DNA of 64,000 nt from Aromatoleum toluclasticum ATCC 700605 (GTDB taxonomy: Bacteria > Pseudomonadota > Gammaproteobacteria > Burkholderiales > Rhodocyclaceae), in contig NZ_KB899502.1 in the NCBI RefSeq assembly GCF_000378245.1, positions 62,001 through 126,000 on the forward strand, read 5' to 3'. Shown piece by piece: positions 1-64,000 of the stretch (its first letter is position 1; each line of letters opens with the position of its first letter). Under the pieces are notes generated by a model, which was given only the letters and a program-made list of their open reading frames with translations, did not search any database and was not told the DNA's origin. The translations under genes were made by a program, and so were the position numbers.

Positions 1-1799
1 ACGTTCGGGGTCTTGTCCTCGACGATGAACTTGCGCACTTCATCGACGACGTGCTTGAGCGTCGGGCCTTGGTGGTCGTTGAGGTAGACGGCGAGGTGGA
101 TGGTCTTGCAGCCGGCCGAGTTGAAGCCCAGCTCCGGGTTCGCGGCGCGGCTGCCGGTGCGCAGGGCGGCTTCGGTGCGCTGCAGGGCCGCCCAGCGCGG
201 GTTGGCCTCGTTGTTGCCGGCGGCGAAGAGCTTGGCGAGGCCGGCCACCGTGCTGACCGACTGGACGCCATCGACGCCGCGCATGCGGAAATCGAAGCGC
301 TCGACGGCGTTCATGACTTCCCAGTTGAGGCAGGCCTCGGTCAGGTTCTCGGTCTCGACATAGACGGACAGCACGTCCATGCCTATCGAGTAGCTGCTGA
401 TGATCTTCGCGTTGTCCTTGTTGTAGCGGGAGTCGGCGCGCAATTCGGGTACGCCGCTGCCGATGTCGCCGGTCTGCAAGTGGCGAGAGAAATAGGTGGC
501 CGTCCCGAGCAGCACGAGCATCACACCGAAGGTCGCGAGCGCCGGGCGCGGCTCCGACAGCGCCGACAGCTTCCACCATGCCGGGTGCTTGTCCTTGTTG
601 TCGACGGGCTGATGCAGCGCCATGCGTTCGAGGTGCAGGTGCGACAGGATGATGGGCATGAACATCTTGTTGGTCATGATCATCAGCGCGACGCCGAGGC
701 AGGCGGTGAGGCCCAGCTCATGCACGATGGGGATATCGATCACCATGATCACGAGGAAGCCCAGTGCGTTGGCGAGCAGGGCCATGATGCCGGGCACCGC
801 GAGCTTGCGGAAGGCGCCCTCGGCGGCCTCCATCGCCGTCTCGCCGGCGAGCACGTCCTGCTTCCAGGCATTGGTCATCTGCACCGCGTGGGAGACGCCG
901 ATCGAGAAGATCAGGAAGGGAACCAGCACCGACATCGGGTCGATGCCGTAGCCGATCAGCGGTAGCAGACCCAGCAGCCAGACGACGGGCAGTAGCGCGA
1001 CCGCGATGGCGAGCACGGTCAGCTTGAGCGAGCGCGAGTACATCCACAGCAGTAGCGAGGTGATCACGAAGGCAATCGCGAAGAAGGTCACGACGGTGCC
1101 GAGACCTTCCATGACGTCGCCCATCACCTTGGCGAAGCCGACGATCTGGATGTCGACCTTGTCGCTGCCGAACTGGGTGCGGATGGTCTCGAGTTTGCGG
1201 GCGACCTCGGCGTAGTCGAGTTTTGCGCCCGTGTCGGGGTTGACCTCCAGCAGGTCGGCCTGCACGAGAGCGGATTTCAGGTCGTTCGCGACGAGGCGGC
1301 CGACTTGTCCGGATTTGGCGACGTTGGCGCGGACCTGGCTGAGGCCCTGCTCGTCGGTCTCGAAGCGTGCCGGGATGACGACGTCGCCCGTGAAACCTTC
1401 TTCCGTGACCTCGACGTAGCGCACGTTCGGCGTGAAGATCGAGCGCACGCTGGCACGATTCACGCCCGGGGTGAAGAAGACTTCGTCGGTGACCTTGCGC
1501 AGGGTCGGCAGGAACTCCGCATTGTAAATGTCGCCTTCGCCCTTCCACTGCACGTTCACGAGGATGCGGTTGGCCCCTGAGAAAGTGGTCGAATGTTGGA
1601 GGAAGGCCGCCATGTACTCGTGCTTGAGGGGGATCAGCTTGTTGAAGCCGGGATCCAGCCGGGTGCTCAGGGCCGAATAGCCGAGGCCGAGCGTTACGAG
1701 CAGAAAGAAGGCTCCCAGCGGCTTGCGCCAGCGAATGAGCATGCGGGCAAGCACTGCGACCAGTGCGTCGGTTCTGGACAGGGCGTGGGGGGTGTTCAT
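1..1799 (-). CDS. RND/MMPL-family transporter (3' end cut by window)
   Basis: Starts at ATG 1799 on the minus strand and runs open for 599 codons to the left edge, so the C-terminus is missing. A first hydrophobic helix lies at about residues 28-46 (GAFFLLVTLGLGY), then a large periplasmic loop, then a cluster of helices at about 230-370 (VVTFFAIAFVITSLLLWMYS, VLVPFLIFSIGVSHAVQM, GFLVIMVIDIPIVHEL) and the next repeat begins near 425. This is the layout of an RND efflux/lipid transporter of the MMPL branch. Such proteins accompany DUF1302, DUF1329 and YCF48 proteins in steroid and other hydrophobic-compound degraders, and all of these are in the window. Likely moves substrate or intermediates across the envelope; direction unknown. 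Probably cotranscribed with the Cache-domain gene 76 nt upstream. Confidence 0.85.
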   Translation of the reverse strand, partial: MNTPHALSRTDALVAVLARMLIRWRKPLGAFFLLVTLGLGYSALSTRLDPGFNKLIPLKHEYMAAFLQHSTTFSGANRILVNVQWKGEGDIYNAEFLPTLRKVTDEVFFTPGVNRASVRSIFTPNVRYVEVTEEGFTGDVVIPARFETDEQGLSQVRANVAKSGQVGRLVANDLKSALVQADLLEVNPDTGAKLDYAEVARKLETIRTQFGSDKVDIQIVGFAKVMGDVMEGLGTVVTFFAIAFVITSLLLWMYSRSLKLTVLAIAVALLPVVWLLGLLPLIGYGIDPMSVLVPFLIFSIGVSHAVQMTNAWKQDVLAGETAMEAAEGAFRKLAVPGIMALLANALGFLVIMVIDIPIVHELGLTACLGVALMIMTNKMFMPIILSHLHLERMALHQPVDNKDKHPAWWKLSALSEPRPALATFGVMLVLLGTATYFSRHLQTGDIGSGVPELRADSRYNKDNAKIISSYSIGMDVLSVYVETENLTEACLNWEVMNAVERFDFRMRGVDGVQSVSTVAGLAKLFAAGNNEANPRWAALQRTEAALRTGSRAANPELGFNSAGCKTIHLAVYLNDHQGPTLKHVVDEVRKFIVEDKTPN

Positions 1800-1875
1800 C
1801 AGGCGACTCCGTGATTCTGGCGTGTGGCTGGGTAGCGATCTGAAGCGCGCTGCTGCGCAAAGACGTCCGGCGGTC

Positions 1876-2754
1876 TCACTGGACGGGTCCGGCGTAGGCG
1901 CCCGCGCCGACGAGGTACTTGCCGACGCGCACGATGTAGCTGTGCTTGTTTTCCACTTTCAGGTTGGCGGGGTTGCGCCAGGCATAGTGCACCTCACCCT
2001 CGCCCTTGCTCCTGGCCAACGCGATCATCTCGCGGATGAAGTACTTGCCCTTGGCGTCGACGAGTTCGCCCGCCTTGCGACCCACCTGACGCGGACTGCC
2101 GCCGTGCGCGTAGACCAGTTCGTCCTCCAGGCCCACCACGAACACGTACAGGTCGTCCTGGACGAAACCGCCGTTCAGGCTGTTGAAGCGCTCGAAGGCG
2201 TGGTCGCCGTGCACCTTCAGCTCGTGCACCGCGCGCCAGAGCATGGACTTGGCGAGCTCGATCGACGCGTTCGGGGCGTAGTAGCCGACGACCAGGATGC
2301 GGTCGCCGACGGTGCGATAGGTCGCGATCTTGGGTTCGGCACGGTTGCGCACAGGGTTGTACCAGCGGTACTCGACGGTTCCGGTCCTGGCGGTCTTGGC
2401 GCCGCCCAGCATCTCGCGGAAGAAGAAACGGCCGTCCGAATCCGTCATGTCGCGCACGTTGCGCCCGATCAGCGCGCTCGACGAGCCGCCGCTGGCGATC
2501 AGCTTGCCGTCCGTATCCAGGACGTAGACGTAGAGGTCGCCGTCCTGGAATGCACCCGCCTGGCTGAAGGTCGCCAGCGCCTGTTCGCCCTTGTCGCGCA
2601 GATGCTGCTCGGCGCGATCGAGCAGCGCCTGGGTGCGCGCGATGGCCGTTCGTTCCTGCTCGCCGCGCGGTGCGGCATTTTCCGCATGGAGCGACATGGT
2701 GTTAACTGCAATGCCCAGCACTGCGGCGAGTATGAGGGTTCTCAGCGGAGCCAT
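1876..2754 (-). CDS. Exported protein with two Cache-type sensor domains
   Basis: 292 residues. I chose ATG 2754 because a GGGAGGA Shine-Dalgarno precedes it; an ATG 18 nt upstream has none. The N-terminus (LRTLILAAVLGIAVNTMSLHA) is a signal peptide. Two similar halves follow, each with the single-Cache signature: DLYVYVLDTDGKLIASGG...GRNVRDMTDSDGRFFFREML and DLYVFVVGLEDELVYAHGGS...GRKAGELVDAKGKYFIREMI. No kinase, methyl-accepting or cyclase domain is attached, so it is a stand-alone periplasmic binding/sensing protein. It precedes the RND transporter in the same direction and shares a divergent promoter region with the 3alpha-HSD gene, so a ligand-binding partner for transport is plausible. 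Function beyond this is unknown. Confidence 0.75.
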   Translation of the reverse strand: MAPLRTLILAAVLGIAVNTMSLHAENAAPRGEQERTAIARTQALLDRAEQHLRDKGEQALATFSQAGAFQDGDLYVYVLDTDGKLIASGGSSSALIGRNVRDMTDSDGRFFFREMLGGAKTARTGTVEYRWYNPVRNRAEPKIATYRTVGDRILVVGYYAPNASIELAKSMLWRAVHELKVHGDHAFERFNSLNGGFVQDDLYVFVVGLEDELVYAHGGSPRQVGRKAGELVDAKGKYFIREMIALARSKGEGEVHYAWRNPANLKVENKHSYIVRVGKYLVGAGAYAGPVQ

Positions 2755-2820
2755 GTCGCGACGTCCTCCCAAAGAAGATTGCGGCGAGGCTCATTGTAGG
2801 GCGGTCCGCGAGAGCTTTCT

Positions 2821-2838
2821 TAGTCCGGCCGGACGATG
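2821..2838 (+). promoter_or_regulatory. GTCC-N4-GGAC palindrome, site 1
   Basis: TAGTCCGGCCGGACGATG, the most symmetric copy of the recurrent motif, lies between the divergent Cache/RND operon (start 2754) and the 3alpha-HSD gene. Its centre is about 83 nt before the 2913 start codon and about 75 nt before the 2754 start, so it could serve both directions. Confidence 0.65.
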
Positions 2839-2912
2839 TCCGACAGTGGACCGAAACCCGATACTCGGCCAAAGGGCGATTTTGGGCGTCGCCTCCATTC
2901 GAGGAGATTTGC

Positions 2913-3680
2913 ATGACTGTAACCGTCGTTACCGGCTCGGCATCAGGGATCGGAGCCGCTGTCGCCAGGCAACTGCAGCAGGCGGGGCACCGCGTGATCG
3001 GCATTGATCGGCGCGATGCGGACATCGTGGCCGATCTCTCCACCGCCGAGGGGCGGCAGGCGGCGGTTGCTGCTGCAATCGAGGCCTGCGACGGTGTGCT
3101 CGATGGTCTGGTGTGCTGTGCCGGCCTGGGGCCGACCGCGAGCTCCTGCGGGCTGATCGTCTCGGTCAATTATTTCGGCATGAGCGAGCTGGTCGATGGC
3201 CTGGCCGATGCCCTCGCGCATGGTAGTAAGCCGGCTGTGCTGCTGATCGGCTCGGTGGCTTCGGCGCACCCCGGCATCGAGAAGCTCCCGATGGTCGAGC
3301 TGATGCTCGCGCGCGACGAGGCGGCGGCGAAGGCGCAGGCCGACGCGATGGGCAATCCGCAGGCCGCGTATGCCGGTTCGAAGTATGCGATCACCGTGTT
3401 TGCGCGCCGCAAGGCGGTCGAGTGGGGCCGCCGCGGCATTCGGTTGAATGTGGTTGCGCCCGGCGCCGTCGAGACGCCGCTGCTGCAGGCTTCGCTGTCG
3501 GATCCGCGCTATGGCGAGGCCATCCGCAATTTCGTCTCGCCGCTGGGCCGCAACGGCAGCCCCGACGAGATCGCCAGAGTCGTTGGCTTCATGCAGTCGG
3601 AGCAGGCCAGTTTCGTGCACGGCACGGTGGTCTTCGTCGACGGTGGTATGGATGCGCTTACCCGTCCGGAGCGCTTCTGA
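2913..3680 (+). CDS. hsdA: 3alpha-hydroxysteroid dehydrogenase/carbonyl reductase (SDR)
   Basis: 255 residues. Classical short-chain dehydrogenase: TGSASGIG cofactor loop near residue 6, and Tyr153-x3-Lys157 (YAGSK). Unusually close to the C. testosteroni 3alpha-HSD/CR over its length, as remembered: GIDRRDADIVADLSTAEGR, DGLVCCAGLGP, VSVNYFG, SVASAHPG, NVVAPGAVETPLLQASLSDP and FVDGGMDA all have direct counterparts. That enzyme interconverts 3alpha-hydroxy and 3-keto groups on steroids with NAD(P), a first step of ring-A activation, and also reduces xenobiotic carbonyls. RBS GAGGAG is at about -10. The upstream palindrome links it to the other steroid genes. A TetR gene follows 47 nt downstream. 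Confidence 0.9.
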   Translation: MTVTVVTGSASGIGAAVARQLQQAGHRVIGIDRRDADIVADLSTAEGRQAAVAAAIEACDGVLDGLVCCAGLGPTASSCGLIVSVNYFGMSELVDGLADALAHGSKPAVLLIGSVASAHPGIEKLPMVELMLARDEAAAKAQADAMGNPQAAYAGSKYAITVFARRKAVEWGRRGIRLNVVAPGAVETPLLQASLSDPRYGEAIRNFVSPLGRNGSPDEIARVVGFMQSEQASFVHGTVVFVDGGMDALTRPERF

Positions 3681-3727
3681 ACGCCGCCCCGGGCGATGGC
3701 GACGCAGCGGCGCAAGCGGCGGAAAGC

Positions 3728-4366
3728 GTGAAGTCCGAAGTGCATACCGCTCTGCCCCAGCGGGAGGGGGGCGATGCGCCGGGAAGCGGGCCGGAGGCCC
3801 GCCGCCGGCAGATCCTTGATGCGGCGGAGGAATGTTTCCGCGACAAGGGGTTCCACGGCGCGAGCATCGCGGACATCTCCGCGGTGGCGGGCGTCAGCGC
3901 CGGTCACATCTACTACTACTTCAAGAATAAAGAAGAGATCATCACCGCGATCGCGGAGGCGGAACTCGACGCCCTGCTCGGAATACACGACGCGGTGCGC
4001 GTCGAACACAACGTCGTGGACGCGATCGTCGCGCGATCGGGCGACATCGCGCTCCAGTACGCCGATCCGGAGAACTCGCGGTTGCGTCTGGAAATTCTCG
4101 CGGAGAGCGCACGCAATCCCTGCATTTCCGCGCGCGTGCATGCGCTCGACCGACGTGCGCGCGAAAGCGCTTACCAGAGTCTACGTCTGGTCAACACCGG
4201 GTTGGCGGGCGCGGCCCTGGAGGCGCGGATGGCCGCGCAGTATGAACTGATCAGCGCGATCCTTTTCGGAATCACCGCCCGCGCCGTGCGGGGCATCGAG
4301 GTAGATCACGCACTCCTGAAGCGGGGAGTGATGGACGCGGTCCGTCACGTGCTCGAGCACAACTGA
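3728..4366 (+). CDS. TetR/AcrR-family transcriptional regulator
   Basis: About 212 residues from GTG 3728; this start is a best guess, as no ATG lies near in frame. The N-terminal DNA-binding domain is clear: [19 protein letters not shown], then [20 protein letters not shown] with FKNKEEII, the standard TetR helix-turn-helix. The C-terminal ligand domain is typical in length and not diagnostic. It lies directly behind hsdA and is likely cotranscribed with it. It may repress hsdA or sense a steroid, but no operator can be tied to it. Its last codons overlap the end of a convergent folE2 remnant. Confidence 0.85.
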
Positions 4367-4545
4367 CCTCGGGCCGTGCGCTCGATCATCTCGCCGAAGC
4401 GCGACATGTGCGTGCCCTTGAAGTGCTGCGGCAGATCCACCTGCATGTCGAAGACCGCTACGGAGCCCTGCGAGTGGCCGCTGCGGTCGCGCACCCGCCA
4501 CGCGTCGTGTGCGGACTGGACGTCGGGGATGTCGTTGAGTTTCAT
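4345..4545 (-). pseudogene. Remnant of folE2 (GTP cyclohydrolase type IB)
   Basis: A 66-codon frame from ATG 4545 (a further upstream ATG is at 4575) reads [31 protein letters not shown] and [18 protein letters not shown]. This is the N-terminal part of the FolE2 family (DVQ..., [25 protein letters not shown]). About 15 residues between DVQSA and VRDRSG appear deleted, and the frame stops after roughly a quarter of the family length of about 260 residues, losing the zinc and catalytic parts. It ends inside the 3' end of the TetR gene on the other strand. Most likely a decaying fragment left by a rearrangement; a short functional peptide is unlikely. Confidence 0.65.
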
Positions 4546-4599
4546 CGCGTCGTTCGGGTGAGGGCTCGATCGCATCGTCCGCTGCCGCGCCGATCACAT

Positions 4600-4617
4600 C
4601 ATCGTCCATTCAGACGG
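4600..4617 (-). promoter_or_regulatory. GTCC-N4-GGAC palindrome, site 2 (degenerate)
   Basis: Reads CCGTCTGAATGGACGATG on the minus strand: full right half, weaker left half. It lies 34-64 nt upstream of the possible folE2-remnant starts and about 205 nt upstream of the acyl-CoA synthetase, next to site 3. Confidence 0.4.
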
Positions 4618-4662
4618 TGGAGCCGGTACCCCGTATGGATGGTTCGCCGTCATCACGCGCAT

Positions 4663-4680
4663 TAGTCTCAACGGACGATG
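4663..4680 (+). promoter_or_regulatory. GTCC-N4-GGAC palindrome, site 3
   Basis: TAGTCTCAACGGACGATG. All 18 bases are identical to site 6 before the extradiol dioxygenase operon 23 kb away. Centre is about 143 nt upstream of the acyl-CoA synthetase start at 4815. Confidence 0.65.
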
Positions 4681-4814
4681 TTCCGCTCCCCCCTCCGGGT
4701 AAATGATTGGTCCCGTCAAGAGTGCCGGCGCTTCTCGTTGCCGGCCCTCCTACCCTCCCATGTGACATTGCTGCGCGTGAGGGGCGAGAGAGCAGAAATA
4801 ACGGAGACAAATGC

Positions 4815-6683
4815 ATGGATAACGGCATCGCGGCCCGCAACGCATCGCAGCCTTCGGTGGACATCGTCTCGCGGGATGAGACGCAGGCAAAGCTTGATCG
4901 GCGCGCCCAGAGCAGTGCGCTGATAAAGCCACGCGATCTGTATACGATCGCCGACCGCGTCGAGGCGCAGGCCGCGGTTCAGGGGCGACGGACCTTCCTC
5001 ATTTACGGCGATACCCGCTACAGCTATGCCGAGGTCGATGCACGCGCCAACCAGTTTGCGCACGCTATGCGTGCACGCGGTTTGGGACCGGGAGACGTCT
5101 GCGCGATGGCGATCGAGAATCGCCCCGAGTTCTTCTTCGCGTGGTTCGGCCTGGCGAAGCTCGGCGCCGTTGCCGCCTTCATCAACACGCAGGTAAGCGG
5201 GCGCCCGCTCTTCCATGCCATCGAGACGACCGGCGCGAAGGCGGTGCTGATCGGTGAGGAGTGTCTGCCGAATTTCGCCGCTACGGAGAGCCTCCCGGCA
5301 GCGATGCAGTGGCTGCTGCCCGATGCGGAAAAGCCGGCACCCGCGAGCATGCGTCGGGCTGGCGACACTGATTTCGAGGAGGAGGTCGAGCGCGCGTCGC
5401 GCGACTCCTTTCCGCGCGAACCGCGTGCGCCGATCACTGCGGAGACGCCGGCCCTGTTGATTTTCACGTCCGGCACCACCGGGCTGCCGAAGGCCGCGCG
5501 CTACAGCCACATGCGCTGGATGTCGTCGGGTGACGTCATGGTCGACACCGTCGACGCCGGCCCGAATGACGTCTTCTACTGCTTCCTGCCGCTCTACCAC
5601 GGTGCCGCGGCAACCTCGGTGACGTCCACCGCGTTGAAGGCGGGTGCGAGCATCGTCGTGCGCCGGAAGTTCAGCACCCGCGAGTTCTGGAGCGACGTGC
5701 GCCGCTATGGCGTTACCGTGTGCCAGTACATCGGCGAGATCTGCCGCTATCTGCTCAACCTGCCTTCCACAGAGCGCGACTGCGAGCACAGCCTGCGCTG
5801 CATGATGGGGGCGGGCCTGACGCCCGAATCCTGGCAGCGCTGGGTCGAGCGCTTCGGGCCGATCCAGATCTTCGAGGGCTGGGGATCGACGGAGGCGAAC
5901 GCCAACCTCATCAACGTCGACAACCGCATCGGCTCCTGCGGTCGGGTGCCGTACTGGGAGAAAACGAACTTCCGTCTCGTGCGCTACGACCTCGAAAGCA
6001 GCGAACACGTGCGCGATGCGCGCGGCTTCTACCTGTTGTGCCAGCCCGGCGAGGTCGGGGAGGGCATCGGCTACATCGTCGACCATCCCGAAATCGGGGG
6101 CGGGCGCTTCGAAGGCTATACCTCGGCGGATGCCACGGAAAGGAAGGTACTGCGCAACGTCTTCGTCGAGGGCGACGCGTACTGGAGTTCGGGCGATCTG
6201 CTGCGCTACGACGACGACGGCTATTTCTACTTCGTCGACCGCATCGGCGACACCTTCCGCTGGAAAAGCGAAAACGTGTCGACCATGGAAGTGGCCGACG
6301 CGCTGTCGGACTATCCCGGGGCCGAGCTCATCAACATCTACGGCGTGAAGGTGCCTGAACACGAGGGTCGCGCGGGGATGGCGGCGGTCGTGATGCAGGA
6401 AGGGCATCGCTTCGACCCCGACGCCTTCTATGCGCTGACCGAGGCGCGCCTGCCCCGTTATGCGGCCCCGCTCTTCGTACGTGTGTCGCGGGCGGCCGAC
6501 CTTACGACGACCTTCAAGCTGCGCAAGGTTGACCTGCAGCGGCAGGGCTACGACCCCACGGCATTCGACGATCCGCTCTACATCCGCAGCGACGCCGAAT
6601 GCACGTATCTGCCGTATTCCCCCGACGCTTTGGCGGAAGCCGGACTGCCCGAATTCCGGGACGCAAGCGCCCCGGCGACATAG
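4815..6683 (+). CDS. FATP/VLACS-type acyl-CoA synthetase
   Basis: 622 residues from ATG 4815, with a GGAG about 9 nt upstream. Class I adenylate-forming enzyme activating a carboxylic acid to its CoA thioester via an acyl-AMP. The P-loop-like motif IFTSGTTGLPKAAR starts near residue 217; QYIGEICRYLLN and FEGWGSTEANANL are the motifs that separate the fatty-acid-transport-protein/very-long-chain branch from ordinary FadD. The C-terminal lid has YWSSGDLLRYDDDGYFYFVD and DTFRWKSENVST. Members of this branch act on bulky acids, including bile acids and sterol side chains, so a steroid side-chain acid is a reasonable substrate here; this is inference. The stop codon TAG forms the first three bases of a regulatory palindrome (site 4). 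Confidence 0.85.
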   Translation: MDNGIAARNASQPSVDIVSRDETQAKLDRRAQSSALIKPRDLYTIADRVEAQAAVQGRRTFLIYGDTRYSYAEVDARANQFAHAMRARGLGPGDVCAMAIENRPEFFFAWFGLAKLGAVAAFINTQVSGRPLFHAIETTGAKAVLIGEECLPNFAATESLPAAMQWLLPDAEKPAPASMRRAGDTDFEEEVERASRDSFPREPRAPITAETPALLIFTSGTTGLPKAARYSHMRWMSSGDVMVDTVDAGPNDVFYCFLPLYHGAAATSVTSTALKAGASIVVRRKFSTREFWSDVRRYGVTVCQYIGEICRYLLNLPSTERDCEHSLRCMMGAGLTPESWQRWVERFGPIQIFEGWGSTEANANLINVDNRIGSCGRVPYWEKTNFRLVRYDLESSEHVRDARGFYLLCQPGEVGEGIGYIVDHPEIGGGRFEGYTSADATERKVLRNVFVEGDAYWSSGDLLRYDDDGYFYFVDRIGDTFRWKSENVSTMEVADALSDYPGAELINIYGVKVPEHEGRAGMAAVVMQEGHRFDPDAFYALTEARLPRYAAPLFVRVSRAADLTTTFKLRKVDLQRQGYDPTAFDDPLYIRSDAECTYLPYSPDALAEAGLPEFRDASAPAT

Positions 6684-6698
6684 TCCGTTTGGACGATG
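6681..6698 (+). promoter_or_regulatory. GTCC-N4-GGAC palindrome, site 4
   Basis: TAGTCCGTTTGGACGATG, the consensus form. It overlaps the TAG stop codon of the acyl-CoA synthetase and lies about 135 nt upstream of the small ORF at 6824. Confidence 0.65.
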
Positions 6699-6823
6699 TG
6701 CGCCGCCTCCGGCGGGCGCACTTTGTGTCATGCATCGGACCGGCGCCGGTTCCCGATAACGGGACCGGCGGATCGGGATCGGTCAGTAAAGAGGCCCGTC
6801 AGAGGCCCGACTGGAGAGAGACA

Positions 6824-7003
6824 ATGACTATCAAGCTGCTCGTGCTCGGCGCCTTGTGCGCCTTCCTCGGTTCCCAGTGGTTCAAGGGGAGCGTCTCCGA
6901 AGGCAGCGTTGCGTCCTGCGCAGCGTCCGTTCACAACTGCCACGGAACCGTCCTGGGACGGGCTTCGCCAGACCAGTTTTTCGCCGCACTGACGATGCGC
7001 TAG
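6824..7003 (+). CDS. Small exported/membrane-anchored peptide, unknown
   Basis: 59 codons from ATG 6824, preceded by GGAGAGAG at ideal spacing. The N-terminus (TIKLLVLGALCAFLGSQWF) is a hydrophobic helix or signal sequence, followed by a short polar tail with three cysteines. I do not recognise a family. Support for reality: a good ribosome site, a consensus regulatory palindrome (site 4) upstream and a strong hairpin right after the stop codon, so it could be its own transcription unit within the steroid regulon. Confidence 0.5.
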   Translation: MTIKLLVLGALCAFLGSQWFKGSVSEGSVASCAASVHNCHGTVLGRASPDQFFAALTMR

Positions 7004-7020
7004 CCGCGCCTGCCTGCCTC

Positions 7021-7047
7021 CGCGCCGGCCGTCCAAGGGCCGGCGCG
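7021..7047. terminator. GC-rich hairpin between convergent genes
   Basis: Perfect 10-bp stem CGCGCCGGCC / GGCCGGCGCG with a 7-nt loop, lying between the small ORF (ends 7003) and the convergent sulfatase gene (ends 7059). There is no T tract on either side, so it could act in both directions but weakly; function inferred from position. Confidence 0.55.
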
Positions 7048-7058
7048 CAGACGGCGCC

Positions 7059-8627
7059 TCAGTTCGTCCGGATACCCAGCGTACCGCCCTTCTGCCGCGG
7101 CGGGCATTCCTTGAGCGAGCGCATGTGCGCGCCGATCAGGTCATAGACCTGCCCGCCCCACGCTACGCCCATGCGCATCGACAGCTCGTCGGCCTTGTGG
7201 CCGTCGTGACGCTCGAAGGGGTCCATGCGCAGGTTGAAGGTCAGCGCGCTCGGCTGCAGGTGGTCGAAGAAGCCCTCGCGGGTTTTCAGGTGCGATTTCC
7301 ACGGGCCGATCCGCACGGCCGTCAGCTCGCTTTCGTTGTAGTAGATCACCGAGTTCCGCGCGGAGGGCCCCTTGCCCTGCCAGTGCGCGAGGTTGTCGAC
7401 GCCGTCTATGCAGACATGGTCGCTGTTGCGCAGGCGTTCGGCGACGTTCCGCTGTCCGGCCGCCGCCGCGAGGGTCGTGAACAGATCCTCGTGCGTCTGG
7501 ATGCCGTTCGATACGGATCCGGCGGGGATCGCCGCCGGCCAGCGCACGAGCATCGGCACGCGTACGCCGCCCTCCCAGGTTGTCGCCTTTTGGCCACGGA
7601 AGGGCGTCGTGCCGCCGTCCGGCCACCATGAGGTCATCGCACCGTTGTCGGACGTGTAGATCACGATGGTGTTGTCGGCGATCTTCAGCTTGTCGAGCAG
7701 TGCGAGCAGCTGGCCGACGTGGCCGTCGTGCTCCATCAGGCCGCTACCGAAGATGTCGAACTCGGAGGAGATGTCCTTGGCGAGCCCCTTCGAGGCTTCC
7801 TTGAGATGGGTGTAGATATGCATCCGCGCCGGGTTGAACCACGCGAAGAAGGGCTGGCCCGCGTCGACGGAGTTGCGGATGAAGCGCTCGGTGCGCTCGA
7901 TGAACTCCTCGTCCACCGTCTCCATGCGCTTCATCGTGAGGGGGCCGGTATCCTTGCAGCGCTGTTTGCCCCAGGGGCCGAAGCGCGCGTCCTTGTCGCC
8001 CTCGTCGCGGTCGGCGGCCACGCAGTCGAGGACGCCGCGCGGGCGGTAGCGCTGGTTGAAGCCCGGGTCCTTGGACCACATCGCCAGCTCCGGCTCCGAT
8101 TCGGTGTTCAGGTGGTACAGGTTGCCGAAGAATTCGTCGAAGCCATGCACCGTCGGCAGGTGCTCGTTGCGGTCGCCGAGGTGGTTCTTGCCGAACTGGC
8201 CGGTCCGGTAGCCTGCGGCCTTCAGGACCTCGGCCAGCGTCGGGTCGCGCGCGTCGAGTCCCACCGGCGAGCCGGGCAGGCCGACGGTGGTGAGGCCGGT
8301 GCGGATCGGCAACTGGCCGGTGATGAAGGCGGCGCGGCCGGCCGTGGAACTCGGGTGCGCGTAGTGGTCGGTGAACAGGATCCCCTCGCGGCCGATGCGG
8401 TCGATGTTGGGCGTGGGTACCATCATGCCGTGCGTATACAGGCCGATGTTGGCGTAGCCGACGTCGTCGCTCATGATCACGAGGATGTTGGGCGGCTTGT
8501 TCGGGGCCTGTGCCTCGGCCTGGGCGGGCAGGGCGCCCGCGAGCGCCGCCGCGATCAATGTCGCGAGCAGGTGGCGGTGTGGCGTGCGCGTTCGCCCTGC
8601 TGCTCGTGTGGGACGCAAGTTCATCAT
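7059..8627 (-). CDS. Exported serine-type sulfatase
   Basis: 522 residues. Signal peptide near residues 19-41 (LLATLIAAALAGALPAQAEA). Sulfatase fold: NILVIMSDDVGYANIG with the metal-binding Asp54-Asp55, then Ser94-Thr-Ala-Gly-Arg98 in the place of the C/S-x-P/A-x-R signature, then AAFITGQLPIRTG; GKNHLGD and YTSDNGAMTSWW supply further active-site positions. The residue converted to formylglycine is therefore Ser, not Cys, which needs a radical-SAM maturase; that gene lies directly upstream, overlapping by 4 nt (ATGA). It hydrolyses sulfate esters in the periplasm. The substrate is not readable; a steroid sulfate is an attractive guess given the locus. RBS GAGGAG precedes the start. Confidence 0.9.
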   Translation of the reverse strand: MMNLRPTRAAGRTRTPHRHLLATLIAAALAGALPAQAEAQAPNKPPNILVIMSDDVGYANIGLYTHGMMVPTPNIDRIGREGILFTDHYAHPSSTAGRAAFITGQLPIRTGLTTVGLPGSPVGLDARDPTLAEVLKAAGYRTGQFGKNHLGDRNEHLPTVHGFDEFFGNLYHLNTESEPELAMWSKDPGFNQRYRPRGVLDCVAADRDEGDKDARFGPWGKQRCKDTGPLTMKRMETVDEEFIERTERFIRNSVDAGQPFFAWFNPARMHIYTHLKEASKGLAKDISSEFDIFGSGLMEHDGHVGQLLALLDKLKIADNTIVIYTSDNGAMTSWWPDGGTTPFRGQKATTWEGGVRVPMLVRWPAAIPAGSVSNGIQTHEDLFTTLAAAAGQRNVAERLRNSDHVCIDGVDNLAHWQGKGPSARNSVIYYNESELTAVRIGPWKSHLKTREGFFDHLQPSALTFNLRMDPFERHDGHKADELSMRMGVAWGGQVYDLIGAHMRSLKECPPRQKGGTLGIRTN

Positions 8628-9913
8628 CGGGTGTCTCCTCTAGGGGTGGTGCTCGGCGCATGTACGCCGAGCCGGCGCCGGATCTCCGGCATGTCCCGGG
8701 CGACCTGCGCGTAGAAGGCCTGCAGCCCCTCGCACAGGTAGTTGAGGCCGTGCTCGCCGTCCGGCGTGCGCAGCAGGCGGTTCTTGGGGCACTCGCCCCA
8801 GCACAGATTCAGCTGCGGGCAGCGCCGGCACCAGCCCGGCAGGCTGTCGTGCTTGGCGAGGCCGAATTCGGTCTGCTTGCGCGAGAAGGCGAGGTCGCCC
8901 TGATGGAATTCGCGGATGTTGCCGAGGCGGAATTCCGGATAGACGAAGTGATCGCAGGCGTAGAGCTCGCCGTCGTGCTCGAGGGCCATGGCCTTGCCGC
9001 ACACGGGCGCGCTGGTGCACATCTGCGCCGGCAGCCCGAGCGACTGCGCGACCGCGGTCTCGAAGACGTTGATGTGCACGCGGCCGAAGTCGTTCGCCAG
9101 CCACTCGCGCCACAGCGTGCACAGGAAATCGCCGTAGTCGCGCGCATCGACCGACCATTCAGTGACGATCGACAGCGGGTGGTCGGGACGGCTGCGCGGC
9201 GCGCCCAGCGGCACGCGGTCGGCGGTGCTGCTCAAGGCCGGGGCGCGGGCCTTGAACTCCCGCGTCTCGACGCAGGGCGTGAACTGGATGCGGTAGGTGC
9301 CGGGAATGGCGCGCAGGCCGCGATAGACTTCGAGCGGGGCGCGCGCGACGTCGCGATTGACGGCGCACAGCAGCGCGAAGGGCACACCGGCGGCCGCGAG
9401 GCGCTGGGCGGCGGCGACGACGCGATCGAAAGTCGGCTCGCCGCCCTTGGTCGGCCGGTAGCGGTCGTGCAGCGCGCGCGTGCCGTCCAGGCTCAGGCCG
9501 ACGACGAAGCCGTGCGCCTTCAGGAAGGCGACCCATTTGTCGTCGAGCAGCAGGCCGTTGGTTTGCAGGTCGTTCTCGATGCGTTGGCCGGGCTTGCGGT
9601 AACGCGCCTGCAATTCGACCACGCGGCGGAAGAAGTCCAGCCCCATCACGGTCGGTTCGCCGCCCTGCCACGAAAAGACCACCTCGTCCCCGGTCTGCGC
9701 CTCGATGTACTGCCGGATGTGGGTTTCGAGCAGCGCGTCGTCCATGCGCGCATTGCGCGGGTGTTCGAGCAGCTCGCTCTTGTGCAGGTAGAAGCAGTAG
9801 GGGCAGTCCAGATTGCACAGGGCGCCGGCCGGCTTCGCCATCACATGGAAGCGGTAATGCCGCCCGGGGGGCAGCGGCGGGAGCTGGCAGCGCGGGACGG
9901 CCTCGGCGTTCAT
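8624..9913 (-). CDS. Anaerobic sulfatase-maturating enzyme (radical SAM/SPASM)
   Basis: 429 residues. Radical-SAM cluster Cys33-x3-Cys37-x2-Cys40 (CNLDCPYC), preceded by FHVMAKPAGAL, the anSME hallmark; VFSWQGGEPTVMGLDFF follows. The C-terminal SPASM region carries the auxiliary [4Fe-4S] cysteines (CVETREF, MCTSAPVCGKAMAL, CDHFVYP, CRRCPQLNLCWGECPKNR). It oxidises the active-site Ser or Cys of sulfatases to formylglycine without oxygen. Coupling to a Ser-type sulfatase matches what is known of the family. Overlaps the sulfatase start by 4 nt and the upstream gene stop by 4 nt, so the three genes form one tight operon. Oxygen-independent maturation suits a facultative anaerobe. Confidence 0.93.
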   Translation of the reverse strand: MNAEAVPRCQLPPLPPGRHYRFHVMAKPAGALCNLDCPYCFYLHKSELLEHPRNARMDDALLETHIRQYIEAQTGDEVVFSWQGGEPTVMGLDFFRRVVELQARYRKPGQRIENDLQTNGLLLDDKWVAFLKAHGFVVGLSLDGTRALHDRYRPTKGGEPTFDRVVAAAQRLAAAGVPFALLCAVNRDVARAPLEVYRGLRAIPGTYRIQFTPCVETREFKARAPALSSTADRVPLGAPRSRPDHPLSIVTEWSVDARDYGDFLCTLWREWLANDFGRVHINVFETAVAQSLGLPAQMCTSAPVCGKAMALEHDGELYACDHFVYPEFRLGNIREFHQGDLAFSRKQTEFGLAKHDSLPGWCRRCPQLNLCWGECPKNRLLRTPDGEHGLNYLCEGLQAFYAQVARDMPEIRRRLGVHAPSTTPRGDTR

Positions 9914-11064
9914 GCCGGCAATCCGAGCTGGGGCCACGCGCCCGACACGTAGGTCTGGCAGTTGCCCCAGCCGACGGCGTCGGTAGCGCTGTCCCTGACC
10001 TCGATCATGCAGTCGCGGAACTGGTTCAGCACCGCGACGACCTCGGGCCGCGAGCAGTCGGCGAAATACTCGCCTGCGACGTGCAGCGGCCCGCGATATT
10101 CGCCGTGGTACTGGCCGTCGAGCCGGTGGTAGAGCCCGCCGCCGAGGTGGAAGCCCGTGTCGCCGAGCGGGCGCGCCGTGAGTTCGCGCGTGCTGCCGTC
10201 GGGCATCGTGAGGCGGAAGCTGCCGCCCAGCAGCCGGCGGTTGGCCGGTGCGAAGCGCAGCGCCGGCTCGATCGCCGCGACCGGCACTCGGCGGCCGTCG
10301 GCGTATTCGAAGTGGCCCTGCACGCGCTTCTGCTCGAAGCCGGGCGCCGCGTAGTGCAGGTAGTACTGGTGGAAGGCGTAGGTGCTGCCGTCCGGACGGA
10401 CGAAATGCAGCGGGTTCCACACGGCGAGCACACGGATGTGTTCGGAATCCACGATCTCGGGGGCGATGTCGGTCACCGGACGGCCCACGCCCGGCCGGAT
10501 GCCCCACGAATGGTCCCGCGTCATGATCCAGGTGTCCGGCGTGACGTCGGTGCGGCGGCCCGCGACCTCGACCCAGCCGCGCGCGTGCCCGGTCTGGTGA
10601 TAGCGGATCTGGTCGGCGGTGCGCCGGTAGCCGGTGAGCCCGCGGCGGTCCTCGCGTTCCTCGACGAAGCACGGGACGATGCCTTCGAGTTCGAGCTCGA
10701 AGGCGATCGGCTGCGCTTCAGTGGGGTCGAGGCGCACGCGCACGCGCTCCAACGGTTCGATGACCTCGTAGTGCAGCGGCCCCACGTCCACGTCGTCCGG
10801 GGCCCGCGAGAGTTCGCGGCTCGCCTGCACCGCCCATTGCTCGACCCCGCGCGAGACGCCGCCGTAGCCGTCGACGACGTTGCGGTTAACATACTTGCCA
10901 AAGCCGAACCCGATCTGCAGCGAACCGTCGCGCGCCGCCGCCATGCCGCAGACCTTTTCGGTCCATGCGAGGTCGGTCTGGCTCACGCTCGCGAAGGTCT
11001 CGACGATCTGGTGGTTGAAGCCCTCGTCCGCCGCGAGCAGCGGTCCCAGCGTGCCTCCGTTCAT
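9910..11064 (-). CDS. AttH/CrtC-like protein of unknown function (paralogue of 13234-14334)
   Basis: 384 residues, no signal peptide, no membrane segment. First gene of the operon with the sulfatase maturase and sulfatase. Recognisable blocks: PLHYEVIEPLERVRVRLD, then TWIMTRDHSWGIRPGVG, VWNPLHF and a beta-rich C-terminal half. The same blocks in the same order occur in the protein at 13234-14334 on the other arm of the locus (IVIEVVEPLQKLRVKV, RDRSWGIRPLG, LWAPLHF), so the two are diverged paralogues. The DxSWG signature and beta-rich profile recall the lipocalin-like AttH/hydroxyneurosporene-hydratase superfamily (large DUF families in current databases). The reaction is unknown; hydratase, isomerase or binding roles on a hydrophobic substrate are all possible. 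Confidence 0.75.
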   Translation of the reverse strand: MNGGTLGPLLAADEGFNHQIVETFASVSQTDLAWTEKVCGMAAARDGSLQIGFGFGKYVNRNVVDGYGGVSRGVEQWAVQASRELSRAPDDVDVGPLHYEVIEPLERVRVRLDPTEAQPIAFELELEGIVPCFVEEREDRRGLTGYRRTADQIRYHQTGHARGWVEVAGRRTDVTPDTWIMTRDHSWGIRPGVGRPVTDIAPEIVDSEHIRVLAVWNPLHFVRPDGSTYAFHQYYLHYAAPGFEQKRVQGHFEYADGRRVPVAAIEPALRFAPANRRLLGGSFRLTMPDGSTRELTARPLGDTGFHLGGGLYHRLDGQYHGEYRGPLHVAGEYFADCSRPEVVAVLNQFRDCMIEVRDSATDAVGWGNCQTYVSGAWPQLGLPA

Positions 11065-11135
11065 CGCAGGTCTCCCGTTTGTTAAAGTTCATCGTTGGGG
11101 GCGTCAGGGTCGGCCAAGCCGTCCGCCGAGTTGAA

Positions 11136-11150
11136 GAAAAGTATAGGGAG
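11136..11150 (-). promoter_or_regulatory. Shared promoter element CTCCCTATACTTTTC, copy 1
   Basis: Read on the minus strand as CTCCCTATACTTTTC, with TATACT resembling a -10 box about 78 nt upstream of the 11064 start. Eleven bases (CTATACTTTTC) are identical to copy 2 at 12072-12082 before the rightward operon. It lies between the sulfatase operon and the TetR gene, so it may be a TetR-controlled promoter. Confidence 0.5.
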
Positions 11151-11266
11151 CCGTCGGGGAGGCCCGGAATTCGCATTGGCGGAGGCCGCATTCGGGTTGC
11201 AAGTGACGGATTCGATTAAGAAAAACGGGGAGCCTCGGGCGAGGTTCCCGGAGGCCTCGCATTCTC

Positions 11267-11944
11267 ATGACCACCAGGAAGACTCCGCGCGACACGGCCC
11301 TCGGCAAGGGGCGCCTGCCGGCACCGCGCAAACTGCCGACACAGTCGCGTTCGCGTTCGCTGGTGGCGGCGCTGATCGAAGCCTGTCTGCAGATCCTTGA
11401 GGAGGAGGGCGCCGAGGCGCTGACGGTCAATCGTCTGGCGGACGTCTCGGGCGTGGCCGTCGGGTCGATCTACCAGTACTTCCCCAACAAGGAGGCGATC
11501 GTCAGCCTCGCCTTCGACCACATCCTGCACGAGGAGGCGACCGTCCATGTGCCGGCGCTGAGGGAGCGCATCGTCGGGCTGTCGCTGGAGGGAGCCTTGC
11601 GCGAAATCCTCGCCAACATGGTCCGGCAGGAATTGCGCCTCCACCGACTCAACCGCGAATTCCACCTCAAGTATCACCCTGACCTGCAGGTCGGCCTGCG
11701 CCTCGGACCGTATGAAAACACGCGCCAGTACGTGGAAGAGGCGTGGGGGGCCTTCGTGAAGCTCTATGTTCCGACGCTGGACGCGGAGCGGGCGGACATG
11801 GCGGCCTACATGATCGCGATGGCTATGCGGGCGGCGATTCGCGTCGCGCTGGAGGATGCGCCCGAGCGCGTCGGACGGCCCATGTTCCTCGACTGCCTGC
11901 TCGGCATGGCGCTGGGTGCGCTCGGCTTCACGTCGCCCCCGTGA
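11267..11944 (+). CDS. TetR-family regulator of the sulfatase module (probable)
   Basis: 225 residues, ATG 11267. N-terminal TetR domain: SRSLVAALIEACLQILEEEG, then LTVNRLADVSGVAVGSIYQY followed by FPNKEAIVSLAF. The C-terminus is helical and not assignable. It sits alone between the leftward sulfatase operon and the rightward operon that begins at 12137, with the same TATACT-containing element on both flanks, the usual arrangement of a local repressor. It would be expected to respond to a pathway metabolite or CoA ester; this is inference. Confidence 0.85.
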   Translation: MTTRKTPRDTALGKGRLPAPRKLPTQSRSRSLVAALIEACLQILEEEGAEALTVNRLADVSGVAVGSIYQYFPNKEAIVSLAFDHILHEEATVHVPALRERIVGLSLEGALREILANMVRQELRLHRLNREFHLKYHPDLQVGLRLGPYENTRQYVEEAWGAFVKLYVPTLDAERADMAAYMIAMAMRAAIRVALEDAPERVGRPMFLDCLLGMALGALGFTSPP

Positions 11945-12067
11945 TCCTGACGAAAAACGCGAAACGCCTGCGCGGCAATCCCGATCGCATCGATAAACAG
12001 GTGTAGAAACAAGCATGTGCGCGCAACCCGGCGGAGCCGGGAATGCGAATCACGGTATCGTCGGCGC

Positions 12068-12082
12068 CTCTCTATACTTTTC
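12068..12082 (+). promoter_or_regulatory. Shared promoter element CTCTCTATACTTTTC, copy 2
   Basis: CTCTCTATACTTTTC ending at 12082, with TATACT at 12073-12078, about 60 nt before the ATG at 12137. Only one base differs from copy 1 over 15 positions. Suggests common control of the two arms of the sulfatase locus. Confidence 0.5.
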
Positions 12083-12136
12083 GCATCCGGCCCGCTACTG
12101 AAGGGCCTCGTGTGAAGAGATGAGGAGATCCGACGC

Positions 12137-13240
12137 ATGGAAACAAGCCCGGAGGCGATTGCTGCTGCGCTGGCCGGCTGGCTGAGGCAAGGCTGGCCCG
12201 ACAAGCCCGCCCTGGCGGTGAAGGACGTCCGTCCCCCGATCCAGGGATTCTCAAACGAAACCTGGCTGCTCGATCTGGAGTGGGGCGCGGACGATGCGCG
12301 CGAGCGCCTGCCCGCCGTGCTGCGCCTGCAGCCGGCCGAGGTCGCGCTGTTTCCGACCTACGATCTGTCGTTCCAGTACCGCTGCATGGAGCGGCTCGCA
12401 GGTAGTGGCATCCCGGTGCCGCGCCTGTTCGGCTACGCCGAAGGGAGCGAGGTCGGCAATCCCTTCGGCCGCTCCTTCTACGTGATGGAGCGCATGCCAG
12501 GACGGGCGCCCGGCGAGAACCCGCCCTACCATCTGGCGGGCTGGCTGCACGATCTCCCGCCCGCTCGTCGGCGCGCCGTGTGGCTGAACGGCGTCGAGAT
12601 GATGGCGCGGGTGAACCGGCTCGACTGGACGGCGTTGGGCCTTGGCTTCCTCGACCAGCCCTCCGCGGGCGAATCGCCCCTCGATCGCCAGCTGCGCGAT
12701 TCGCGCGCCTTCCTCGCCTGGGCGGAGTCCCTGGCCGAACCCTATCCGCTGCTGCGCGCGGCACTGGATTGGCTGGAGACCCACCGTCCACAGGGCAGCC
12801 CCGTGGCGCTGTGCTGGGGCGATCCGAAGCTCGGCAACTGCCTGTTCGACCCCGAGGACGACCGCTGCAGCGGGCTGCTCGACTGGGAGTCCGCGCATCT
12901 AGGGAATCCGGTCGATGATCTCGCGTGGTGGATCGTGCTCGACCGTTCCCTGTGCGACGGGTACGGCTTCCCGCGCCTGGAAGGCTTGCCCGGGCGCGAC
13001 GAGACCATCGCGCACTGGGAGCGCTGCAGCGGCCAGACGGCGCACGATCTGCCCTACTACGAGGTGTTCTGCGCCTTCAAGTTCGCGCTGATCATGGCGC
13101 GCATCGGCTGCCTGTTCATGGCCCGCGGCCTCGTTCCAGCCGGGCAGCGCATGGACCTCGACAACGGCGGCAGCGCGACGCTGCGCCTGATCGCGGCCGA
13201 ACAACGCCTGCCGTTCGCCGAAAGAGGCCGGGGATGCTGA
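12137..13240 (+). CDS. Aminoglycoside-phosphotransferase-fold (APH/ACAD10-like) protein
   Basis: 367 residues, first gene of the rightward operon. Kinase-like APH fold: nucleotide-loop region QGFSNETWLLDLEW, RLQPAE with a possible ATP-binding position, catalytic loop ALCWGDPKLGNCLFDPED (the usual HGD-x4-N appears as WGDPKLGN, so the Asp and Asn remain) and LLDWESAHLGNPVDDLAWW (the Mg-binding DWE/DFE position). This subfamily often sits beside acyl-CoA dehydrogenases and crotonases and is thought to phosphorylate small hydroxylated acyl substrates, as in hydroxy-acid catabolism by ACAD10/11. Antibiotic resistance is unlikely in this context. Its 3' end overlaps the next gene by 7 nt. Confidence 0.8.
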   Translation: METSPEAIAAALAGWLRQGWPDKPALAVKDVRPPIQGFSNETWLLDLEWGADDARERLPAVLRLQPAEVALFPTYDLSFQYRCMERLAGSGIPVPRLFGYAEGSEVGNPFGRSFYVMERMPGRAPGENPPYHLAGWLHDLPPARRRAVWLNGVEMMARVNRLDWTALGLGFLDQPSAGESPLDRQLRDSRAFLAWAESLAEPYPLLRAALDWLETHRPQGSPVALCWGDPKLGNCLFDPEDDRCSGLLDWESAHLGNPVDDLAWWIVLDRSLCDGYGFPRLEGLPGRDETIAHWERCSGQTAHDLPYYEVFCAFKFALIMARIGCLFMARGLVPAGQRMDLDNGGSATLRLIAAEQRLPFAERGRGC

Positions 13241-14334
13241 GCGCTGGGGACGACTTCCCGATCCACCAGCGCGCGGAACCGGTGGCGTTCGCCGGATGCG
13301 ACAGGAATTTCTACGACCGCTACTACTTCCAGGGCTACAGCCGTGACGCCACGGTCTTCTTCGGCGCCGCGCTCGGCGTCTATCCGCATCTGAACCTCAT
13401 CGACGCCGCCTTCTTCGTCCAGCGCGACGGCGTGCAGCATCGCGTGTTCGCGTCGCGCCACCTCGACGGCGAGCGCATGGATACGCGCGTGGGGCCGATC
13501 GTGATCGAGGTCGTCGAACCCTTGCAGAAGCTGCGCGTGAAGGTCTCCGACCCTGCCCACGATTGCTTCGCGCAACTCGAGTTCACGGGACGCGCCGCGC
13601 CCGTCGAGGAACCGCGCTTCACCTATCGGGCGGGCACGATGACGGTGCTGGACCTCACCCGCATGACGCAGGGCGGGCTGTGGTCGGGCGAGGTCGCCCT
13701 TGCGGGCGAGCCGTTCGTCATCGACGGCTGGCTGGGCGCCCGCGACCGCTCCTGGGGCATTCGCCCGCTCGGTGCCCGCGATCCGCGCCCGCATGCGGCC
13801 GCCGGGGAGCCTCAGTGGTATTGGCTTTGGGCGCCGCTGCACTTCGACGACTGCATGCTGTTCTTCCATACGAACGACGATGCCGCGGGCGAGGGATGGA
13901 ACCGCGCCGCAGTGCTGGTGCCCGCGGACGGCGGCCCGCCGGTTCGTCTTGAAGCAGTGCGCCACGCCGCGCGCTACCGCGCGGGGTCGCGTCAGATCGG
14001 GCAGGCGAGCATCGTCGGCACGCTGCCCGAGGGCGGCGAAGTCAGCGTCGCGATCGATTGCGGCCCGGCCATCTACAAACAGGGCGAAGGCTACAACCAT
14101 CCGGTGTGGGGGCACGGCATGTACCACGGCCCCTCCGCGACTGCGTTCGAGCGCGTCGACACCGGCAGCCTTGACCCGAACGATTTCGCGCAGGTGCATC
14201 TGCAGGCGGTGTGCAGCGCGGAGCTGCGGCGGCCCGGGCGCGATCCGGAGCGCGGCCAAGGCGTGCTCGAGCAGATGATTGTCGGCGTGCATGCGCCTTC
14301 GGGTTTCCACGGCATGGCCGATGTGGCCGGGTGA
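13234..14334 (+). CDS. AttH/CrtC-like protein of unknown function (paralogue of 9910-11064)
   Basis: 366 residues from ATG 13234, overlapping the kinase-like gene by 7 nt, which implies translational coupling. Shares ordered blocks with 9910-11064: GPIVIEVVEPLQKLRVKVS, GWLGARDRSWGIRPLGARD and YWLWAPLHFDDCMLFFH. Predominantly beta-strand in character, cytoplasmic, no known catalytic motif. Presence of one paralogue on each arm of the locus suggests they act on related intermediates or form a heteromer. No function is assigned. Confidence 0.75.
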   Translation: MLSAGDDFPIHQRAEPVAFAGCDRNFYDRYYFQGYSRDATVFFGAALGVYPHLNLIDAAFFVQRDGVQHRVFASRHLDGERMDTRVGPIVIEVVEPLQKLRVKVSDPAHDCFAQLEFTGRAAPVEEPRFTYRAGTMTVLDLTRMTQGGLWSGEVALAGEPFVIDGWLGARDRSWGIRPLGARDPRPHAAAGEPQWYWLWAPLHFDDCMLFFHTNDDAAGEGWNRAAVLVPADGGPPVRLEAVRHAARYRAGSRQIGQASIVGTLPEGGEVSVAIDCGPAIYKQGEGYNHPVWGHGMYHGPSATAFERVDTGSLDPNDFAQVHLQAVCSAELRRPGRDPERGQGVLEQMIVGVHAPSGFHGMADVAG

Positions 14335-14377
14335 ACGGCGCCTGCCGCGCCCCTTCGCATTGCAGGAGTTTCACGAG

Positions 14378-15169
14378 ATGAGCAAGGTACTGACCCGAAT
14401 CGACGGTCGCGTGATGACCGTCACCATCAACCGGCCCGAGGCGATGAATGCGCTCGACCCGGAAACGCAGGCCCTGATGGCCGAGGCCTTCGAGGCCTTC
14501 GCGGCAGATGACGAGCTGTGGGTGGCCGTCGTGCGCGGCGCCGGCGGGCGAGCGTTCTCCGCCGGCGGCGACATCCGCGCGATGCGCACGGCGCTGGAGG
14601 GCGGCGCGCCGTATCGGATCCCCGACAGCGGCTATGGCGGCCTGACGAGCCGCTTCGATCTGGACAAGCCGGTCATCGCCGCCGTCGAAGGCATCGCGAT
14701 GGGCGGCGGCTTCGAGGTCGCGCTCGCGTGCGACATCGTGCTCGCCTCGCGCAATGCCAGCTTTGCGCTGCCCGAGCCGCGCATCGGCGCCGTCGCCTAC
14801 GCCGGGGGCATGCACCGGCTGCCGCGCCAGATCGGCATGAAGCGCGCGATGGATCTCCTGCTCACGGGGCGTGCGATCGGCGCGGATCAGGCGGAGGTCT
14901 GGGGGCTGGTCAACGAGGTGGTCGAGGAGGGCGGCATGGACGCGGCGATCGCACGCTGGTGCGAGGCCTTGTGCGCGAATGCGCCGCTCGCCTTGCGCGC
15001 GACCAAGGCCGCGGTGCGCGAAGGCATCGGGCTGCCCGTCGACGAGGCGATCCGGCGTCAGGATGCGGGCGGCTACGCGGCGATCGAGGCGATGCGCGCG
15101 AGCCGCGACGTCGTCGAAGGGATCATGGCTTTCAACGAGAAGCGCGCTCCCGTCTGGGAAGGGCGCTGA
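14378..15169 (+). CDS. Enoyl-CoA hydratase/isomerase (crotonase family)
   Basis: 263 residues from ATG 14378, RBS CAGGAG. Crotonase fold: MTVTINRPEAMNALDPET at the N-terminus, first oxyanion-hole segment GRAFSAGGDIRAM and the second, VEGIAMGGGFEVALACDIV. Glu in the ALPEPRIG segment is at one of the two acid/base positions of hydratases. Acts on a CoA thioester, so the operon product is at least partly a CoA-bound pathway, though no ligase is in the operon. The exact reaction (hydration, isomerisation or hydrolysis) cannot be told from the sequence. Confidence 0.88.
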   Translation: MSKVLTRIDGRVMTVTINRPEAMNALDPETQALMAEAFEAFAADDELWVAVVRGAGGRAFSAGGDIRAMRTALEGGAPYRIPDSGYGGLTSRFDLDKPVIAAVEGIAMGGGFEVALACDIVLASRNASFALPEPRIGAVAYAGGMHRLPRQIGMKRAMDLLLTGRAIGADQAEVWGLVNEVVEEGGMDAAIARWCEALCANAPLALRATKAAVREGIGLPVDEAIRRQDAGGYAAIEAMRASRDVVEGIMAFNEKRAPVWEGR

Positions 15170-15192
15170 GCGCGCACGACGAGGATTTTCCG

Positions 15193-15885
15193 ATGCAGAA
15201 CTGTGAAGCAGGCGAATCGCTCGCGGCGAGCTTTGCCGACGTGGTGGAACGTCGCATCTCCAGCCGCGCCTACCTGCCCGACCCCGTGCCGCGCGCCGAC
15301 ATCGAGCGGGCGCTGGCGCTGGCGTGCCGCGCACCGTCGAACTGCAATACCCAGCCCTGGCTGATCGCGGTCGCGAGCGGCGCCGTGCGCGATCGTCTCG
15401 CCGCGGCGATCAGCGACGCGATGAGTGCCGGACGCATGAAACCGGACTTCCCCTACGACGGCCGCTACGAGGGCGTGCAGCAGGAACGCCAGTTCGCCGC
15501 CGCCGAGGCCCTGTATCGCGCCGCCGGCATCCCGCGCGAAGACAAGGCGGCGCGCATGGCGCAGTTCATGCGCAACTACCGCTTCTTCGACGCCCCGCAT
15601 GCGGCCTTCTACTTCCTGCCGCCAGGCGCCGGCACGCGCGAGGCGGCCGACCTGGGCATGTGCGCGCAAACCTTCATGCTCGCGCTCACCAGCATGGGCT
15701 ACGCGAGCTGCCCGCAGACCGCGCTGAGCTTCCACCCCGATCTGGTCCGCGCCGAGTTCGACATCGAGCCGGGTTGGCAGCTCGTGTTCGGCATGTCCTT
15801 CGGCCGGCCAGATCCGTCGGCGGCGGTCAATTCGCTGCAGCTGCCGCGCGATGTCGGCGCCTGCACGCGCATCCGGGAGACCTGA
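15193..15885 (+). CDS. Nitroreductase-family flavoprotein
   Basis: 230 residues. Nitroreductase-like FMN fold: VVERRISSRAYLPDPVP near residue 18 and APSNCNTQPWLIAVA at about 48-62 (FMN phosphate and ring contacts), then DLGMCAQTFMLALTSMGYAS and the C-terminal FGMSFGRPD. The family includes NAD(P)H-dependent nitro, quinone and enone reductases and some dehydrogenases acting on alpha,beta-unsaturated compounds. In this operon, with a crotonase and a GMC oxidoreductase, an enone or ring-dehydrogenation step is more plausible than nitro-compound detoxification; inference only. Confidence 0.85.
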   Translation: MQNCEAGESLAASFADVVERRISSRAYLPDPVPRADIERALALACRAPSNCNTQPWLIAVASGAVRDRLAAAISDAMSAGRMKPDFPYDGRYEGVQQERQFAAAEALYRAAGIPREDKAARMAQFMRNYRFFDAPHAAFYFLPPGAGTREAADLGMCAQTFMLALTSMGYASCPQTALSFHPDLVRAEFDIEPGWQLVFGMSFGRPDPSAAVNSLQLPRDVGACTRIRET

Positions 15886-15886
15886 G

Positions 15887-17491
15887 GTGGAGGATTTCGA
15901 TTACATCGTCGTCGGCGCGGGCAGCGCCGGTTGCGCCGTCGCCGCACGCCTGTCCGAGGATGCAGCCTGCCATGTGCTGCTGCTGGAGGCGGGCCGCCGC
16001 GACGACAGCTTCCTGATCGACATGCCGGCCGGCTGGGGCAAGACGCAGGAGCCGGACAGCGCCTTCAACTGGGCCTTCGAGACCGCCGCCGAACCGGGCT
16101 TGGGCGGCCGGAAGATTCCGCTGCCGCGCGGCAAGGTGCTCGGCGGCAGTTCCGCGATCAACGGGTTGCTGTACGTCCGCGGCCAGCGCGAGGACTACGA
16201 CGACTGGGCGGCCGACGGCGCGCGCGGCTGGGGCTGGCAGGACGTGGCACCGCATTTCCTGCGCATCGAGCGCAATCTCGCCATCGCTGACGCCCACCAT
16301 GGCAACGACGGGCCGATCGCAGTGTCCGACCTCGTCGATCCGACGCCGCTCGCCGCGATCCTGATGAGGGCCGCCGAGCAGGCCGGGATTCCGCGCACGC
16401 GCGACTTCAACGGCGCGAGCCAGGAGGGCGTTGGGCTGTACCAGGCGACCCTGTCCGGCGCGCGCCGCTGCTCGGCCGCGCACGGTTACCTGCGGCCCGC
16501 GCGCGGCCGCCCGAACCTGGAAATCCACACCGGCGCGGCGGTGAGCCGCGTGCTCATCGAGGGCCAGCGCGCCGTCGGCGTCCGCTACCGCGTCGGGAGC
16601 GAAGTGCGCGAGGCCCGGGCGCGGGCGGAGGTGATCCTGTGCGCCGGAGCTATCGTGACGCCGCAGCTCCTGATGCTTTCGGGCATCGGGCCGGGCAGCG
16701 AACTCGCCCGTCATGGCGTCGAAGTGCACGTCGACTCGCCGGGCGTCGGCCGCAATCTGCAGGACCACCTCGTCGTGCCGCTGATGTGGCGCCTCCAGGA
16801 CGGCCAGCCGTCGATGAACGGCCGGCTCGGCGGCGCGAGGGTGCTGCTCGAGGTGCTGCAGTATCTGGTGCGCAAGCGCGGGGCGATGACCATGCCCGCC
16901 GCGGAGGTCGGCATCTTCCTCCGCAGCCGCCCGGAGGTCGTGCGCCCGGACATCCAGTTCCACGTGCTGCCGCTGTCGGGTGATCTGGACGGCGAGAAGA
17001 AATCCTTGCACGCCTTTCCCGGCTACACGCTCGCGCCCAATGTCTGCCGTCCCTCCTCGCGTGGATCGGTGGCGCTCGCGTCCGCCGACCCCTCCGACAA
17101 GCCGCTGGTGCGCATGAACTACCTGAGCACGGAGCACGACCTGGAACTCACGCTCGCCGGCATGGACTGGGCACGGCGTATCGCCGGGGCGCCGGCGCTG
17201 GCCGCGATCACCGCGAGCGAGGTCTATCCCGGCGCCGGCGCGAGGAGCCGCGAGGAACTGGCCGACTACGCGCGCCGCGCCGGAACCACCGGGCACCACC
17301 CGGTCGGCACCTGCCGTATGGGCGAGGACGCCGGTGCGGTCGTCGACACGCAGCTCGCCGTGCGCGGCGTCGCCGGCCTGCGCGTCGCCGACGCGTCGGT
17401 GATGCCGCGGCTGATCTCCGGCAACACCAATGCGGCGGCCATCATGATCGGCGAGCGGGCGGCCGCCTTCATCCGTGCCGGGGCGCGCTGA
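15887..17491 (+). CDS. GMC-family FAD oxidoreductase (alcohol dehydrogenase type)
   Basis: 534 residues from GTG 15887, one base after the nitroreductase stop. N-terminal ADP-binding motif YIVVGAGSAGCAVAARLSED, GMC signature 1 in LPRGKVLGGSSAINGLLYVRG, signature 2 in GAIVTPQLLMLSGIGPG, and the catalytic His in GTTGHHPVGTCRMG plus NTNAAAIMIGERAA at the end. Resembles choline dehydrogenase and medium/long-chain alcohol dehydrogenases, which pass electrons to the respiratory chain. With the aldehyde dehydrogenase directly downstream it probably performs a two-step alcohol-to-acid oxidation, possibly of the alcohol freed by the sulfatase. Confidence 0.9.
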   Translation: MEDFDYIVVGAGSAGCAVAARLSEDAACHVLLLEAGRRDDSFLIDMPAGWGKTQEPDSAFNWAFETAAEPGLGGRKIPLPRGKVLGGSSAINGLLYVRGQREDYDDWAADGARGWGWQDVAPHFLRIERNLAIADAHHGNDGPIAVSDLVDPTPLAAILMRAAEQAGIPRTRDFNGASQEGVGLYQATLSGARRCSAAHGYLRPARGRPNLEIHTGAAVSRVLIEGQRAVGVRYRVGSEVREARARAEVILCAGAIVTPQLLMLSGIGPGSELARHGVEVHVDSPGVGRNLQDHLVVPLMWRLQDGQPSMNGRLGGARVLLEVLQYLVRKRGAMTMPAAEVGIFLRSRPEVVRPDIQFHVLPLSGDLDGEKKSLHAFPGYTLAPNVCRPSSRGSVALASADPSDKPLVRMNYLSTEHDLELTLAGMDWARRIAGAPALAAITASEVYPGAGARSREELADYARRAGTTGHHPVGTCRMGEDAGAVVDTQLAVRGVAGLRVADASVMPRLISGNTNAAAIMIGERAAAFIRAGAR

Positions 17492-17531
17492 AGCGCCGCC
17501 GGCCAGCATTCCATTTTGCGGGAAGAACGAT

Positions 17532-18959
17532 TTGAGCATTCCGAATGAGGCACCGTACCCACTGATGGAGACGCTGCGCGCGATGAAGGACGCGCAGCGC
17601 AGCGGCGGCGAGGTGAGCGCTGCGCTGCGCATCGACCGCCTGACCCGCCTGCTCGTACTCCTGCGTGACCGTGCCGATGACTTCTGCGCCGCGCTGGATG
17701 CGGATTTCGGCGGCCGTCCGCGCGAGATCTCGCTCATGAACGACGTCATGGCGACCTTCAACTCGGTCAAGTACGCGCGTAGGCACGTCCGGCAGTGGAT
17801 GAAGCCCGAACGCCGGAGCGGTGTGTTTCCGTTCAACCTGTTCGGCGGGCGCGTGGAGCTGCAGCACATGCCCAAGGGGGTGGTCGGCGTGCTCGGGACG
17901 TGGAACGTGCCACTCTTCACGACGCTCGCCCCGCTGGCCTTCGTCCTTGCCGCGGGCAACCGCGCCATGCTCAAGCCCTCCGAATTCGTACCGCGCACCG
18001 CGGAGCTGTTGCGCGATGCCGTGATTTCGTCCTTCGGCGAAGACGAAGTCGCAGTGGTCAATGGCGACGCGGCCGTCTCGGTCGCGTTCAGCGCGCTTCC
18101 GTTCGACCACCTCGTGCTGACCGGCAGCTCGGCCACCGGCGTGCGCGTGATGCGCGCGGCCGCCGAGCAGCTGGTGCCGGTGACGCTGGAACTTGGTGGC
18201 AAGTCGCCGGTGATCGTGGGCCGTAGCGCTGACATCGGGAAGGCAGCGGAGCGCATCCTTCTCGGCAAGACCATGAATGCCGGCCAGATCTGCGTCAGTC
18301 CGGACACCGTGTACGTGCCGCGCGATGCGCTGGAAAGCTTCGTCGCCGCCTGTGGCGACGTGCATCGCACGCTGTTTCCCGCCGACGGGGGACCTGCGCT
18401 GCTCACGGCGATCGTCGACGAGCGACATCGCGCGCGACTCGATGCCTGTGTCGACGAGGTAGCGGCGCGTGGCGGGCGCATCGTCGACTGCGGCGGCGGG
18501 CTCGCGTCCTCAGGACGGCGCCGCCCCTTGCGGCTGGTGATCGACCCGCCGCGTGACAGCCGCATCGCCCGGGAGGAGATTTTCGGCCCGCTGCTGCAGG
18601 TCGAATCCTACGACGTGATCGACGAGGTGATCGGCCGCATCAACGACGGCCCGCGGCCGCTCGCGCTGTACTACTTCGGCACTGACCGGCGCGAGGAGCG
18701 TCAGGTGCTGCAGCACACGCTTTCGGGCGGGGTCGCGATCAACGACGTGCTGATGCAGGTTGCCGCCCACGATGCGCCCTTCGGTGGCGTGGGCGCTTCG
18801 GGCATGGGGGTGTATCACGGGCGTGAGGGCTTCGAGGAGTTCAGCCACCCGCGGACCGTGTATCGCAGCGGCTGGTGGGACCCGCGCAAGGCGCTCGGGT
18901 TGGTGCCGCCGTATCCAGGCCAGCTCTACGAGCGCCTGCTCAAGACCTTGCGCATGTGA
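17532..18959 (+). CDS. Aldehyde dehydrogenase (coniferyl-aldehyde-dehydrogenase-like)
   Basis: 475 residues from TTG 17532, which follows GGGAAG at good spacing; the next ATG lies 42 nt on (MetGluThrLeu). Class 3-type ALDH fold with GVLGTWNVPLFTTLAPL, LKPSEFVPRTAELL, ELGGKSPVIVG (general-base Glu) and the catalytic Cys in NAGQICVSPDTVY; EEIFGPLLQVESY and FGGVGASGMGVYHG complete the set. It oxidises an aldehyde to the acid with NAD(P). Last gene of the rightward operon and logical partner of the upstream GMC oxidoreductase. A hairpin follows its stop codon. Confidence 0.92.
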   Translation: MSIPNEAPYPLMETLRAMKDAQRSGGEVSAALRIDRLTRLLVLLRDRADDFCAALDADFGGRPREISLMNDVMATFNSVKYARRHVRQWMKPERRSGVFPFNLFGGRVELQHMPKGVVGVLGTWNVPLFTTLAPLAFVLAAGNRAMLKPSEFVPRTAELLRDAVISSFGEDEVAVVNGDAAVSVAFSALPFDHLVLTGSSATGVRVMRAAAEQLVPVTLELGGKSPVIVGRSADIGKAAERILLGKTMNAGQICVSPDTVYVPRDALESFVAACGDVHRTLFPADGGPALLTAIVDERHRARLDACVDEVAARGGRIVDCGGGLASSGRRRPLRLVIDPPRDSRIAREEIFGPLLQVESYDVIDEVIGRINDGPRPLALYYFGTDRREERQVLQHTLSGGVAINDVLMQVAAHDAPFGGVGASGMGVYHGREGFEEFSHPRTVYRSGWWDPRKALGLVPPYPGQLYERLLKTLRM

Positions 18960-18964
18960 AAACG

Positions 18965-18983
18965 GGCCCGGCAGCACCGGGCC
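18965..18983. terminator. Hairpin after the aldehyde dehydrogenase gene
   Basis: GGCCCGG-CAGCA-CCGGGCC, a 7-bp perfect GC stem 5 nt after the stop codon at 18959 and before the end of the convergent small gene (18991). No T tract; likely a bidirectional, intrinsic-like terminator. Confidence 0.5.
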
Positions 18984-18990
18984 GGTGTGC

Positions 18991-19278
18991 TCAGAGCAGG
19001 GCGGCCAGCGCGAAGGGCACGCCGAACAGTCCCGTCCACCCCATTCGTCCCCAGAAGGCAAGGCGGCTGGACTGATGGTTCCACAGCCCGAGTGCGCCGA
19101 AAGCGCCCATCGCGCCTGCACCCGGAATCCAGATGCCGCTCAGGCCCGCGAGGCCGAGCAGACCCAGGATGCGAATCGCCGCGCCCGGCCGCGAGCGTAC
19201 GACGGGCGACTTGATGCCGGCCAATCCGGCGAGACCGATCAGGCCAATCAGGCCGACCCAGGGGATGAGTGCTTCCAC
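18991..19278 (-). CDS. Small glycine-rich membrane protein, unknown
   Basis: 95 residues from GTG 19278, preceded by GAGGAG at 7 nt spacing. Nearly the whole protein is hydrophobic and rich in Gly/Leu/Ile: PWVGLIGLIGLAGLAG, IRILGLLGLAGLSGIWI and WTGLFGVPFALAALL suggest two or three short transmembrane helices with GxxxG-like packing. No family recognised. It converges on the aldehyde dehydrogenase and is divergent from the thiolase-like gene at 19510. Whether it belongs to either module cannot be said. Confidence 0.55.
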   Translation of the reverse strand: MEALIPWVGLIGLIGLAGLAGIKSPVVRSRPGAAIRILGLLGLAGLSGIWIPGAGAMGAFGALGLWNHQSSRLAFWGRMGWTGLFGVPFALAALL

Positions 19279-19415
19279 GTGTCGTTCTCCTCGTATCGAA
19301 TGTGACCGCCGACGCGTGGCGTCGTCAGTGTGTCGACGTTTGCATCGGTCGGCGGCGCGCGCATCATTCATGCGGACTAGATTGCAGCAGGCGTGAAGGG
19401 AAGGTCGGTCCGGCC

Positions 19416-19433
19416 TAGTCGATTTGAACGATT
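19416..19433 (+). promoter_or_regulatory. GTCC-N4-GGAC palindrome, site 5 (degenerate)
   Basis: TAGTCGATTTGAACGATT, with TAGTC and ACGAT kept in register. Its centre lies about 86 nt upstream of the thiolase-like gene at 19510, the usual spacing of this motif. Confidence 0.45.
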
Positions 19434-19509
19434 ACCGGGCGCTACGGCCTATGGCATCGTTCCCTCATCGCCGGCAGCGGCAAGGGAAAAATCGCGAACA
19501 GGGGCTGAC

Positions 19510-20721
19510 ATGGGACTGAAAGGACAGGCCGCGATCGTCGGGGCGGCGCAGTACAAGCCCGAAAAGTACGCGACCGCACCGCGCATGTTCCATCTCGAAC
19601 AGGTGGCGGATCTAGCGGCGCGGGCATTGCAGGACGCCGGACTGAAGGCCTCGGATCTCGACGGCCTGGTCATCAACGGCCCTCAGTTCCACGAGGCCTC
19701 GGTCTTCGTGCCCGCCATGGCGGCCGAGTACCTCGGGATGAGCCTCAACTTCGCCGAGGTCGTCGACCTGGGCGGCACCACCTCGGTCGGGATGATCTGG
19801 CGTGCGGCTGCCGCGATCGAACTCGGGCTGTGCCAGGCGGTGTTGTGCGTGCTGCCGGCGCGCATGGCCCCCTTCGGTCCCGACGAGGACCCGGCGTGGA
19901 TGGCGCGGGCGATGCGCTTCGGCGGGCACAGCACCGCCTTCGGCGCGCCCGAAGCGGAATTCGACCTGCCCTATGGCCACATGGGCCAGAACACCGGCTA
20001 CGCGATGATCGCGCAGCGCTACGCGGCCAAGTACGGTTACGACCCGCTCGCGATGGCGAAGATCGCCGTCGACCAGCGCACCAATGCGCTGACGAACCCG
20101 GACGCGATGTTCTTCGGCAAGCCGCTCACCGCGGAAGAGGTGCTGGCGAGCAAGATGGTGGCCGACCCGCTGCACGTGCTGGAGATCGTGATGCCGGTCG
20201 CCGGCGGCGCGGCGGTGATCGTCGCTTCGAAGGAACTCGCGGCCCGCGCGCGCAACCGGCCGGCTTTCGTTACGGGCTTCGGCGAACACCTCGCCTTCAA
20301 GTCGCCCTCCTATGCAGCCGAGATGACCGACACCCCCATCGGCCCGGCCTCGCGGCGCGCCTTCGAGATGGCAGGGATCAAGCCGTCCGATGTTGATGCG
20401 GCTCAGATTTACGACTGCTACACGATCACGGCGTTGCTCACTCTCGAGGATGCAGGCTTCTGCGAGAAAGGAGAGGGCATGCGTTTCGTGCGCGAGCACG
20501 ACCTCACCTGGCGCGGCGATTTTCCGATGAACACGCACGGCGGCCAGCTGAGTTTCGGTCAGGCCGGTTCGGCCGGCGGTATGTCGCAGGTGGTCGAGGC
20601 TTTCACCCAGATTGCCGGCCGCGCGGGCGATCGTCAGTTGAAGCGTTGCGACCGCGTGTATGTGTCCGGCACCGGCGGCGTGATGAGCGAGCAGGGCGCC
20701 TTGATCCTGCAGGGAGCGTGA
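19510..20721 (+). CDS. SCP2-thiolase-like aldolase (Ltp2/Sal1-type)
   Basis: 403 residues. Thiolase fold of the lipid-transfer-protein branch (AAIVGAAQYKPEK, ADLAARALQDAGLKASDLDG, DAAQIYDCYTITALLTLED, NTHGGQLSFGQAGSAGG). All three thiolase catalytic positions appear changed: the nucleophilic Cys region reads DLGGTTSVGM, the GHP His reads GQA, and the C-terminal CGG reads TGG. Such proteins do not thiolyse; Ltp2 of actinobacteria and Sal1 of Pseudomonas sp. Chol1 are retro-aldolases that remove the last part of a steroid C17 side chain together with a DUF35 partner. That partner is encoded 5 nt downstream here. Hence a side-chain retro-aldolase is the best call; a different branched hydroxyacyl-CoA substrate remains possible. 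Confidence 0.8.
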   Translation: MGLKGQAAIVGAAQYKPEKYATAPRMFHLEQVADLAARALQDAGLKASDLDGLVINGPQFHEASVFVPAMAAEYLGMSLNFAEVVDLGGTTSVGMIWRAAAAIELGLCQAVLCVLPARMAPFGPDEDPAWMARAMRFGGHSTAFGAPEAEFDLPYGHMGQNTGYAMIAQRYAAKYGYDPLAMAKIAVDQRTNALTNPDAMFFGKPLTAEEVLASKMVADPLHVLEIVMPVAGGAAVIVASKELAARARNRPAFVTGFGEHLAFKSPSYAAEMTDTPIGPASRRAFEMAGIKPSDVDAAQIYDCYTITALLTLEDAGFCEKGEGMRFVREHDLTWRGDFPMNTHGGQLSFGQAGSAGGMSQVVEAFTQIAGRAGDRQLKRCDRVYVSGTGGVMSEQGALILQGA

Positions 20722-20726
20722 CGAAG

Positions 20727-21689
20727 ATGTCGATGAACAAACCGATGCCGGTGGCGACCGAGATCTCGGCGCCGTTCTGGAATGCGCTGAAGGAGGGCGT
20801 GCTGCGGATTCCGCACTGCACCGCCTGCGGTCACTGGATCTTCTACCCGCGGCGCCACTGCGACCGCTGCTTCTCGCACGACGTCGAATGGCGCGAGGTG
20901 TCGGGAGCCGGCCAAGTCTATTCCTATACCATCGCGCGCATCCCGACGCTGCCCGACTTCGCCGACGAGATGCCGCAGAAACTCGCGGTCGTCGAACTCG
21001 AGGAAGGCGTGCGCATCAACACGACGCTGGTCGGCCTGAACGAAGACGAAATCCGCATCGGCATGCGCGTGAAGCCGGTGTTCGACAAGGTGCGCGCGGA
21101 TGGTGCGACGCTGCTGCGCTTCACCGCGGCGGACAAGGATTTCCCGGCCCGTGTCGACAGCACGCCGGAAGCGCTCGCGGCCGCAGCGGACGCGAAGGTG
21201 GCCGCCGAGATCGCCGCGACCCCGGTGCGCCAGGTGCGCTTCGACGACGAGGCGGCGATGAAGTCGCTGGTGAGCGATGCCTTCACGCCGTGGAGCACTC
21301 AGGTCGTCGTCGACCAAGCGCTCATCGACGAATTCGCGAAACTCTCCGGCGACGACTACTGGATCCACACGGACCCCGAGCGTGCCGCGAAGCAAAGCCC
21401 CTTCGGCGGCACGATCGCGCACGGCGCGCTGGTGCAGATCCTGCAATCGCGCCTCAAGATGCCGCTCGGCTTCGAGGTCACCGGCTTCAACAACATGGTC
21501 AATTACGGATCCGATCGCCTGCGCTTCCCCGCACCGGTCCCGGCCGGCTCCCGCATCCACGCCCGGGCGCGGGTCAAATCGGTCGAGAAGCTCACCAAGG
21601 GCACGCAGCTGACGCTGGAGGTGACCACCCATGTCGTCGGCAACGAACGCCCGTCGGTCATCAACGATCTGGTGATTCTGTATATGTAG
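20727..21689 (+). CDS. DUF35 zinc-ribbon/OB-fold fused to MaoC hydratase domain
   Basis: 320 residues. Residues 1 to about 150: DUF35 module with a rubredoxin-like zinc knuckle (CTACGHWIFYPRRHCDRC) and an OB-fold (GQVYSYTIARIPTLPDF, LAVVELEEGVRINTTLVG). Residues about 185-320: hot-dog domain with SGDDYWIHTDPERA and SPFGGTIAHGALVQ, the Asp/His and FGGTIAHG of MaoC-type hydratases. DUF35 proteins bind and activate Ltp2-type aldolases, and MaoC domains supply the beta-hydroxyacyl-CoA. In the actinobacterial ChsH1-ChsH2/Ltp2 complex, ChsH2 has these parts in the opposite order (MaoC first). This protein may therefore hydrate and then hand the product to the aldolase encoded just upstream. A strong terminator follows. 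Confidence 0.85.
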   Translation: MSMNKPMPVATEISAPFWNALKEGVLRIPHCTACGHWIFYPRRHCDRCFSHDVEWREVSGAGQVYSYTIARIPTLPDFADEMPQKLAVVELEEGVRINTTLVGLNEDEIRIGMRVKPVFDKVRADGATLLRFTAADKDFPARVDSTPEALAAAADAKVAAEIAATPVRQVRFDDEAAMKSLVSDAFTPWSTQVVVDQALIDEFAKLSGDDYWIHTDPERAAKQSPFGGTIAHGALVQILQSRLKMPLGFEVTGFNNMVNYGSDRLRFPAPVPAGSRIHARARVKSVEKLTKGTQLTLEVTTHVVGNERPSVINDLVILYM

Positions 21690-21723
21690 TTTTGTAGTGG
21701 TCTCGTGTGGTCCTCTCCTTATT

Positions 21724-21758
21724 GGCCGCTCTGCCCTTCGGGTGAGCGGCCTTTTTTT
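21724..21758 (+). terminator. Rho-independent terminator
   Basis: GGCCGCTC stem pairs with GAGCGGCC across a 12-nt loop and is followed by seven T residues (21752-21758). Ends the aldolase/DUF35-MaoC operon, 35 nt after its stop codon. Confidence 0.9.
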
Positions 21759-21904
21759 CGGCGTGCCCGGAGTTTCGAACGCCTGGGTCGCTCTGATACC
21801 CGCCTGCCGCACGGAGCTCCGCGTCGTCGAACGGCACGTTTCGGGCCGTTGCGCACGAACGGAGACGGCCCACGTGGCAGCGGCGGATCGGAGCGCCGGC
21901 GGTG

Positions 21905-24900
21905 CTACAGTCCCCGCGCACTCAGCGGCGGGTTGGCGGACGCCAGGCTGGGGGGCAGCCGGCTGGCGCCGGCCAGGTAGCGGTCGATCGCGCGCGCGGC
22001 GTCGCGGCCATCCCCGATCGCCCACACGATCAGCGAGGGGCCGCGGCGGGCGTCGCCTGCGACGAACACGCCGGGCAGCGCGGTCATCAGGGTGGCGTTC
22101 GCGGCCAGCACGCCGCACCCGTCCGGCGCCAGACCGGACGTTGCGAACGGCGCGAGGTCGGGGCCGGCGAAGCCCGCTGCGATCAGCACCAGATCGGCCT
22201 CCAGGCGGATGCCGGACTCCAGCACTTCCTTGGCGGTGCGCCGTCCCGCGGCGTCGCGCTGCCAGCGCACGCGCTCGAACAGCACCGCATCGACCTGGCC
22301 GTCGCCGTCCTCGTCCAGGAAGGCCACCGAATTGAGGCCGAACACCGCGCGCGCGCCCTCCTTGAGCGCGTAGGTCGGCTCGAAGGTCTGCGGCCAGGCG
22401 GGCCACGGGTTGCCCGGCGGGCGCTGGTCCGGCGGGCGCGGGTGGATGCTGACCTGGTTGACCTGGGCGGCGCCCTGGCGGTGCGCGGTGGCCACGCAGT
22501 CGGCGCCGGTGTCGCCGCCGCCCAGCACCAGCACGCGGCGCCCGCGCGCATCGAGCGGCGCCGCAGGGCGGCCGGCCTGGCGGCGGTTCTCGGCGACCAG
22601 GTAGGCCATGCCGAAGTGGATGCCCGCCAGAGCTCGCCCGGCGGCCGGCACGTCGCGCGCGACCGGCGCGCCGAGCGCGAGCAGCACCGCGTCGTACTCG
22701 CGGCGCAGGCGAGTGAGCGGCAGGTCGACGCCGACCTGCACCGCGGTGCGGAACACCACGCCTTCGGCGGCGAGCTGCTCGACGCGGCGGGCGACGCGCG
22801 CCTTGGCGAGCTTGAAGTCGGGAATCCCGTACGTGAGCAGCCCGCCGACGGCATCGTCGCGCTCGAACACGGTCACGCGGTGGCCGGCGCGGTTGAGCTG
22901 CTGCGCGGCCGACATTCCCGTCGGGCCGGAACCGACCACCGCCACCCGCCGCCCGCTGCGCCTTGCGGGCGGCTGCGCGAGGATCCAGCCCTCGTCCCAG
23001 CCGCGATCGACGATAGCGCGCTCGATGCTCTTGATGGTCACCGCCTCGCCGCTCACGGCGAGCGTGCACGCCGGCTCGCAGGGCGCCGGGCAGGCGTAGC
23101 CGGTGAATTCCGGGAAGTTGTTGGTGGCGTGCAGGCGGTCCAGCGCGGTGCGCCAGTCGTCGCGCGAGACCAGGTCGTTCCACTCCGGGATGCGGTTGCC
23201 GATCGGGCAGCCGGCCATGCAGGCCGGTACCCCGCAGTCCATGCAGCGCTCGCCCTGGGTGCGCAGTTGCGCGGCGTCCCAATGCGGGGCGTAGATCTCG
23301 CGGTGGTCGCCGACGCGCTCGACCGGGGCGCGGTAGGCGATGGGGATGCGCGGGTGGCGACGGTAGCCGTCGGGGTGGTTCTCGCTCGCCGGCGGTGCGA
23401 CCGTGGGCGGGGCGGGGCGTGCTTCGGTGAGCGCGGCGTAGGCCGCCGGGATGAGCTTGAGGAAGCGCGCCGCGGTCCCCGGCCACGCCGCCAGCAGTTC
23501 GCGCGCGAGTGCGCTGCCGGTGAATTGGGCGTGGCGGGCGAGCAGGCGGTGCAGGCGCGGGTGGTCGCGCGTCTCGTCCGGCAGTTCGGCGCACAGGTCG
23601 CTGCCGTTCAGCCGCAGGCGCAGCTGCGGGTCGGCATCGAGCAGGTAGGCCACGCCGCCGCTCATGCCGGCGCCGAAATTGCGACCGACCGGTCCGAGGA
23701 AGATCACCGCGCCGCCGGTCATATACTCGCAGGCGTGGTCGCCCGCGCCCTCGACCACCGCCTGCGCGCCCGAGTTGCGCACCGCGAAGCGCTCGCCGGC
23801 CTGGCCGTTGATGTAGGCCTCGCCCGCGGTGGCGCCATAGAGCGCGACGTTGCCGACGATGATGTTGCCGGCGGCCGGATAGCCGGCGTCGGCCGGGGTG
23901 GCGACCACGATGCGCCCGCCCGAGAGTCCTTTGCCGACATGGTCGTTGGCGTCCCCGGTCAGATGCAGGCTGATCCCGGCGCACAGGAAGGCGCCGAAGC
24001 TCTGCCCGGCGTGGCCGTGGCAATCGAGGCGGATGCTGTCGGCGGGCAGGCCGCGCGCGCCGTGGCGGACGGTGAGTTCGTGGCTCAGCAGGGTGCCGAA
24101 GCTACGGTCGCGGTTGGTGATCGCCAGGCGGTGCGTGTAGCACTCACCACGCGCGAGCGCGGCCAGCGCCGGTTCGATCAGGACGTGGTCGAGCTGGGCG
24201 GCGAGCTTGTGATCCTGCGCGCGGGTGCGGCGCGGGGTGTCGTCGCCGGGCACCGGGGCAAGCAGGGCGGACACGTCCACCGTCAGCCCCTTGGGATGGA
24301 CGAGCGCGCGCGCCTTCAGGCAATCCACCCGGCCGATCATCTCGTCCATGCGGCGGAACCCCAGGCGCGCCATCCATGCGCGCACCTCCGCGGCGACGAA
24401 ACTGAGGTAATTCATCACGTGCTCGGGGGCGCCGGCGAAGCGGCGGCGCAGTTCCGGGTCCTGTGTGGCGATGCCCACCGAGCAGGTGTTGCAGTGGCAC
24501 TTGCGCAACATGATGCAGCCCAGCGCGACGAGGGCCGCGGTCCCGAAGCCGTATTCCTCGGCGCCGAGCAGCGCGGCCACCACCACGTCGCGCCCGGTCA
24601 GGAAGCCGCCGTCGACGCGCACGCGGATGCGCGAGCGCAGGCGGTTGGCCATCAGCGCGCGGTGGGTCTCGGCCAGCCCCAGCTCCCAGCCGCTGCCCGC
24701 CCCCTTGATCGAGGTCTTCACCGAGGCGCCGGTGCCGCCCGAATCCCCGGAGATCAGCACCGCGTCGGCGCGCGCCTTGGCCACGCCGGCGGCGATCGTG
24801 CCCACGCCGGCCTCGGCCACCAGCTTGACGTGGATCTCTGCGGCCGGGCTGGCGCACTTGAGGTCGTGGATGAGCTGGGCGAGGTCCTCGATGGAGTAGA

Positions 24901-27844
24901 TGTCGTGGTGCGGCGGCGGCGAGATCAGGCCGATGCCGGGCACGGTGAAGCGCACCTCGGCGATGCCGGCGTCCACTTTCCCGGCAGGTAGCTCGCCCCC
25001 TTCGCCGGGCTTGGCGCCTTGAGCCATCTTGATCTCTATCTGGCGCGCGTCGGCGAGGTACTGTGCGGTGACGCCGAAGCGCCCGCTGGCGACCTGCTTC
25101 ATGCTGCAGGCCCGCTCGGTGCCGAAGCGTTCGACCTGTTCGCCGCCCTCGCCGGTGCCGGAACTGCCGCCCAGGCGGTTCATCGCCACGGCGAGCGTCT
25201 CGTGCACCTCGCGGCTCAGCGAACCGAAGGACATCGAACCGGTGCCGAATCGCGCGACGATGGCGGCGGCCGCTTCGACTTCGTCGAGCGGGACGCCGCC
25301 GTCCGCGGCGGGCACCACGTCGAGCAGGGCGCGCAGCGTGGCGGGAGCCTCGCATGCGCCGTCGACCGCCGCAGCGAAGTCGCGGTAAGCGGCGGCATCG
25401 GCCTCGCGCGCAGCCTGCTGCAGCTTGCCGATGGTGTAGGGGTTCCACTGGTGGTGCTCGCCGTCGCGCCGCCAGTACAGCTCGCCGCCGGCCGGCAGCG
25501 GGGCATTGCCCGCCGTTGGAGCAGCCCAGGCCGCGGCATGGCGCTCGCGCGCCTCGCGCTCGAACAGCGCCAGCCCGGCCGCCGGCAGAGCGCAGGCCGT
25601 GCCGGTGAAGTACTCGTCCACGAAATCCTGCGCCAGGCCGATGGCCTCGAAGATCTGCGCGCCCTTGTAGCTCGCCAGCGTGGAGATGCCCATCTTGGCC
25701 ATCACCTTGAGCAACCCGCCTTCCAGCGCGGCGCGGTAGCCCGCCTGCGGATCGCGCGCGCGGGCGAGCCGTCCGGCGGCGGCCAGCGCATCCAGGCTGC
25801 GGTAGGCGAGCCAGGGGTGCACCGCGTCGGCGCCGTAGCCCACCAGCGTGCACAGGTGGTGCACCGCCGCCGCTTCACCGGCCACCAGCACCAGCGCGGC
25901 ACGCTGGCGCAGGCCGGCGCGGATCAGGTGGTGATGCACCGCGGCGGTGGCGAGCAGGTTGGGAATCGGCAGGCGCTCGGGGCCGGCAGCGCGGTCGTCG
26001 AGGATGAGCATCTCGACGCCTTCCTCGATCGCCGCGATGCAGTCGGCGCGCACCCGGTCGATCGCCTCGCGCAGCGCCTGCTCGGGGCCGAAGGTGATAT
26101 CCACCCGGCAGGCGCGGATGCCGTTGCGCGGGGTCGCGGCCAGTGCTTCCAGCGCCGCGAGATCGCCATCGGCCAGCACCGGCGAGTCGAGCAGCAGCTG
26201 GCGACAGTGTGCGGGGGTGGCTTCGAGCAGGTTGCGGTGGCGACCCACCGGCGCGGCGAGCGAGGTCACCAGCGCCTCGCGAATGTAGTCGAGCGGCGGG
26301 TTGGAGACCTGCGCGAACTGCTGCTTGAAGTAGGCGAACAGCGGGCGGTGACGCGCGGAGAGCAGCGCCGGCGGGGTGTCGTCGCCCATCGAGCCGACCG
26401 GGTCCCTGCCGCCTTCGGCCATCTTCTCCAGCAGGGCGTGCAGCAGCTCCTCGGTGTAGCCGAAGGCGTGCTGCAGGCGCTCGAGCACGGCGGGCGGTGG
26501 CGCGGCGGGGGGTGGGTCGGTGCGCTGTGCGAGCGTGCGCAGGCGCGGCTGGTAGGTGCGCAGCCAGGCGCCGTAGGGCGGTGCGGCGAGAGTGGCGAAG
26601 ATTTCGTCCTCGGGCACGATGCGCCCTTCGGCGAGGTCGGCAAGGAACAGCTGGCCCGGGCGCAGCCGGCCCTGCTGCACGATGTCGGCCGGCGCGCTGT
26701 CGAGCACTCCGGTTTCGCTGGCGAGGATCAGCCGCCGCTCGCGGGTCAGGCAGTAGCGGCAGGGGCGCAGGCCGTTCCGATCGAGGATGGCAGCGAGCTG
26801 GGTGCCGTCGGTGGCGACCACCAGCGCCGGGCCGTCCCACGGCTCCATCAGCGAAGCGTGCCAGGCGTAGAAGTCGCGCCGTGCGGGGTCCATCGCAGCG
26901 TCGTGGTGCCAGGCCTCGGGCACCATCATGCGCAACGCGTGCGGCAGGCTGCGCCCGGCCACCACCAGCAGTTCGAGCACGTGGTCGAACACCGCACTGT
27001 CGCTCAGGCCTTCGCCGGTGACCGGCAACACGGTGGCCAGATCCGCGCCGAGGCGGGCGGAGGCCATCTCGGCCTCGTGCGCGCGCAGCCAGTTGAGGTT
27101 GCCGCGCAGCGTGTTGATCTCCCCGTTGTGCACCAGGCAGCGATAGGGGTGGGCGAGCTGCCAGGCGCCCAGGGTGTTGGTGGAATAGCGCGCGTGCAGC
27201 AGCGCGAGTGCCGAGACGGTGCGCGGATCGCTCAGGTCGAGATAGAAGCGCGCGAGCTGCGGGCAGGTGAGCAGGCCCTTGTAGACCACGGTGCGGCGGT
27301 CGAGCGAACACAGGTAGAAGAGATCGCGCCCGGCACCGGCGAGGCCATGGATCGCGGCGTCGCGTTCGAGCGCGCGGCGCAGCACGTAAAGGTGCAGGTC
27401 GAGAGCCTCCGCGCTCACGGCGGGATCGCGCGGGGTGACGAAGAACTGCCACGCCGCGGGCTGCGACTCGGCCGCGGTGCGTCCCAGCCCGCCCGGCTCC
27501 ACCGGCACCTCGCGCCAGCCCACCAGATCGAAGCCGCGCGCGGCGCACACGGCGTCGACCAGGCAGCGGACGCGCGCCCGACGGCGCCCGTCGCGCGGCA
27601 TGAAGGCCTGGCCCAGACCGTAGCAGCCGCGCGCCGGGAGGTTGGCGACCTCGTCGGCGTACAGGGCGTAGGGAATCTGCAGCAGGATGCCGGCACCGTC
27701 GCCGCTTTCCTCTTCCGCGCCACGGGCGCTGCGGTGGTCGAGGTTGGCGAGCAGGCGCAGGCCGTCCGCGACCAGGGCATGGGTGGCGTGGCCGGTCAGA
27801 TCGACGAGGGCACCGACCCCGCAACTGGCGTGGGTCTCGAAAAT
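21905..27844 (-). CDS. Fused glutamate synthase (GltB-GltD in one polypeptide)
   Basis: About 1,972 residues from the catalytic Cys (codon 27823-27821), roughly GltB plus GltD. Order: class II amidotransferase with N-terminal nucleophile in THASCGVGALVDL; central domain; FMN synthase domain (TGEGGEQ, HHDIYSIEDLAQLIHDLK, SGDSGGTGASVKTS); [3Fe-4S] cysteines in CIMLRKCHCNTCSVG; GxGxG beta-helix (GNIIVGNVALYGATAG); then without a stop a GltD part with CMDCGVPACMAGCPIGN and CPAPCEPAC for [4Fe-4S] clusters, FAD motif VAVVGSGPTGMSAAQQ and NAD(P)H motif VLVLGGGDTGADC. It makes two glutamates from glutamine and 2-oxoglutarate. Fusion is usual in eukaryotes, uncommon in bacteria. No in-frame ATG, GTG or TTG lies near the Cys: the listed end is an in-frame ATT 7 codons upstream; an in-frame CTG lies at 27973, and an ATG at 27978 is in another frame. 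Confidence 0.88.
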   Translation of the reverse strand: MFETHASCGVGALVDLTGHATHALVADGLRLLANLDHRSARGAEEESGDGAGILLQIPYALYADEVANLPARGCYGLGQAFMPRDGRRRARVRCLVDAVCAARGFDLVGWREVPVEPGGLGRTAAESQPAAWQFFVTPRDPAVSAEALDLHLYVLRRALERDAAIHGLAGAGRDLFYLCSLDRRTVVYKGLLTCPQLARFYLDLSDPRTVSALALLHARYSTNTLGAWQLAHPYRCLVHNGEINTLRGNLNWLRAHEAEMASARLGADLATVLPVTGEGLSDSAVFDHVLELLVVAGRSLPHALRMMVPEAWHHDAAMDPARRDFYAWHASLMEPWDGPALVVATDGTQLAAILDRNGLRPCRYCLTRERRLILASETGVLDSAPADIVQQGRLRPGQLFLADLAEGRIVPEDEIFATLAAPPYGAWLRTYQPRLRTLAQRTDPPPAAPPPAVLERLQHAFGYTEELLHALLEKMAEGGRDPVGSMGDDTPPALLSARHRPLFAYFKQQFAQVSNPPLDYIREALVTSLAAPVGRHRNLLEATPAHCRQLLLDSPVLADGDLAALEALAATPRNGIRACRVDITFGPEQALREAIDRVRADCIAAIEEGVEMLILDDRAAGPERLPIPNLLATAAVHHHLIRAGLRQRAALVLVAGEAAAVHHLCTLVGYGADAVHPWLAYRSLDALAAAGRLARARDPQAGYRAALEGGLLKVMAKMGISTLASYKGAQIFEAIGLAQDFVDEYFTGTACALPAAGLALFEREARERHAAAWAAPTAGNAPLPAGGELYWRRDGEHHQWNPYTIGKLQQAAREADAAAYRDFAAAVDGACEAPATLRALLDVVPAADGGVPLDEVEAAAAIVARFGTGSMSFGSLSREVHETLAVAMNRLGGSSGTGEGGEQVERFGTERACSMKQVASGRFGVTAQYLADARQIEIKMAQGAKPGEGGELPAGKVDAGIAEVRFTVPGIGLISPPPHHDIYSIEDLAQLIHDLKCASPAAEIHVKLVAEAGVGTIAAGVAKARADAVLISGDSGGTGASVKTSIKGAGSGWELGLAETHRALMANRLRSRIRVRVDGGFLTGRDVVVAALLGAEEYGFGTAALVALGCIMLRKCHCNTCSVGIATQDPELRRRFAGAPEHVMNYLSFVAAEVRAWMARLGFRRMDEMIGRVDCLKARALVHPKGLTVDVSALLAPVPGDDTPRRTRAQDHKLAAQLDHVLIEPALAALARGECYTHRLAITNRDRSFGTLLSHELTVRHGARGLPADSIRLDCHGHAGQSFGAFLCAGISLHLTGDANDHVGKGLSGGRIVVATPADAGYPAAGNIIVGNVALYGATAGEAYINGQAGERFAVRNSGAQAVVEGAGDHACEYMTGGAVIFLGPVGRNFGAGMSGGVAYLLDADPQLRLRLNGSDLCAELPDETRDHPRLHRLLARHAQFTGSALARELLAAWPGTAARFLKLIPAAYAALTEARPAPPTVAPPASENHPDGYRRHPRIPIAYRAPVERVGDHREIYAPHWDAAQLRTQGERCMDCGVPACMAGCPIGNRIPEWNDLVSRDDWRTALDRLHATNNFPEFTGYACPAPCEPACTLAVSGEAVTIKSIERAIVDRGWDEGWILAQPPARRSGRRVAVVGSGPTGMSAAQQLNRAGHRVTVFERDDAVGGLLTYGIPDFKLAKARVARRVEQLAAEGVVFRTAVQVGVDLPLTRLRREYDAVLLALGAPVARDVPAAGRALAGIHFGMAYLVAENRRQAGRPAAPLDARGRRVLVLGGGDTGADCVATAHRQGAAQVNQVSIHPRPPDQRPPGNPWPAWPQTFEPTYALKEGARAVFGLNSVAFLDEDGDGQVDAVLFERVRWQRDAAGRRTAKEVLESGIRLEADLVLIAAGFAGPDLAPFATSGLAPDGCGVLAANATLMTALPGVFVAGDARRGPSLIVWAIGDGRDAARAIDRYLAGASRLPPSLASANPPLSARGL

Positions 27845-28201
27845 GGCGCCTGTCTCCGCGCGGTCTCGCTCTGGGCAGTATAGGCGGCGTGCGGCGTGGC
27901 CGCGATGTGCCGTGTCCCGGCATCCAGACGCGGGATCGTCGGCGAACCTGCTGCAGTGATGAGGAGGCTCCAGTCCATCTGCCGGTAAGTCGCCCGACGG
28001 TAGTGCGCGCCGGGGAACAGGAAGGTCGAGAAATTCCTCGCGCGACCGTCGGTGGCCGCAAGCGGGAAGAAGAGGCTCCAAGCGCCCAGCGATCCGGCTT
28101 CCCGAGGCGATCCGTAGTCTCAACGGACGATGAGCGTGCCGCGGCTCGTCGCGAAAATGGCTTCCATACCGGCAAGGGCCGGGCTCATGGGAGCCGGAGA
28201 C
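27845..28201. other. Divergent intergenic region, glutamate synthase / extradiol dioxygenase
   Basis: 357 nt. Holds palindrome site 6 for the rightward operon. Leftward it must hold the true start and promoter of the fused glutamate synthase; an ATG at 27978 opens a 60-codon frame (MDWSLLITAAG...) out of register with GltB by one base. Otherwise nothing recognised. Confidence 0.5.
28115..28132 (+). promoter_or_regulatory. GTCC-N4-GGAC palindrome, site 6
   Basis: TAGTCTCAACGGACGATG, identical over 18 bases to site 3. Centre about 79 nt before the dioxygenase start at 28202. Its final ATG (28130) opens an in-frame 24-codon extension of the dioxygenase, but the conserved protein starts at 28202. 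Confidence 0.7.
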
Positions 28202-29092
28202 ATGATCGATATTCGCGGTCTGGGTTATATCGTCACCCAAACCGATCAGCTTGCCCAATGGCAGAGCTACGCGCAGGACGTACTCGGAATGATGACGTCG
28301 CCGGCACCCGGGGGCGGCCTGTACGTGAAGATGGACGAGCGCCCGTTCCGCATGCTGGCGGCCGAAGGGCCGGAGCGCCGTTACGTCGCGTCGGGTTGGG
28401 AACTCGCCGACGAACGCGCCTTCGATGCCGCGATCACGGTGCTCGAGCAGAAGCGCGCGAAATGGGAGCCGGCCTCGGCCGGGCTGTGCGAGCAGCGCGG
28501 GATGCAGGCGATCGCGATCGTCACCGACCCCTCCGGCAACCGGCACGAACTGGGCTGGGGGCATCGCTCGGACTGCCTGCCTTTCGTGTCGCCACAGGGC
28601 GTGCCGCGCTTCATTACCGGCGACATGGGCCTCGGCCACACGGTGCTGCCGGCGCCGAACTTCGACGAGACGATCGCCTTCCACCGCGATGTGCTCGGTT
28701 TCGGCGTGTCGGACATCTTCAATTTCCGCCCCGATCCGTCCAGCCCGGGGGTGCGCATCCACTTCCTGCACTGCGCCAACGCGCGCCACCACAGCCTCGC
28801 GCTGGCGGAATACCCGGTGCCGTCGGGCTGCGTGCATGTGATGGTGGAAGTCGATTCGATGACCGAGGTCGGGCGCGCGCACGACCGCCGCACCGCGCAC
28901 GGCGTGCCGCTGTCGGCCACGCTCGGGCAGCACCTCAACGACCGCATGATCTCCTTCTACATGAAGACGCCTTCCGACTTCGACTTGGAGTACGGCTTCG
29001 GCGGCTTGCAGGTCGACTGGTCGCGCCACACCGCCTTCGAGTTCACGCGCGTGAGCCTGTGGGGCCACGACTTCTCGGCCGGACAGCAATAA
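28202..29092 (+). CDS. tesB: Type I extradiol dioxygenase (TesB/HsaC-like)
   Basis: 296 residues from ATG 28202, RBS GGAG. Two VOC domains. Metal ligands sit at BphC-like positions: His146 in GLGHTVL, a His in the 196-197 pair of NARHHSLAL, and Glu263 in FDLEYGFGG; Tyr in ISFYMKTPSDFD is the conserved second-sphere residue. IDIRGLGYIVTQTDQLAQW, SATLGQHLNDRM and SLWGHDF closely follow HsaC. HsaC/TesB cleave the catechol 3,4-DHSA (former steroid ring A) between C4 and C5. The assignment to steroid rather than biphenyl-type substrate rests on this likeness and on the downstream ipd genes. First gene of a ten-gene operon reaching 37977; palindrome site 6 lies upstream. Confidence 0.85.
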   Translation: MIDIRGLGYIVTQTDQLAQWQSYAQDVLGMMTSPAPGGGLYVKMDERPFRMLAAEGPERRYVASGWELADERAFDAAITVLEQKRAKWEPASAGLCEQRGMQAIAIVTDPSGNRHELGWGHRSDCLPFVSPQGVPRFITGDMGLGHTVLPAPNFDETIAFHRDVLGFGVSDIFNFRPDPSSPGVRIHFLHCANARHHSLALAEYPVPSGCVHVMVEVDSMTEVGRAHDRRTAHGVPLSATLGQHLNDRMISFYMKTPSDFDLEYGFGGLQVDWSRHTAFEFTRVSLWGHDFSAGQQ

Positions 29093-29103
29093 GGACCACG
29101 CAA

Positions 29104-29982
29104 ATGGACAAGAGAATGACTACCGCGGATGTCGTCGGCGCGCTGCGCGACGGCATGACGATCGGTTTCGGAGGATGGGGCCCGCGGCGCAAGCCGATGG
29201 CGATCGTGCGCGAAATCCTGCGCTCGCCGGTGAAGGACCTGACGGTGGTCGCCTATGGCGGTCCCGAGGTCGGCATGCTGTGCGCCGCCGGCAAGGTGAA
29301 GAAGCTGGTGTTCGGCTTCGCCACGCTCGACGCGATCCCGCTCGAACCGTATTACCGCAAGGCGCGCGAGGCGGGCGAGCTGAAGGATCTGATGGAGCTG
29401 GACGAGGGCATGTTCCAGTGGGGCCTGCGCGCCGCCGGCATGCGCCTGCCCTTCCTGCCGACGCGCTGCGGCCTCGCGACCGATGTCGTGAAGCTCAACC
29501 CGGAGCTGCGCACGATCCGTTCGCCCTACGACGACGGCGAGGTGCTGATCGCGATGCCGGCATTGAAGCTCGACGTCGCGCTGCTGCACGTCAATGTCGC
29601 CGACCGGCTCGGTAACACGCTGGTCACCGGACCCGATCCCTACTTCGACCACCTCTTCGCGCGCGCGGCCGAGCAGTGTTACGTGTCCGCCGAGCGTGTC
29701 GAGGACCGGCTTCAGCTCGACGCCGCGAGCGCGCGCAGCAACACCTTCGAGCGCTACCTCGTGACCGGCGTCGTCGAAGCGCCCTTCGGCGCGCACCCGA
29801 CCTCGTGCCCGTCGGACTACGGCTGGGACATAAGCCACTTCAAGCGCTACGCCGCCAGCGCGGGCGAGGAGGGCGGCTGGCAAGCCTATGTCGATGAATT
29901 CGTCACCCCGGGCGAAGCCGCCTACCAGGAAAAGAACGGCGGGGCCGCGCGTCTCGGGACGCTGCCGCTGCCGGTGTTCTGA
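29104..29982 (+). CDS. ipdA: IpdA, COCHEA-CoA hydrolase alpha subunit (CoA-transferase fold)
   Basis: 292 residues, the length remembered for M. tuberculosis IpdA. Class I CoA-transferase alpha fold beginning LRDGMTIGFGGWGPRRKPMA, with VVAYGGPEVGMLCAAGKVKK and an invariant LDEGM segment (Glu101 is the likely catalytic acid), then RLPFLPTRCGLATD and HPTSCPSDYGWD. IpdA and IpdB together hydrolyse the last steroid ring (ring D-derived COCHEA-CoA) rather than transfer CoA. Starts 11 nt after the dioxygenase gene and is 12 nt from ipdB. Confidence 0.88.
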   Translation: MDKRMTTADVVGALRDGMTIGFGGWGPRRKPMAIVREILRSPVKDLTVVAYGGPEVGMLCAAGKVKKLVFGFATLDAIPLEPYYRKAREAGELKDLMELDEGMFQWGLRAAGMRLPFLPTRCGLATDVVKLNPELRTIRSPYDDGEVLIAMPALKLDVALLHVNVADRLGNTLVTGPDPYFDHLFARAAEQCYVSAERVEDRLQLDAASARSNTFERYLVTGVVEAPFGAHPTSCPSDYGWDISHFKRYAASAGEEGGWQAYVDEFVTPGEAAYQEKNGGAARLGTLPLPVF

Positions 29983-29994
29983 GGAGACCCCGCG

Positions 29995-30795
29995 ATGACC
30001 GAAAAAATTGATTTCACCCTGGCCGAACTGATGATCGTCGCCGCTTCGGAAGCCTGGCGCGGCGACGGTGAGCTGCTCGCTTCGGGCCTCGGCGTGATTC
30101 CGCGCCTGGGCGCGAGCCTCGCGAAGCTCACGCACAGCGAGGGCCTGCTGATGACCGACAGCGAAGCCTTCCTCGTCGAGGAGCCGATCCCGCTCGGGCC
30201 GCGCGGCGACTACCAGCCGCGCTATTCCGGCTACATGCCCTTCGAGCGCGTGTTCGAATGCGTGTGGGGCGGGCGTCGCCACGCGATGGTCGGCCCGACC
30301 CAGGTGGACCGCTGGGGCCAGACCAACCTCTCGTGCGTCGGCGACTACGCGAAGCCCAAGTCGGCGATGCTCGGCGTGCGCGGCCTGCCCGGCAACAGCA
30401 TCAACCACATCAACTCCTTCTTCGTCCCGAATCACAGCCGCCGCGTGTTCGTCGAGGGCGAGGTCGACATGGTGTCCGGCGTCGGCTTCAAGCCCGAGCG
30501 CTGGAACGACGGCGAGCGCAACGACCTGATGCAGATCCGCATCGTCGTCACCGACCTGTGCGTGATGGATTACGACGGCCCCTCGCGGGCGGCGCGCGTG
30601 CGCTCGCTGCACCCCGGCGTGAGCTTCGCGGAAGTGCAGGAGAAGACCGGCTTCCCGCTCATCGCGGCGCCCGATCTGTGCGAAACCGCGCATCCGACCG
30701 CCGACCAGCTTGCGTTGATCCGCCGCCTCGACCCCCACGAAGTGCGCGCGACGGCGATCAAGGGCAATCCGCCGGGCATTCGTCCGGCGTCTTGA
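29995..30795 (+). CDS. ipdB: IpdB, COCHEA-CoA hydrolase beta subunit
   Basis: 266 residues, RBS GAGGAG. CoA-transferase beta-subunit fold: TLAELMIVAASEAWRGDGE, LGVIPRLGASLAKLTHSEG, then GGRRHAMVGPTQVDRWGQTN and LPGNSINHINSFFVPNH, as in the Rv3552/IpdB family. The usual active-site Glu of true transferases (EnG motif) is not seen in the expected place, in line with a hydrolytic role of the pair. Lies immediately behind ipdA; the equivalents in Comamonas are the ScdL1/ScdL2 subunits (as I recall). Confidence 0.88.
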   Translation: MTEKIDFTLAELMIVAASEAWRGDGELLASGLGVIPRLGASLAKLTHSEGLLMTDSEAFLVEEPIPLGPRGDYQPRYSGYMPFERVFECVWGGRRHAMVGPTQVDRWGQTNLSCVGDYAKPKSAMLGVRGLPGNSINHINSFFVPNHSRRVFVEGEVDMVSGVGFKPERWNDGERNDLMQIRIVVTDLCVMDYDGPSRAARVRSLHPGVSFAEVQEKTGFPLIAAPDLCETAHPTADQLALIRRLDPHEVRATAIKGNPPGIRPAS

Positions 30796-30814
30796 CCCGA
30801 CAAGGAAAACGACA

Positions 30815-31741
30815 ATGACCGCCCCGACGACCCCCAACGCTGGCGACTTCGTGAGCCGCGCCGACACCTCCTCCTACGAGACCGACCTGCCCGTGAAATA
30901 CGCCGTGCAGGACGGCATCGCGACCGTGACGATGTGCCGGCCGGAGTTCAACAACGCGCAGAACTCGCAGATGACCTACGCCATCGACGCGGCCTTGCGG
31001 CGTGCCGTCGATGACGACGCCGTGAAGGTGATCGTGCTGCGCGGCGAGGGTCGGCACTTCTCGGCGGGGCACGACATCGGCACGCCGGGACGCGACATCA
31101 ACAAGCCCTTCGACCGCGTCCACTTGTGGTGGGATCACACCAACAAGCCGGGCGGCGAGTACCTGTATGCGCGCGAGCAGGAGGTGTACCTCGGCATGTG
31201 CCGGCGCTGGCGCGAACTGCCGAAGCCGACCATCGCGATGGTGCAGGGGGCGTGCGTCGCGGGCGGGCTGATGCTCGCGTGGGTGTGCGACCTGATCGTC
31301 GCGTCCGACGATGCCTTCTTCCAGGACCCGGTGGTCCGCATGGGCATCCCGGGCGTCGAGTATTTCGCCCATCCCTTCGAGCTGCATCCGCGCATTGCCA
31401 AGGAGTTCCTCTTCGTCGGCGACCGCATGGGGGCCGAGCGCGCGTACCAGATGGGCATGGTCAATCGCGTCGTGCCGCGTGCCGAACTCGAAGCGGCGAC
31501 CTACGCGATCGCCGCGCGCATCGCGCAGCAGCCGCGCATGGGGCTCGCGCTGACCAAGCAGGCGATCAACCACGTCGAGGACCTGCAGGGCAAGCGCACC
31601 GCGATGGACGCGGCCTTCGGCTGGCACCACTTCGCGCATGCGCACAACGAACTGCTGTCGGGCGACAAGCTGGGCGGCTACGACGCGAAGGCGATGGCCC
31701 AGGCCAACAAGCAGGCCGCCACAGCAGGAGAGGGCGCATGA
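30815..31741 (+). CDS. Long crotonase-family enzyme of the C/D-ring operon
   Basis: 308 residues, about 50 more than a standard crotonase. The core is clear: GIATVTMCRPEFNNAQNSQM, oxyanion segments GRHFSAGHDIGTPG and VQGACVAGGLMLAWVCDLI. Insert DINKPFDRVHLWWDHTNKP between the two, and a longer N-terminus, account for the extra length. FFQDPVVRMGIPG lies where hydratases have their acid/base residues. In steroid degraders a second crotonase beside EchA20 hydrates an opened-ring enoyl-CoA; whether this one acts before or after ring D opening cannot be told. Its stop overlaps the ipdC start by 4 nt (ATGA). Confidence 0.85.
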   Translation: MTAPTTPNAGDFVSRADTSSYETDLPVKYAVQDGIATVTMCRPEFNNAQNSQMTYAIDAALRRAVDDDAVKVIVLRGEGRHFSAGHDIGTPGRDINKPFDRVHLWWDHTNKPGGEYLYAREQEVYLGMCRRWRELPKPTIAMVQGACVAGGLMLAWVCDLIVASDDAFFQDPVVRMGIPGVEYFAHPFELHPRIAKEFLFVGDRMGAERAYQMGMVNRVVPRAELEAATYAIAARIAQQPRMGLALTKQAINHVEDLQGKRTAMDAAFGWHHFAHAHNELLSGDKLGGYDAKAMAQANKQAATAGEGA

Positions 31742-32853
31742 ACCGCGACACGCTGTTTGATTATTCGGAGCTGCTGCGCACGCCCCTCACCGAGGCGTTG
31801 GGCTGCCGCTTTCCCGTAGTGCAGACGGCGATGGGCTGGGTCGCCGACGCGAATCTCGTGATCGCGACCACGAAAGCGGGCGGCTTCGGCTTCCTCGCAG
31901 GCGCGACGATCGAGGCGCACAAGCTCGAAGCAGAAATCCGCAAGGTGATCGCCGCGACGGGCGGGACGAAATTCGGCCTCAACTTCCACATGTTCCAGGA
32001 AAACGCCGCGCAGTGCGTGGATCTCGCGATCCAGTACAAGCTGCGCGCGGTGAGCTACGGGCGCGGACCGGACAAGAAGACCATCGCGCGCTTCAAGCAG
32101 GCCGGCGTGCTGTGCATCCCAACGGTCGGCGCGCTCAAGCATGCGGTGAAGGCGGTCGAGCTCGGCGCCGACATGATCACGATCCAGGGCGGCGAGGGCG
32201 GCGGGCACACCGGCGGCGTGCCGACCACGATCCTGTTGCCGCAGGTGCTCGACGCCGTGAAGGTGCCGGTGATCGCGGCCGGCGGCTATTCGACCGGACG
32301 CGGGCTGGCCGCGGCGCTGGCGGCAGGCGCCGCGGGCATCGCGATGGGCACGCGCTTCCTGATGACCACCGATGCGCCGACGCCGCGCGCGACGCTGCAG
32401 CGCTATGTCGCCGTCGACGACCCGCAGAAGATCCGCGTGACGCTCGCGGTCGACGGCATGCGTCACCGCATGATCGACAACCCGTTCATCCGTCGCCTCG
32501 AAGCGGCGGGCCCACTGGGGCGCCTCGCGATCGCGCTGAAGAGCGCGTGGGCGTGGAAGGCGCAGACGGGCATGAGCTTCGGGCACATGCTCGGCGTGCT
32601 GCGCCAGGCGATCAAGGAAGATGCCGGCGCCGTGTCGCAGACGGTGATGTCGGCCAACCAGCCGGTGCTGCTGCAACGCTCGATGGTCGAAGGGCGCCCG
32701 GACGAAGGCATCCTGCCGAGCGGCCAGGTCGCCGCGGCGATCGGCGAACTGCAGAGCTGCGACGAAGTCATCGGCGGGATTGCCGCCGAGGCCGAAGCTT
32801 GCCTCGCGCGCCTGTACGCCCGGCTCGAGACGCAGGTCAGCACCGCGACCTGA
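31738..32853 (+). CDS. ipdC: IpdC-like NPD-family flavin reductase
   Basis: 371 residues, starting inside the previous stop codon (ATGA). Nitronate-monooxygenase/2-nitropropane-dioxygenase TIM barrel with FMN: FPVVQTAMGWVADANLV, AGGFGFLAGATIEA, TIQGGEGGGHTGGVPTTILL (FMN loop) and VPVIAAGGYSTGRGLAAAL with GIAMGTRF. The same family at the same place in the actinobacterial KstR2 regulon is IpdC (Rv3553), which introduces a double bond into 5-OH-HIC-CoA (a hydroxylated HIP-derived intermediate). Position between the ipdAB-crotonase block and echA20 supports that role over nitronate oxidation. Confidence 0.82.
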   Translation: MNRDTLFDYSELLRTPLTEALGCRFPVVQTAMGWVADANLVIATTKAGGFGFLAGATIEAHKLEAEIRKVIAATGGTKFGLNFHMFQENAAQCVDLAIQYKLRAVSYGRGPDKKTIARFKQAGVLCIPTVGALKHAVKAVELGADMITIQGGEGGGHTGGVPTTILLPQVLDAVKVPVIAAGGYSTGRGLAAALAAGAAGIAMGTRFLMTTDAPTPRATLQRYVAVDDPQKIRVTLAVDGMRHRMIDNPFIRRLEAAGPLGRLAIALKSAWAWKAQTGMSFGHMLGVLRQAIKEDAGAVSQTVMSANQPVLLQRSMVEGRPDEGILPSGQVAAAIGELQSCDEVIGGIAAEAEACLARLYARLETQVSTAT

Positions 32854-32905
32854 GTCGCGACAAACGAGATACCCCGACCCTACAGAAAAGACTGGAGACC
32901 CCCAC

Positions 32906-33658
32906 GTGACGAACGCAATCCAAATCCGGCTCGACGCCGGCATCGCCGAGCTGGTGATCGACAAGCCGCCGGTCAACGCTCTCGACAGCGGCGAATGGTT
33001 CGCGCTTGCGCGCACCATCGACGAACTCGGTGCCAGCCCGGACGTGCGCGTCATCGTGATCCGCGCCGAGGGCCGCGGCTTCTGCGCTGGCGTGGACATC
33101 AAGGAACTCGACGCCCACCCGGAGCGCATCGTCGCGGTGAATGCCGGCAACTACGCGACCTTCAAGGCGGTGCACCGCTGCCCGGTACCGGTGATCGCGG
33201 CGGTGCATGGCTTCGTGCTCGGCGGCGGCATCGGCATCACGGGTGCGGCGGACATCGTGGTCGCCGCCGACTGCGCGACCTTCGCGCTGCCGGAGGTGGA
33301 TCGCGGGGCGATGGGCGGCGGGGCGCACCTGCAGCGGTTGTTTCCAGTGCAGAAGGTGCGCTACCTGTTCTTCACCGGCGAGAAGATCGGCGCGCGCGAC
33401 GCCGAGCGCTACGGCTTCATCGAGCGCGTCGTGCCGCGCAGCGAACTGCGCGAAACGGCGCTGGGGATCGCCGCGAAGATCGCCGCGAAGAGCCCCGAGA
33501 TGATCCGCATCGCCAAGGAAGCGCTCAACGGCATCGAGGACGGCAACCTCGAGGACAAGTACCGCTGGGAGCAGGGCTTCACGCTGCAGGCCTACACCAG
33601 CCCGGATTCGGCCGAAACGCGCCGGGCCTTCGTCGAAAAACGCGACGCGAAATTCTGA
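32906..33658 (+). CDS. echA20: EchA20-type ring hydrolase (crotonase family)
   Basis: 250 residues from GTG 32906; RBS CTGGAG is about 10 nt upstream. Strong likeness to M. tuberculosis EchA20: DKPPVNALDSGEWF, VIRAEGRGFCAGVDIKELD, VPVIAAVHGFVLGGGIGITG, ALPEVDRGAMGGGAHLQRL, and the C-terminal YRWEQGFTLQ. EchA20 hydrolytically opens ring D of the HIP-derived 5-OH-HIC-CoA pathway. Directly behind ipdC here; in mycobacteria the order is echA20-ipdA-ipdB-ipdC. Confidence 0.87.
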   Translation: MTNAIQIRLDAGIAELVIDKPPVNALDSGEWFALARTIDELGASPDVRVIVIRAEGRGFCAGVDIKELDAHPERIVAVNAGNYATFKAVHRCPVPVIAAVHGFVLGGGIGITGAADIVVAADCATFALPEVDRGAMGGGAHLQRLFPVQKVRYLFFTGEKIGARDAERYGFIERVVPRSELRETALGIAAKIAAKSPEMIRIAKEALNGIEDGNLEDKYRWEQGFTLQAYTSPDSAETRRAFVEKRDAKF

Positions 33659-33669
33659 AGGGGGACACC

Positions 33670-34836
33670 ATGGAGCTTGCGTTTACGCCCAGACAGCGCG
33701 CCTTCCGCGCGGAAGTCCGCGCCTGGCTCGCCGACAACGTGCCGCGCACGCCGCTCGCGAGCTACGACACGCATGAAGGCTTCGATCAGCACCGCGAATG
33801 GGAACGGCGCTTGTTCGATGCGCGCCTGTCGATGGTGATGTGGCCCGAGGCGCTCGGCGGCCGCGGCTGCGATCTCATCGAGTGGCTGATCTTCGAGGAG
33901 GAGTATTACGCCTCGGGCGCGCCGTTGCGCGTGAACCAGAACGGCCAGCTGCTGCTCGGGCCGACGCTGATGGAGTTCGGCACCGAGGCGCAGAAGCAGC
34001 GCTTCCTGCCGCGCATGGCGTCGAGCGAAGACATGTGGGCGCAGGGCTGGTCGGAACCTAATGCCGGCTCGGACATGGCGGCGATCACCAGCAAGGCCAT
34101 TCGGGAGGGCGACCACTACGTCCTCAACGGGCAGAAGACCTGGTCGACGCGGGCGATCTACGCCGACTGGCTGTTCGGGCTGTTCCGCAGCGATCCGGCG
34201 TCCAGCCGCCACCACGGCCTCAGCTTCCTGACCGTGCCGCTCGACGCGCCGGGCGTGACCATTCGCCCGATCCGTGCTCTGAACGGTAAAGAGGCATTCG
34301 CGGAGATATTCTTCGACGATGTGCGCGTGCCGGTCGAGAACCGCATCGGCGACGAAGGCCAGGGCTGGCATGTGGCGATGGCTACTGCGGGCTTCGAGCG
34401 CGGCTTGTTGCTGCGTTCGCCGGGCCGTTTCCAGCACACCGCGCGACGGCTCGTGGCGCTGTACCAGGCGCACCGCGAGAGCGCCGACCGCGACCCCACG
34501 ATTCGCGACGCGGTGTGTGAATCCTGGATGGGTGCGGAGGCCTATGCGTTGTCCGCCTACCACACGGTCGGACGGGTGGCGAAAGGCGCGCGCATCGGCG
34601 ACGAGGCGAGCACGAACAAGATCGTGTGGTCCGAGCTCGACCTGAAGATGCACGAGACGGCGATGCGCATCCTCGGCGCTCGCGCCGAACTCGTCGCGGA
34701 AGCGCCCGAGGCCGAGGACGGCGCGAGCTGGCTCGAAGGCTTCCTCTTCGCGCAGGCAGGGCCGATCTACGCCGGCACCAACGAAATCCAGCGCAACATC
34801 ATCGCCGAGCGGATGCTCGGACTCCCGAAATCCTGA
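33670..34836 (+). CDS. Acyl-CoA dehydrogenase, large-type subunit
   Basis: 388 residues. N-terminal ELAFTPRQRAFRAEVRAWL, flavin/substrate loops WAQGWSEPNAGSDMAAITS and VLNGQKTWSTRAIYADWLF, and the C-terminal FLFAQAGPIYAGTNEIQRN with IIAERMLGLPKS. The acid/base Glu usual near AGPI-x-GT region is not obvious, as is common in the alpha2-beta2 steroid dehydrogenases in which one subunit binds FAD and the other carries catalysis. It is followed after 11 nt by a second, shorter dehydrogenase gene; such paired genes (FadE28-29, ScdC1-ScdC2) form heterotetramers. Electrons go to ETF, whose genes are at 54.6 kb. Confidence 0.87.
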   Translation: MELAFTPRQRAFRAEVRAWLADNVPRTPLASYDTHEGFDQHREWERRLFDARLSMVMWPEALGGRGCDLIEWLIFEEEYYASGAPLRVNQNGQLLLGPTLMEFGTEAQKQRFLPRMASSEDMWAQGWSEPNAGSDMAAITSKAIREGDHYVLNGQKTWSTRAIYADWLFGLFRSDPASSRHHGLSFLTVPLDAPGVTIRPIRALNGKEAFAEIFFDDVRVPVENRIGDEGQGWHVAMATAGFERGLLLRSPGRFQHTARRLVALYQAHRESADRDPTIRDAVCESWMGAEAYALSAYHTVGRVAKGARIGDEASTNKIVWSELDLKMHETAMRILGARAELVAEAPEAEDGASWLEGFLFAQAGPIYAGTNEIQRNIIAERMLGLPKS

Positions 34837-34847
34837 AGGGGCCGCTC

Positions 34848-35906
34848 ATGGACTTCACTTTTTCCGATGACCAGCTCGCCTTCCGCGAGGCGGTGAGCCG
34901 CTTCCTGATGACGGAAGCGGCGCCCGAAATGCTGCGCGAGATCTGGGAAACCGACGTCGGCCGCTCGCCCGACCTGCGTCACAAGATTGCCGAGCAGGGG
35001 CTCACGGCCCTGTCGGTGCCGGAATCCTGCGGGGGACTCGGCATGGACGACGTCGCGTGGTCGCTGATGACCCAGGAGCTTGGCTACTACGCGATTCCCG
35101 ACTCGCTCGCCGACACTGCCTACGTCGCCACGGGCCTCATCTCGGCCTTGCCCGAAAGCGTGGCTGCGCGTGACGAATGGCTCAGTCGCATTGCCGATGG
35201 CAACATCCGCATCGCCGTCGGCCACCCGGTCAATCCACTCGTCGCCGACGCGCATCCTGCCGACGTCCTGCTGCTCGCACACGGCGACGAGGTGCACGCG
35301 GTGCCCCGCTCGCTGGCCGACGTCATCGCCAATCCCAGCATCGACCATTCGCGCCGGCTGGGCCGCGTCGTGTGGGAGCCGAATTCGGCGACTCGTGTCG
35401 CTTCGGGCGAAGTCGGGCGCGCGATGTGGGCGGCGACACTCGAGCGCGGCGTGCTCTCCGTGTCCGGTCAGCTGCTGGGCCTCGCGCAGCGCATGCTCGA
35501 CCTTTCGGTGGACTACACCGCCCAGCGCAAGCAATTCGGCAGGCCGATCGGCAGCTTCCAGGCCGTCAAGCATCACCTTGCCGACGTGGCTACGCGCATC
35601 GAATTCGCCAAACCCGTGCTGTATCGCGCCGCGCATGCGGTGGCGCATGGGGAGGCGGATGTGTCGGTGCGGGTCTCACACGCCAAGCTCGCCTGCGGCG
35701 AGGCGGCGTGGCTGGCCGCGCGCCATGGCATCCAGGTGCATGGCGCGATGGGCTACACCTGGGAAGTCGATCTGCAGATGTTCATGAAGCGCGCCTGGGC
35801 ACTCGATGCGTCCTGGGGCGACCGTGGTTTCCACAAGGCCCGGGTGGCCGGATTGGTGCTCGGCGACGCTGCCGCACTCGGCCCGGGCCGAACTTTCGGG
35901 GAATGA
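34848..35906 (+). CDS. Acyl-CoA dehydrogenase, partner subunit
   Basis: 352 residues. DFTFSDDQLAFREAVSRFL and MTEAAPEMLREIWE open the helical domain; the middle beta-domain (residues about 120-190) is short and lacks the usual WIT/S-x-A flavin motif; the C-terminal helical domain keeps YTAQRKQFGRPIGSFQAVKH and GIQVHGAMGYTWEVDL, the FAD-contacting motif. A reduced middle domain beside a full-length dehydrogenase is the mark of the second subunit of heteromeric steroid acyl-CoA dehydrogenases. Ends 3 nt before the thiolase start. Confidence 0.85.
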   Translation: MDFTFSDDQLAFREAVSRFLMTEAAPEMLREIWETDVGRSPDLRHKIAEQGLTALSVPESCGGLGMDDVAWSLMTQELGYYAIPDSLADTAYVATGLISALPESVAARDEWLSRIADGNIRIAVGHPVNPLVADAHPADVLLLAHGDEVHAVPRSLADVIANPSIDHSRRLGRVVWEPNSATRVASGEVGRAMWAATLERGVLSVSGQLLGLAQRMLDLSVDYTAQRKQFGRPIGSFQAVKHHLADVATRIEFAKPVLYRAAHAVAHGEADVSVRVSHAKLACGEAAWLAARHGIQVHGAMGYTWEVDLQMFMKRAWALDASWGDRGFHKARVAGLVLGDAAALGPGRTFGE

Positions 35907-35909
35907 AGA

Positions 35910-37061
35910 ATGGCTGAAGCTTTTATCGTCGACGCCCTGCGCAGCCCGACCGGCAGGCGCAAGGGCGGCCTCGCCCACGTTCACGCGATCGACCTCGGCG
36001 CGCACGTCCTGAAGGCGCTCGTCGAGCGCAACGCGATTCCCGCCGAGGAATACGACGACGTGATCTTCGGTTGCGTCGACACCATCGGCTCTCAGGCCGG
36101 CGACATCGCGCGCACGAGCTGGCTCGCCGCCGGCCTGCCGCTCAACGTGCCGGGCACGACCGTGGACCGCCAGTGCGGCTCGTCGCAGCAGGCGCTGCAT
36201 TTCGCCGCGCAGGCGGTCATGAGCGGCACGCAGGACGTCGTCGCCGTCGGCGGCGTGCAGACGATGACGCAGATCCCGATCTCGTCCGCGATGCTCGCCG
36301 GCCAGCCGCTCGGCTTCCCCGATCCGTTCTCCGGCAGCCGCGGCTGGAAGGCGCGGTTCGGCGACCAGCCGGTGAACCAGTTCTACGCCGCGCAGCGCAT
36401 CGCCGACCACTGGCACGTCACCCGCGCGGAGATGGAAGCCTTCGCCCTCGAAAGCCACCGCCGCGCGCGCGCCGCGATCGAGGCCGGTTACTTCGCGAAG
36501 GAGATCGTGCCGCTGGAAGGCGTCCAGCACGACGAGACTCCGCGCGCGACGACGCTGGAAAAGATGGCCGAGCTGGACCCGGTCGCACCGGAATTCCCCG
36601 GCATTACGGCCGCAGTGTCGAGCCAGACCTGCGATGCATCGGCGGCGCTGCTCGTCGTGTCGGAAGCGGCCCTGAAGCGCTACGGGCTCACCCCGCGCGC
36701 CCGCATCCACCACCTCAGCGTCCTCGCCGACGACCCGATCTGGCACCTCACCGCGCCAATCCCCGCGACCAGGGCGGCTCTGAAGAAAACCGGCATGACC
36801 ATCGGCGACATCGACCGCGTCGAGATCAACGAGGCCTTCGCCTCCGTGGTCATGGCATGGGCCAAGGAGACCGGCTACGACCCCGCCCGCACCAATGCCA
36901 ACGGCGGCGCCATTGCCCTCGGCCACCCTCTGGGTGCGACGGGAGCACGCCTGATGACGACCCTGCTGCACGAGCTCGAACGCACCGGTGGCCGCTTTGG
37001 CCTCCAGACGATGTGCGAAGGCGGCGGCCAGGCCAACGTGACGATCATCGAGCGCCTTTGA
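35910..37061 (+). CDS. fadA6: Acetyl-CoA acyltransferase (FadA6-type thiolase)
   Basis: 383 residues, full-length thiolase with intact catalytic residues: Cys89 in DRQCGSSQQALHFAAQ, His339 in GGAIALGHPLGATGAR and Cys369 in MCEGGGQANV. AFIVDALRSPTGRRKGGLAH and GDIARTSWLAAGLPL resemble FadA6 and the Comamonas beta-ketothiolase of C/D-ring degradation (ScdF), which release acetyl-CoA from intermediates on either side of ring cleavage. Three bases separate it from the acyl-CoA dehydrogenase gene. Confidence 0.88.
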   Translation: MAEAFIVDALRSPTGRRKGGLAHVHAIDLGAHVLKALVERNAIPAEEYDDVIFGCVDTIGSQAGDIARTSWLAAGLPLNVPGTTVDRQCGSSQQALHFAAQAVMSGTQDVVAVGGVQTMTQIPISSAMLAGQPLGFPDPFSGSRGWKARFGDQPVNQFYAAQRIADHWHVTRAEMEAFALESHRRARAAIEAGYFAKEIVPLEGVQHDETPRATTLEKMAELDPVAPEFPGITAAVSSQTCDASAALLVVSEAALKRYGLTPRARIHHLSVLADDPIWHLTAPIPATRAALKKTGMTIGDIDRVEINEAFASVVMAWAKETGYDPARTNANGGAIALGHPLGATGARLMTTLLHELERTGGRFGLQTMCEGGGQANVTIIERL

Positions 37062-37098
37062 AGGCGCGCTCGAGCTGACAATAATGGAGAAGTTCCCA

Positions 37099-37977
37099 AT
37101 GGGTATCTGTGACGGACGTACCGTGATCATCACCGGGGCCGGCGGTGGCCTCGGTCGCGCGTATGCGCTGGCCTTCGCGGCCGAAGGTGCGAACGTGGTG
37201 GTCAACGACATCCGCAATGAAGCCGCCGTGGCCGTTGCGAGCGAGATCCGCGAGGGCGGCGGCAAAGCGATCGCCGACGCGAACGACATCACGCGGCTGG
37301 AAACGGCGCAGCGCATCGTCGATGCGGCGGTCGAGGCCTTCGGTGACGTGCACGTCGTCGTGAATAACGCAGGCATCCTGCGCGACCGCATGTTCGTGAG
37401 CCTCGGCGAGGACGACTGGGACGAGGTCATGCGCGTGCATCTCAAAGGCCACTTCTGCCTCGCCAACATTCTCGGCCGCCGCTGGCGCGACCAGGCCAAG
37501 GCCGGCCAGCAGGTCGACGCCCGCATCATCAACACCAGCTCCGGTGCGGGATTGCAGGGCTCGATCGGGCAGTCGAACTACTCTACGGCGAAAGGCGGCA
37601 TCGCCTCGCTGACGCTTGTCCAGGCGGCCGAACTCGCGCGCTACGGCGTCACGGCCAATGCGCTCGCACCCTCCGCACGCACCTCGATGACCGAGAGCGC
37701 GATGGCGGCGGTGGTGAAGAAACCCGAGGACGGCAGCTTCGACCTGTGGGCCGCGGAAAACGTCGCGCCGCTCGTGGTGTGGCTCGGCAGCCCGCTGTCG
37801 CGCCACGTCACCGGCCAGGTGTTCGAGGCCCAGGGCGGACGCATCTCGTTGTGCGACGGCTGGCGCACCGGGGTGACGCGCGACAAGGGCGCGCGCTGGG
37901 AACCGGCCGAAGTTGGGGCGGCCGTCGACGCGATCCTCGCGGAGGCAGTGCCGGCGCAGAAGGTGTGGGGGAGCTGA
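37099..37977 (+). CDS. SDR, probable hydroxyacyl-CoA dehydrogenase of the steroid operon
   Basis: 292 residues from ATG 37099, chosen because GGAGAAG precedes it by 6 nt; an ATG 15 nt upstream has no such site. SDR features: VIITGAGGGLGRAYALAFA, NNAGIL, and NYSTAKGG containing the Tyr-x3-Lys pair; the region around INTSSGAGLQGS supplies the catalytic Ser. The long C-terminus (VTGQVFEAQGGRISLCDGW) is typical of the SDRs next to 17beta-HSD4/MFE-2 enzymes and of the SDR in the mycobacterial KstR2 regulon. Likely oxidises a beta-hydroxyacyl-CoA before thiolysis. Last gene of the 28.2-38.0 kb operon. Confidence 0.82.
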   Translation: MGICDGRTVIITGAGGGLGRAYALAFAAEGANVVVNDIRNEAAVAVASEIREGGGKAIADANDITRLETAQRIVDAAVEAFGDVHVVVNNAGILRDRMFVSLGEDDWDEVMRVHLKGHFCLANILGRRWRDQAKAGQQVDARIINTSSGAGLQGSIGQSNYSTAKGGIASLTLVQAAELARYGVTANALAPSARTSMTESAMAAVVKKPEDGSFDLWAAENVAPLVVWLGSPLSRHVTGQVFEAQGGRISLCDGWRTGVTRDKGARWEPAEVGAAVDAILAEAVPAQKVWGS

Positions 37978-38485
37978 GGCGGGCCGATGGCATCTTCGAA
38001 AGTTCCATGCTCCGAAGTGCTGAGTGCCGTCGCGCAATGGGAAGGCGGTCGTCGATGCCCCTTCGCTGCAGCCCGGCATCAACGCCCTGGCCGTCAGCTA
38101 CGATTTCGCGCACGACCCGGCCCTCGCGCCGTTGATGCTTGCCACGCAGACGAAGTCGGACAAGACGGTCAACCGGATGCTGCACATCCGTGGGCAATCA
38201 GCCGGAACAAGCAGCCGGGACGCTGTTGTGATGCCGGGTGCAGCCAACCGGGGCCGCCGGTCACGGTGCCGCTGCCGAGGGGCGAAAAGAGCGCCTGAGG
38301 CGATTCGCCACCTCCAGGCTCGAAAGGCTCGGGGTGGCGTTCAAAATCTTCCGCCCCCGAGCGTCGAATCGAACCAAAGACCGGATTCGAAGCCCAATGC
38401 GACATTCCCGTTTGCTTGCCGGGTGCTTGGCCGAACTGCAGCGTCGGGACGCGCCGACGTTGAGAAACCGCCTAAAGAGAGCCAC
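37978..38485. other. 508-nt degenerate region with a possible gene remnant
   Basis: No intact gene. A plus-strand frame at about 38036-38186 reads KAVVDAPSLQPGINALAVSY and then DFAHDPALAPLMLATQTKSD, which looks like real protein rather than random GC-rich translation, but it has no clear start and runs on into low-quality sequence. I cannot name the parent family. The stretch separates the steroid operon from the unrelated BTAD-regulator block, so it may mark the scar of an insertion. Confidence 0.4.
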
Positions 38486-41400
38486 ATGTCGAGTGAAACG
38501 AGCGGGGTCGGTGGCGAACGACCGATCCGCTTGCAGGTGCGACTGCTCGGTGCCGCCGAGATCATCCTCGACGGCCGGCGCCTGCGCGCCTTCGACTCGC
38601 TTCGCCTGCAACGGTTTCTGGGCCTGATCGCGTTACGCGGCGCCCCGCAGCACCGCTCGCACCTCGCGTTCGAGCTCTGGCCCGACTCCGACGAAGCGCA
38701 GGCGCGCACCAACCTCAGAAAGCTGCTCCACGACTTCCGTCATTGCCTGCCCGACGTCGCGGAGTTCGTCGAGATCGGCAACGAGACGGTGCTCTGGATC
38801 GCGGGCGGGCCGAGCGAGGTCGACGTGCTCGGTTTCCGCAATGCCGTCGCGGCCGGCGATTTCGAACGCGCCGCGCGCCTCTATTCGGGCGATCTGCTGC
38901 CGGCCTGTTACGAAGACTGGGTGCTGGACGAGCGGGCGAGACTCCGGGCCGAGGCGCATGCGGCCCTCCTGCGTCTGGCGGAGGAGGCCGCTCGGCGCGA
39001 GGACCACGCCGCCGCCGTCAGGCATGCGCAGCGCCTCAGCGAGCTGGAGCCGACCTCGGAGGCCGCCGTTCGCATCCAGATCGAAGCGCAGCTCGCGCTC
39101 GGCGACCGGGCCGCGGCGCTGCGCTGCTACCACCGCTACGCGGAGCTGCTCGAGCGCGAGCTCGCGGTGGCGCCGGGCGAGGCGATCGCGGCTCTGTACC
39201 GAAGGCTGCGGGCCGGCACCCCCGACCGCGACGAGGCGCGGGAGAAGGCGCTGCCCGTCGCCGAATCCCCTTTCGTCGGTAGGGGCCCGGAATGGAGCCG
39301 GCTCGTCGAGGCATGGAATGGCGCGCGGCAGCGCGGGGCGCATCTCGTGCTGGTGACGGGGGAACCCGGCATCGGTAAGTCCCGCCTCGCGCTCGAACTC
39401 GGCCGCCGCGTCCGGGCAGAGGGCTACGCGGTGGGCTCGGCCCGTGCGTACGAGGCCGCGGGCAGGCCGCCGTGGGGTCCGGTCGTCGACCTCCTCCGCT
39501 CGGACGCCATCCGAAGCCATATCGACACGCTCGATGCGGTGTGGCGGGCCGAGCTCGTCCGGCTCCTGCCCGAGCTGCGCGACGCCTCCCGCCCGTCCGA
39601 ACGGAGCCCGTCGGGCGACGTCGCGCAGCGTCACCGCTTGTTCGATGCCGTGAGCCGGGCCCTCGTCGCCGGCGGGCGCCCGCACCTGCTGATCATCGAC
39701 GACCTGCAATGGTGCGACGCCGAGACCATCGAGTTGATCGGCTTCGTCGTCCGTTGCGGCCCGACGGCACCGGTGCTCGTCGTCGGTACGGCCCGCTGGG
39801 AGGAGGTCGCGCAGCATCATCCCCTCGTCGGCCTCGTCGACGCCCTGGGCCACGACGGGGCAGTGACCACCGTGGCGCTCGAGCGGCTCGACGAAGCCAC
39901 CACCGCGACGCTTGCGGCCCGGCTGCGCGCCGAGAACACGATCGATCCGAAACTGGCGGCACGACTCTGGCGCGAGACCGAAGGCAATCCGCTCTTCGTC
40001 ATCGAGGCGCTGCGGGCAGGAATTTCTGCAGATACGGCTCAGGCGGTGCTGACGCCGACGATGCGGGCGGTGCTGCGCGCCCGGCTGGGACAACTGAGCG
40101 ACGGCGCCCGGCGGCTCGCCGAGGTGGCGGCCGTCATCGGCCGGCCCTTCCCGGTCGGCCTGATCGCCGCGGCCTGCGGGATCGATGAGTGCGAACTCAT
40201 CGACCGCGTCGACGAGCTGTGGCGCCGGCGGATCATCCGCGATCAGGAGCGGGCCTACGATTTCAGTCACGACAAGCTGCGCGCGGTCGCGCTCGAGATG
40301 GTCAGCCCCGCGCGTCGGCGCCAGCTCCACCGGGCGGTCGCCGAGGCGATCGCGCTCGAGTTCCACGGCGACACGGATGTGGCGAGCCCCCGGCTCGCGG
40401 CACACTACGACCAAGCCGGCATGGTCGACGCGGCCATCGCGGCCTACCGCGTCGCGGGGCGCCGGGCGGTGGCCGTGTCGGCGCTCGAAGAAGCGGTCGC
40501 GATGTTTCGACGAGCGCTCGCGCTGCTCGCCGAGCTGCCGCCCTCACCCGGGCGCGACGCGCTCGAGCTCGAACTGCGGATCGGCCTCGGCTCCCCGCTC
40601 GTCGCCCTCGACGGCTACGGCTCGAAGGGGGCGCACCAGCTCTACGAGCGAGCCCTCGCGCTGTGCCGCAAGCTTCACCGTCCCGCGGCACCGCCGATCC
40701 TGCGCGGTCTCGGCCTCGCGCGGCTGCAGGGCTGCCGCTTCGACGACTGCGACGAGCTCGCCCGCGCGCTGCTCGAGCATGGGCGTGAGGATCCGGTCAC
40801 CCGCACCGAGGGCCGCTATCTCCTCGGCGTGAGCGCGTTCTGGCGGGGCGATCTGGCGACGGCCCGCCACCATCTCGAGGGCGCCCTCGAAGCCTACGAC
40901 GAGGCCCGTCGCGACGAGCATCTGGCCCTCTACGCGCAGGACCCGAAGGTGGTGTGCCTCGTGCGCCTCGCCCTCGTCGAGCTGTGGTCCGGTGACGCCG
41001 GCCGGGCCGGCGAGACGGCGCGCGCGGCGCTCGGGCTCGCCGCGGAGCTCGAGCATCTGATGACGCAGGCCTACGTCGTCACGTATGCGGCGATCCTCGC
41101 GGCCGAATCCGAAGACCTCGGCGGCCTCGCCGAGCGCCTCGCGGACGCCGAGCTGTTGTGGAAGCGTCTTTCGGAGCACTACCTCGTCGTCGTCCTGGAG
41201 GCCCTGCGGGGCTGGCTGGCGGTGTGCGGGGGATCGGCCGGGGGTATCGACAAGATCCTGCAGTCGGTGGCGCGCTCGCGTGCCGAAGGGGAGACCCTGC
41301 ATCTCACCTACACCCTCCTTCTCCTCGCCCGGGCGCGCGGCCTGCTCGGCGAGCCGCGCGAGGGACGCGCAGCTGCCCGCGAGGGACTCGCGTGCTCGCA

Positions 41401-41689
41401 GCGGTGCAGGCAGCGCTATCTCGAGGCCGAGCTGTGGCGTGTCGACGGCGAGCTCGCCTATCGCGGCGGCGAGACCGAAGCCGCCGCTACGTCCCTGCGC
41501 CGTGCCGTCGAGGTCGCGCACGCGCAAGGGGCCGCCTGGCTGGAGCTGCGGGCGCTGCACGCTCTCGCCAGGCGCTTTCCCGATCGGACAGTGCAGGAGC
41601 AACTGAGGGAACTCGTCGAGACGATCCCGTCGGGCCATGATCTGCCGGCGTTCCTGGCAGCAACCAGCCTGCTAAGCGAGTCTGGCTAA
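38486..41689 (+). CDS. SARP/LAL-like regulator: BTAD, AAA-type ATPase and TPR-rich tail
   Basis: 1,067 residues from ATG 38486. Residues about 12-100: OmpR-like winged helix (IRLQVRLLGAAEIILDGRRL, LAFELWPDSDEAQARTNLRK). About 105-250: bacterial transcriptional activator domain of helical repeats. About 260-520: STAND/AAA ATPase with Walker A GEPGIGKSR near 292 and Walker B LLIIDDLQWCD near 400. The rest is TPR-like. Signal-integrating activators of this build are common in actinomycetes and less so in proteobacteria. It is followed in the same direction by the FAD oxidase, DUF1326 and DUF2182 genes, which it may activate. None of the steroid palindromes is near. Confidence 0.85.
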   Translation: MSSETSGVGGERPIRLQVRLLGAAEIILDGRRLRAFDSLRLQRFLGLIALRGAPQHRSHLAFELWPDSDEAQARTNLRKLLHDFRHCLPDVAEFVEIGNETVLWIAGGPSEVDVLGFRNAVAAGDFERAARLYSGDLLPACYEDWVLDERARLRAEAHAALLRLAEEAARREDHAAAVRHAQRLSELEPTSEAAVRIQIEAQLALGDRAAALRCYHRYAELLERELAVAPGEAIAALYRRLRAGTPDRDEAREKALPVAESPFVGRGPEWSRLVEAWNGARQRGAHLVLVTGEPGIGKSRLALELGRRVRAEGYAVGSARAYEAAGRPPWGPVVDLLRSDAIRSHIDTLDAVWRAELVRLLPELRDASRPSERSPSGDVAQRHRLFDAVSRALVAGGRPHLLIIDDLQWCDAETIELIGFVVRCGPTAPVLVVGTARWEEVAQHHPLVGLVDALGHDGAVTTVALERLDEATTATLAARLRAENTIDPKLAARLWRETEGNPLFVIEALRAGISADTAQAVLTPTMRAVLRARLGQLSDGARRLAEVAAVIGRPFPVGLIAAACGIDECELIDRVDELWRRRIIRDQERAYDFSHDKLRAVALEMVSPARRRQLHRAVAEAIALEFHGDTDVASPRLAAHYDQAGMVDAAIAAYRVAGRRAVAVSALEEAVAMFRRALALLAELPPSPGRDALELELRIGLGSPLVALDGYGSKGAHQLYERALALCRKLHRPAAPPILRGLGLARLQGCRFDDCDELARALLEHGREDPVTRTEGRYLLGVSAFWRGDLATARHHLEGALEAYDEARRDEHLALYAQDPKVVCLVRLALVELWSGDAGRAGETARAALGLAAELEHLMTQAYVVTYAAILAAESEDLGGLAERLADAELLWKRLSEHYLVVVLEALRGWLAVCGGSAGGIDKILQSVARSRAEGETLHLTYTLLLLARARGLLGEPREGRAAAREGLACSQRCRQRYLEAELWRVDGELAYRGGETEAAATSLRRAVEVAHAQGAAWLELRALHALARRFPDRTVQEQLRELVETIPSGHDLPAFLAATSLLSESG

Positions 41690-41759
41690 GACGGAACGCT
41701 TCGGGAACGCCCGAGCGCGCACCCTTTAGCCATCCTTCCAGGGAGCAAAGGAGCACGCC

Positions 41760-43142
41760 ATGAGCGACACGATCAAGGCATTGAGCGAACGGGTGCGGGG
41801 TCGCATCATCACCCCCGCGGATTCCGGCTACGACGACGCTCGCGCCGTCTACAACGCGATGCACGACCGTAGACCGCGTGCCGTCGTCCAGTGCGCGGAT
41901 GCGGCTGACGTGATGGCCGTGGTCGCCGCGGCGCGCGACGCCGGCCTCGACCTCGCGGTTCGGGGTGGGGGGCACAGCGTTCCCGGCCTCGGCACGGTCG
42001 ATGGCGGGCTGGTCATCGACCTGTCGACATTGAAATACGTGCGGGTCGACCCGGTCAGGAAGGTCGTGCGGGTCGGGGGCGGCGCGACCTGGGGTGACGT
42101 CGACCATGCGACCTACCCCTTCGGCCTCGCAGCGCCCGGCGGGGTCGTCTCGACGACCGGGGTCGGCGGCCTGACGCTGGGCGGCGGCATCGGCTACCTG
42201 ACCCGCGGCTGCGGTCTGTCGATCGACAACCTGCTGTCGGCCGACGTTGTGCTTGCCGACGGCCGGCAGGTCACCGCGAGCGATTACCAGAACGAGGATC
42301 TGTTCTGGGCCCTGCGCGGCGGCGGCGGCAACTTCGGCGTCGTCACGAGCTTCGAGTTCCAGCTCCACGAGGTCGGCGACGTCGTCGGCGGCCCCTTGTT
42401 CTACGACTTCGACGATGCCGCGGCGGTCCTGCAGTGCTACCGCGAATTCATCGCGGATGCGCCCGAGCGGCTCGGATGCTTCTTCGCCTGGCAGATCGCC
42501 CCGCCGCTGCCGTTCATCCCGGCCGAGCGGGTCGGGGACCTCTTCTGCGTGCTGGTCACGTGCTGGAACGGTCCGCACGAGGAGGCCGCGCGAGTGCTCC
42601 GGCCGCTGCGCGACGCGGCCGAGGTGAAGGCCGAGCAGGTCGGCCTCCTGCCGTTCCCGGCGCTGCAGAGCGCCTTCGACGGCCTGGTGCCGAAGGGCAT
42701 GCGGCATTACTGGAAGGCGGACTTCATCACCGAGCTCACCGACGCGGCGCTCGCGGCCCACATCGAGCACGGCAGGAAGACGCCGACCATCAGCTCGAGC
42801 ATGCATCTGCATCCGATCAACGGCGCGGCGCAGCGGGTCGGCGCCGACGAGACGGCCTTCGGCCACCGCGACAAGCGCTTTGCCCCGGTGATCGTCGGGG
42901 TGTGGTCGGACCCGGCCGACGACGCGACGAACATCGGGTGGGTGAGGGACTACTACGCCGCGATCCATCCGCACTCGGGCGGCGAAGGGGGCTACGTCAA
43001 CTTCATGTCCGGCGACGACGATCAGCGCGCGCCCGCGAACTACGGCGCCAACTACGCGCGGCTCGCGGCCGTGAAGGCGACCTACGACCCGGACAACGTC
43101 TTCCACATCAACCAGAACATCGTTCCGGCGAAGGGTGGCTGA
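41760..43142 (+). CDS. FAD-linked oxidase of the BBE (berberine-bridge) family
   Basis: 460 residues, RBS GGAGCAAAGGAG. PCMH-type FAD domain with LAVRGGGHSVPGLGTVDGG, in which His72 is the usual covalent FAD attachment; the second covalent position (a Cys in bicovalent members) is not present in GGVVSTTGVGGLTLGGGIGY. C-terminal BBE motif NYGANYARLAAVKATYDPDN with NVFHINQNI. These enzymes oxidise alcohols, sugars or alkaloid-like substrates with O2 or another acceptor. Substrate unknown. No signal peptide. It is 70 nt downstream of the BTAD regulator and 36 nt before the DUF1326 gene. Confidence 0.85.
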   Translation: MSDTIKALSERVRGRIITPADSGYDDARAVYNAMHDRRPRAVVQCADAADVMAVVAAARDAGLDLAVRGGGHSVPGLGTVDGGLVIDLSTLKYVRVDPVRKVVRVGGGATWGDVDHATYPFGLAAPGGVVSTTGVGGLTLGGGIGYLTRGCGLSIDNLLSADVVLADGRQVTASDYQNEDLFWALRGGGGNFGVVTSFEFQLHEVGDVVGGPLFYDFDDAAAVLQCYREFIADAPERLGCFFAWQIAPPLPFIPAERVGDLFCVLVTCWNGPHEEAARVLRPLRDAAEVKAEQVGLLPFPALQSAFDGLVPKGMRHYWKADFITELTDAALAAHIEHGRKTPTISSSMHLHPINGAAQRVGADETAFGHRDKRFAPVIVGVWSDPADDATNIGWVRDYYAAIHPHSGGEGGYVNFMSGDDDQRAPANYGANYARLAAVKATYDPDNVFHINQNIVPAKGG

Positions 43143-43178
43143 GCATCCCGGCTTTCATGCCGCGAGGAGGATTGACAA

Positions 43179-43856
43179 ATGAGCGACTCGAGGGACGAAT
43201 GGCTCTTCAAGAGCGAAACCTATGACAATTGCAACTGCAACGTGAACTGCGGCTGCCAGTTCAACCTGCCGAGCACGCACGGATATTGCCAGTCGGCCTT
43301 CATCGGCAGGATCGTCGAAGGCCATTTCAACGGCACGCCGCTTGCGGGGCTCACTTGGGCGGCGCTGTACAAGTGGCCAGGCGAGATCAAGGACGGCAAC
43401 GGAAAACGTCAGATCGTCATCGACGAACGTGCGGACGAAGCGCAACGCGCGGCCCTCGAAACGATCATCTCGGGCGCGGCGTGCGCGCCGCTGAGCAATC
43501 TTTTCGCGGTCTTTGCGACCACCTGCGCGCAATCCTGCAGGACCCTTTTCCTGCCGATTCATCTCGAAGCCAACCCGGAGCTCAGGACCGCGAGAGTCGA
43601 CATACCCGGCATCATGAAGAGCCGCGGCAGGGCGATGATCAACGAATTCAACGGCGAACCGTTCCACATCGCGCTGGCGCGCCCCAGGGGCAGCTTCGAG
43701 TTCACCTACGCGGAGATCGGGCTGGGCACCACCACGGTGACGGGCGACATGGAGATGGCGTACGGAGATTCATGGGCGCATTGGTGCGTTCACCACTTCA
43801 ACCAGGACGGCATGGTCCGCGAAAGATCGAGGCTCACGGCATGGCTCGACGCGTGA
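43179..43856 (+). CDS. DUF1326 protein
   Basis: 225 residues, RBS GAGGAGG. N-terminal cysteine-rich segment ETYDNCNCNVNCGCQFNLP, the hallmark of DUF1326, then LTWAALYKWPGEIKDGNGK and CAQSCRTLFLPIHLEAN; no signal peptide. Function in the family is unknown; the clustered Cys residues suggest metal binding. DUF1326 genes commonly neighbour DUF2182 membrane-protein genes, as here 64 nt downstream, so the two probably work together. Confidence 0.85.
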   Translation: MSDSRDEWLFKSETYDNCNCNVNCGCQFNLPSTHGYCQSAFIGRIVEGHFNGTPLAGLTWAALYKWPGEIKDGNGKRQIVIDERADEAQRAALETIISGAACAPLSNLFAVFATTCAQSCRTLFLPIHLEANPELRTARVDIPGIMKSRGRAMINEFNGEPFHIALARPRGSFEFTYAEIGLGTTTVTGDMEMAYGDSWAHWCVHHFNQDGMVRERSRLTAWLDA

Positions 43857-43920
43857 GCGGCACGAGCTGGAGCGGCAGGGAACCGTCCCGGATCCGGCGA
43901 ACATGATCGGAGGAAGAACG

Positions 43921-44694
43921 ATGACGCGACCTCCTGACACCGCCTTCGAGGCGGCGCTCAGGCGCGATCGCCTGGCCGTCCTGGCCGCGCTTGCCGCGGC
44001 GATCGCGCTGGCGTGGGCGTATCTGTTCGCGGGCGCCGGCACGGGCATGTCGGCGTCCGGGATGAGCCACGCGGCGTGGACGCCCGGCTATGCGGTGCTG
44101 ATGTGCTTCATGTGGTGGGTCATGATGATCGCGATGATGCTGCCGGGCGCGGCGCCGGTGATCCTGCTGTTCGCGACGCTCAGTCGCCAGCCGCGCGACG
44201 CGGGCCATCCCCGCGTCGCGACCAGCCTTTTCGCGCTCGGCTATCTCGCCGCCTGGGCGGGCTTCAGTCTGGTCGCGGTCGCCCTGCAGTGGGGGTTGGA
44301 GCGCACCGCCATTCTCTCGCCGATGGCCGGCGCCACCGACGCAGTCCCGGCCGCGTTCCTGCTGTTCGCCGCCGGCGCCTACCAGCTCACCCCGTTCAAG
44401 CACAGCTGCCTTCGCCACTGCCGGACGCCGCTGGCGTTCCTGGCCTGCCATTGGCGGCCGGGCGTTCGCGGCGCGCTGCGCATGGGGTTCGCGCATGGGG
44501 CGGTCTGCGTCGGTTGCTGCTGGATCCTGATGGGGCTGATGTTCGTCGCCGGTCTGATGAACCTTTACTGGATCGCGGGACTCGCGCTGCTCGTGCTATG
44601 CGAGAAGACCGTCCCCGTGGGGCACTGGCTCGGTTACGCGAGCGGCGTCGCGCTGCTCGTCTGGGGGGGCGGGACGCTCGCGGGCATTTTTTAG
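43921..44694 (+). CDS. DUF2182 integral membrane protein
   Basis: 257 residues from ATG 43921 (GGAGGAAG 4 nt upstream; an ATG 18 nt earlier lacks it). About six transmembrane helices: LAVLAALAAAIALAWAYLFA, VLMCFMWWVMMIAMMLPGAA, LFALGYLAAWAGFSLVAVAL, CCWILMGLMFVAGLMNLYW and a final YASGVALLVWGGGTLAGIF. The motif YQLTPFKHSCLRHCRTP with the MWWVMMIAMMLPGAAP stretch is characteristic of DUF2182, proposed to bind metal. Likely partner of the DUF1326 protein; transport or metal handling is a guess. Confidence 0.85.
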   Translation: MTRPPDTAFEAALRRDRLAVLAALAAAIALAWAYLFAGAGTGMSASGMSHAAWTPGYAVLMCFMWWVMMIAMMLPGAAPVILLFATLSRQPRDAGHPRVATSLFALGYLAAWAGFSLVAVALQWGLERTAILSPMAGATDAVPAAFLLFAAGAYQLTPFKHSCLRHCRTPLAFLACHWRPGVRGALRMGFAHGAVCVGCCWILMGLMFVAGLMNLYWIAGLALLVLCEKTVPVGHWLGYASGVALLVWGGGTLAGIF

Positions 44695-44907
44695 GTTCTT
44701 CGCGCGATCAGGGGAAAGTAGAGGTTGACGGGTCGGAGGTTGGTAGATTGGCAGTCGCCAAACAAACGCCTCGGCCTGCGCAATTTCGATCGCGCCGGAA
44801 GCGCTGCCCGTGCGGCTGAAGAACGGGACGGCGCAGCTCGTCAAACCCGACCGCCCGATCTTCGAACGCGCCATCCACGGCGCCATCAGGTTCCTGGACT
44901 TGCGGGC

Positions 44908-46614
44908 CTAAGCGTCGGACGTGGCGAGGGGCCCGCCGTAGGCCCTCTTGAGCTCCGCCTTCAGCAGCTTGCCGGCCGGATTGCGCGGCAGGGCGTCGCT
45001 GCGCACATGCACGACCACCGGCACCTTGTAGGCCGCGAGCCGCGCGGCGACATGTGCGCGCAGCGCCTCGGAGCTGATCGTGCCGGGTGCATCCACGACG
45101 ACGGCGGCGACCACCGCCTCGCCGGAATTCTCGTCCGGCACCGCGAACACGGCCGCCTCGATCACCGACGGATGCTCCAGCAGGCACGACTCGACTTCCG
45201 CCGCAGCGATCTTTTCGCCGCTGCGGTTGATCACGTCCTTGATGCGGTCGACGACGAACAGGAAGCCCTCATCGTCGAGATAGCCGACGTCGCCGGTGTG
45301 GAACCAGCCATCGATCAGTGCGGCGCCGGTCTCCTCGGGATTGCGCCAGTAGCCCTGCATCACCGTGACGCCGCGTAGCCAGATCTCGCCCGCCTCCCCG
45401 GGGGGCAGGGGCTTGCCGTCCGGGTCGGCGATGCGCACGTCGATGATGGGCGAGGTGATGCCTGAGCTGCGCGGTTTGTATTTGAAGAGCTCCCCGGAGC
45501 CGGCGGCGCCCACGCCGTTGGTCTCCGTGAGTCCGAAGCCGATGCCGGACAATCCGTTCGGGCGGGCGGCGAACACGCTGCGGATCAGCGGCTGCGGCAG
45601 GCCGGCGCCACCGAAGCCGAGGCCGCCAAGGCTGCCTGTGATCGCGGGGTCGTCGAAGCCGGGGGCCGCCATGAGTTGTGCGACCATCGACGGCGCGCCG
45701 TTGAATTGCGTGATCTTCTCGTCGCGGATCAGGTCCAGCGCCTGCGCGGGATCCCAGCGGTGCATGAAAACCAGGCGGCGGCCGTTGCGCAAGGCCGACA
45801 GGAACTGCGCGTGCAGGCCGCTGACGTGGAAGAGCGGCACCGCGGTGAGGGTCGTCGGTGCGAGGCCGCTTTGCATGAGGGCCGCGACGGCCTGCGGCGA
45901 TGTCATCGCGGAGATCGCGCCGATGAAGTCGATGTTGAACAGGGCCTGGCACACGGCGCGTTGCGAGGACAGCACGCCCTTCGCCTGGCTCGTCGCGCCG
46001 GAGGTGAAGAGGATCAGCGCCGGATCGTCCGGGCCGAGCGCGGGCCGCTGGAGTGCTTCGGGCGACCGTGACGCAATCGCTTCATAGGACAGCACGCCCG
46101 CGGGCGCCTGCCCGCCGACGAGCACGATCCGGCAACCGGGTACGCCCGTGGCGCCTTCGATGCGTTCGAGACGCTCCGCATCGCAGACCAGCACCGCAGG
46201 CTCTACGTCGGCAAGGGCCGTGCGCAACTCGCCGCGCAAGCCGAAGCTGTTGAGCGGCGCCGGAACGGCGCCGAGCAGCGCCGCGGCGGCAAAGGCCACG
46301 GCCCACTCGGGCCGGTTGCGCATCGCGATCGCCACACGGTCGCCGCGCCCCACGCCGTGCTGCTGCAGCGCGGAAGCGACGGCGTCGACTTCGGCGAAGA
46401 AGCGCGTGAATGCCCAGCGCTCACCCTGATAGATGACAAAGACCTTGTCGCCATGGGCGCGGCCAGCGTCGATCAGGGCCGGCAAGCTCGGAAACGCGTT
46501 CCGGTAGATCTTCACCGGACGTCCTCCGACTTCGCATTCGGTCAGCTCGAACGGCGCACCCGGCGCCAGCAGTTGTGCGCGGGCAGCGGCCAGCGCGTCG
46601 ATGATGTTCGTCAT
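44908..46614 (-). CDS. Class I acyl-CoA ligase
   Basis: 568 residues from ATG 46614, with GGAGGGA 5 nt upstream. Adenylate-forming enzyme: ALILFTSGATSQAKGVLSSQ (A3 loop), GIGFGLTETNGVG (A5), WFHTGDVGYLDDEGFLFVVD (A7) and the final catalytic Lys in LPRNPAGKLLKAEL. The A3 loop has Ala for the second Thr. In steroid degraders a ligase of this branch activates either HIP (FadD3-like) or a side-chain acid; which one cannot be decided. It follows the MBL-fold gene on the same strand after 72 nt, so both may be driven from the kshA divergent promoter region. Confidence 0.87.
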   Translation of the reverse strand: MTNIIDALAAARAQLLAPGAPFELTECEVGGRPVKIYRNAFPSLPALIDAGRAHGDKVFVIYQGERWAFTRFFAEVDAVASALQQHGVGRGDRVAIAMRNRPEWAVAFAAAALLGAVPAPLNSFGLRGELRTALADVEPAVLVCDAERLERIEGATGVPGCRIVLVGGQAPAGVLSYEAIASRSPEALQRPALGPDDPALILFTSGATSQAKGVLSSQRAVCQALFNIDFIGAISAMTSPQAVAALMQSGLAPTTLTAVPLFHVSGLHAQFLSALRNGRRLVFMHRWDPAQALDLIRDEKITQFNGAPSMVAQLMAAPGFDDPAITGSLGGLGFGGAGLPQPLIRSVFAARPNGLSGIGFGLTETNGVGAAGSGELFKYKPRSSGITSPIIDVRIADPDGKPLPPGEAGEIWLRGVTVMQGYWRNPEETGAALIDGWFHTGDVGYLDDEGFLFVVDRIKDVINRSGEKIAAAEVESCLLEHPSVIEAAVFAVPDENSGEAVVAAVVVDAPGTISSEALRAHVAARLAAYKVPVVVHVRSDALPRNPAGKLLKAELKRAYGGPLATSDA

Positions 46615-46686
46615 TCGTCCCTCCATGGCGACGGTGCAGATCCGCCGCCGCTGTCCTTGTTCGTGCGTGTGATTCTTTCCTCGCGC

Positions 46687-47769
46687 TCAGTTCGCCGCGC
46701 TGAACCGGTAAGTCCCATCATCGTCGAGCACGCGTCGCAGTTCGCCTTCGTATCGCAACCATGACAGGTGTGCAATGGTTTCGCCGATTGCCAACATATC
46801 GTCGGCGCCGCCGAGGATGCGTGGGAACAGCCGTCCCATGGCCTCGAAAGCCGTGCAACTGCCTGAACCAGCGACGAAGTCGCGCAGGATGTCGAACTGC
46901 TGGCGGTGGTGCTCGCGCAGCTCTTGCACGCGCGCGTTGAGGCCGCGGAAGACCAGCTGGTGCGACGGCAACACGAGCGTGTCGGGGGCCAGGCGATCGA
47001 GGCGTCCGAGCGATTCGATCCACAGTTTGAGGGGATTCGCCTCCGGTTCGACGCCGGACACCAGGACGTTCGAGGTAATGCGCGGCAGGAGCTGATCCCC
47101 GGCAATCAGGATGCAGTCGGACTCGCAGTACAGGCACGCGTGCTCGGGCGAATGCCCTTCGCCGATCACGATGCGCCACGTGCGGCCGCCGATGCTCAGC
47201 TCCTCGCCCTCGCGCAGGCGTCGGAAGGCATGGGGTTGGGGCGGCATGAAGGGGTCGCGCCGTAAGGCGCCGAACATCCGGTCGATGCGCGCATCCGGCA
47301 TCCCGGCCCGCTGATAGAACTGGTGCAATGGCGCGGGTAGCGGGTCGGGCACCTGCTCATTCAGCCCACGCATGGTGAAGAACTCGCCGTGCGTCATGAA
47401 GAGCGGGATGTCGAAACGCTCCGTGAACCACGCCGCGAGTCCGGCATGGTCGTAATGGAAGTGGGTGCAGATCAGGCCTTTCAGCGGCAGGCCTTTCAGA
47501 TGGCGGGCGATGATCGTCTCCCACAGCGCCTTGGATTTGCCGGTGTTCAGGCCGGTGTCGACGGCCAGCCAGCCGTCGCCGTCCTCCAGCAGGTAGACGT
47601 TGATGTGGTCGAGCTGCATCGGCATGGGGATGCGCGCCCAGAGGATGCCGGGCGCCAGTTCGACGACTTCGCCATCAGGTGCCGGCGCGGCAAACGGATA
47701 CTCGAGCGCTCCTGCGTCCTTTCCCTGTCCGGCCGGCGCCGGTTCCGAAACAAGCCCGTGGTCTGGCAT
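46687..47769 (-). CDS. Metallo-beta-lactamase-fold hydrolase
   Basis: 360 residues. Zn-binding motif His-x-His-x-Asp-His in ICTHFHYDHAGLAAWF, a further His in IGEGHSPEHACLY, Asp in ILIAGDQLLPRI and His in VLPSHQLVFRGL complete a binuclear MBL site. Accessory helical C-terminus (RLFPRILGGADDMLAIGETI) as in glyoxalase-II-like and thioesterase-like members. Such proteins are frequent in steroid and aromatic clusters, where thioester or lactone hydrolysis is likely; substrate not readable. Divergent from kshA, with two regulatory palindromes between them. Confidence 0.82.
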   Translation of the reverse strand: MPDHGLVSEPAPAGQGKDAGALEYPFAAPAPDGEVVELAPGILWARIPMPMQLDHINVYLLEDGDGWLAVDTGLNTGKSKALWETIIARHLKGLPLKGLICTHFHYDHAGLAAWFTERFDIPLFMTHGEFFTMRGLNEQVPDPLPAPLHQFYQRAGMPDARIDRMFGALRRDPFMPPQPHAFRRLREGEELSIGGRTWRIVIGEGHSPEHACLYCESDCILIAGDQLLPRITSNVLVSGVEPEANPLKLWIESLGRLDRLAPDTLVLPSHQLVFRGLNARVQELREHHRQQFDILRDFVAGSGSCTAFEAMGRLFPRILGGADDMLAIGETIAHLSWLRYEGELRRVLDDDGTYRFSAAN

Positions 47770-47843
47770 GAATGCTCCTGTGTGCTGCGGTCGGCAATGC
47801 CCGATCGTTCCTGCAATCTAGACCGGCGCAGGGTCGCAGGAAA

Positions 47844-47861
47844 ACGTCCAAAAGGACGATG
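47844..47861. promoter_or_regulatory. GTCC-N4-GGAC palindrome, site 7
   Basis: ACGTCCAAAAGGACGATG, with a perfect GTCC-AAAA-GGAC core. Centre is about 83 nt upstream of the MBL-fold start (47769), matching the spacing of other sites, although the GATG end points towards kshA. Confidence 0.6.
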
Positions 47862-47961
47862 CTGCCTCGCTTCGCGGAACAGCCGCATGCGCTGCTTACC
47901 TTTTCTACAGGCCGGTCCGCGAATGTTTTCGCGAATGCCCATCCTGCCGGCGAATGCGCCC

Positions 47962-47981
47962 ATCGTCCAAACAGGGGATGT
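47962..47981. promoter_or_regulatory. GTCC-N4-GGAC palindrome, site 8
   Basis: CATCGTCCAAACAGGGGATG, nearly symmetric at both ends. Its centre is about 78 nt before the kshA start. Sites 7 and 8 are about 119 nt apart, one placed for each divergent gene. Confidence 0.55.
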
Positions 47982-48048
47982 CGAGCAGGTCCGTGAAATC
48001 GACAATCTGGGTGAAATTCCCCACACCCCATCAAGAGGAGAGAGCTCG

Positions 48049-49155
48049 ATGGCCACCACCAAGGATTACCGGATCGGCGAATTCACCTATCCGCGCGGCT
48101 GGTTCATGATCGCAGATGCCGAGGAACTCAACACCCACAAGCCGCTCGCCGTGCGTTTCTTCGGCAAGGACTTCGCGCTGTACCGCGGGCGCGCGACCGG
48201 CAAGATCGTTCTGCTCGACGCGTATTGCCCGCACATGAAGACCCACCTCGCCGCGCAGAACACGACGTCTTACGTCGTCATCGATGGCGGCGGCAGCAAC
48301 GTTGAAGGCGACAGCATCCGCTGCCCCTATCACGCATGGCGCTTCGGCGCGGACGGCAAGTGCGATGACATTCCCTACCATCAGGGCCCGATTCCGGCGA
48401 CCGCCTGCGTGAAGTCGTGGACCGTCGTCGAGAGCCTCGGGGCGATCTGGGTCTGGCACGACCCGGAGGGCGGGGAACCCGAGTGGGAGCATCCGACGCT
48501 GCCGCAGTGGGACGATCCGTCCTGGGTGCGCTGGACGTTCGACCATCTCGGTGTGCTCAACCAGCATCCGCAGGAAGTCATCGACAACATCTGCGACTAC
48601 GGTCATCTCAGCCCCATCCACGGGTCGACCGTCGAGCGTTACGAGAATGAGTTCCGCGGCCACACCGCGACGCAGCGCCAGTGCGGCCCGCACCGCACGC
48701 TGGTTGGAGCTGACGGCGTGAGCCCCATCCTGCATACCGACACCACCTACCACGGTCCCGGCGTGCTGATCTCGTTCCTCACCGGGCTCTTCGACTCGGT
48801 GCTGATGATCACGCACACCCCCGTCGATGACGGATCGATCAAGGTCTGGCACTCGCTGCTCGTGAAATCGCCCGGCGACAATGCCGTCGCGACCGTGCCG
48901 GACACGATTGCCGCCCGCCAGTTCCAGGAGGCCAGCCGGCTCGCCTTCATGCAGGACTTCGAGGTGTGGATGAACAAGGCGCCGTGCCTCAACGGTCTTT
49001 TCATTCCCAGCGACGGCCCCTTCATGAAGGCGCGCATCTGGTACAAGCAGTTCTATAACCCCCGCGCGAAGAAGCAGGAGTTCCTCGATCAGTGCGAGGG
49101 GCTGTACGTGCCGCGCGGTGCGACGCCCTACACGGAGCCAGCAGAAGCCGCCTGA
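48049..49155 (+). CDS. kshA: 3-Ketosteroid 9alpha-hydroxylase oxygenase component
   Basis: 368 residues, RBS AAGAGGAGAG. Rieske [2Fe-2S] ligands Cys60-x-His62 (AYCPHMKTHL) and Cys92-x2-His95 (RCPYHAWRF). Mononuclear iron site in DNICDYGHLSPIHGS: Asn180, Asp183, His186 and His191. The order, and NQHPQEVIDNICDYGHL with LLDAYCPHM, are diagnostic of KshA. It 9alpha-hydroxylates androstadienedione-like steroids, which opens ring B spontaneously to the secosteroid. Needs a reductase; KshB lies at 53407-54462. The reaction requires O2, so this branch is the aerobic 9,10-seco pathway. Palindrome sites 7 and 8 are upstream. Confidence 0.93.
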   Translation: MATTKDYRIGEFTYPRGWFMIADAEELNTHKPLAVRFFGKDFALYRGRATGKIVLLDAYCPHMKTHLAAQNTTSYVVIDGGGSNVEGDSIRCPYHAWRFGADGKCDDIPYHQGPIPATACVKSWTVVESLGAIWVWHDPEGGEPEWEHPTLPQWDDPSWVRWTFDHLGVLNQHPQEVIDNICDYGHLSPIHGSTVERYENEFRGHTATQRQCGPHRTLVGADGVSPILHTDTTYHGPGVLISFLTGLFDSVLMITHTPVDDGSIKVWHSLLVKSPGDNAVATVPDTIAARQFQEASRLAFMQDFEVWMNKAPCLNGLFIPSDGPFMKARIWYKQFYNPRAKKQEFLDQCEGLYVPRGATPYTEPAEAA

Positions 49156-49339
49156 GCGACGCCTCGCACCTTCGCGCTCAATAGCGCCCAAAAGGCGACC
49201 GCAGGGGCGTGAGCCCCTGTCCAAGTGCTTCGTCGTCACAGAGGGGGCGACGGTACCGTGGCCGCCGCGGCTAATTCGGAAGCGGAACGTAAGGCGACCG
49301 TTTGTCGCAAGTTCGATTCAGGATGTGCCGCGAGCTGGT

Positions 49340-49669
49340 TCAGGCCGCCAGGGCCGCCACTTCCTGCGCCGCCTCCTCGCGCGTATAGAAGCGCCCGTCC
49401 AGCACGAATCCCGAGACGATGCTCTCCTTCACCCGCCCGACGCGGCCCCCGGGCTCGCGCTGGACGACGACCTCCTCGGGGAGCCCCTCCAGGAGATGGA
49501 AGGGCGCTGGCCGACCGTCCGCAAATCTGGAGTCGTAGACCTCGCCCGAGGCGACGTCCTTGAACGCCGGACGGAAGCCCAGGGGCCTGTTTTCCTCGCT
49601 GCGTCCGCCCGTGTTGCGGAACTCGTGGTTTTCGCGCTGCAGCGATAAAGGACTCATGGCCGTGCTCAT
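49340..49669 (-). CDS. Conserved-looking small protein, unknown
   Basis: 109 residues from ATG 49669, whose ATGA overlaps the stop of the zinc-ribbon gene, implying coupled translation. Reads SLQRENHEFRNTGGRSEENR, then FRPAFKDVASGEVYDSRFAD, FHLLEGLPEEVVVQREPGGR and a final FYTREEAAQEVAALAA. No signal peptide, membrane segment or known motif. I do not recognise a family; lies between kshA and ycf48 and may form a two-gene unit with the zinc-ribbon protein. Confidence 0.55.
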   Translation of the reverse strand: MSTAMSPLSLQRENHEFRNTGGRSEENRPLGFRPAFKDVASGEVYDSRFADGRPAPFHLLEGLPEEVVVQREPGGRVGRVKESIVSGFVLDGRFYTREEAAQEVAALAA

Positions 49670-49947
49670 GATTGCTGCGCCCATGGCCACCACCATGGCG
49701 CCGACGCCGCGAGCGGATTCCATGGCGTGTGTGCGCTTTTTTCCGCGGCGGAGGATTGCCTGGGTGCCAGGTCCGCGAGCTGGAGATTTGCAGCGATCAT
49801 GTCGCAGTGCCGGCAGTGCAGGCTGCCAGAGGTCGTGACGGTCCACGCGCTCTCGCCGCATACACCGCAGGACCAGATTTCCCTATCCGCTTCCGCGCTA
49901 TGGGAATGACGCCTGCGGTACTCGTCGATCCGAATCACCTTGTCCAT
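49666..49947 (-). CDS. Small zinc-ribbon protein
   Basis: 93 residues from ATG 49947, preceded by GGAGGCGACG. N-terminus DKVIRIDEYRRRHSH, then WSCGVCGESAWTV and SGSLHCRHCDMIAANLQ: two CxxC pairs 16 residues apart form a zinc ribbon like that of small regulatory or RNA-associated proteins. The tail (NPLAASAPWWWPWAQQS) is tryptophan-rich. Palindrome site 9 is centred 80 nt upstream, tying it to the steroid regulon. Function unknown. Confidence 0.6.
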   Translation of the reverse strand: MDKVIRIDEYRRRHSHSAEADREIWSCGVCGESAWTVTTSGSLHCRHCDMIAANLQLADLAPRQSSAAEKSAHTPWNPLAASAPWWWPWAQQS

Positions 49948-50018
49948 CGTCGCCTCCGCTCCGGTATGGCCGGAATTCACCTGACGGTACCGATTCTGTC
50001 GGGGCGCGGAGGGCGGCG

Positions 50019-50036
50019 CATCGTCCCTTTCGAATA
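50019..50036 (-). promoter_or_regulatory. GTCC-N4-GGAC palindrome, site 9
   Basis: Minus strand reads TATTCGAAAGGGACGATG: conserved right half. Centre is 80 nt upstream of the zinc-ribbon gene start. Overlaps site 10 by two bases. Confidence 0.5.
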
Positions 50037-50051
50037 GTCCGAGCGGACGAG
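50035..50051 (+). promoter_or_regulatory. GTCC-N4-GGAC palindrome, site 10
   Basis: TAGTCCGAGCGGACGAG, a perfect GTCC/GGAC core directly joined to site 9, giving tandem sites. No rightward gene follows, so it probably supports the leftward zinc-ribbon promoter. Confidence 0.5.
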
Positions 50052-50132
50052 CGGGATGGTCGCGCGGGGTGACGAAAACGACTTGCCGGCATCGCCCGGG
50101 AAGGCGATGCCGGCTTTCGCTGCCGCATTTGC

Positions 50133-51116
50133 TCAGGAAGCTTTCTTCGGCACGGCGGACGCTGTCGGCGCCCAGTTCTGCAGACCGCCGTCGCTCGCGA
50201 GCAGCCATTTCCCGTCGGGGAAGGCGATGAGATCGGTGAGCGTCTCGCGGCCGCCCTTGCGCGCGACGTTGAAGCTGGCCCCGCCATCCGTGCTCGCGAG
50301 CACGATGCCGCCCTGGCCTGCAAGGAGCAGCCTGCCGTCGCGGTCGATGGCGTGGCTGTAGGTGGAAATCGGCGCCGGCATCCGCGAGGGAGACCAGTTC
50401 GCGCCGCCGTCGACACTGTGGAAGACGTTGCCGCGCATGCCGTAGGCGACCCAGTGGCCGTCGCCGAGATGCACGGCGCCATACAGGGACCCCTTGTAGA
50501 ACGCCGGCACCTTGGCCCATTCGCGGCCGCCATCGGTCGAGCGCTGCAAGGTTCCGGCCTCGCCGACGATCAGCCACGTCTTCTTGTCCTTCGAGGCAGC
50601 GATGTTATTGAGGTGCCAGTCTTCCTGCTCCCCGATCGCGAATTCCTCCCAGGTCCTGGCATCGTCGCCCGAGCGCAACGTGCGGCCGAAGGCGCCGACG
50701 GCAATCCAGTCGCCCGAAGGCAGGCGCGCGGCGGACATCAGCGGTTCGCCGTTCGTTTCCGTAAAGGCCACTTCGGTCCAGTTCAGACCACCGTCGCTCG
50801 TACGGAGGATCCAGCCTTCGTGCCCGAGCGCGATGCCTGTCTTGTCGTCCGCGAACACGAGACGGGTGATTGCGGCCTGCCGGTTGTGCGACAGGTTCGC
50901 CCGCTGCCACGTCGCGCCCTCATCGGTGGATACCAGGATGTTCCCGAGTTCCCCGGCCGTGACGAGGCCGGCTGCGGTGCGCGCGATGCTGGTGAGCTGC
51001 ATCCGGTCGACCGGAATGTGGGTGGCGGCAAGCGGGTGCACACTGCGCGGCGAAAACGCGTAGACCCCGGCGAGCGCCACGGTCAATGCTATCGCCACGC
51101 CGACGAGGGTTCGCAT
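50133..51116 (-). CDS. YCF48-type beta-propeller-like exported protein
   Basis: 327 residues. N-terminal membrane anchor or signal (TLVGVAIALTVALAGVYAF). About six repeats of the BNR/YCF48 type, each with a T/S-x-D-x-G-x-x-W box: STDEGATWQRA, TSDGGLNWTEV, SGDDARTWEEF, STDGGREWAKV, SVDGGANWSPS and STDGGASFNVA. Photosynthesis-assembly homologues share the fold only. In degraders of hydrophobic compounds a YCF48 gene regularly accompanies DUF1302, DUF1329 and RND genes, all present here, suggesting a part in an envelope transport complex. Divergent from hsaA with one palindrome facing each gene. Confidence 0.88.
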   Translation of the reverse strand: MRTLVGVAIALTVALAGVYAFSPRSVHPLAATHIPVDRMQLTSIARTAAGLVTAGELGNILVSTDEGATWQRANLSHNRQAAITRLVFADDKTGIALGHEGWILRTSDGGLNWTEVAFTETNGEPLMSAARLPSGDWIAVGAFGRTLRSGDDARTWEEFAIGEQEDWHLNNIAASKDKKTWLIVGEAGTLQRSTDGGREWAKVPAFYKGSLYGAVHLGDGHWVAYGMRGNVFHSVDGGANWSPSRMPAPISTYSHAIDRDGRLLLAGQGGIVLASTDGGASFNVARKGGRETLTDLIAFPDGKWLLASDGGLQNWAPTASAVPKKAS

Positions 51117-51195
51117 GGACTGTCTCCTTTATGAACGGTCTGCCGCGTGAGGCTTCGGCAGTGTGCGGTAATTATTAACGGCGTGGGGGGTGGGG

Positions 51196-51213
51196 CATCG
51201 TCCAAACGGGTTA
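51196..51213 (-). promoter_or_regulatory. GTCC-N4-GGAC palindrome, site 11
   Basis: Minus strand reads TAACCCGTTTGGACGATG, with 15 of 18 bases as in site 4. Centre about 88 nt upstream of the YCF48 start. Confidence 0.6.
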
Positions 51214-51268
51214 CTGCCTTCCCGCGCCCTCGGCTCCATTCGATCGAATTGCGCGCGGCTCCTGGCGT

Positions 51269-51286
51269 TAGTCCGTTCAGACGATG
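51269..51286 (+). promoter_or_regulatory. GTCC-N4-GGAC palindrome, site 12
   Basis: TAGTCCGTTCAGACGATG, two mismatches from site 4, pointing to hsaA (centre about 108 nt before 51385). Sites 11 and 12 lie back to back in the divergent region. Confidence 0.65.
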
Positions 51287-51384
51287 AGTTGCAGGTGCCC
51301 GTATGAAAACCTTGCATCAACGGGGTATTTGACCCAGTGCAATGTTTGCAGGCCGGCGGGCACGATTTCGAGGAGGCGCAGAGA

Positions 51385-52608
51385 ATGGGTATTCTGACGG
51401 AAGATCAGGTGGCGGGCGTGCTCGCCGAGGATTACATGACGCCCGAGGCGGTCGATCTGCTGCAGCGTGCGCGCGAACTCGCGCCGCGTCTCGCGGCGCG
51501 GGCGGCCGATGCCGAGCGCGAGGGCATGGTGCCCGCGGAGTCGGTGCGCGAGATCGCCGCCGCGGGCCTCTTCCGCGTGCTGCAGCCGCGGCGCTGGGGC
51601 GGGTACGAACTGGATCCGCGCGTGTTCTACCGCATCCAGATGGCGCTCGCCCAAGGTTGCATGTCGACGGCCTGGATCTATGGCGTGATCGGCGTGCATA
51701 ACTGGCAGCTGCCGCTGTTCCCCGAACAGGCCCAGCAGGATGTGTGGGCCAAGGATTCCGGCACCCTGATTGCTTCGACCTACATGCCGGTGGGCAAGGC
51801 CGAGAAGGTCGACGGGGGATATCGCTTCTCGGGGCGCTGGAGCTTCTCGAGCGGCGTCGATCACTGCGAATGGATCTTCCTCGGCGGCCTGCTGCCGAAA
51901 CGCGACGGCTCGGAGGGGCTGGAGCACACGACCTTCCTGCTGCCGAAATCGGATTTCCGCATCGAGCGCAACTGGGACGTGTTGGGCCTGCGCGCGACCG
52001 GCAGCCACGACATCGTCGTCGAGAACGCCTTCGTGCCCGAGCACCGCACGCAGCGCACCAACGATCATTCCGATGCCGGCTGCCCCGGGCGGGAGCTCAA
52101 TTCCGGCTGGTTGTACCGCATCCCCTTCACGCAGGTGTTCCAGCGCGCGGTGTCGTCCTCGTGCATTGGCGCCCTCGACGGCGCGATCGCAAGCTTCCGT
52201 GAGCGTGCGGCGGCGCACGTGGGCAAGCATGGCGCGAAGACGGCCGACGACCCGAACGCGCAGACGGCCGTGTCGGAAGCGATGATGACCGCCGACCAGC
52301 TCAAGCTCGTGCTGTTCCGCAACTACGCGCGCATCGTGCAGTGTGCACGCACGGGGGAACGGATGCCGGTGGAGGAGCGCCTCATGCAGCGGGCCCAGGC
52401 TTCGCAGGTGCCGAAGGTCTGCGCCCGCATGGCCGACGAACTCCTGCGCGCCTCTGCGGCCTCGGGCACCTTCCGCGGCAACCCCGTCGAGCGCGCCTTC
52501 CGCGACATCCATCAGGCGCGTGCGCACATCGCCAACAACACCGACGCCTATGCGCGCGCGCACGGCGCGGTGATGCTCGGCCTGCCGAATGCCGACCCCT
52601 TCGTGTGA
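51385..52608 (+). CDS. hsaA: 3-HSA 4-hydroxylase oxygenase component (HsaA/TesA2-like)
   Basis: 407 residues, RBS GAGGAG. Acyl-CoA-dehydrogenase-fold flavin monooxygenase of the HsaA/HpaB group-D type: FRVLQPRRWGGYELDPRVFY, STAWIYGVIGVHNWQLPLF, RFSGRWSFSSGVDHCEW, WDVLGLRATGSHDIVVENAF and VPEHRTQ each have a close counterpart in M. tuberculosis HsaA. Using reduced flavin from a partner reductase (HsaB, not in the window) it hydroxylates the phenolic secosteroid 3-HSA to the catechol that the extradiol dioxygenase at 28.2 kb cleaves. Leads an operon with the 3beta/17beta-HSD and kshB. Confidence 0.9.
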   Translation: MGILTEDQVAGVLAEDYMTPEAVDLLQRARELAPRLAARAADAEREGMVPAESVREIAAAGLFRVLQPRRWGGYELDPRVFYRIQMALAQGCMSTAWIYGVIGVHNWQLPLFPEQAQQDVWAKDSGTLIASTYMPVGKAEKVDGGYRFSGRWSFSSGVDHCEWIFLGGLLPKRDGSEGLEHTTFLLPKSDFRIERNWDVLGLRATGSHDIVVENAFVPEHRTQRTNDHSDAGCPGRELNSGWLYRIPFTQVFQRAVSSSCIGALDGAIASFRERAAAHVGKHGAKTADDPNAQTAVSEAMMTADQLKLVLFRNYARIVQCARTGERMPVEERLMQRAQASQVPKVCARMADELLRASAASGTFRGNPVERAFRDIHQARAHIANNTDAYARAHGAVMLGLPNADPFV

Positions 52609-52651
52609 TCGCGCGGCCAGCTTATTTACGTCAATAGGACAGGAGAGGGCG

Positions 52652-53410
52652 ATGGGACGTCTGGATCGTAAGGTCGTGCTCGTGACCGGCGGTGCGAGTG
52701 GGGTGGGGCGCGAGGACGTGCTGCTGATGGCGCGCGAAGGTGCGACGGTGGTGCTGACCGACCGCAACGTGGAGGCGGGCGAGGCGCTGGCGAAGGAAGT
52801 CGGCGATCAGGCGATGTTCCTGCATCACGACGTTTCGAGCGAGGCGGACTGGCAGGCCGTGATGGCGGCGATCGACGAGCGCTTCGGATGTCTTGATGCG
52901 GTGGTCAATAACGCCGGCATCCTCGAATCGGCTTCGCTGGAGGAGGCGACGCTGGAACACTGGCAGCGTATCCAGCGAGTGAATGCCGATTCGGCTTTCC
53001 TCGGCTGCAAGTACGGTGTGCTTGCGTTGAAGGAACGGGGCGGCTCCATCGTCAACATGGCTTCCGTGTCGTCGTGGCTGCCCGTCGACGGCTACGCCGC
53101 CTACAGCGCATCGAAGGCTGCCGTGGGCGCCGTGACGCGCGCGGCGGCGCTGCACTGTCGCAAGCGCGGCTACGCGGTGCGGGTGAATTCGGTGCATCCG
53201 GACGGCATCTACACGCCGATGATGCAGGCGAGCGCGCCGGGCGTCGATCCGAAATACATGCTCTTTGATCCGGTCAAGAACCGCGGCGGTCGCGCCTGCA
53301 TGCCCGACGAGATCGCCAACGTCGTGCTGTTCCTCGTTTCGGACGAGTCGCGCTTCGTCAGCGGTGCCGAGATCCGCGTCGATAATGCGATCCTGGGCAT
53401 GGGGCTATGA
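52652..53410 (+). CDS. 3beta/17beta-hydroxysteroid dehydrogenase (SDR)
   Basis: 252 residues, RBS AGGAGAG. Very close to the C. testosteroni 3beta/17beta-HSD as remembered: VTGGASGVG at residues 10-18, HHDVSSEADW, NNAGIL, GGSIVNMASVSSWLPVDGYA, Tyr151-x3-Lys155 in AYSASKAAV, NSVHPDGIYTPMMQAS and the C-terminal DNAILGMGL. The C. testosteroni enzyme has the same Tyr151/Lys155 numbering. Oxidises 3beta and 17beta hydroxyls (testosterone to androstenedione) with NAD. Its stop codon overlaps the kshB start by 4 nt (ATGA). Confidence 0.93.
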   Translation: MGRLDRKVVLVTGGASGVGREDVLLMAREGATVVLTDRNVEAGEALAKEVGDQAMFLHHDVSSEADWQAVMAAIDERFGCLDAVVNNAGILESASLEEATLEHWQRIQRVNADSAFLGCKYGVLALKERGGSIVNMASVSSWLPVDGYAAYSASKAAVGAVTRAAALHCRKRGYAVRVNSVHPDGIYTPMMQASAPGVDPKYMLFDPVKNRGGRACMPDEIANVVLFLVSDESRFVSGAEIRVDNAILGMGL

Positions 53411-54462
53411 ACGCCGCCGCGACGCGCTGGCATGCGCTCAAAGTCGCATCCGTCGTCGCCGAGACGCACGATTCGAAGTCCTTCGAGTTCGACATCCCGG
53501 CGGACTTCGCGGACAGCTTCACGTACCGCCCCGGTCAGTTCCTGACCCTGCGGGTGCCGGTCCTCGGTCGCCATCTGCCGCGCTGCTACTCGATGTCGAG
53601 CGCGCCCACGCTCGATTCGAAGCCGCGCGTCACCGTAAAGCGCGTGGCCCAGGGCCGCGCATCCAACTGGCTGTGCGACCATCTGAAGGCCGGCGACACG
53701 CTCGACGTCATGGCGCCAGCCGGGGTATTCACGCCGCGCGCGCTGCAAACGGACTTCATCCTGTTCGCGGGCGGCAGCGGCATCACGCCCGTGTTCTCCA
53801 TCCTGCGCTCGGCGCTGGCGCACGGGCAGGGACGGATCGCTCTGATCTACGCGAACCGCGATGAGCGGTCGGTAATCTTTCGCGAGGCTCTCAAGGAAGT
53901 CGCCGCCGCGCATCCGTCGCGTCTGCAGGTGATCCACTGGCTGGATTCGGTTCAGGGCGTGCCTTCGGTGGCGCAGCTCGGCGAGCTCGCGCGCCCCTGG
54001 CGGGGCGCGCAGGCTTTCATCTGTGGGCCGTCCGCCTTCATGGACGCGAGCGTCGCCGCACTCGAGTCCATCGGGATGCCGGGCGACGCGGTGCATGTCG
54101 AACGCTTCGTATCGCTGCCCGACGAGGAGGACGTGGCCGCGGTGAGTGCCGCTGCGGCGGCGGTGGCGCCGACGGCGGCGGTCGAGCAGGCCGAGCTCGA
54201 GGTCTCCCTCGATGGGGAACGTCATACCATCGCCTGCGGCGGCAGCGAGACCCTGCTCGAGGCGATGTTGCGCGCCGGGATCAACGCGCCTCACTCCTGC
54301 CAGGCCGGCATGTGTGCGTCCTGCATGTGTCAGGTGGAGGAGGGCAGCGTCCATCTGCGCCACAACGAAGCCCTCGACCAGAAGGATCTGGACCGCGCCT
54401 GGACGCTCTCCTGCCAGGCCGTCCCGACCTCGGGGCGCCTGCGCGTCCGCTTCCCCGGCTGA
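53407..54462 (+). CDS. kshB: 3-Ketosteroid 9alpha-hydroxylase reductase component
   Basis: 351 residues. Ferredoxin-NADP-reductase-type FAD domain (YRPGQFLTLRVP, LPRCYSMSSAP with the RxYS FAD motif), NAD domain (ILFAGGSGITPVFSILRSAL, QAFICGPSAFMD) and a C-terminal plant-type [2Fe-2S] domain (APHSCQAGMCASCMCQVEEG plus the distal Cys in TLSCQAVP). An Ala/Val-rich linker of about 15 residues (near 240) joins the last two. This FAD-NAD-2Fe2S order is that of KshB. Passes electrons from NADH to KshA. Confidence 0.9.
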   Translation: MNAAATRWHALKVASVVAETHDSKSFEFDIPADFADSFTYRPGQFLTLRVPVLGRHLPRCYSMSSAPTLDSKPRVTVKRVAQGRASNWLCDHLKAGDTLDVMAPAGVFTPRALQTDFILFAGGSGITPVFSILRSALAHGQGRIALIYANRDERSVIFREALKEVAAAHPSRLQVIHWLDSVQGVPSVAQLGELARPWRGAQAFICGPSAFMDASVAALESIGMPGDAVHVERFVSLPDEEDVAAVSAAAAAVAPTAAVEQAELEVSLDGERHTIACGGSETLLEAMLRAGINAPHSCQAGMCASCMCQVEEGSVHLRHNEALDQKDLDRAWTLSCQAVPTSGRLRVRFPG

Positions 54463-54507
54463 TCCGGCCCGCGCAGCGCGCGGCCGCTCCCGCACCTTCG
54501 TTCCGAT

Positions 54508-54525
54508 TAGTCCTGTTGGGGGATG
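54508..54525 (+). promoter_or_regulatory. GTCC-N4-GGAC palindrome, site 13
   Basis: TAGTCCTGTTGGGGGATG, with a full left half and a weaker right half. Centre about 106 nt upstream of etfB (GTG 54623). Confidence 0.55.
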
Positions 54526-54622
54526 TCTCCCTCTGCCGCGCCCGCGATGATTGGCTCAGGGGCTGGCCCGCCCTTGGCTGTCGGCCGGCGCAAACAAGTC
54601 ACGTTCCGAGTGGGAGAAGCAA

Positions 54623-55372
54623 GTGAAGATTCTGGTCCCCGTGAAGCGGGTGGTCGATTACAACGTCAAGGTGCGGGTCAAGTCGGACCGCAGCGGGGTG
54701 GAACTCTCCGGCGTCAAGATGGCGATCAACCCCTTCGATGAGATCTCCGTCGAAGAGGCGGTCCGCCTCAAGGAGGCCGGCATTGCGACCGAGGTGATCG
54801 CGGTGAGCTGCGGCGGCGCCGCGAGCCAGGAAACGCTGCGCACGGCACTTGCGATGGGCGCGGACCGGGCGATCCTGGTGGAGAGCGATGCCGAACTGCA
54901 ACCGCTCGCCGTCGGCAAGCTGCTGAAGGCCGTGGCGGAACGCGAACAGCCGCAGCTGGTGATCTGCGGCAAGCAGGCCATCGACGACGACGCCAACCAG
55001 ACGGGACAGATCCTGGCGGCGCTGATGGGCTGGGCCCAGGCGACCTTCGCTTCGAAGGTCGTCGTCGAGGGCGAGACCCTGCGCGTGACGCGCGAAGTCG
55101 ACGGCGGCCTCGAGACGATCGAGGTGAAGCTGCCGGCGGTGGTGACGTCGGACCTGCGGCTCAACGAACCGCGCTACGCGACGCTCCCCAACATCATGAA
55201 GGCGAAGAAGAAGCCGCTGGATGTCATTCCGGCGGCCGATCTGGGCGTCGATGTCGCCCCGCGCCTGCGGCACACGCAGTATTCCGAGCCGCCCACGCGG
55301 AAGGCTGGGATCAAGGTCGCCGACGTCGCCGACCTGATCGCAAAGCTCAAGAACGATGCCAAAGTGATTTGA
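54623..55372 (+). CDS. etfB: Electron-transfer flavoprotein beta subunit
   Basis: 249 residues from GTG 54623, with GGGAGAAG 6 nt upstream; this gives the standard ETF-beta N-terminus [54 protein letters not shown] (AMP/flavin contact) and the recognition loop [20 protein letters not shown] are canonical. Accepts electrons from the acyl-CoA dehydrogenases at 33.7-35.9 kb and others. Cotranscribed with etfA 13 nt downstream. Confidence 0.95.
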
Positions 55373-55385
55373 GGAGTTCCGGGAA

Positions 55386-56333
55386 ATGAAGGTTCTGGTC
55401 ATTGCCGAACATGACAATACGAAAATTGCCGGCGCGACACTCAATGTCGTCGGCGCCGCACAGCAATTCGGAGCGGAGGTGCAGGTGCTGGTCGCAGGCT
55501 TCGACAGCGCTGCGGCCGCGACCGAAGCTGCGGCGCTGGCCGGCGTCGCCCAGGTCGTCAGCGTGGATGCGCCGCATTACCGCGACCAGCCGGTCGAGAA
55601 CGTGGCGGTGCTCGTGGCGCGACTCGTGCGCACCGAGGGCTTCACGGCGGTACTTGCCGGCGGCACGAGCTTCGGCAAGAATCTCGCGCCGCGCATCGCC
55701 GCTTTGCTCGACGTGGCGCCGGTTTCCGATGTCGTGTCGATCGCGGGCGTTGGACGGTACGTGCGTCCGATCTATGCTGGTAACGTGATGGTGTCGGTGG
55801 AGTCGGACGAGCCGGTGCAGGTGCTCACCGTGCGCACGACGGCATTTGCCGCCGTTGAAGCCGGCGGGGCCGCGCCGGTGCGGGATGCGGCGGCAGGCGA
55901 GGATCTGGCGGTGTCGCGTCTCCTCGGACGCGAGATCAGCAAGTCCGAGCGGCCGGAGCTGGCCGCGGCGCGCATCGTCGTGTCGGGCGGGCGCGGTCTG
56001 GGCAGCGGCGACAAGTACCGCGAAGTGCTGGAGCCCCTGGCAGACCGCCTCGGCGCCGCGCTCGGGGCATCGCGTGCCGCGGTGGATGCAGGTTATGTCC
56101 CGAATGACTACCAGGTCGGGCAGACTGGCAAGATCGTGGCGCCCGATCTGTATGTCGCCGTGGGTATTTCCGGTGCGATCCAGCATCTTGCCGGGATGAA
56201 GGACTCGAAGGTCATCGTCGCGATCAACAAGGATCCGGACGCGCCGATCTTCCAGGTGGCCGACTTCGGATTGGTCGGCGACCTGTTCGAGACGATTCCG
56301 CAACTGGTTGAAGGACTGGGCGTGAATCAGTAG
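55386..56333 (+). CDS. etfA: Electron-transfer flavoprotein alpha subunit
   Basis: 315 residues. Typical ETF-alpha: [20 protein letters not shown] at the start, then the FAD domain with [54 protein letters not shown] and [20 protein letters not shown]. The partner of EtfB, binding FAD; delivers electrons to ETF-QO (58743-60392). RBS GAGGAG. A LuxR-type regulator gene follows. Confidence 0.95.
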
Positions 56334-56432
56334 TTGATGCGATCGCGGCCGGGCACGCAGGTGTCCCGGCAGTTGCGGCAACGATGTGAGATGGCCGGGA
56401 CGTGGAGGGAACCCCGACGGAGGGAACCCCCG

Positions 56433-57632
56433 ATGGACGAAAATCCCGGTGAAGGAGAGATCGTGGAAGCAACCAGGGGGCCCTCGGCCCTGATGCAATC
56501 GAATTTCGATCTGGCCGAATATGACCGGATCGTCAGTGTCTTGTACGACGCGGCGCTCGACACGAAGTCGTGGGCGCCGGCGCTGGAGTATCTGCAGCAC
56601 GTCTTCGCGGCGAACTACGTGACGCTCATCCTGCGAACGCCGGAACAGGCGGACACGGGGTTGATGATCGCGGTCGGCGACGTGGAGGGGGGCGGCCGTG
56701 TCACGTACATGAGCTATCCCCAGACCACTACCCCGTTCGTCAATCAGCCCGCCGACAAGGTTTTCACGGTCGAAGACCTGATGACCGAGAGCGAGTGGAA
56801 GCGTTCTTCCTACTATCAGCACTGGTGCGCGAGCCACGGCGTCTTCCACGTCATGGGCGTCGACATTGCCACCCCGGGTGCGGGTAAGCTGCGGTTCAGA
56901 ATTACCCGGCCCGAGAACTCACCGAAGTTCTCCGCCGAGGATCGCGCCCGCTGCGAGGCCCTGTTGCCGCACCTGCGGCGCGCCCTGCAGATCCACAACC
57001 AGCTCGACCGCAGCGAGTCGCTGGGCGCGATGTACGCGCAGGCGATCAGCCGTCTTTCGGTCGCGACCATCGTGCTCGACGAGAGCGGCAAGGTGCTCGA
57101 CCAGAACCTGATTGCGAAGGAGATCCTCGCGACCGGCGACGGGCTCAAGGTCGTCGGAGGGCGGCTCGAAGCGTCATATCCGAGCGACAATCGTGAGCTG
57201 CAGCGTTTGGTACGCAACGCCTTCGCGCGTTATGGCACGGGCAATGTCGCGGTCGCCGAGGCGATGTCGGTAGCACGGCCTTCGGGACTGGTGAGCCTGG
57301 GTGTCGTGGTGGAGGTTGTGCCGTCGAGCGAGTGGGCCGAAGGCAAGGGTCAGCCGGCGGCCGTCGTCTATATCCGTGACGCGGCCGGCAAGTCGCTGGC
57401 GAGCAGTACTGTCGCGAAGCAGCTGTTCAACCTCACGCCGGCGGAAACCGCACTCGCGCTCGAACTCACCAACGGCCTGTCGCTCGAGGAGGCCGCGGAG
57501 GCCCTCGGCATCCGTCGCAACACCGCACGCGCCCACCTGCGCTCGATCTTTTCGAAGACGGGCGTGCGGCGGCAGACGGAGCTCGTGCGCATCATGCTCA
57601 ACAGCGTCGCGGCGCTCAGCAAGAACGGCTGA
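56433..57632 (+). CDS. LuxR-family regulator with N-terminal sensor region
   Basis: 399 residues from ATG 56433 (GGAGGG at 8 nt); GTG 56463 (AAGGAGAG at 4 nt) is an alternative start. Residues about 1-200 contain an unassigned sensory domain (LYDAALDTKSWAPALEYLQH); about 200-320 a PAS/GAF-like region (ATIVLDESGKVLDQNLIAKE); the C-terminal 65 residues are a LuxR/GerE helix-turn-helix (LTPAETALALELTNGLSLEE, LGIRRNTARAHLRSIFSKTG). This build is widespread in proteobacterial catabolic clusters; TeiR of C. testosteroni is a LuxR-type steroid-responsive activator. Encoded among steroid genes, it is the best candidate to bind the GTCC-N4-GGAC palindromes. No membrane segment seen. Confidence 0.85.
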   Translation: MDENPGEGEIVEATRGPSALMQSNFDLAEYDRIVSVLYDAALDTKSWAPALEYLQHVFAANYVTLILRTPEQADTGLMIAVGDVEGGGRVTYMSYPQTTTPFVNQPADKVFTVEDLMTESEWKRSSYYQHWCASHGVFHVMGVDIATPGAGKLRFRITRPENSPKFSAEDRARCEALLPHLRRALQIHNQLDRSESLGAMYAQAISRLSVATIVLDESGKVLDQNLIAKEILATGDGLKVVGGRLEASYPSDNRELQRLVRNAFARYGTGNVAVAEAMSVARPSGLVSLGVVVEVVPSSEWAEGKGQPAAVVYIRDAAGKSLASSTVAKQLFNLTPAETALALELTNGLSLEEAAEALGIRRNTARAHLRSIFSKTGVRRQTELVRIMLNSVAALSKNG

Positions 57633-57795
57633 ATCCTGCGCAGCGCCGCACGTGCGGCGCTGCCCTTCGCGGACGCCGGTCGCCCCACGCTGGGGCCCCG
57701 CGACTCTATCGCTCGTCCGCGCAGGTCGCCTAGCGGAATGCCCACTGCATTCACTGCAGCCACGCGTCCAGCGAGACGCGGAAAATCGCTGGGCA

Positions 57796-57813
57796 TGATC
57801 TATATGGACGATG
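57796..57813 (+). promoter_or_regulatory. GTCC-N4-GGAC palindrome, site 14 (degenerate)
   Basis: TGATCTATATGGACGATG: complete right half, weak left half. Centre about 67 nt upstream of the SDR start at 57871. Confidence 0.5.
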
Positions 57814-57870
57814 CGGCACTGCCGCAAGTGCCGGAAAATCTCTAACAACACAATTGGTTGAGAGGAATCC

Positions 57871-58725
57871 ATGCACAAGGTCGCATTCGTGACGGGGGCG
57901 AGCCGCGGAATCGGACGCGAAACGGCGATCGCCTTCGCCCGCGCCGGTTTCGATGTCGCAATCAGTGCACGCACCATGGAAGAGGGCGAAACGCACGAGC
58001 ACGCCCTGCAAACGGCGGACGGCAGCCCCTTGCCGGGAAGCCTTGCAGAGACTGCTGCCGCCATCCGCCATCTGGGTAGGAGGGCGCTTGCGATCCGCAT
58101 GGATCTGCTGAACGACGCGTCGGTGCAGGCCGCCGGCGAAGCCGTGGTGCGCGAATTCGGCCGTATCGACGTGCTTGTGAACAATGCCGTGTATCAGGGC
58201 AGCGACCTCAACCTTCCGTTCCTCGAACTGGAGCCGGCGACGCTGCAGCGCGTGTTCCAGGGATACGTGATGGCGCCCTTCCTGCTGACGCGTGCCGTGT
58301 TGCCGGCGATGCTGGCGCAGGGCGAGGGCATCGTGATCAACATCACCTCGGGCGCCGGCGAAAGCGATCCTCCCGTTGCTGCGGGACGGGGCGGCTGGGG
58401 CTACGCATACGGCGCGGGCAAGGCCGCGGTATCGCGCCTGTCGGGGATCGTGTCAGTCGAATTGGGCGAACGGGGAATCCGTGCCTTCACGGTCAATCCG
58501 GGCGTCGTGACGACCGACGCGCTGAAAGTCACGATCGGCGAGAAAGGCGTCATCGCGCTGCGCAACGGATCGGCGCCGCCGGAAGTCCCCGCCGCCGTGC
58601 TGCTATGGCTCGCGACCGCGCCCGAGGCGGCGCGATTCCAGAAACGCACGATCAACGCGCAGCCCTTCGCGCTCGAACACGGCATCGTGCCCGACTGGCG
58701 CCCCGCCGGCACGACCGCGTCCTGA
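57871..58725 (+). CDS. Short-chain dehydrogenase, unknown substrate
   Basis: 284 residues, RBS AGAGGA. SDR with VAFVTGASRGIGRETAIAFA, NNAVYQGSDLNLPFLE (NNAG becomes NNAV), the Ser in INITSGAGESDPP and Tyr-x3-Lys in YAYGAGKAAV. Two insertions compared with FabG: EEGETHEHALQTADGSPLP after strand 2 and a glycine-rich loop before the catalytic Tyr. Such extended SDRs occur in steroid and terpene catabolic clusters. Likely oxidises a hydroxyl of a steroid or hydroxyacyl-CoA. Followed after 17 nt by ETF-QO. Confidence 0.8.
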   Translation: MHKVAFVTGASRGIGRETAIAFARAGFDVAISARTMEEGETHEHALQTADGSPLPGSLAETAAAIRHLGRRALAIRMDLLNDASVQAAGEAVVREFGRIDVLVNNAVYQGSDLNLPFLELEPATLQRVFQGYVMAPFLLTRAVLPAMLAQGEGIVINITSGAGESDPPVAAGRGGWGYAYGAGKAAVSRLSGIVSVELGERGIRAFTVNPGVVTTDALKVTIGEKGVIALRNGSAPPEVPAAVLLWLATAPEAARFQKRTINAQPFALEHGIVPDWRPAGTTAS

Positions 58726-58742
58726 GCGGAGTCACGCAAATC

Positions 58743-60392
58743 ATGAGTCACGAACGCGAATCGATGGAATTCGACGTCCTGATCGTCGGCGGCGGCCCTG
58801 CGGGCCTCGCTGCGGCGATCAGGCTGAAGCAGTTGGCCAACGAGAAGGGCACCGAACTGGCGGTGTGCCTGATCGAGAAGGCGGCCGAGATCGGCGCGCA
58901 CATCCTCTCCGGTGCAGTGATGGATCCGCGCGCGCTGAACGAACTGATTCCCGATTGGAAGGAACAGGGCGCGCCGGTGACCACCGAAGTCACCGAAGAC
59001 CGCGTGATCTTCCTCAACGAGACGGGTGGCCGCAAGGTGCCCACCGGCCTGCTGCCGGACTGTTTCCTGAACCACGGCAACTACATCGTGCGCCTGGGCA
59101 ACGTCGCCAAGTGGCTCGGCGAACAGGCCGAAGCGCTGGGCGTCGAGGTCTATCCGGGTTTCGCCGGCGCCGAGATCCTGTATGACGAGACGGGCGCCGT
59201 GAAGGGCGTGGCCACCGGCGACATGGGCGTCACGCGCGAAGGCGAGCAAGGCCCCGCCTACCAGCCGGGCATGGAGCTGCACGCCAAATACACGCTCTTC
59301 GCCGAAGGCTGTCGCGGCCACCTCGGCAAGCAGCTCGAAGAGAAGTTCAACCTCAGCAACGGCGTCGATCCTCAGACCTACGGCATCGGCCTGAAGGAAC
59401 TGTGGGAAGTGCCCGCCGAACGTCATGAGCCGGGCGTGGTCGTGCACACCACCGGCTGGCCCCTGCCCGCCGACACTTACGGCGGCGGTTTCGTCTATCA
59501 CCTCGAGGACAATCTGGTTGCGATCGGCTACGTGGTCGGCCTCAACTACACCAACCCGCATCTGTCGCCGTTCGAGGAATTCCAGCGCTACAAGACGCAT
59601 CCGGAAATCCGCAAGTATCTCGAAGGCGGCAAGCGCCTGGCGTACGGTGCACGCGCGATCGCCGCGGGCGGCCTGCAGAGCCAGCCGAAGCTGGTGTTTC
59701 CGGGCGGCGCGCTGATCGGCGACGACGCGGGCTTCCTCAACGCCGCGCGCATCAAGGGCAGCCACGCCGCGATCAAGAGTGGCGCGCTCGCCGCCGAGGC
59801 CGCCTTCGAGGCGGTTACTGCCGAGCGCCAGCGTGACGAACTCACGGCCTTCCCCGAAGCGTTCAAGAGTAGCTGGTTGTTTGACGAGCTGCACAAGACG
59901 CGCAACTTCAAGCCCTACATGAAGAAGGGCCTGTGGATGGGCTCGCTGCTCTTCGGCTTCGACCAGAAGGTGCTCAAAGGCAAGGCGCCGTGGACGCTGC
60001 ACAACAGCGCGGACCACGACAAGCTCAAGCTCGCGTCCGAGTGCCCGAAGATCGACTACCCGAAGCCCGATGGCGTACTGACCTTCGACCGCCTCTCCTC
60101 GGTGTTCCTGTCGAACACCAATCACGAGGAAGACCAGCCCTGCCACCTGCAGCTGAAGGATGCCTCGGTGCCGATCGCGGTGAACCTCGCGAAGTACGAC
60201 GCCCCCGAGCAGCGCTACTGCCCGGCCGGCGTGTACGAGATCGTGAGGGACGACTCCGGATCGAACCCCCGCCTGCAGATCAACGCGCAGAACTGCGTGC
60301 ACTGCAAGACCTGCGACATCAAGGACCCGACGCAGAACATCAACTGGGTCGTGCCGCAGGGCGGCGAAGGGCCCATCTACCAGGGCATGTAA
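58743..60392 (+). CDS. Electron-transfer flavoprotein:ubiquinone oxidoreductase
   Basis: 549 residues from ATG 58743. FAD motif DVLIVGGGPAGLAAAIRL at residues about 11-28, EKAAEIGAHILSGAVMDP, quinone/membrane region YGGGFVYHLEDNLVAIGYVV, GAIAAGG-type segment GARAIAAGGLQSQPKLVFPG, and C-terminal [4Fe-4S] ferredoxin-like cysteines in RYCPAGVYEIV and NCVHCKTCDIKDPTQNINW. Passes electrons from reduced ETF to ubiquinone at the inner membrane, closing the electron path for the acyl-CoA dehydrogenases in this cluster. Full length for the family. Confidence 0.95.
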   Translation: MSHERESMEFDVLIVGGGPAGLAAAIRLKQLANEKGTELAVCLIEKAAEIGAHILSGAVMDPRALNELIPDWKEQGAPVTTEVTEDRVIFLNETGGRKVPTGLLPDCFLNHGNYIVRLGNVAKWLGEQAEALGVEVYPGFAGAEILYDETGAVKGVATGDMGVTREGEQGPAYQPGMELHAKYTLFAEGCRGHLGKQLEEKFNLSNGVDPQTYGIGLKELWEVPAERHEPGVVVHTTGWPLPADTYGGGFVYHLEDNLVAIGYVVGLNYTNPHLSPFEEFQRYKTHPEIRKYLEGGKRLAYGARAIAAGGLQSQPKLVFPGGALIGDDAGFLNAARIKGSHAAIKSGALAAEAAFEAVTAERQRDELTAFPEAFKSSWLFDELHKTRNFKPYMKKGLWMGSLLFGFDQKVLKGKAPWTLHNSADHDKLKLASECPKIDYPKPDGVLTFDRLSSVFLSNTNHEEDQPCHLQLKDASVPIAVNLAKYDAPEQRYCPAGVYEIVRDDSGSNPRLQINAQNCVHCKTCDIKDPTQNINWVVPQGGEGPIYQGM

Positions 60393-60492
60393 TCCAACCG
60401 TTTTCCCGGCGGTGTCGCACCAAACGCTTTTGGGTCTTTCGACGCTCTCCTCCTCTCCCTCTTGCGTGACACCACCGTTTTTTACACCGCGC

Positions 60493-60526
60493 GGCGCCGG
60501 CCGGCTGGTTCAGCCCGACCGGCGCC
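60493..60526. terminator. Hairpin between convergent ETF-QO and BamA-like genes
   Basis: GGCGCCGG / CCGGCGCC 8-bp perfect stem with an 18-nt loop that can pair further. It lies between the two convergent genes (60393-60559). A T6 run just upstream (60479-60484) follows a weaker pairing of GGTGTCGCAC with GCGTGACACC and may be a second, rightward terminator. Confidence 0.45.
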
Positions 60527-60559
60527 CGCAGCAGGCAGGCGCCCGGCCCCGGCCCCGGC

Positions 60560-61699
60560 TCAGCGCGGAGCAGCCAGAACCTGCTCGGCGAAGTGCTCGT
60601 CGATCTGTGCGCCCTTCGCGAGGAGCTGGCGGTACTTCACGAAATCGACCGTGTCCTTGCCCGTGATCTTGCGCGACTCGAAGGCATTGAATCCCAGCCA
60701 GGCCTCGTTGTTCATGTTCGCGGCGAGCCAATGGCGCTGCGCGGCCTTCTGCTGATCCCAGAAGAACTTCTTCTTGCCGCGGATCGCGTCGATCGAGTTC
60801 ATCAGGCAGTTGGGGAAGAGGTTCGTGAAGCGCCAGATCAGTGCGTTCACTTCCTTGTCGAGTAGTTCGAAGTCCACTTCGCATTGCGCGATCAGGGCTT
60901 CGGCCTCCTCGGCAGCGGCCCCCTGGACCATTTCGCCGTACACGATCTGTCCCAGCTCGGACCAGGTATCGGTGCGCACCTTGGGATTGGGGATCCACTC
61001 GCCGTTCTTCTTCAGCACCGGCAGGACCTTCGAGATCATGCCCTTGTACTTCATCTTGTACGCGCTCCACAGCTCGCACGAGACGCAGTTGTAGATCGCG
61101 TCTTCCATCGACAGGAACCACGGCAGGAAGTCAGTCGAGCCGCCCACCGGCGCGCTCCCGTGCTTCGGACCCGCCTGGCCATACACGGCCATGTCCGACG
61201 AGATCGTGATGTCGGTGGCCATCCCGATTTCCTGGCCACCCGCCACGCGCATGCCATTCACGCGGCAGATCACCGGCTTCTTGCAGTTGAGGATGCCGTC
61301 GACCATGCCGATGAAGAGATCGATGTAATCGCCGTATTCGGTCGGGCGCCGCGAATAGTAGGACGCATATTCCGCCGTGTTTCCCCCGCTGCACCATGCC
61401 TTCTCGCCCACTGCCGTAAACACCGCCGCAACGACACTGCGGTCGGACGAGGCCTTCTGGAAGGCTTCGATGACCCCCTTCACCATCTCGGTCGTGTAGG
61501 AGTTGTATTGCGCCGGGTTGTTGAGGGTGATCCACGCGGAATAGAGGTCGTCTACAGGCTTTCCGGCAGGGTCGAGGACCGGACGCTTCTCGTAGATGAC
61601 CGATGGCGCGGACGCCCCGAGGTGTTCGTTCTCCATCAGGGCGTGATTCTTCAGTTCGTTGTCACGTTTCAGAAAGTCCAGGCTCACGTCGGTCTCCAT
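60560..61699 (-). CDS. bamA: 6-Oxocyclohex-1-ene-1-carbonyl-CoA hydrolase-like (BamA/Oah family)
   Basis: 379 residues from ATG 61699, the position matching the family N-terminus (DFLKRDNELKNHALMENEHL); an in-frame ATG 36 nt upstream is also possible. Crotonase-fold hydrolase of the BamA/Oah/BzdY family: VIYEKRPVLDPAGKPVDDLY, LNNPAQYNSYTTEMVKGVIE, FTAVGEKAWCSGGNTAEYAS, VICRVNGMRVAGGQEIGMAT and GQAGPKHGSAPVGGSTDFLP are all diagnostic. The known enzyme hydrates and hydrolytically opens the six-membered ring at the end of anaerobic benzoyl-CoA degradation. No benzoyl-CoA reductase genes are near, so it could be displaced, a marker gene, or adapted to a cyclic ketone CoA of steroid origin. Own divergent promoter region with a different palindrome. 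Confidence 0.85.
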   Translation of the reverse strand: METDVSLDFLKRDNELKNHALMENEHLGASAPSVIYEKRPVLDPAGKPVDDLYSAWITLNNPAQYNSYTTEMVKGVIEAFQKASSDRSVVAAVFTAVGEKAWCSGGNTAEYASYYSRRPTEYGDYIDLFIGMVDGILNCKKPVICRVNGMRVAGGQEIGMATDITISSDMAVYGQAGPKHGSAPVGGSTDFLPWFLSMEDAIYNCVSCELWSAYKMKYKGMISKVLPVLKKNGEWIPNPKVRTDTWSELGQIVYGEMVQGAAAEEAEALIAQCEVDFELLDKEVNALIWRFTNLFPNCLMNSIDAIRGKKKFFWDQQKAAQRHWLAANMNNEAWLGFNAFESRKITGKDTVDFVKYRQLLAKGAQIDEHFAEQVLAAPR

Positions 61700-61812
61700 G
61701 TATTGAGTGTGCCGGAAGGATTTCCGGCAACACATTGCAGTGATGTCTATCCAATAATCGGATTTCTATCTTTGATCGCGCCTCGACCGTACAGGCACGA
61801 CTCCGCGCACGA

Positions 61813-61830
61813 ATCACCGATTCCGGTGAT
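61813..61830. promoter_or_regulatory. Palindrome ATCACC-N6-GGTGAT
   Basis: ATCACCGATTCCGGTGAT, perfect 6-bp arms, about 120 nt upstream of the BamA-like start. Unlike the GTCC/GGAC motif, so probably bound by another regulator. Not seen elsewhere in the window. Confidence 0.45.
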
Positions 61831-61901
61831 GCGGGCACGCGGGGGATGGGATAGCCGGGGAGGGGAGGGGGCCGCAGCGCCACTGCCGGCGCGCCTTTCC
61901 A

Positions 61902-61919
61902 TAGTTCATTTTAGTGATG
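61902..61919 (+). promoter_or_regulatory. GTCC-N4-GGAC palindrome, site 15 (very degenerate)
   Basis: TAGTTCATTTTAGTGATG: TAGT, TTT and GATG of the consensus kept, 12 of 18 bases as in site 4. About 123 nt before the DUF1302 start. May be chance. Confidence 0.3.
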
Positions 61920-62032
61920 TCGCGCCAGGGGCGAGGTGCGAGCATCCCTGTGCCACTGGGTGATTCCAATAACAGGCGACTCGGCCCCCGACGGGGACAA
62001 CCGAAGTGAGCTCACATCGTGAGGGAGACAGG

Positions 62033-63706
62033 ATGCTTGCATCAAAGCTTGAGAGGTACGGGATTGGCGCCGGGAAGCGGAGGCGCCCGCTTGCATTGGC
62101 GCTTTCGCCCTTGTGGATGGCGCTCGCGAGTGCCGGCGTCTACGCCGCGCCGACGGTGCAACTGGGACCGGACACGACGCTGGATTATTCCCTGACGCTT
62201 TCCTACACCGCGTCGACGCGAACGGAAAAGGCCGCGCGCGAATACCTGAATGACCTTAACAGCGACGACGGCACGCGAAACTTCAAGCGCGGCTCGCTAT
62301 TCACGAATCGCGCCAATGCGTTGGCGGAAGTCCGGCTCAAGCATGACAACGTCGGTGCGATGCTGAGGGCGAGCAGCTTCTACGACTGGGCCTATCGCTC
62401 CTCCAACGACAACGACTCGCCGCTCACCGTCAACAAGACCGGCGATCACGATGAATTCACGCGCCGCACGCGGGAGCTGAGCGGCAAGAATTCCCGCATC
62501 CTCGATGCCTTCGCCTATGGCAACTGGATGCTGGGCGACGAGCAGTTCCTGTCGCTGAAGGCGGGCCGGCACGTGCTCGCCTGGGGCGAGAGCCTGTTCT
62601 GGCCGAACATCAGCCAGGGCCAGTCGCCGCTGGATGCAACGAAATTCAACGTGCCCGGCACGGAAGCGAAGGAAGGCTATCTGCCCGTCGGCCAGCTGTC
62701 GGCGTCCCTCACGGTGAATCCGTGGCTGACCCTCGCGGGCTACTACCAGTACAAGTGGGAAGAGACCCGCCTCAACCCCGTGGGCGATTACTTCGGCAGC
62801 GATTATTTCGGGCCGGGGGCGCAGTTCTTCCGTCTCGCGCCGGGCGTCATCGACACGCTGCCGGACCACAGCTTCCGCGTCGCCAATTTCGCCGGCGAGA
62901 TCAAGCCGCGGGACACCGGACAGTGGGGCCTCGGCTCGCGCTTCCGCCTCGGCGAGACCACCGAAGTCGGGCTCTACCACTACCGCTATCACGACCGCAT
63001 CGGCGCCATGTTCTTCGACTTCACCGGCGCGACCCAGTATTCCTCGTTCAATCGTTTCGGGCGCAAGGCCTCGCCGGCGAGCGCGCCGTACTACAAGCTT
63101 GCGTACTTCGACGACATCAAGCTCACGGGCGTCAGCCTCAGCACCAAGATCGGCGATGCCGTGCAGATCGGCGCGGAGGTCAGCTATCGCGACGGCGCGC
63201 CGGTCTATCTCTCCAACGGCGCCCCCGCGCGCGGCCAGCTCACGCAGGGCAACCTCAATTTCCTCTACATCCTGGGCCCCTCGAAGCTCGCGCATCAAAC
63301 GACGCTGATGGGCGAAGTGGTGCATCAGCGCATCGAAGGCGTCGACAAGCTGACCATCACCGGTGGCCTGCCGGGCCAGAACGGGACCTTCAAGGACTTC
63401 ACCTACGACACGCAGACGAAGGCCTCGACCCTGCTGGGCCTCGGGGCGATCTTCGATTATCCCAGCGTGTTCGACGGTTGGGACCTGTCGACCAAGGCGA
63501 TCTGGACGCAGAACGTCGATGGCAGCTCGCTTTCGGGCATGGGCAAGGACGACCGCCGCCTGACGCTCGGCGCCGACTTCAAGCGACTGGGGAACTTCAC
63601 GGTCGGCCTGACTTACGTCGCCTTCCTCGGCTCGCCGGACCTCCCCAACGGACGCACGATGACCGACCGCGACTACGTGTCGCTCAGCGCGAAATACACG
63701 TTCTGA
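62033..63706 (+). CDS. DUF1302 outer-membrane beta-barrel protein
   Basis: 557 residues from ATG 62033, RBS GAGGGAGA. Signal peptide near residues 15-40 (PLALALSPLWMALASAGVYA, cleaved after AlaAla). The rest alternates short aromatic-rich strands and turns (VQLGPDTTLDYSLTLSYTAS, LKAGRHVLAWGESLFW, GYYQYKWEETRLNP) and ends KYTF with a terminal Phe, the outer-membrane barrel signature. GRHVLAWGESLFWPNIS is typical of DUF1302. Regular partner of DUF1329 in hydrophobic-compound degraders; probably an uptake channel for steroids. DUF1329 starts 28 nt downstream. Confidence 0.9.
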   Translation: MLASKLERYGIGAGKRRRPLALALSPLWMALASAGVYAAPTVQLGPDTTLDYSLTLSYTASTRTEKAAREYLNDLNSDDGTRNFKRGSLFTNRANALAEVRLKHDNVGAMLRASSFYDWAYRSSNDNDSPLTVNKTGDHDEFTRRTRELSGKNSRILDAFAYGNWMLGDEQFLSLKAGRHVLAWGESLFWPNISQGQSPLDATKFNVPGTEAKEGYLPVGQLSASLTVNPWLTLAGYYQYKWEETRLNPVGDYFGSDYFGPGAQFFRLAPGVIDTLPDHSFRVANFAGEIKPRDTGQWGLGSRFRLGETTEVGLYHYRYHDRIGAMFFDFTGATQYSSFNRFGRKASPASAPYYKLAYFDDIKLTGVSLSTKIGDAVQIGAEVSYRDGAPVYLSNGAPARGQLTQGNLNFLYILGPSKLAHQTTLMGEVVHQRIEGVDKLTITGGLPGQNGTFKDFTYDTQTKASTLLGLGAIFDYPSVFDGWDLSTKAIWTQNVDGSSLSGMGKDDRRLTLGADFKRLGNFTVGLTYVAFLGSPDLPNGRTMTDRDYVSLSAKYTF

Positions 63707-63734
63707 TTGCGTTCAATCTGAAAAGGATCTGTTC

Positions 63735-64000
63735 ATGAAAATGAAACTGTGCGGACTGCTGCTCACGTTCGTGGCGGCGGCCCAGGTGCTTCCGTCGGTG
63801 TCGTTCGCAAAGGGAACGGCCGAGGAGATCGCGCGCCTCGGAAAGGATCTCACCTGCATCGGTGCGGAGAAGGCCGGGAACAGGGACGGCAGCATTCCGG
63901 AGTTTTCGGGGAAGTGGCTTGGTGCGCCGCCGCACGTGCCGTTCAAGGGCACCGGCAACCACCCGCTGGACGCCTATCCCGACGAGAAGCCGGTGGCCGT
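63735..64000 (+). CDS. DUF1329 protein (3' end cut by window)
   Basis: 88 codons visible. Signal peptide KMKLCGLLLTFVAAAQVLPS with cleavage near SFA; then the DUF1329 opening EEIARLGKDLTCIGAEKAGN, GSIPEFSGKWLGAPPHVPFK and HPLDAYPDEKP. DUF1329 is an outer-membrane-associated or periplasmic lipid-binding-like family found with DUF1302 and RND transporters. The gene continues past the right edge. Confidence 0.88.
   Translation, partial: MKMKLCGLLLTFVAAAQVLPSVSFAKGTAEEIARLGKDLTCIGAEKAGNRDGSIPEFSGKWLGAPPHVPFKGTGNHPLDAYPDEKPVA

What the first reader, a model, noticed from the sequence alone, without database searches (positions are those of the whole stretch)
2821..61919. A shared GTCC-N4-GGAC palindrome defines a steroid regulon across 59 kb
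At least twelve good copies and three weak ones of TAGTCC-N4-GGACGATG (sites at 2821, 4600, 4663, 6681, 19416, 28115, 47844, 47962, 50019, 50035, 51196, 51269, 54508, 57796, 61902) lie in intergenic DNA before steroid-catabolic genes, typically 65-110 nt before the start codon and on both strands. None lies before the sulfatase module, fused glutamate synthase, BTAD block or bamA. Two copies 23 kb apart are identical over 18 bases. I do not know a described operator with this sequence.
Basis: seen in the sequence. Interest (0 to 1): 0.8.

Follow-up and report, generated by a model that had tools for sequence, protein, structure and literature searches.

The report
A shared steroid-gene activator site
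A short DNA signal, most likely the landing site of a LuxR-type on-switch protein, stands before many steroid-breakdown operons of this soil bacterium and recurs in unrelated steroid-eating bacteria.

Summary
The signal is not the bare GTCC-N4-GGAC core (not enriched) but the asymmetric 18-mer TAGTCY-N4-GGACGATG: 18 window matches, 0.76 expected. Hits above 15 bits are intergenic. In the 5.9 Mb genome the 11 matches with at most 1 mismatch lie on contigs C12 and C17, also before kstD-like, DUF1329 and hsaB/E/G/F-like genes. Around relatives of the LuxR protein of 56433-57632 in Aromatoleum, Thauera, Zoogloea and Pseudomonas there are 295 hits, 3.25 expected. In 150 family genomes all 8 with three or more sites carry such a LuxR gene (10 do); in 369 class genomes 2 of 2. 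In 137 deduplicated sites a weak -10 hexamer recurs at a distance that centres the operator at -42.5, without -35, as at lux boxes (recalled). Best reading: operator of TesR/TeiR-like LuxR activators, possibly including the LuxR operon. The TetR is disfavoured. Binding is not shown. I found no published operator for TesR/TeiR; a published Comamonas LuxR-repressor palindrome differs.

The parts
2821..2838 (+). operator before SDR 2994-3680 and the TetR gene 3728-4366
   Evidence: leave-one-out 17.9 bits, intergenic
4600..4617 (-). operator, opposed partner of 4663; no convincing minus-strand gene behind it
   Evidence: leave-one-out 18.5 bits
4663..4680 (+). operator before acyl-CoA synthetase 4815-6683
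   Evidence: leave-one-out 20.7 bits; identical copies at 28115 and C12:27153
6681..6698 (+). strongest operator; precedes a possible 59-aa small gene 6824-7003
   Evidence: leave-one-out 28.2 bits; ORF with a purine-rich stretch upstream
6824..7003 (+). putative small ORF, 59 aa, hydrophobic N-terminus, downstream of site 6681
   Evidence: read in sequence; no homology tested
   Evidence: 19.5 bits, intergenic
19416..19433 (+). operator before thiolase-like gene 19510-20721 and ChsH2/MaoC-like gene 20718-21689
   Evidence: leave-one-out 18.7 bits; the same unusual 18-mer precedes a 403-aa gene in G507
28115..28132 (+). operator before HsaC/TesB-like extradiol dioxygenase 28202-29092 and the following genes
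   Evidence: leave-one-out 20.7 bits; gene
47844..47861 (+). operator in the divergent gap metallo-beta-lactamase-like / KshA
   Evidence: leave-one-out 13.3 bits
   Evidence: leave-one-out 16.1 bits; KshA
50019..50036 (-). operator before 49340-49861(-), no Pfam match
   Evidence: leave-one-out 15.3 bits; same 18-mer in L027-L029
50035..50052 (+). weak site overlapping 50019; probably not independent
   Evidence: leave-one-out 9.4 bits
51196..51213 (-). operator before BNR/YCF48-like gene 50133-51116(-)
   Evidence: leave-one-out 21.9 bits; near-identical 18-mer in Thauera and Zoogloea loci
51269..51286 (+). operator before HsaA-like monooxygenase 51385-52608
   Evidence: leave-one-out 21.2 bits; operator near-invariant in 16 aligned sequences while flanks diverge
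54508..54525 (+). operator before etfB-etfA-luxR (54623-57632): likely autoregulation
   Evidence: weak here (11.3 bits); 7 of 80 relatives' loci have a site 1.7-2.1 kb upstream of luxR, four of them at 22.8-25.6 bits; a site precedes etfB-etfA-luxR in Vibrio
57796..57813 (+). operator directly 3' of luxR, before SDR 57871-58725 and ETF-QO 58743-60392
   Evidence: leave-one-out 20.6 bits; 64 of 80 relatives' loci have a plus-strand site within 600 bp after luxR
61902..61919 (+). weak, diverged site before DUF1302 gene 62117-63706
   Evidence: leave-one-out 6.4 bits; nearly the same diverged 18-mer in L027-L029 at 6.8-9.7 bits, not found in L031
56433..57632 (+). LuxR-type regulator: GAF-like and PAS-like sensor folds plus C-terminal GerE helix-turn-helix; proposed activator
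   Evidence: Pfam GerE; model pLDDT 70.4; fold matches; relatives
3728..4366 (+). TetR-family protein, disfavoured as the common regulator
   Evidence: only 34-45% identical relatives outside this genome, absent from five of eight motif-rich genomes

Best explanation
The 18-mer TAGTCY-N4-GGACGATG is the operator of a TesR/TeiR-like LuxR-family transcriptional activator (here the 399-aa protein of 56433-57632, with a 40%-identical paralogue on contig C17). When a steroid or an early catabolite is sensed by the GAF/PAS-like N-terminal region, a dimer binds the imperfect palindrome through its GerE domain. The site is centred at -42.5 and takes the place of the missing -35 element, so RNA polymerase is recruited to some 20 operons, most with steroid-type or beta-oxidation-type genes, probably including the operon of the regulator itself. 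Shown: the motif, its concentration on the steroid contigs, its orientation, its spacing to a -10-like block, its co-occurrence with the LuxR family, and its conservation. Inferred: binding by this protein, activation, and the ligand.
For: Enrichment in the window and in the genome. Held-out DNA: 11 positions above 16 bits in the 101 kb of C12 outside the window against a mean of 0.27 and a maximum of 3 with 200 column-permuted matrices; of 11 separate hits above 13 bits there, 10 are intergenic. 80 LuxR-relative loci: 295 hits against 3.25 expected; in the 74 loci with usable gene of 279 hits are fully intergenic where genes cover 88.7%, and the motif points at the downstream gene in 175 of 183 tandem contexts. 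Co-occurrence: three or more sites (up to 1 mismatch) in 8 of 150 family genomes, all among the 10 with a LuxR homologue at E<1e-50, Fisher p 9e-12; in the class sample 2 of 369 and 2 of 369, the same two genomes; the window's own genome is one of each set. Best mean -10 score at motif position 39 in own sites (n=30) and in other genomes (n=107), centre -42.5. The recognition-helix region (RNTARAHLRSIFSKTG in the window protein) has 0-4 changes in relatives of 35-68% overall identity; it has 7 in the N. aromaticivorans LuxR, whose locus has no hit above 14 bits.
Against: No binding or expression data. Two of ten family genomes with such LuxR genes (G390 with 12 and G497 with 6 relatives) have only 1 and 0 sites. 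In G395 the 19 kb around its LuxR gene hold no intergenic site although the genome has eight. The left arm TAGTCY is an imperfect inverse of GGACGATG (position pairs 2/15, 8/9 and 0/17 are complementary in only 17-23% of sites). The -10 block is weak: only 33-34% of sites exceed 3 bits at position 39, and position 39 or 40 is the best hexamer in 68 of 137. Three window sites are weak. Many of the 295 hits are orthologous Pseudomonas sites, not independent. TesR of Comamonas itself could not be compared: no Comamonas sequence was at hand. The E<1e-50 limit and the limit of three sites were set after seeing the tables.
Confidence: 0.85

Rival explanations
1. The motif is the operator of the TetR protein of 3728-4366, a repressor in the manner of KstR/KstR2.
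For: A site precedes the SDR-TetR operon; TetR repressors govern steroid regulons in actinobacteria; the motif is roughly palindromic.
Against: In 150 family genomes the TetR relatives outside this genome are 34-45% identical and scattered over 30 genomes; five motif-rich genomes (G395, G455, G482, G499, G500) have no match at E<1e-15. The -42.5 position without a -35 element fits an activator.
Confidence: 0.04
2. The 40%-identical paralogue on C17 (129834-130997), not the window's LuxR, is the true reader of the motif, or the two divide the sites between them.
Against: Named loci with the closer relatives carry the sites directly around the gene; the recognition-helix region differs by four residues only, so sharing is simpler.
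Confidence: 0.3
3. The motif is part of a promoter read by an alternative sigma factor, not an activator site.
For: Recurring spacing to the -10-like block.
Against: An inverted-repeat core, wide spacing (20 bases to the -10 hexamer), an ordinary TAnaAT-like -10 and close tracking of a LuxR gene do not fit an extra sigma factor; no sigma-factor search was made.
Confidence: 0.04
4. Chance, repeats, or conserved non-regulatory DNA.
For: The bare core is common.
Against: Shuffles, permuted matrices, reversed patterns and held-out DNA all speak against it; the operator is kept while flanks diverge.
Confidence: 0.01

Closest known systems
TesR/TeiR of Comamonas testosteroni (LuxR-type activator of testosterone degradation)
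   Same: LuxR-type, similar size (recalled), positive regulator of steroid gene clusters (passages of PMC6678751, PMC6895838, PMC8700777 seen)
   Different: No operator for it in the passages seen; sequence kinship to the window protein not tested here. PMC6895838 repeats a report that tesR-like genes are confined to C. testosteroni; PMC8399759 mentions two TeiR-like genes in P. stutzeri Chol1.
LuxR repressor of the 3,17beta-HSD gene in C. testosteroni ATCC11996 (Ji et al. 2021, seen only as quoted in a passage of PMC8228715)
   Same: LuxR-family protein, steroid gene, palindromic site
   Different: Described as a repressor; quoted site TTCCTCCGCGTTCGCGGAGGAACGAA has no TAGTC or GGACGATG arm and a longer inner palindrome
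lux box of quorum-sensing LuxR regulators (recalled)
   Same: About 20 bp inverted repeat centred at -42.5, bound by a GerE domain, class II activation
   Different: Different sequence; sensor is GAF/PAS-like rather than the acyl-homoserine-lactone domain; the gene context is catabolic
KstR / KstR2 operators of actinobacteria
   Same: Many dispersed steroid operons under one operator
   Different: TetR repressors with motifs TNNAACGTGTTNNA and AAGCAAGNNCTTGCTT (passage of PMC8228715); PMC8399759 says KstR homologues are absent from bile-acid-degrading Proteobacteria
EdcR operator of Caenibius tardaugens
   Same: Proteobacterial steroid (estradiol) regulation
   Different: Repressor; palindrome TnnCnnTACnAnTnGTAnnGnnA overlapping -10 (passage of PMC8700777), unlike this motif

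Membership tests
LuxR-type class II activator site (lux-box-like) | inverted repeat of about 20 bp | tested here: met
   GTCC-N4-GGAC core; complementary in 93% (pairs 1/16, 5/12), 80% (4/13), 64% (3/14), 56% (6/11) of 137 sites, but the outer pairs are not: the palindrome is imperfect
LuxR-type class II activator site (lux-box-like) | centred at -42.5, -10 present, -35 absent or weak | tested here: met
   best mean -10 score at motif position 39 in both site sets; at most 0.15 bits at positions 19-38; the -10 is weak and transcript starts are not mapped
LuxR-type class II activator site (lux-box-like) | bound by a GerE-domain protein | not testable with these tools
   only co-occurrence and helix conservation
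TesR/TeiR regulators | GerE/LuxR helix-turn-helix at the C-terminus | tested here: met
   PF00196 residues 334-387, 25.9 bits against a cut-off of 23.5
TesR/TeiR regulators | sequence kinship to C. testosteroni TesR/TeiR | not tested
   no Comamonas sequence was found in the collections reached
TesR/TeiR regulators | needed for induction of steroid genes | not testable with these tools
   experiment needed
KstR/KstR2-type TetR regulon | TetR gene co-occurs with the operator | tested here: not met
   tested for the TetR of 3728-4366 only:

The most novel reading that the evidence does not exclude
One operator, read by a whole clade of LuxR paralogues with a conserved recognition helix, is the common steroid control element of Proteobacteria: it has kept its sequence and its -42.5 geometry across Rhodocyclales, Burkholderiales, Pseudomonas, Halomonas and a Vibrio plasmid, and in faint form Sphingobium, so that steroid clusters can move between hosts with their own ready-made regulon.
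Probability: 0.6. Interest if true: 0.72.

Novelty: new member of a known kind. Interest (0 to 1): 0.62.

Why it matters
A review states that regulatory mechanisms in bile-acid-degrading Proteobacteria are still largely unknown (PMC8399759, passage). A defined operator with promoter geometry allows regulon prediction in proteobacterial genomes, flags pathway genes (kstD-like, the hsaB/E/G/F-like run, DUF1302/DUF1329 and a 59-aa ORF here), names the activator to test, and gives parts for steroid biosensors.

Tried and rejected
Bare core GTCC-N4-GGAC as the motif: rejected, not enriched. TetR 3728-4366 as reader: disfavoured. The C2:13894 and C4:272600 matches: inside genes, taken as chance. The intergenic count was discarded because gene calls failed in lower-G+C loci; redone, where six of 80 loci (16 of 295 hits) were still skipped. 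Site 6681 looked misplaced (convergent genes) until the 59-aa ORF was read. The AlphaFold model is moderate (pLDDT 70.4, pTM 0.47); its 50 listed Foldseek matches, mostly GAF/PAS-containing photoreceptors and phosphodiesterases plus VqmA, have query-normalised TM 0.19-0.35, so the sensor fold is only indicated. No solved relative by sequence at E<0.01. Paper searches for an operator: searches gave none for TesR/TeiR, in listings and in the passages read. One search listed 20 of 67 papers that hold both half-sites as letters; none of those 20 titles is about steroid regulation. Of the papers listed, PMC5953540 holds the letters only in primers, and PMC8228715 quotes a different LuxR-repressor palindrome; the other eight listed were not opened. 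The TeiR paper PMC344414 is not held.
Full report
Observation. The degenerate 18-mer TAGTCYNWWYGGACGATG has 18 matches with up to 3 mismatches in the window (three are second-strand readings of the same places); 100 shuffles give a mean of 0.76 and a maximum of 4. The 21 matrix hits above 15 bits are intergenic although genes cover 91% of the window; the highest fully genic hit is 14.8 bits. The title's bare core GTCC-N4-GGAC is not special: the signal is carried by the longer, asymmetric form.

Genome. The window is contig C12:62001-126000 of a 5.92 Mb genome, close to Aromatoleum/Azoarcus (the LuxR protein is 98% identical to A. toluolicum and 97% to Azoarcus sp. Aa7). With up to 2 mismatches there are 22 matches against 6 for the reversed pattern; 16 are on C12, 4 on C17 and one each on C2 and C4. 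All 11 with up to 1 mismatch are on C12 or C17. Outside the window, a matrix built only from window sites found eleven hits above 13 bits on C12, ten intergenic and one (155834, 13.3 bits) genic; the count above 16 bits is 11 positions, both strands counted, against a mean of 0.27 for 200 column-permuted matrices. The ten stand before or between a KstD-like gene (724 bits to solved 3-oxosteroid 1-dehydrogenase 7p18), an enoyl-CoA hydratase and an SDR, a hydrolase and an amidase, an SDR, a DUF1329 gene, an SDR, an XdhC-like gene, an F420-type oxidoreductase and an acyl-CoA dehydrogenase. On C17 one site precedes a flavin reductase / SDR / 2-oxopent-4-enoate hydratase / acetaldehyde dehydrogenase / 4-hydroxy-2-oxovalerate aldolase run, that is hsaB/E/G/F-like genes, and another precedes an aldehyde dehydrogenase followed by a LuxR paralogue 40% identical to the window's. 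Two further C17 hits near 40 kb have no called gene nearby. In the window the sites precede KshA-, HsaA- and HsaC-like genes, a Ltp/thiolase-like gene, an acyl-CoA synthetase, etfB-etfA-luxR, an SDR with ETF-QO and, weakly, DUF1302. Several NCBIfam scores are below the curated cut-offs (HsaA 373 of 450, HsaC 258 of 450, the KstD models 575 of 788), so these are family-level names.

Relatives. The 80 loci kept of 98 that encode relatives of the LuxR protein (Aromatoleum, Thauera, Zoogloea, Pseudomonas, Stutzerimonas, Halomonas and others) hold 295 matrix hits above 17 bits against 3.25 with permuted matrices; many are orthologous Pseudomonas sites. After gene calls were redone, with six loci dropped, 268 of 279 hits are fully intergenic, 8 partial and 3 genic. 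In tandem gene contexts the GGACGATG half points downstream in 175 of 183, and centre-to-start distance has a median of 100 (n=260). A plus-strand site lies within 600 bp after the luxR gene in 64 of 80 loci, as in the window. In an alignment of 16 hsaA-promoter regions, chosen because both sites had been found there, the operator is nearly invariant while the flanks diverge and the distance to the opposing site varies from 51 to 141. Far from Aromatoleum the picture is graded. By matrix (above 14 bits, against permuted matrices) the 41 kb loci give Vibrio 3 against 1.62, Burkholderia arboris 3 against 0.56, Cupriavidus 5 against 0.54, Caballeronia 6 against 0.84, Sphingobium 3 against 0.48, and the 21 kb N. 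aromaticivorans locus 0 against 0.26. By pattern with up to 2 mismatches over whole records, against the reversed pattern: Vibrio alfacsensis plasmid 10 against 0, B. arboris replicon 10 against 2, Caballeronia replicon 10 against 6 (all ten within 45 kb), Cupriavidus 2 against 1, Sphingobium 4 against 2, pNL2 0 against 2; Thauera terpenica 17 against 1, Stutzerimonas stutzeri K1 20 against 2, Pseudomonas linyingensis 25 against 7, Halomonas PR-M31 16 against 4, P. fluorescens PS833 18 against 11 and P. umsongensis 19 against 10. In the last two the excess is small, but 15 of 18 sites fall within 74 kb and 16 of 19 within 99 kb. One Sphingobium site stands before its annotated 3-ketosteroid-9-alpha-monooxygenase gene.

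Which protein. In 150 family genomes, 8 have three or more sites (up to 1 mismatch); all are among the 10 with a LuxR relative at E<1e-50; none of the other 140 reaches three (Fisher p 8.6e-12). At E<1e-20 the table is 8 of 19 against 0 of 131. The exceptions are G390 and G497, with 12 and 6 diverged relatives and 1 and 0 sites. In 369 class genomes the only two with three or more sites are the only two with a relative at E<1e-50. The window's own genome is counted in both samples, and these limits were chosen after seeing the data. In G395 the eight sites are spread over the genome and none lies in the 19 kb around its LuxR gene except one genic hit, which speaks for action in trans but not for linkage. 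The TetR of 3728-4366 has relatives in 31 of 150 genomes including this one, 34-45% identical elsewhere and missing from five of the eight motif-rich genomes. The recognition-helix region has 0-4 changes in 16 residues among the LuxR relatives of 35-68% identity, 7 in N. aromaticivorans (28%) and is unlike in the third LuxR of this genome (C12:29885-31129, 23%). In the window and in Vibrio the gene stands in an etfB-etfA-luxR order behind a site, and in 7 of 80 loci a site lies 1.7-2.1 kb upstream of luxR, so positive feedback is likely here but not shown to be general.

Mechanism. In 137 deduplicated sites a second conserved block appears at motif positions 39-44 with the look of a -10 hexamer (A at 40 in 61%, A at 43 in 48%, T at 44 in 56%) and at most 0.15 bits is conserved at any position between 19 and 38, where a -35 would lie. 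Scoring with textbook -10 frequencies (recalled) puts the peak of the mean at position 39 both in this genome (n=30, z 3.2) and in others (n=107, z 3.4); position 40 is second; single sites are weak, 33-34% exceeding 3 bits. Taking position 39 as -12, the operator centre is -42.5, the place of lux boxes (recalled). A -42.5 site without a -35 is the mark of class II activation (recalled). The protein's model shows GAF-like and PAS-like parts before the helix-turn-helix, at moderate confidence. The ligand is not known; by analogy to TeiR (passages in PMC8399759, PMC8700777) it would be a steroid or a derived metabolite.

Literature. PMC8399759 (passages) says that regulation in bile-acid-degrading Proteobacteria is largely unknown and that deleting one of two TeiR-like genes in P. 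stutzeri Chol1 strongly delays growth on cholate (unpublished there). PMC6895838 (passages) repeats a claim that tesR-like genes are confined to C. testosteroni; if the present protein family is TesR-like, that claim needs revision. No operator for TesR/TeiR appeared in the searches, but the library lacks most subscription papers, including the original TeiR paper. A different C. testosteroni LuxR protein, a repressor, has a published palindrome of another sequence (quoted in PMC8228715).

Verdict. A real operator and regulon, most likely of TesR/TeiR-like LuxR activators; a new member of a known kind with unusual breadth. Binding, activation and ligand remain to be shown.

Noticed in passing
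window 6824-7003: A 59-aa ORF with a hydrophobic N-terminus and three cysteines follows the strongest operator; possible unannotated member of the steroid regulon.
   Followed up: partly
L163 (Vibrio alfacsensis plasmid NZ_CP140104.1): A 174 kb plasmid carries steroid-type catabolic genes, a 57%-identical LuxR gene behind etfBA and ten motif matches (0 in the control): a steroid regulon on a plasmid.
   Followed up: partly
C12:29885-31129(-) (L108:9885-11129): A third LuxR-type gene (23-27% identical to the window's) with a different recognition helix sits inside the same gene region; its operator is unknown.
   Followed up: no
window 50019-50052: Two sites in opposite orientation overlap by two bases between 49340-49861 and 50133-51116; the plus-strand one points at no plus-strand gene.
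   Followed up: no
window 60560-61699(-): A gene scoring above the cut-off for 6-oxocyclohex-1-ene-1-carbonyl-CoA hydratase (BamA-type, anaerobic benzoyl-CoA pathway) lies within the steroid region.
   Followed up: no
window 7059-11064: Sulfatase, a radical-SAM/SPASM protein (perhaps its maturase) and a gene without Pfam match form a module without operator sites.
   Followed up: no
G390 (contigs C12, C13, C15 and others): A family genome with twelve diverged LuxR relatives but only one motif match at 1 mismatch; a candidate for changed operator specificity.
   Followed up: no
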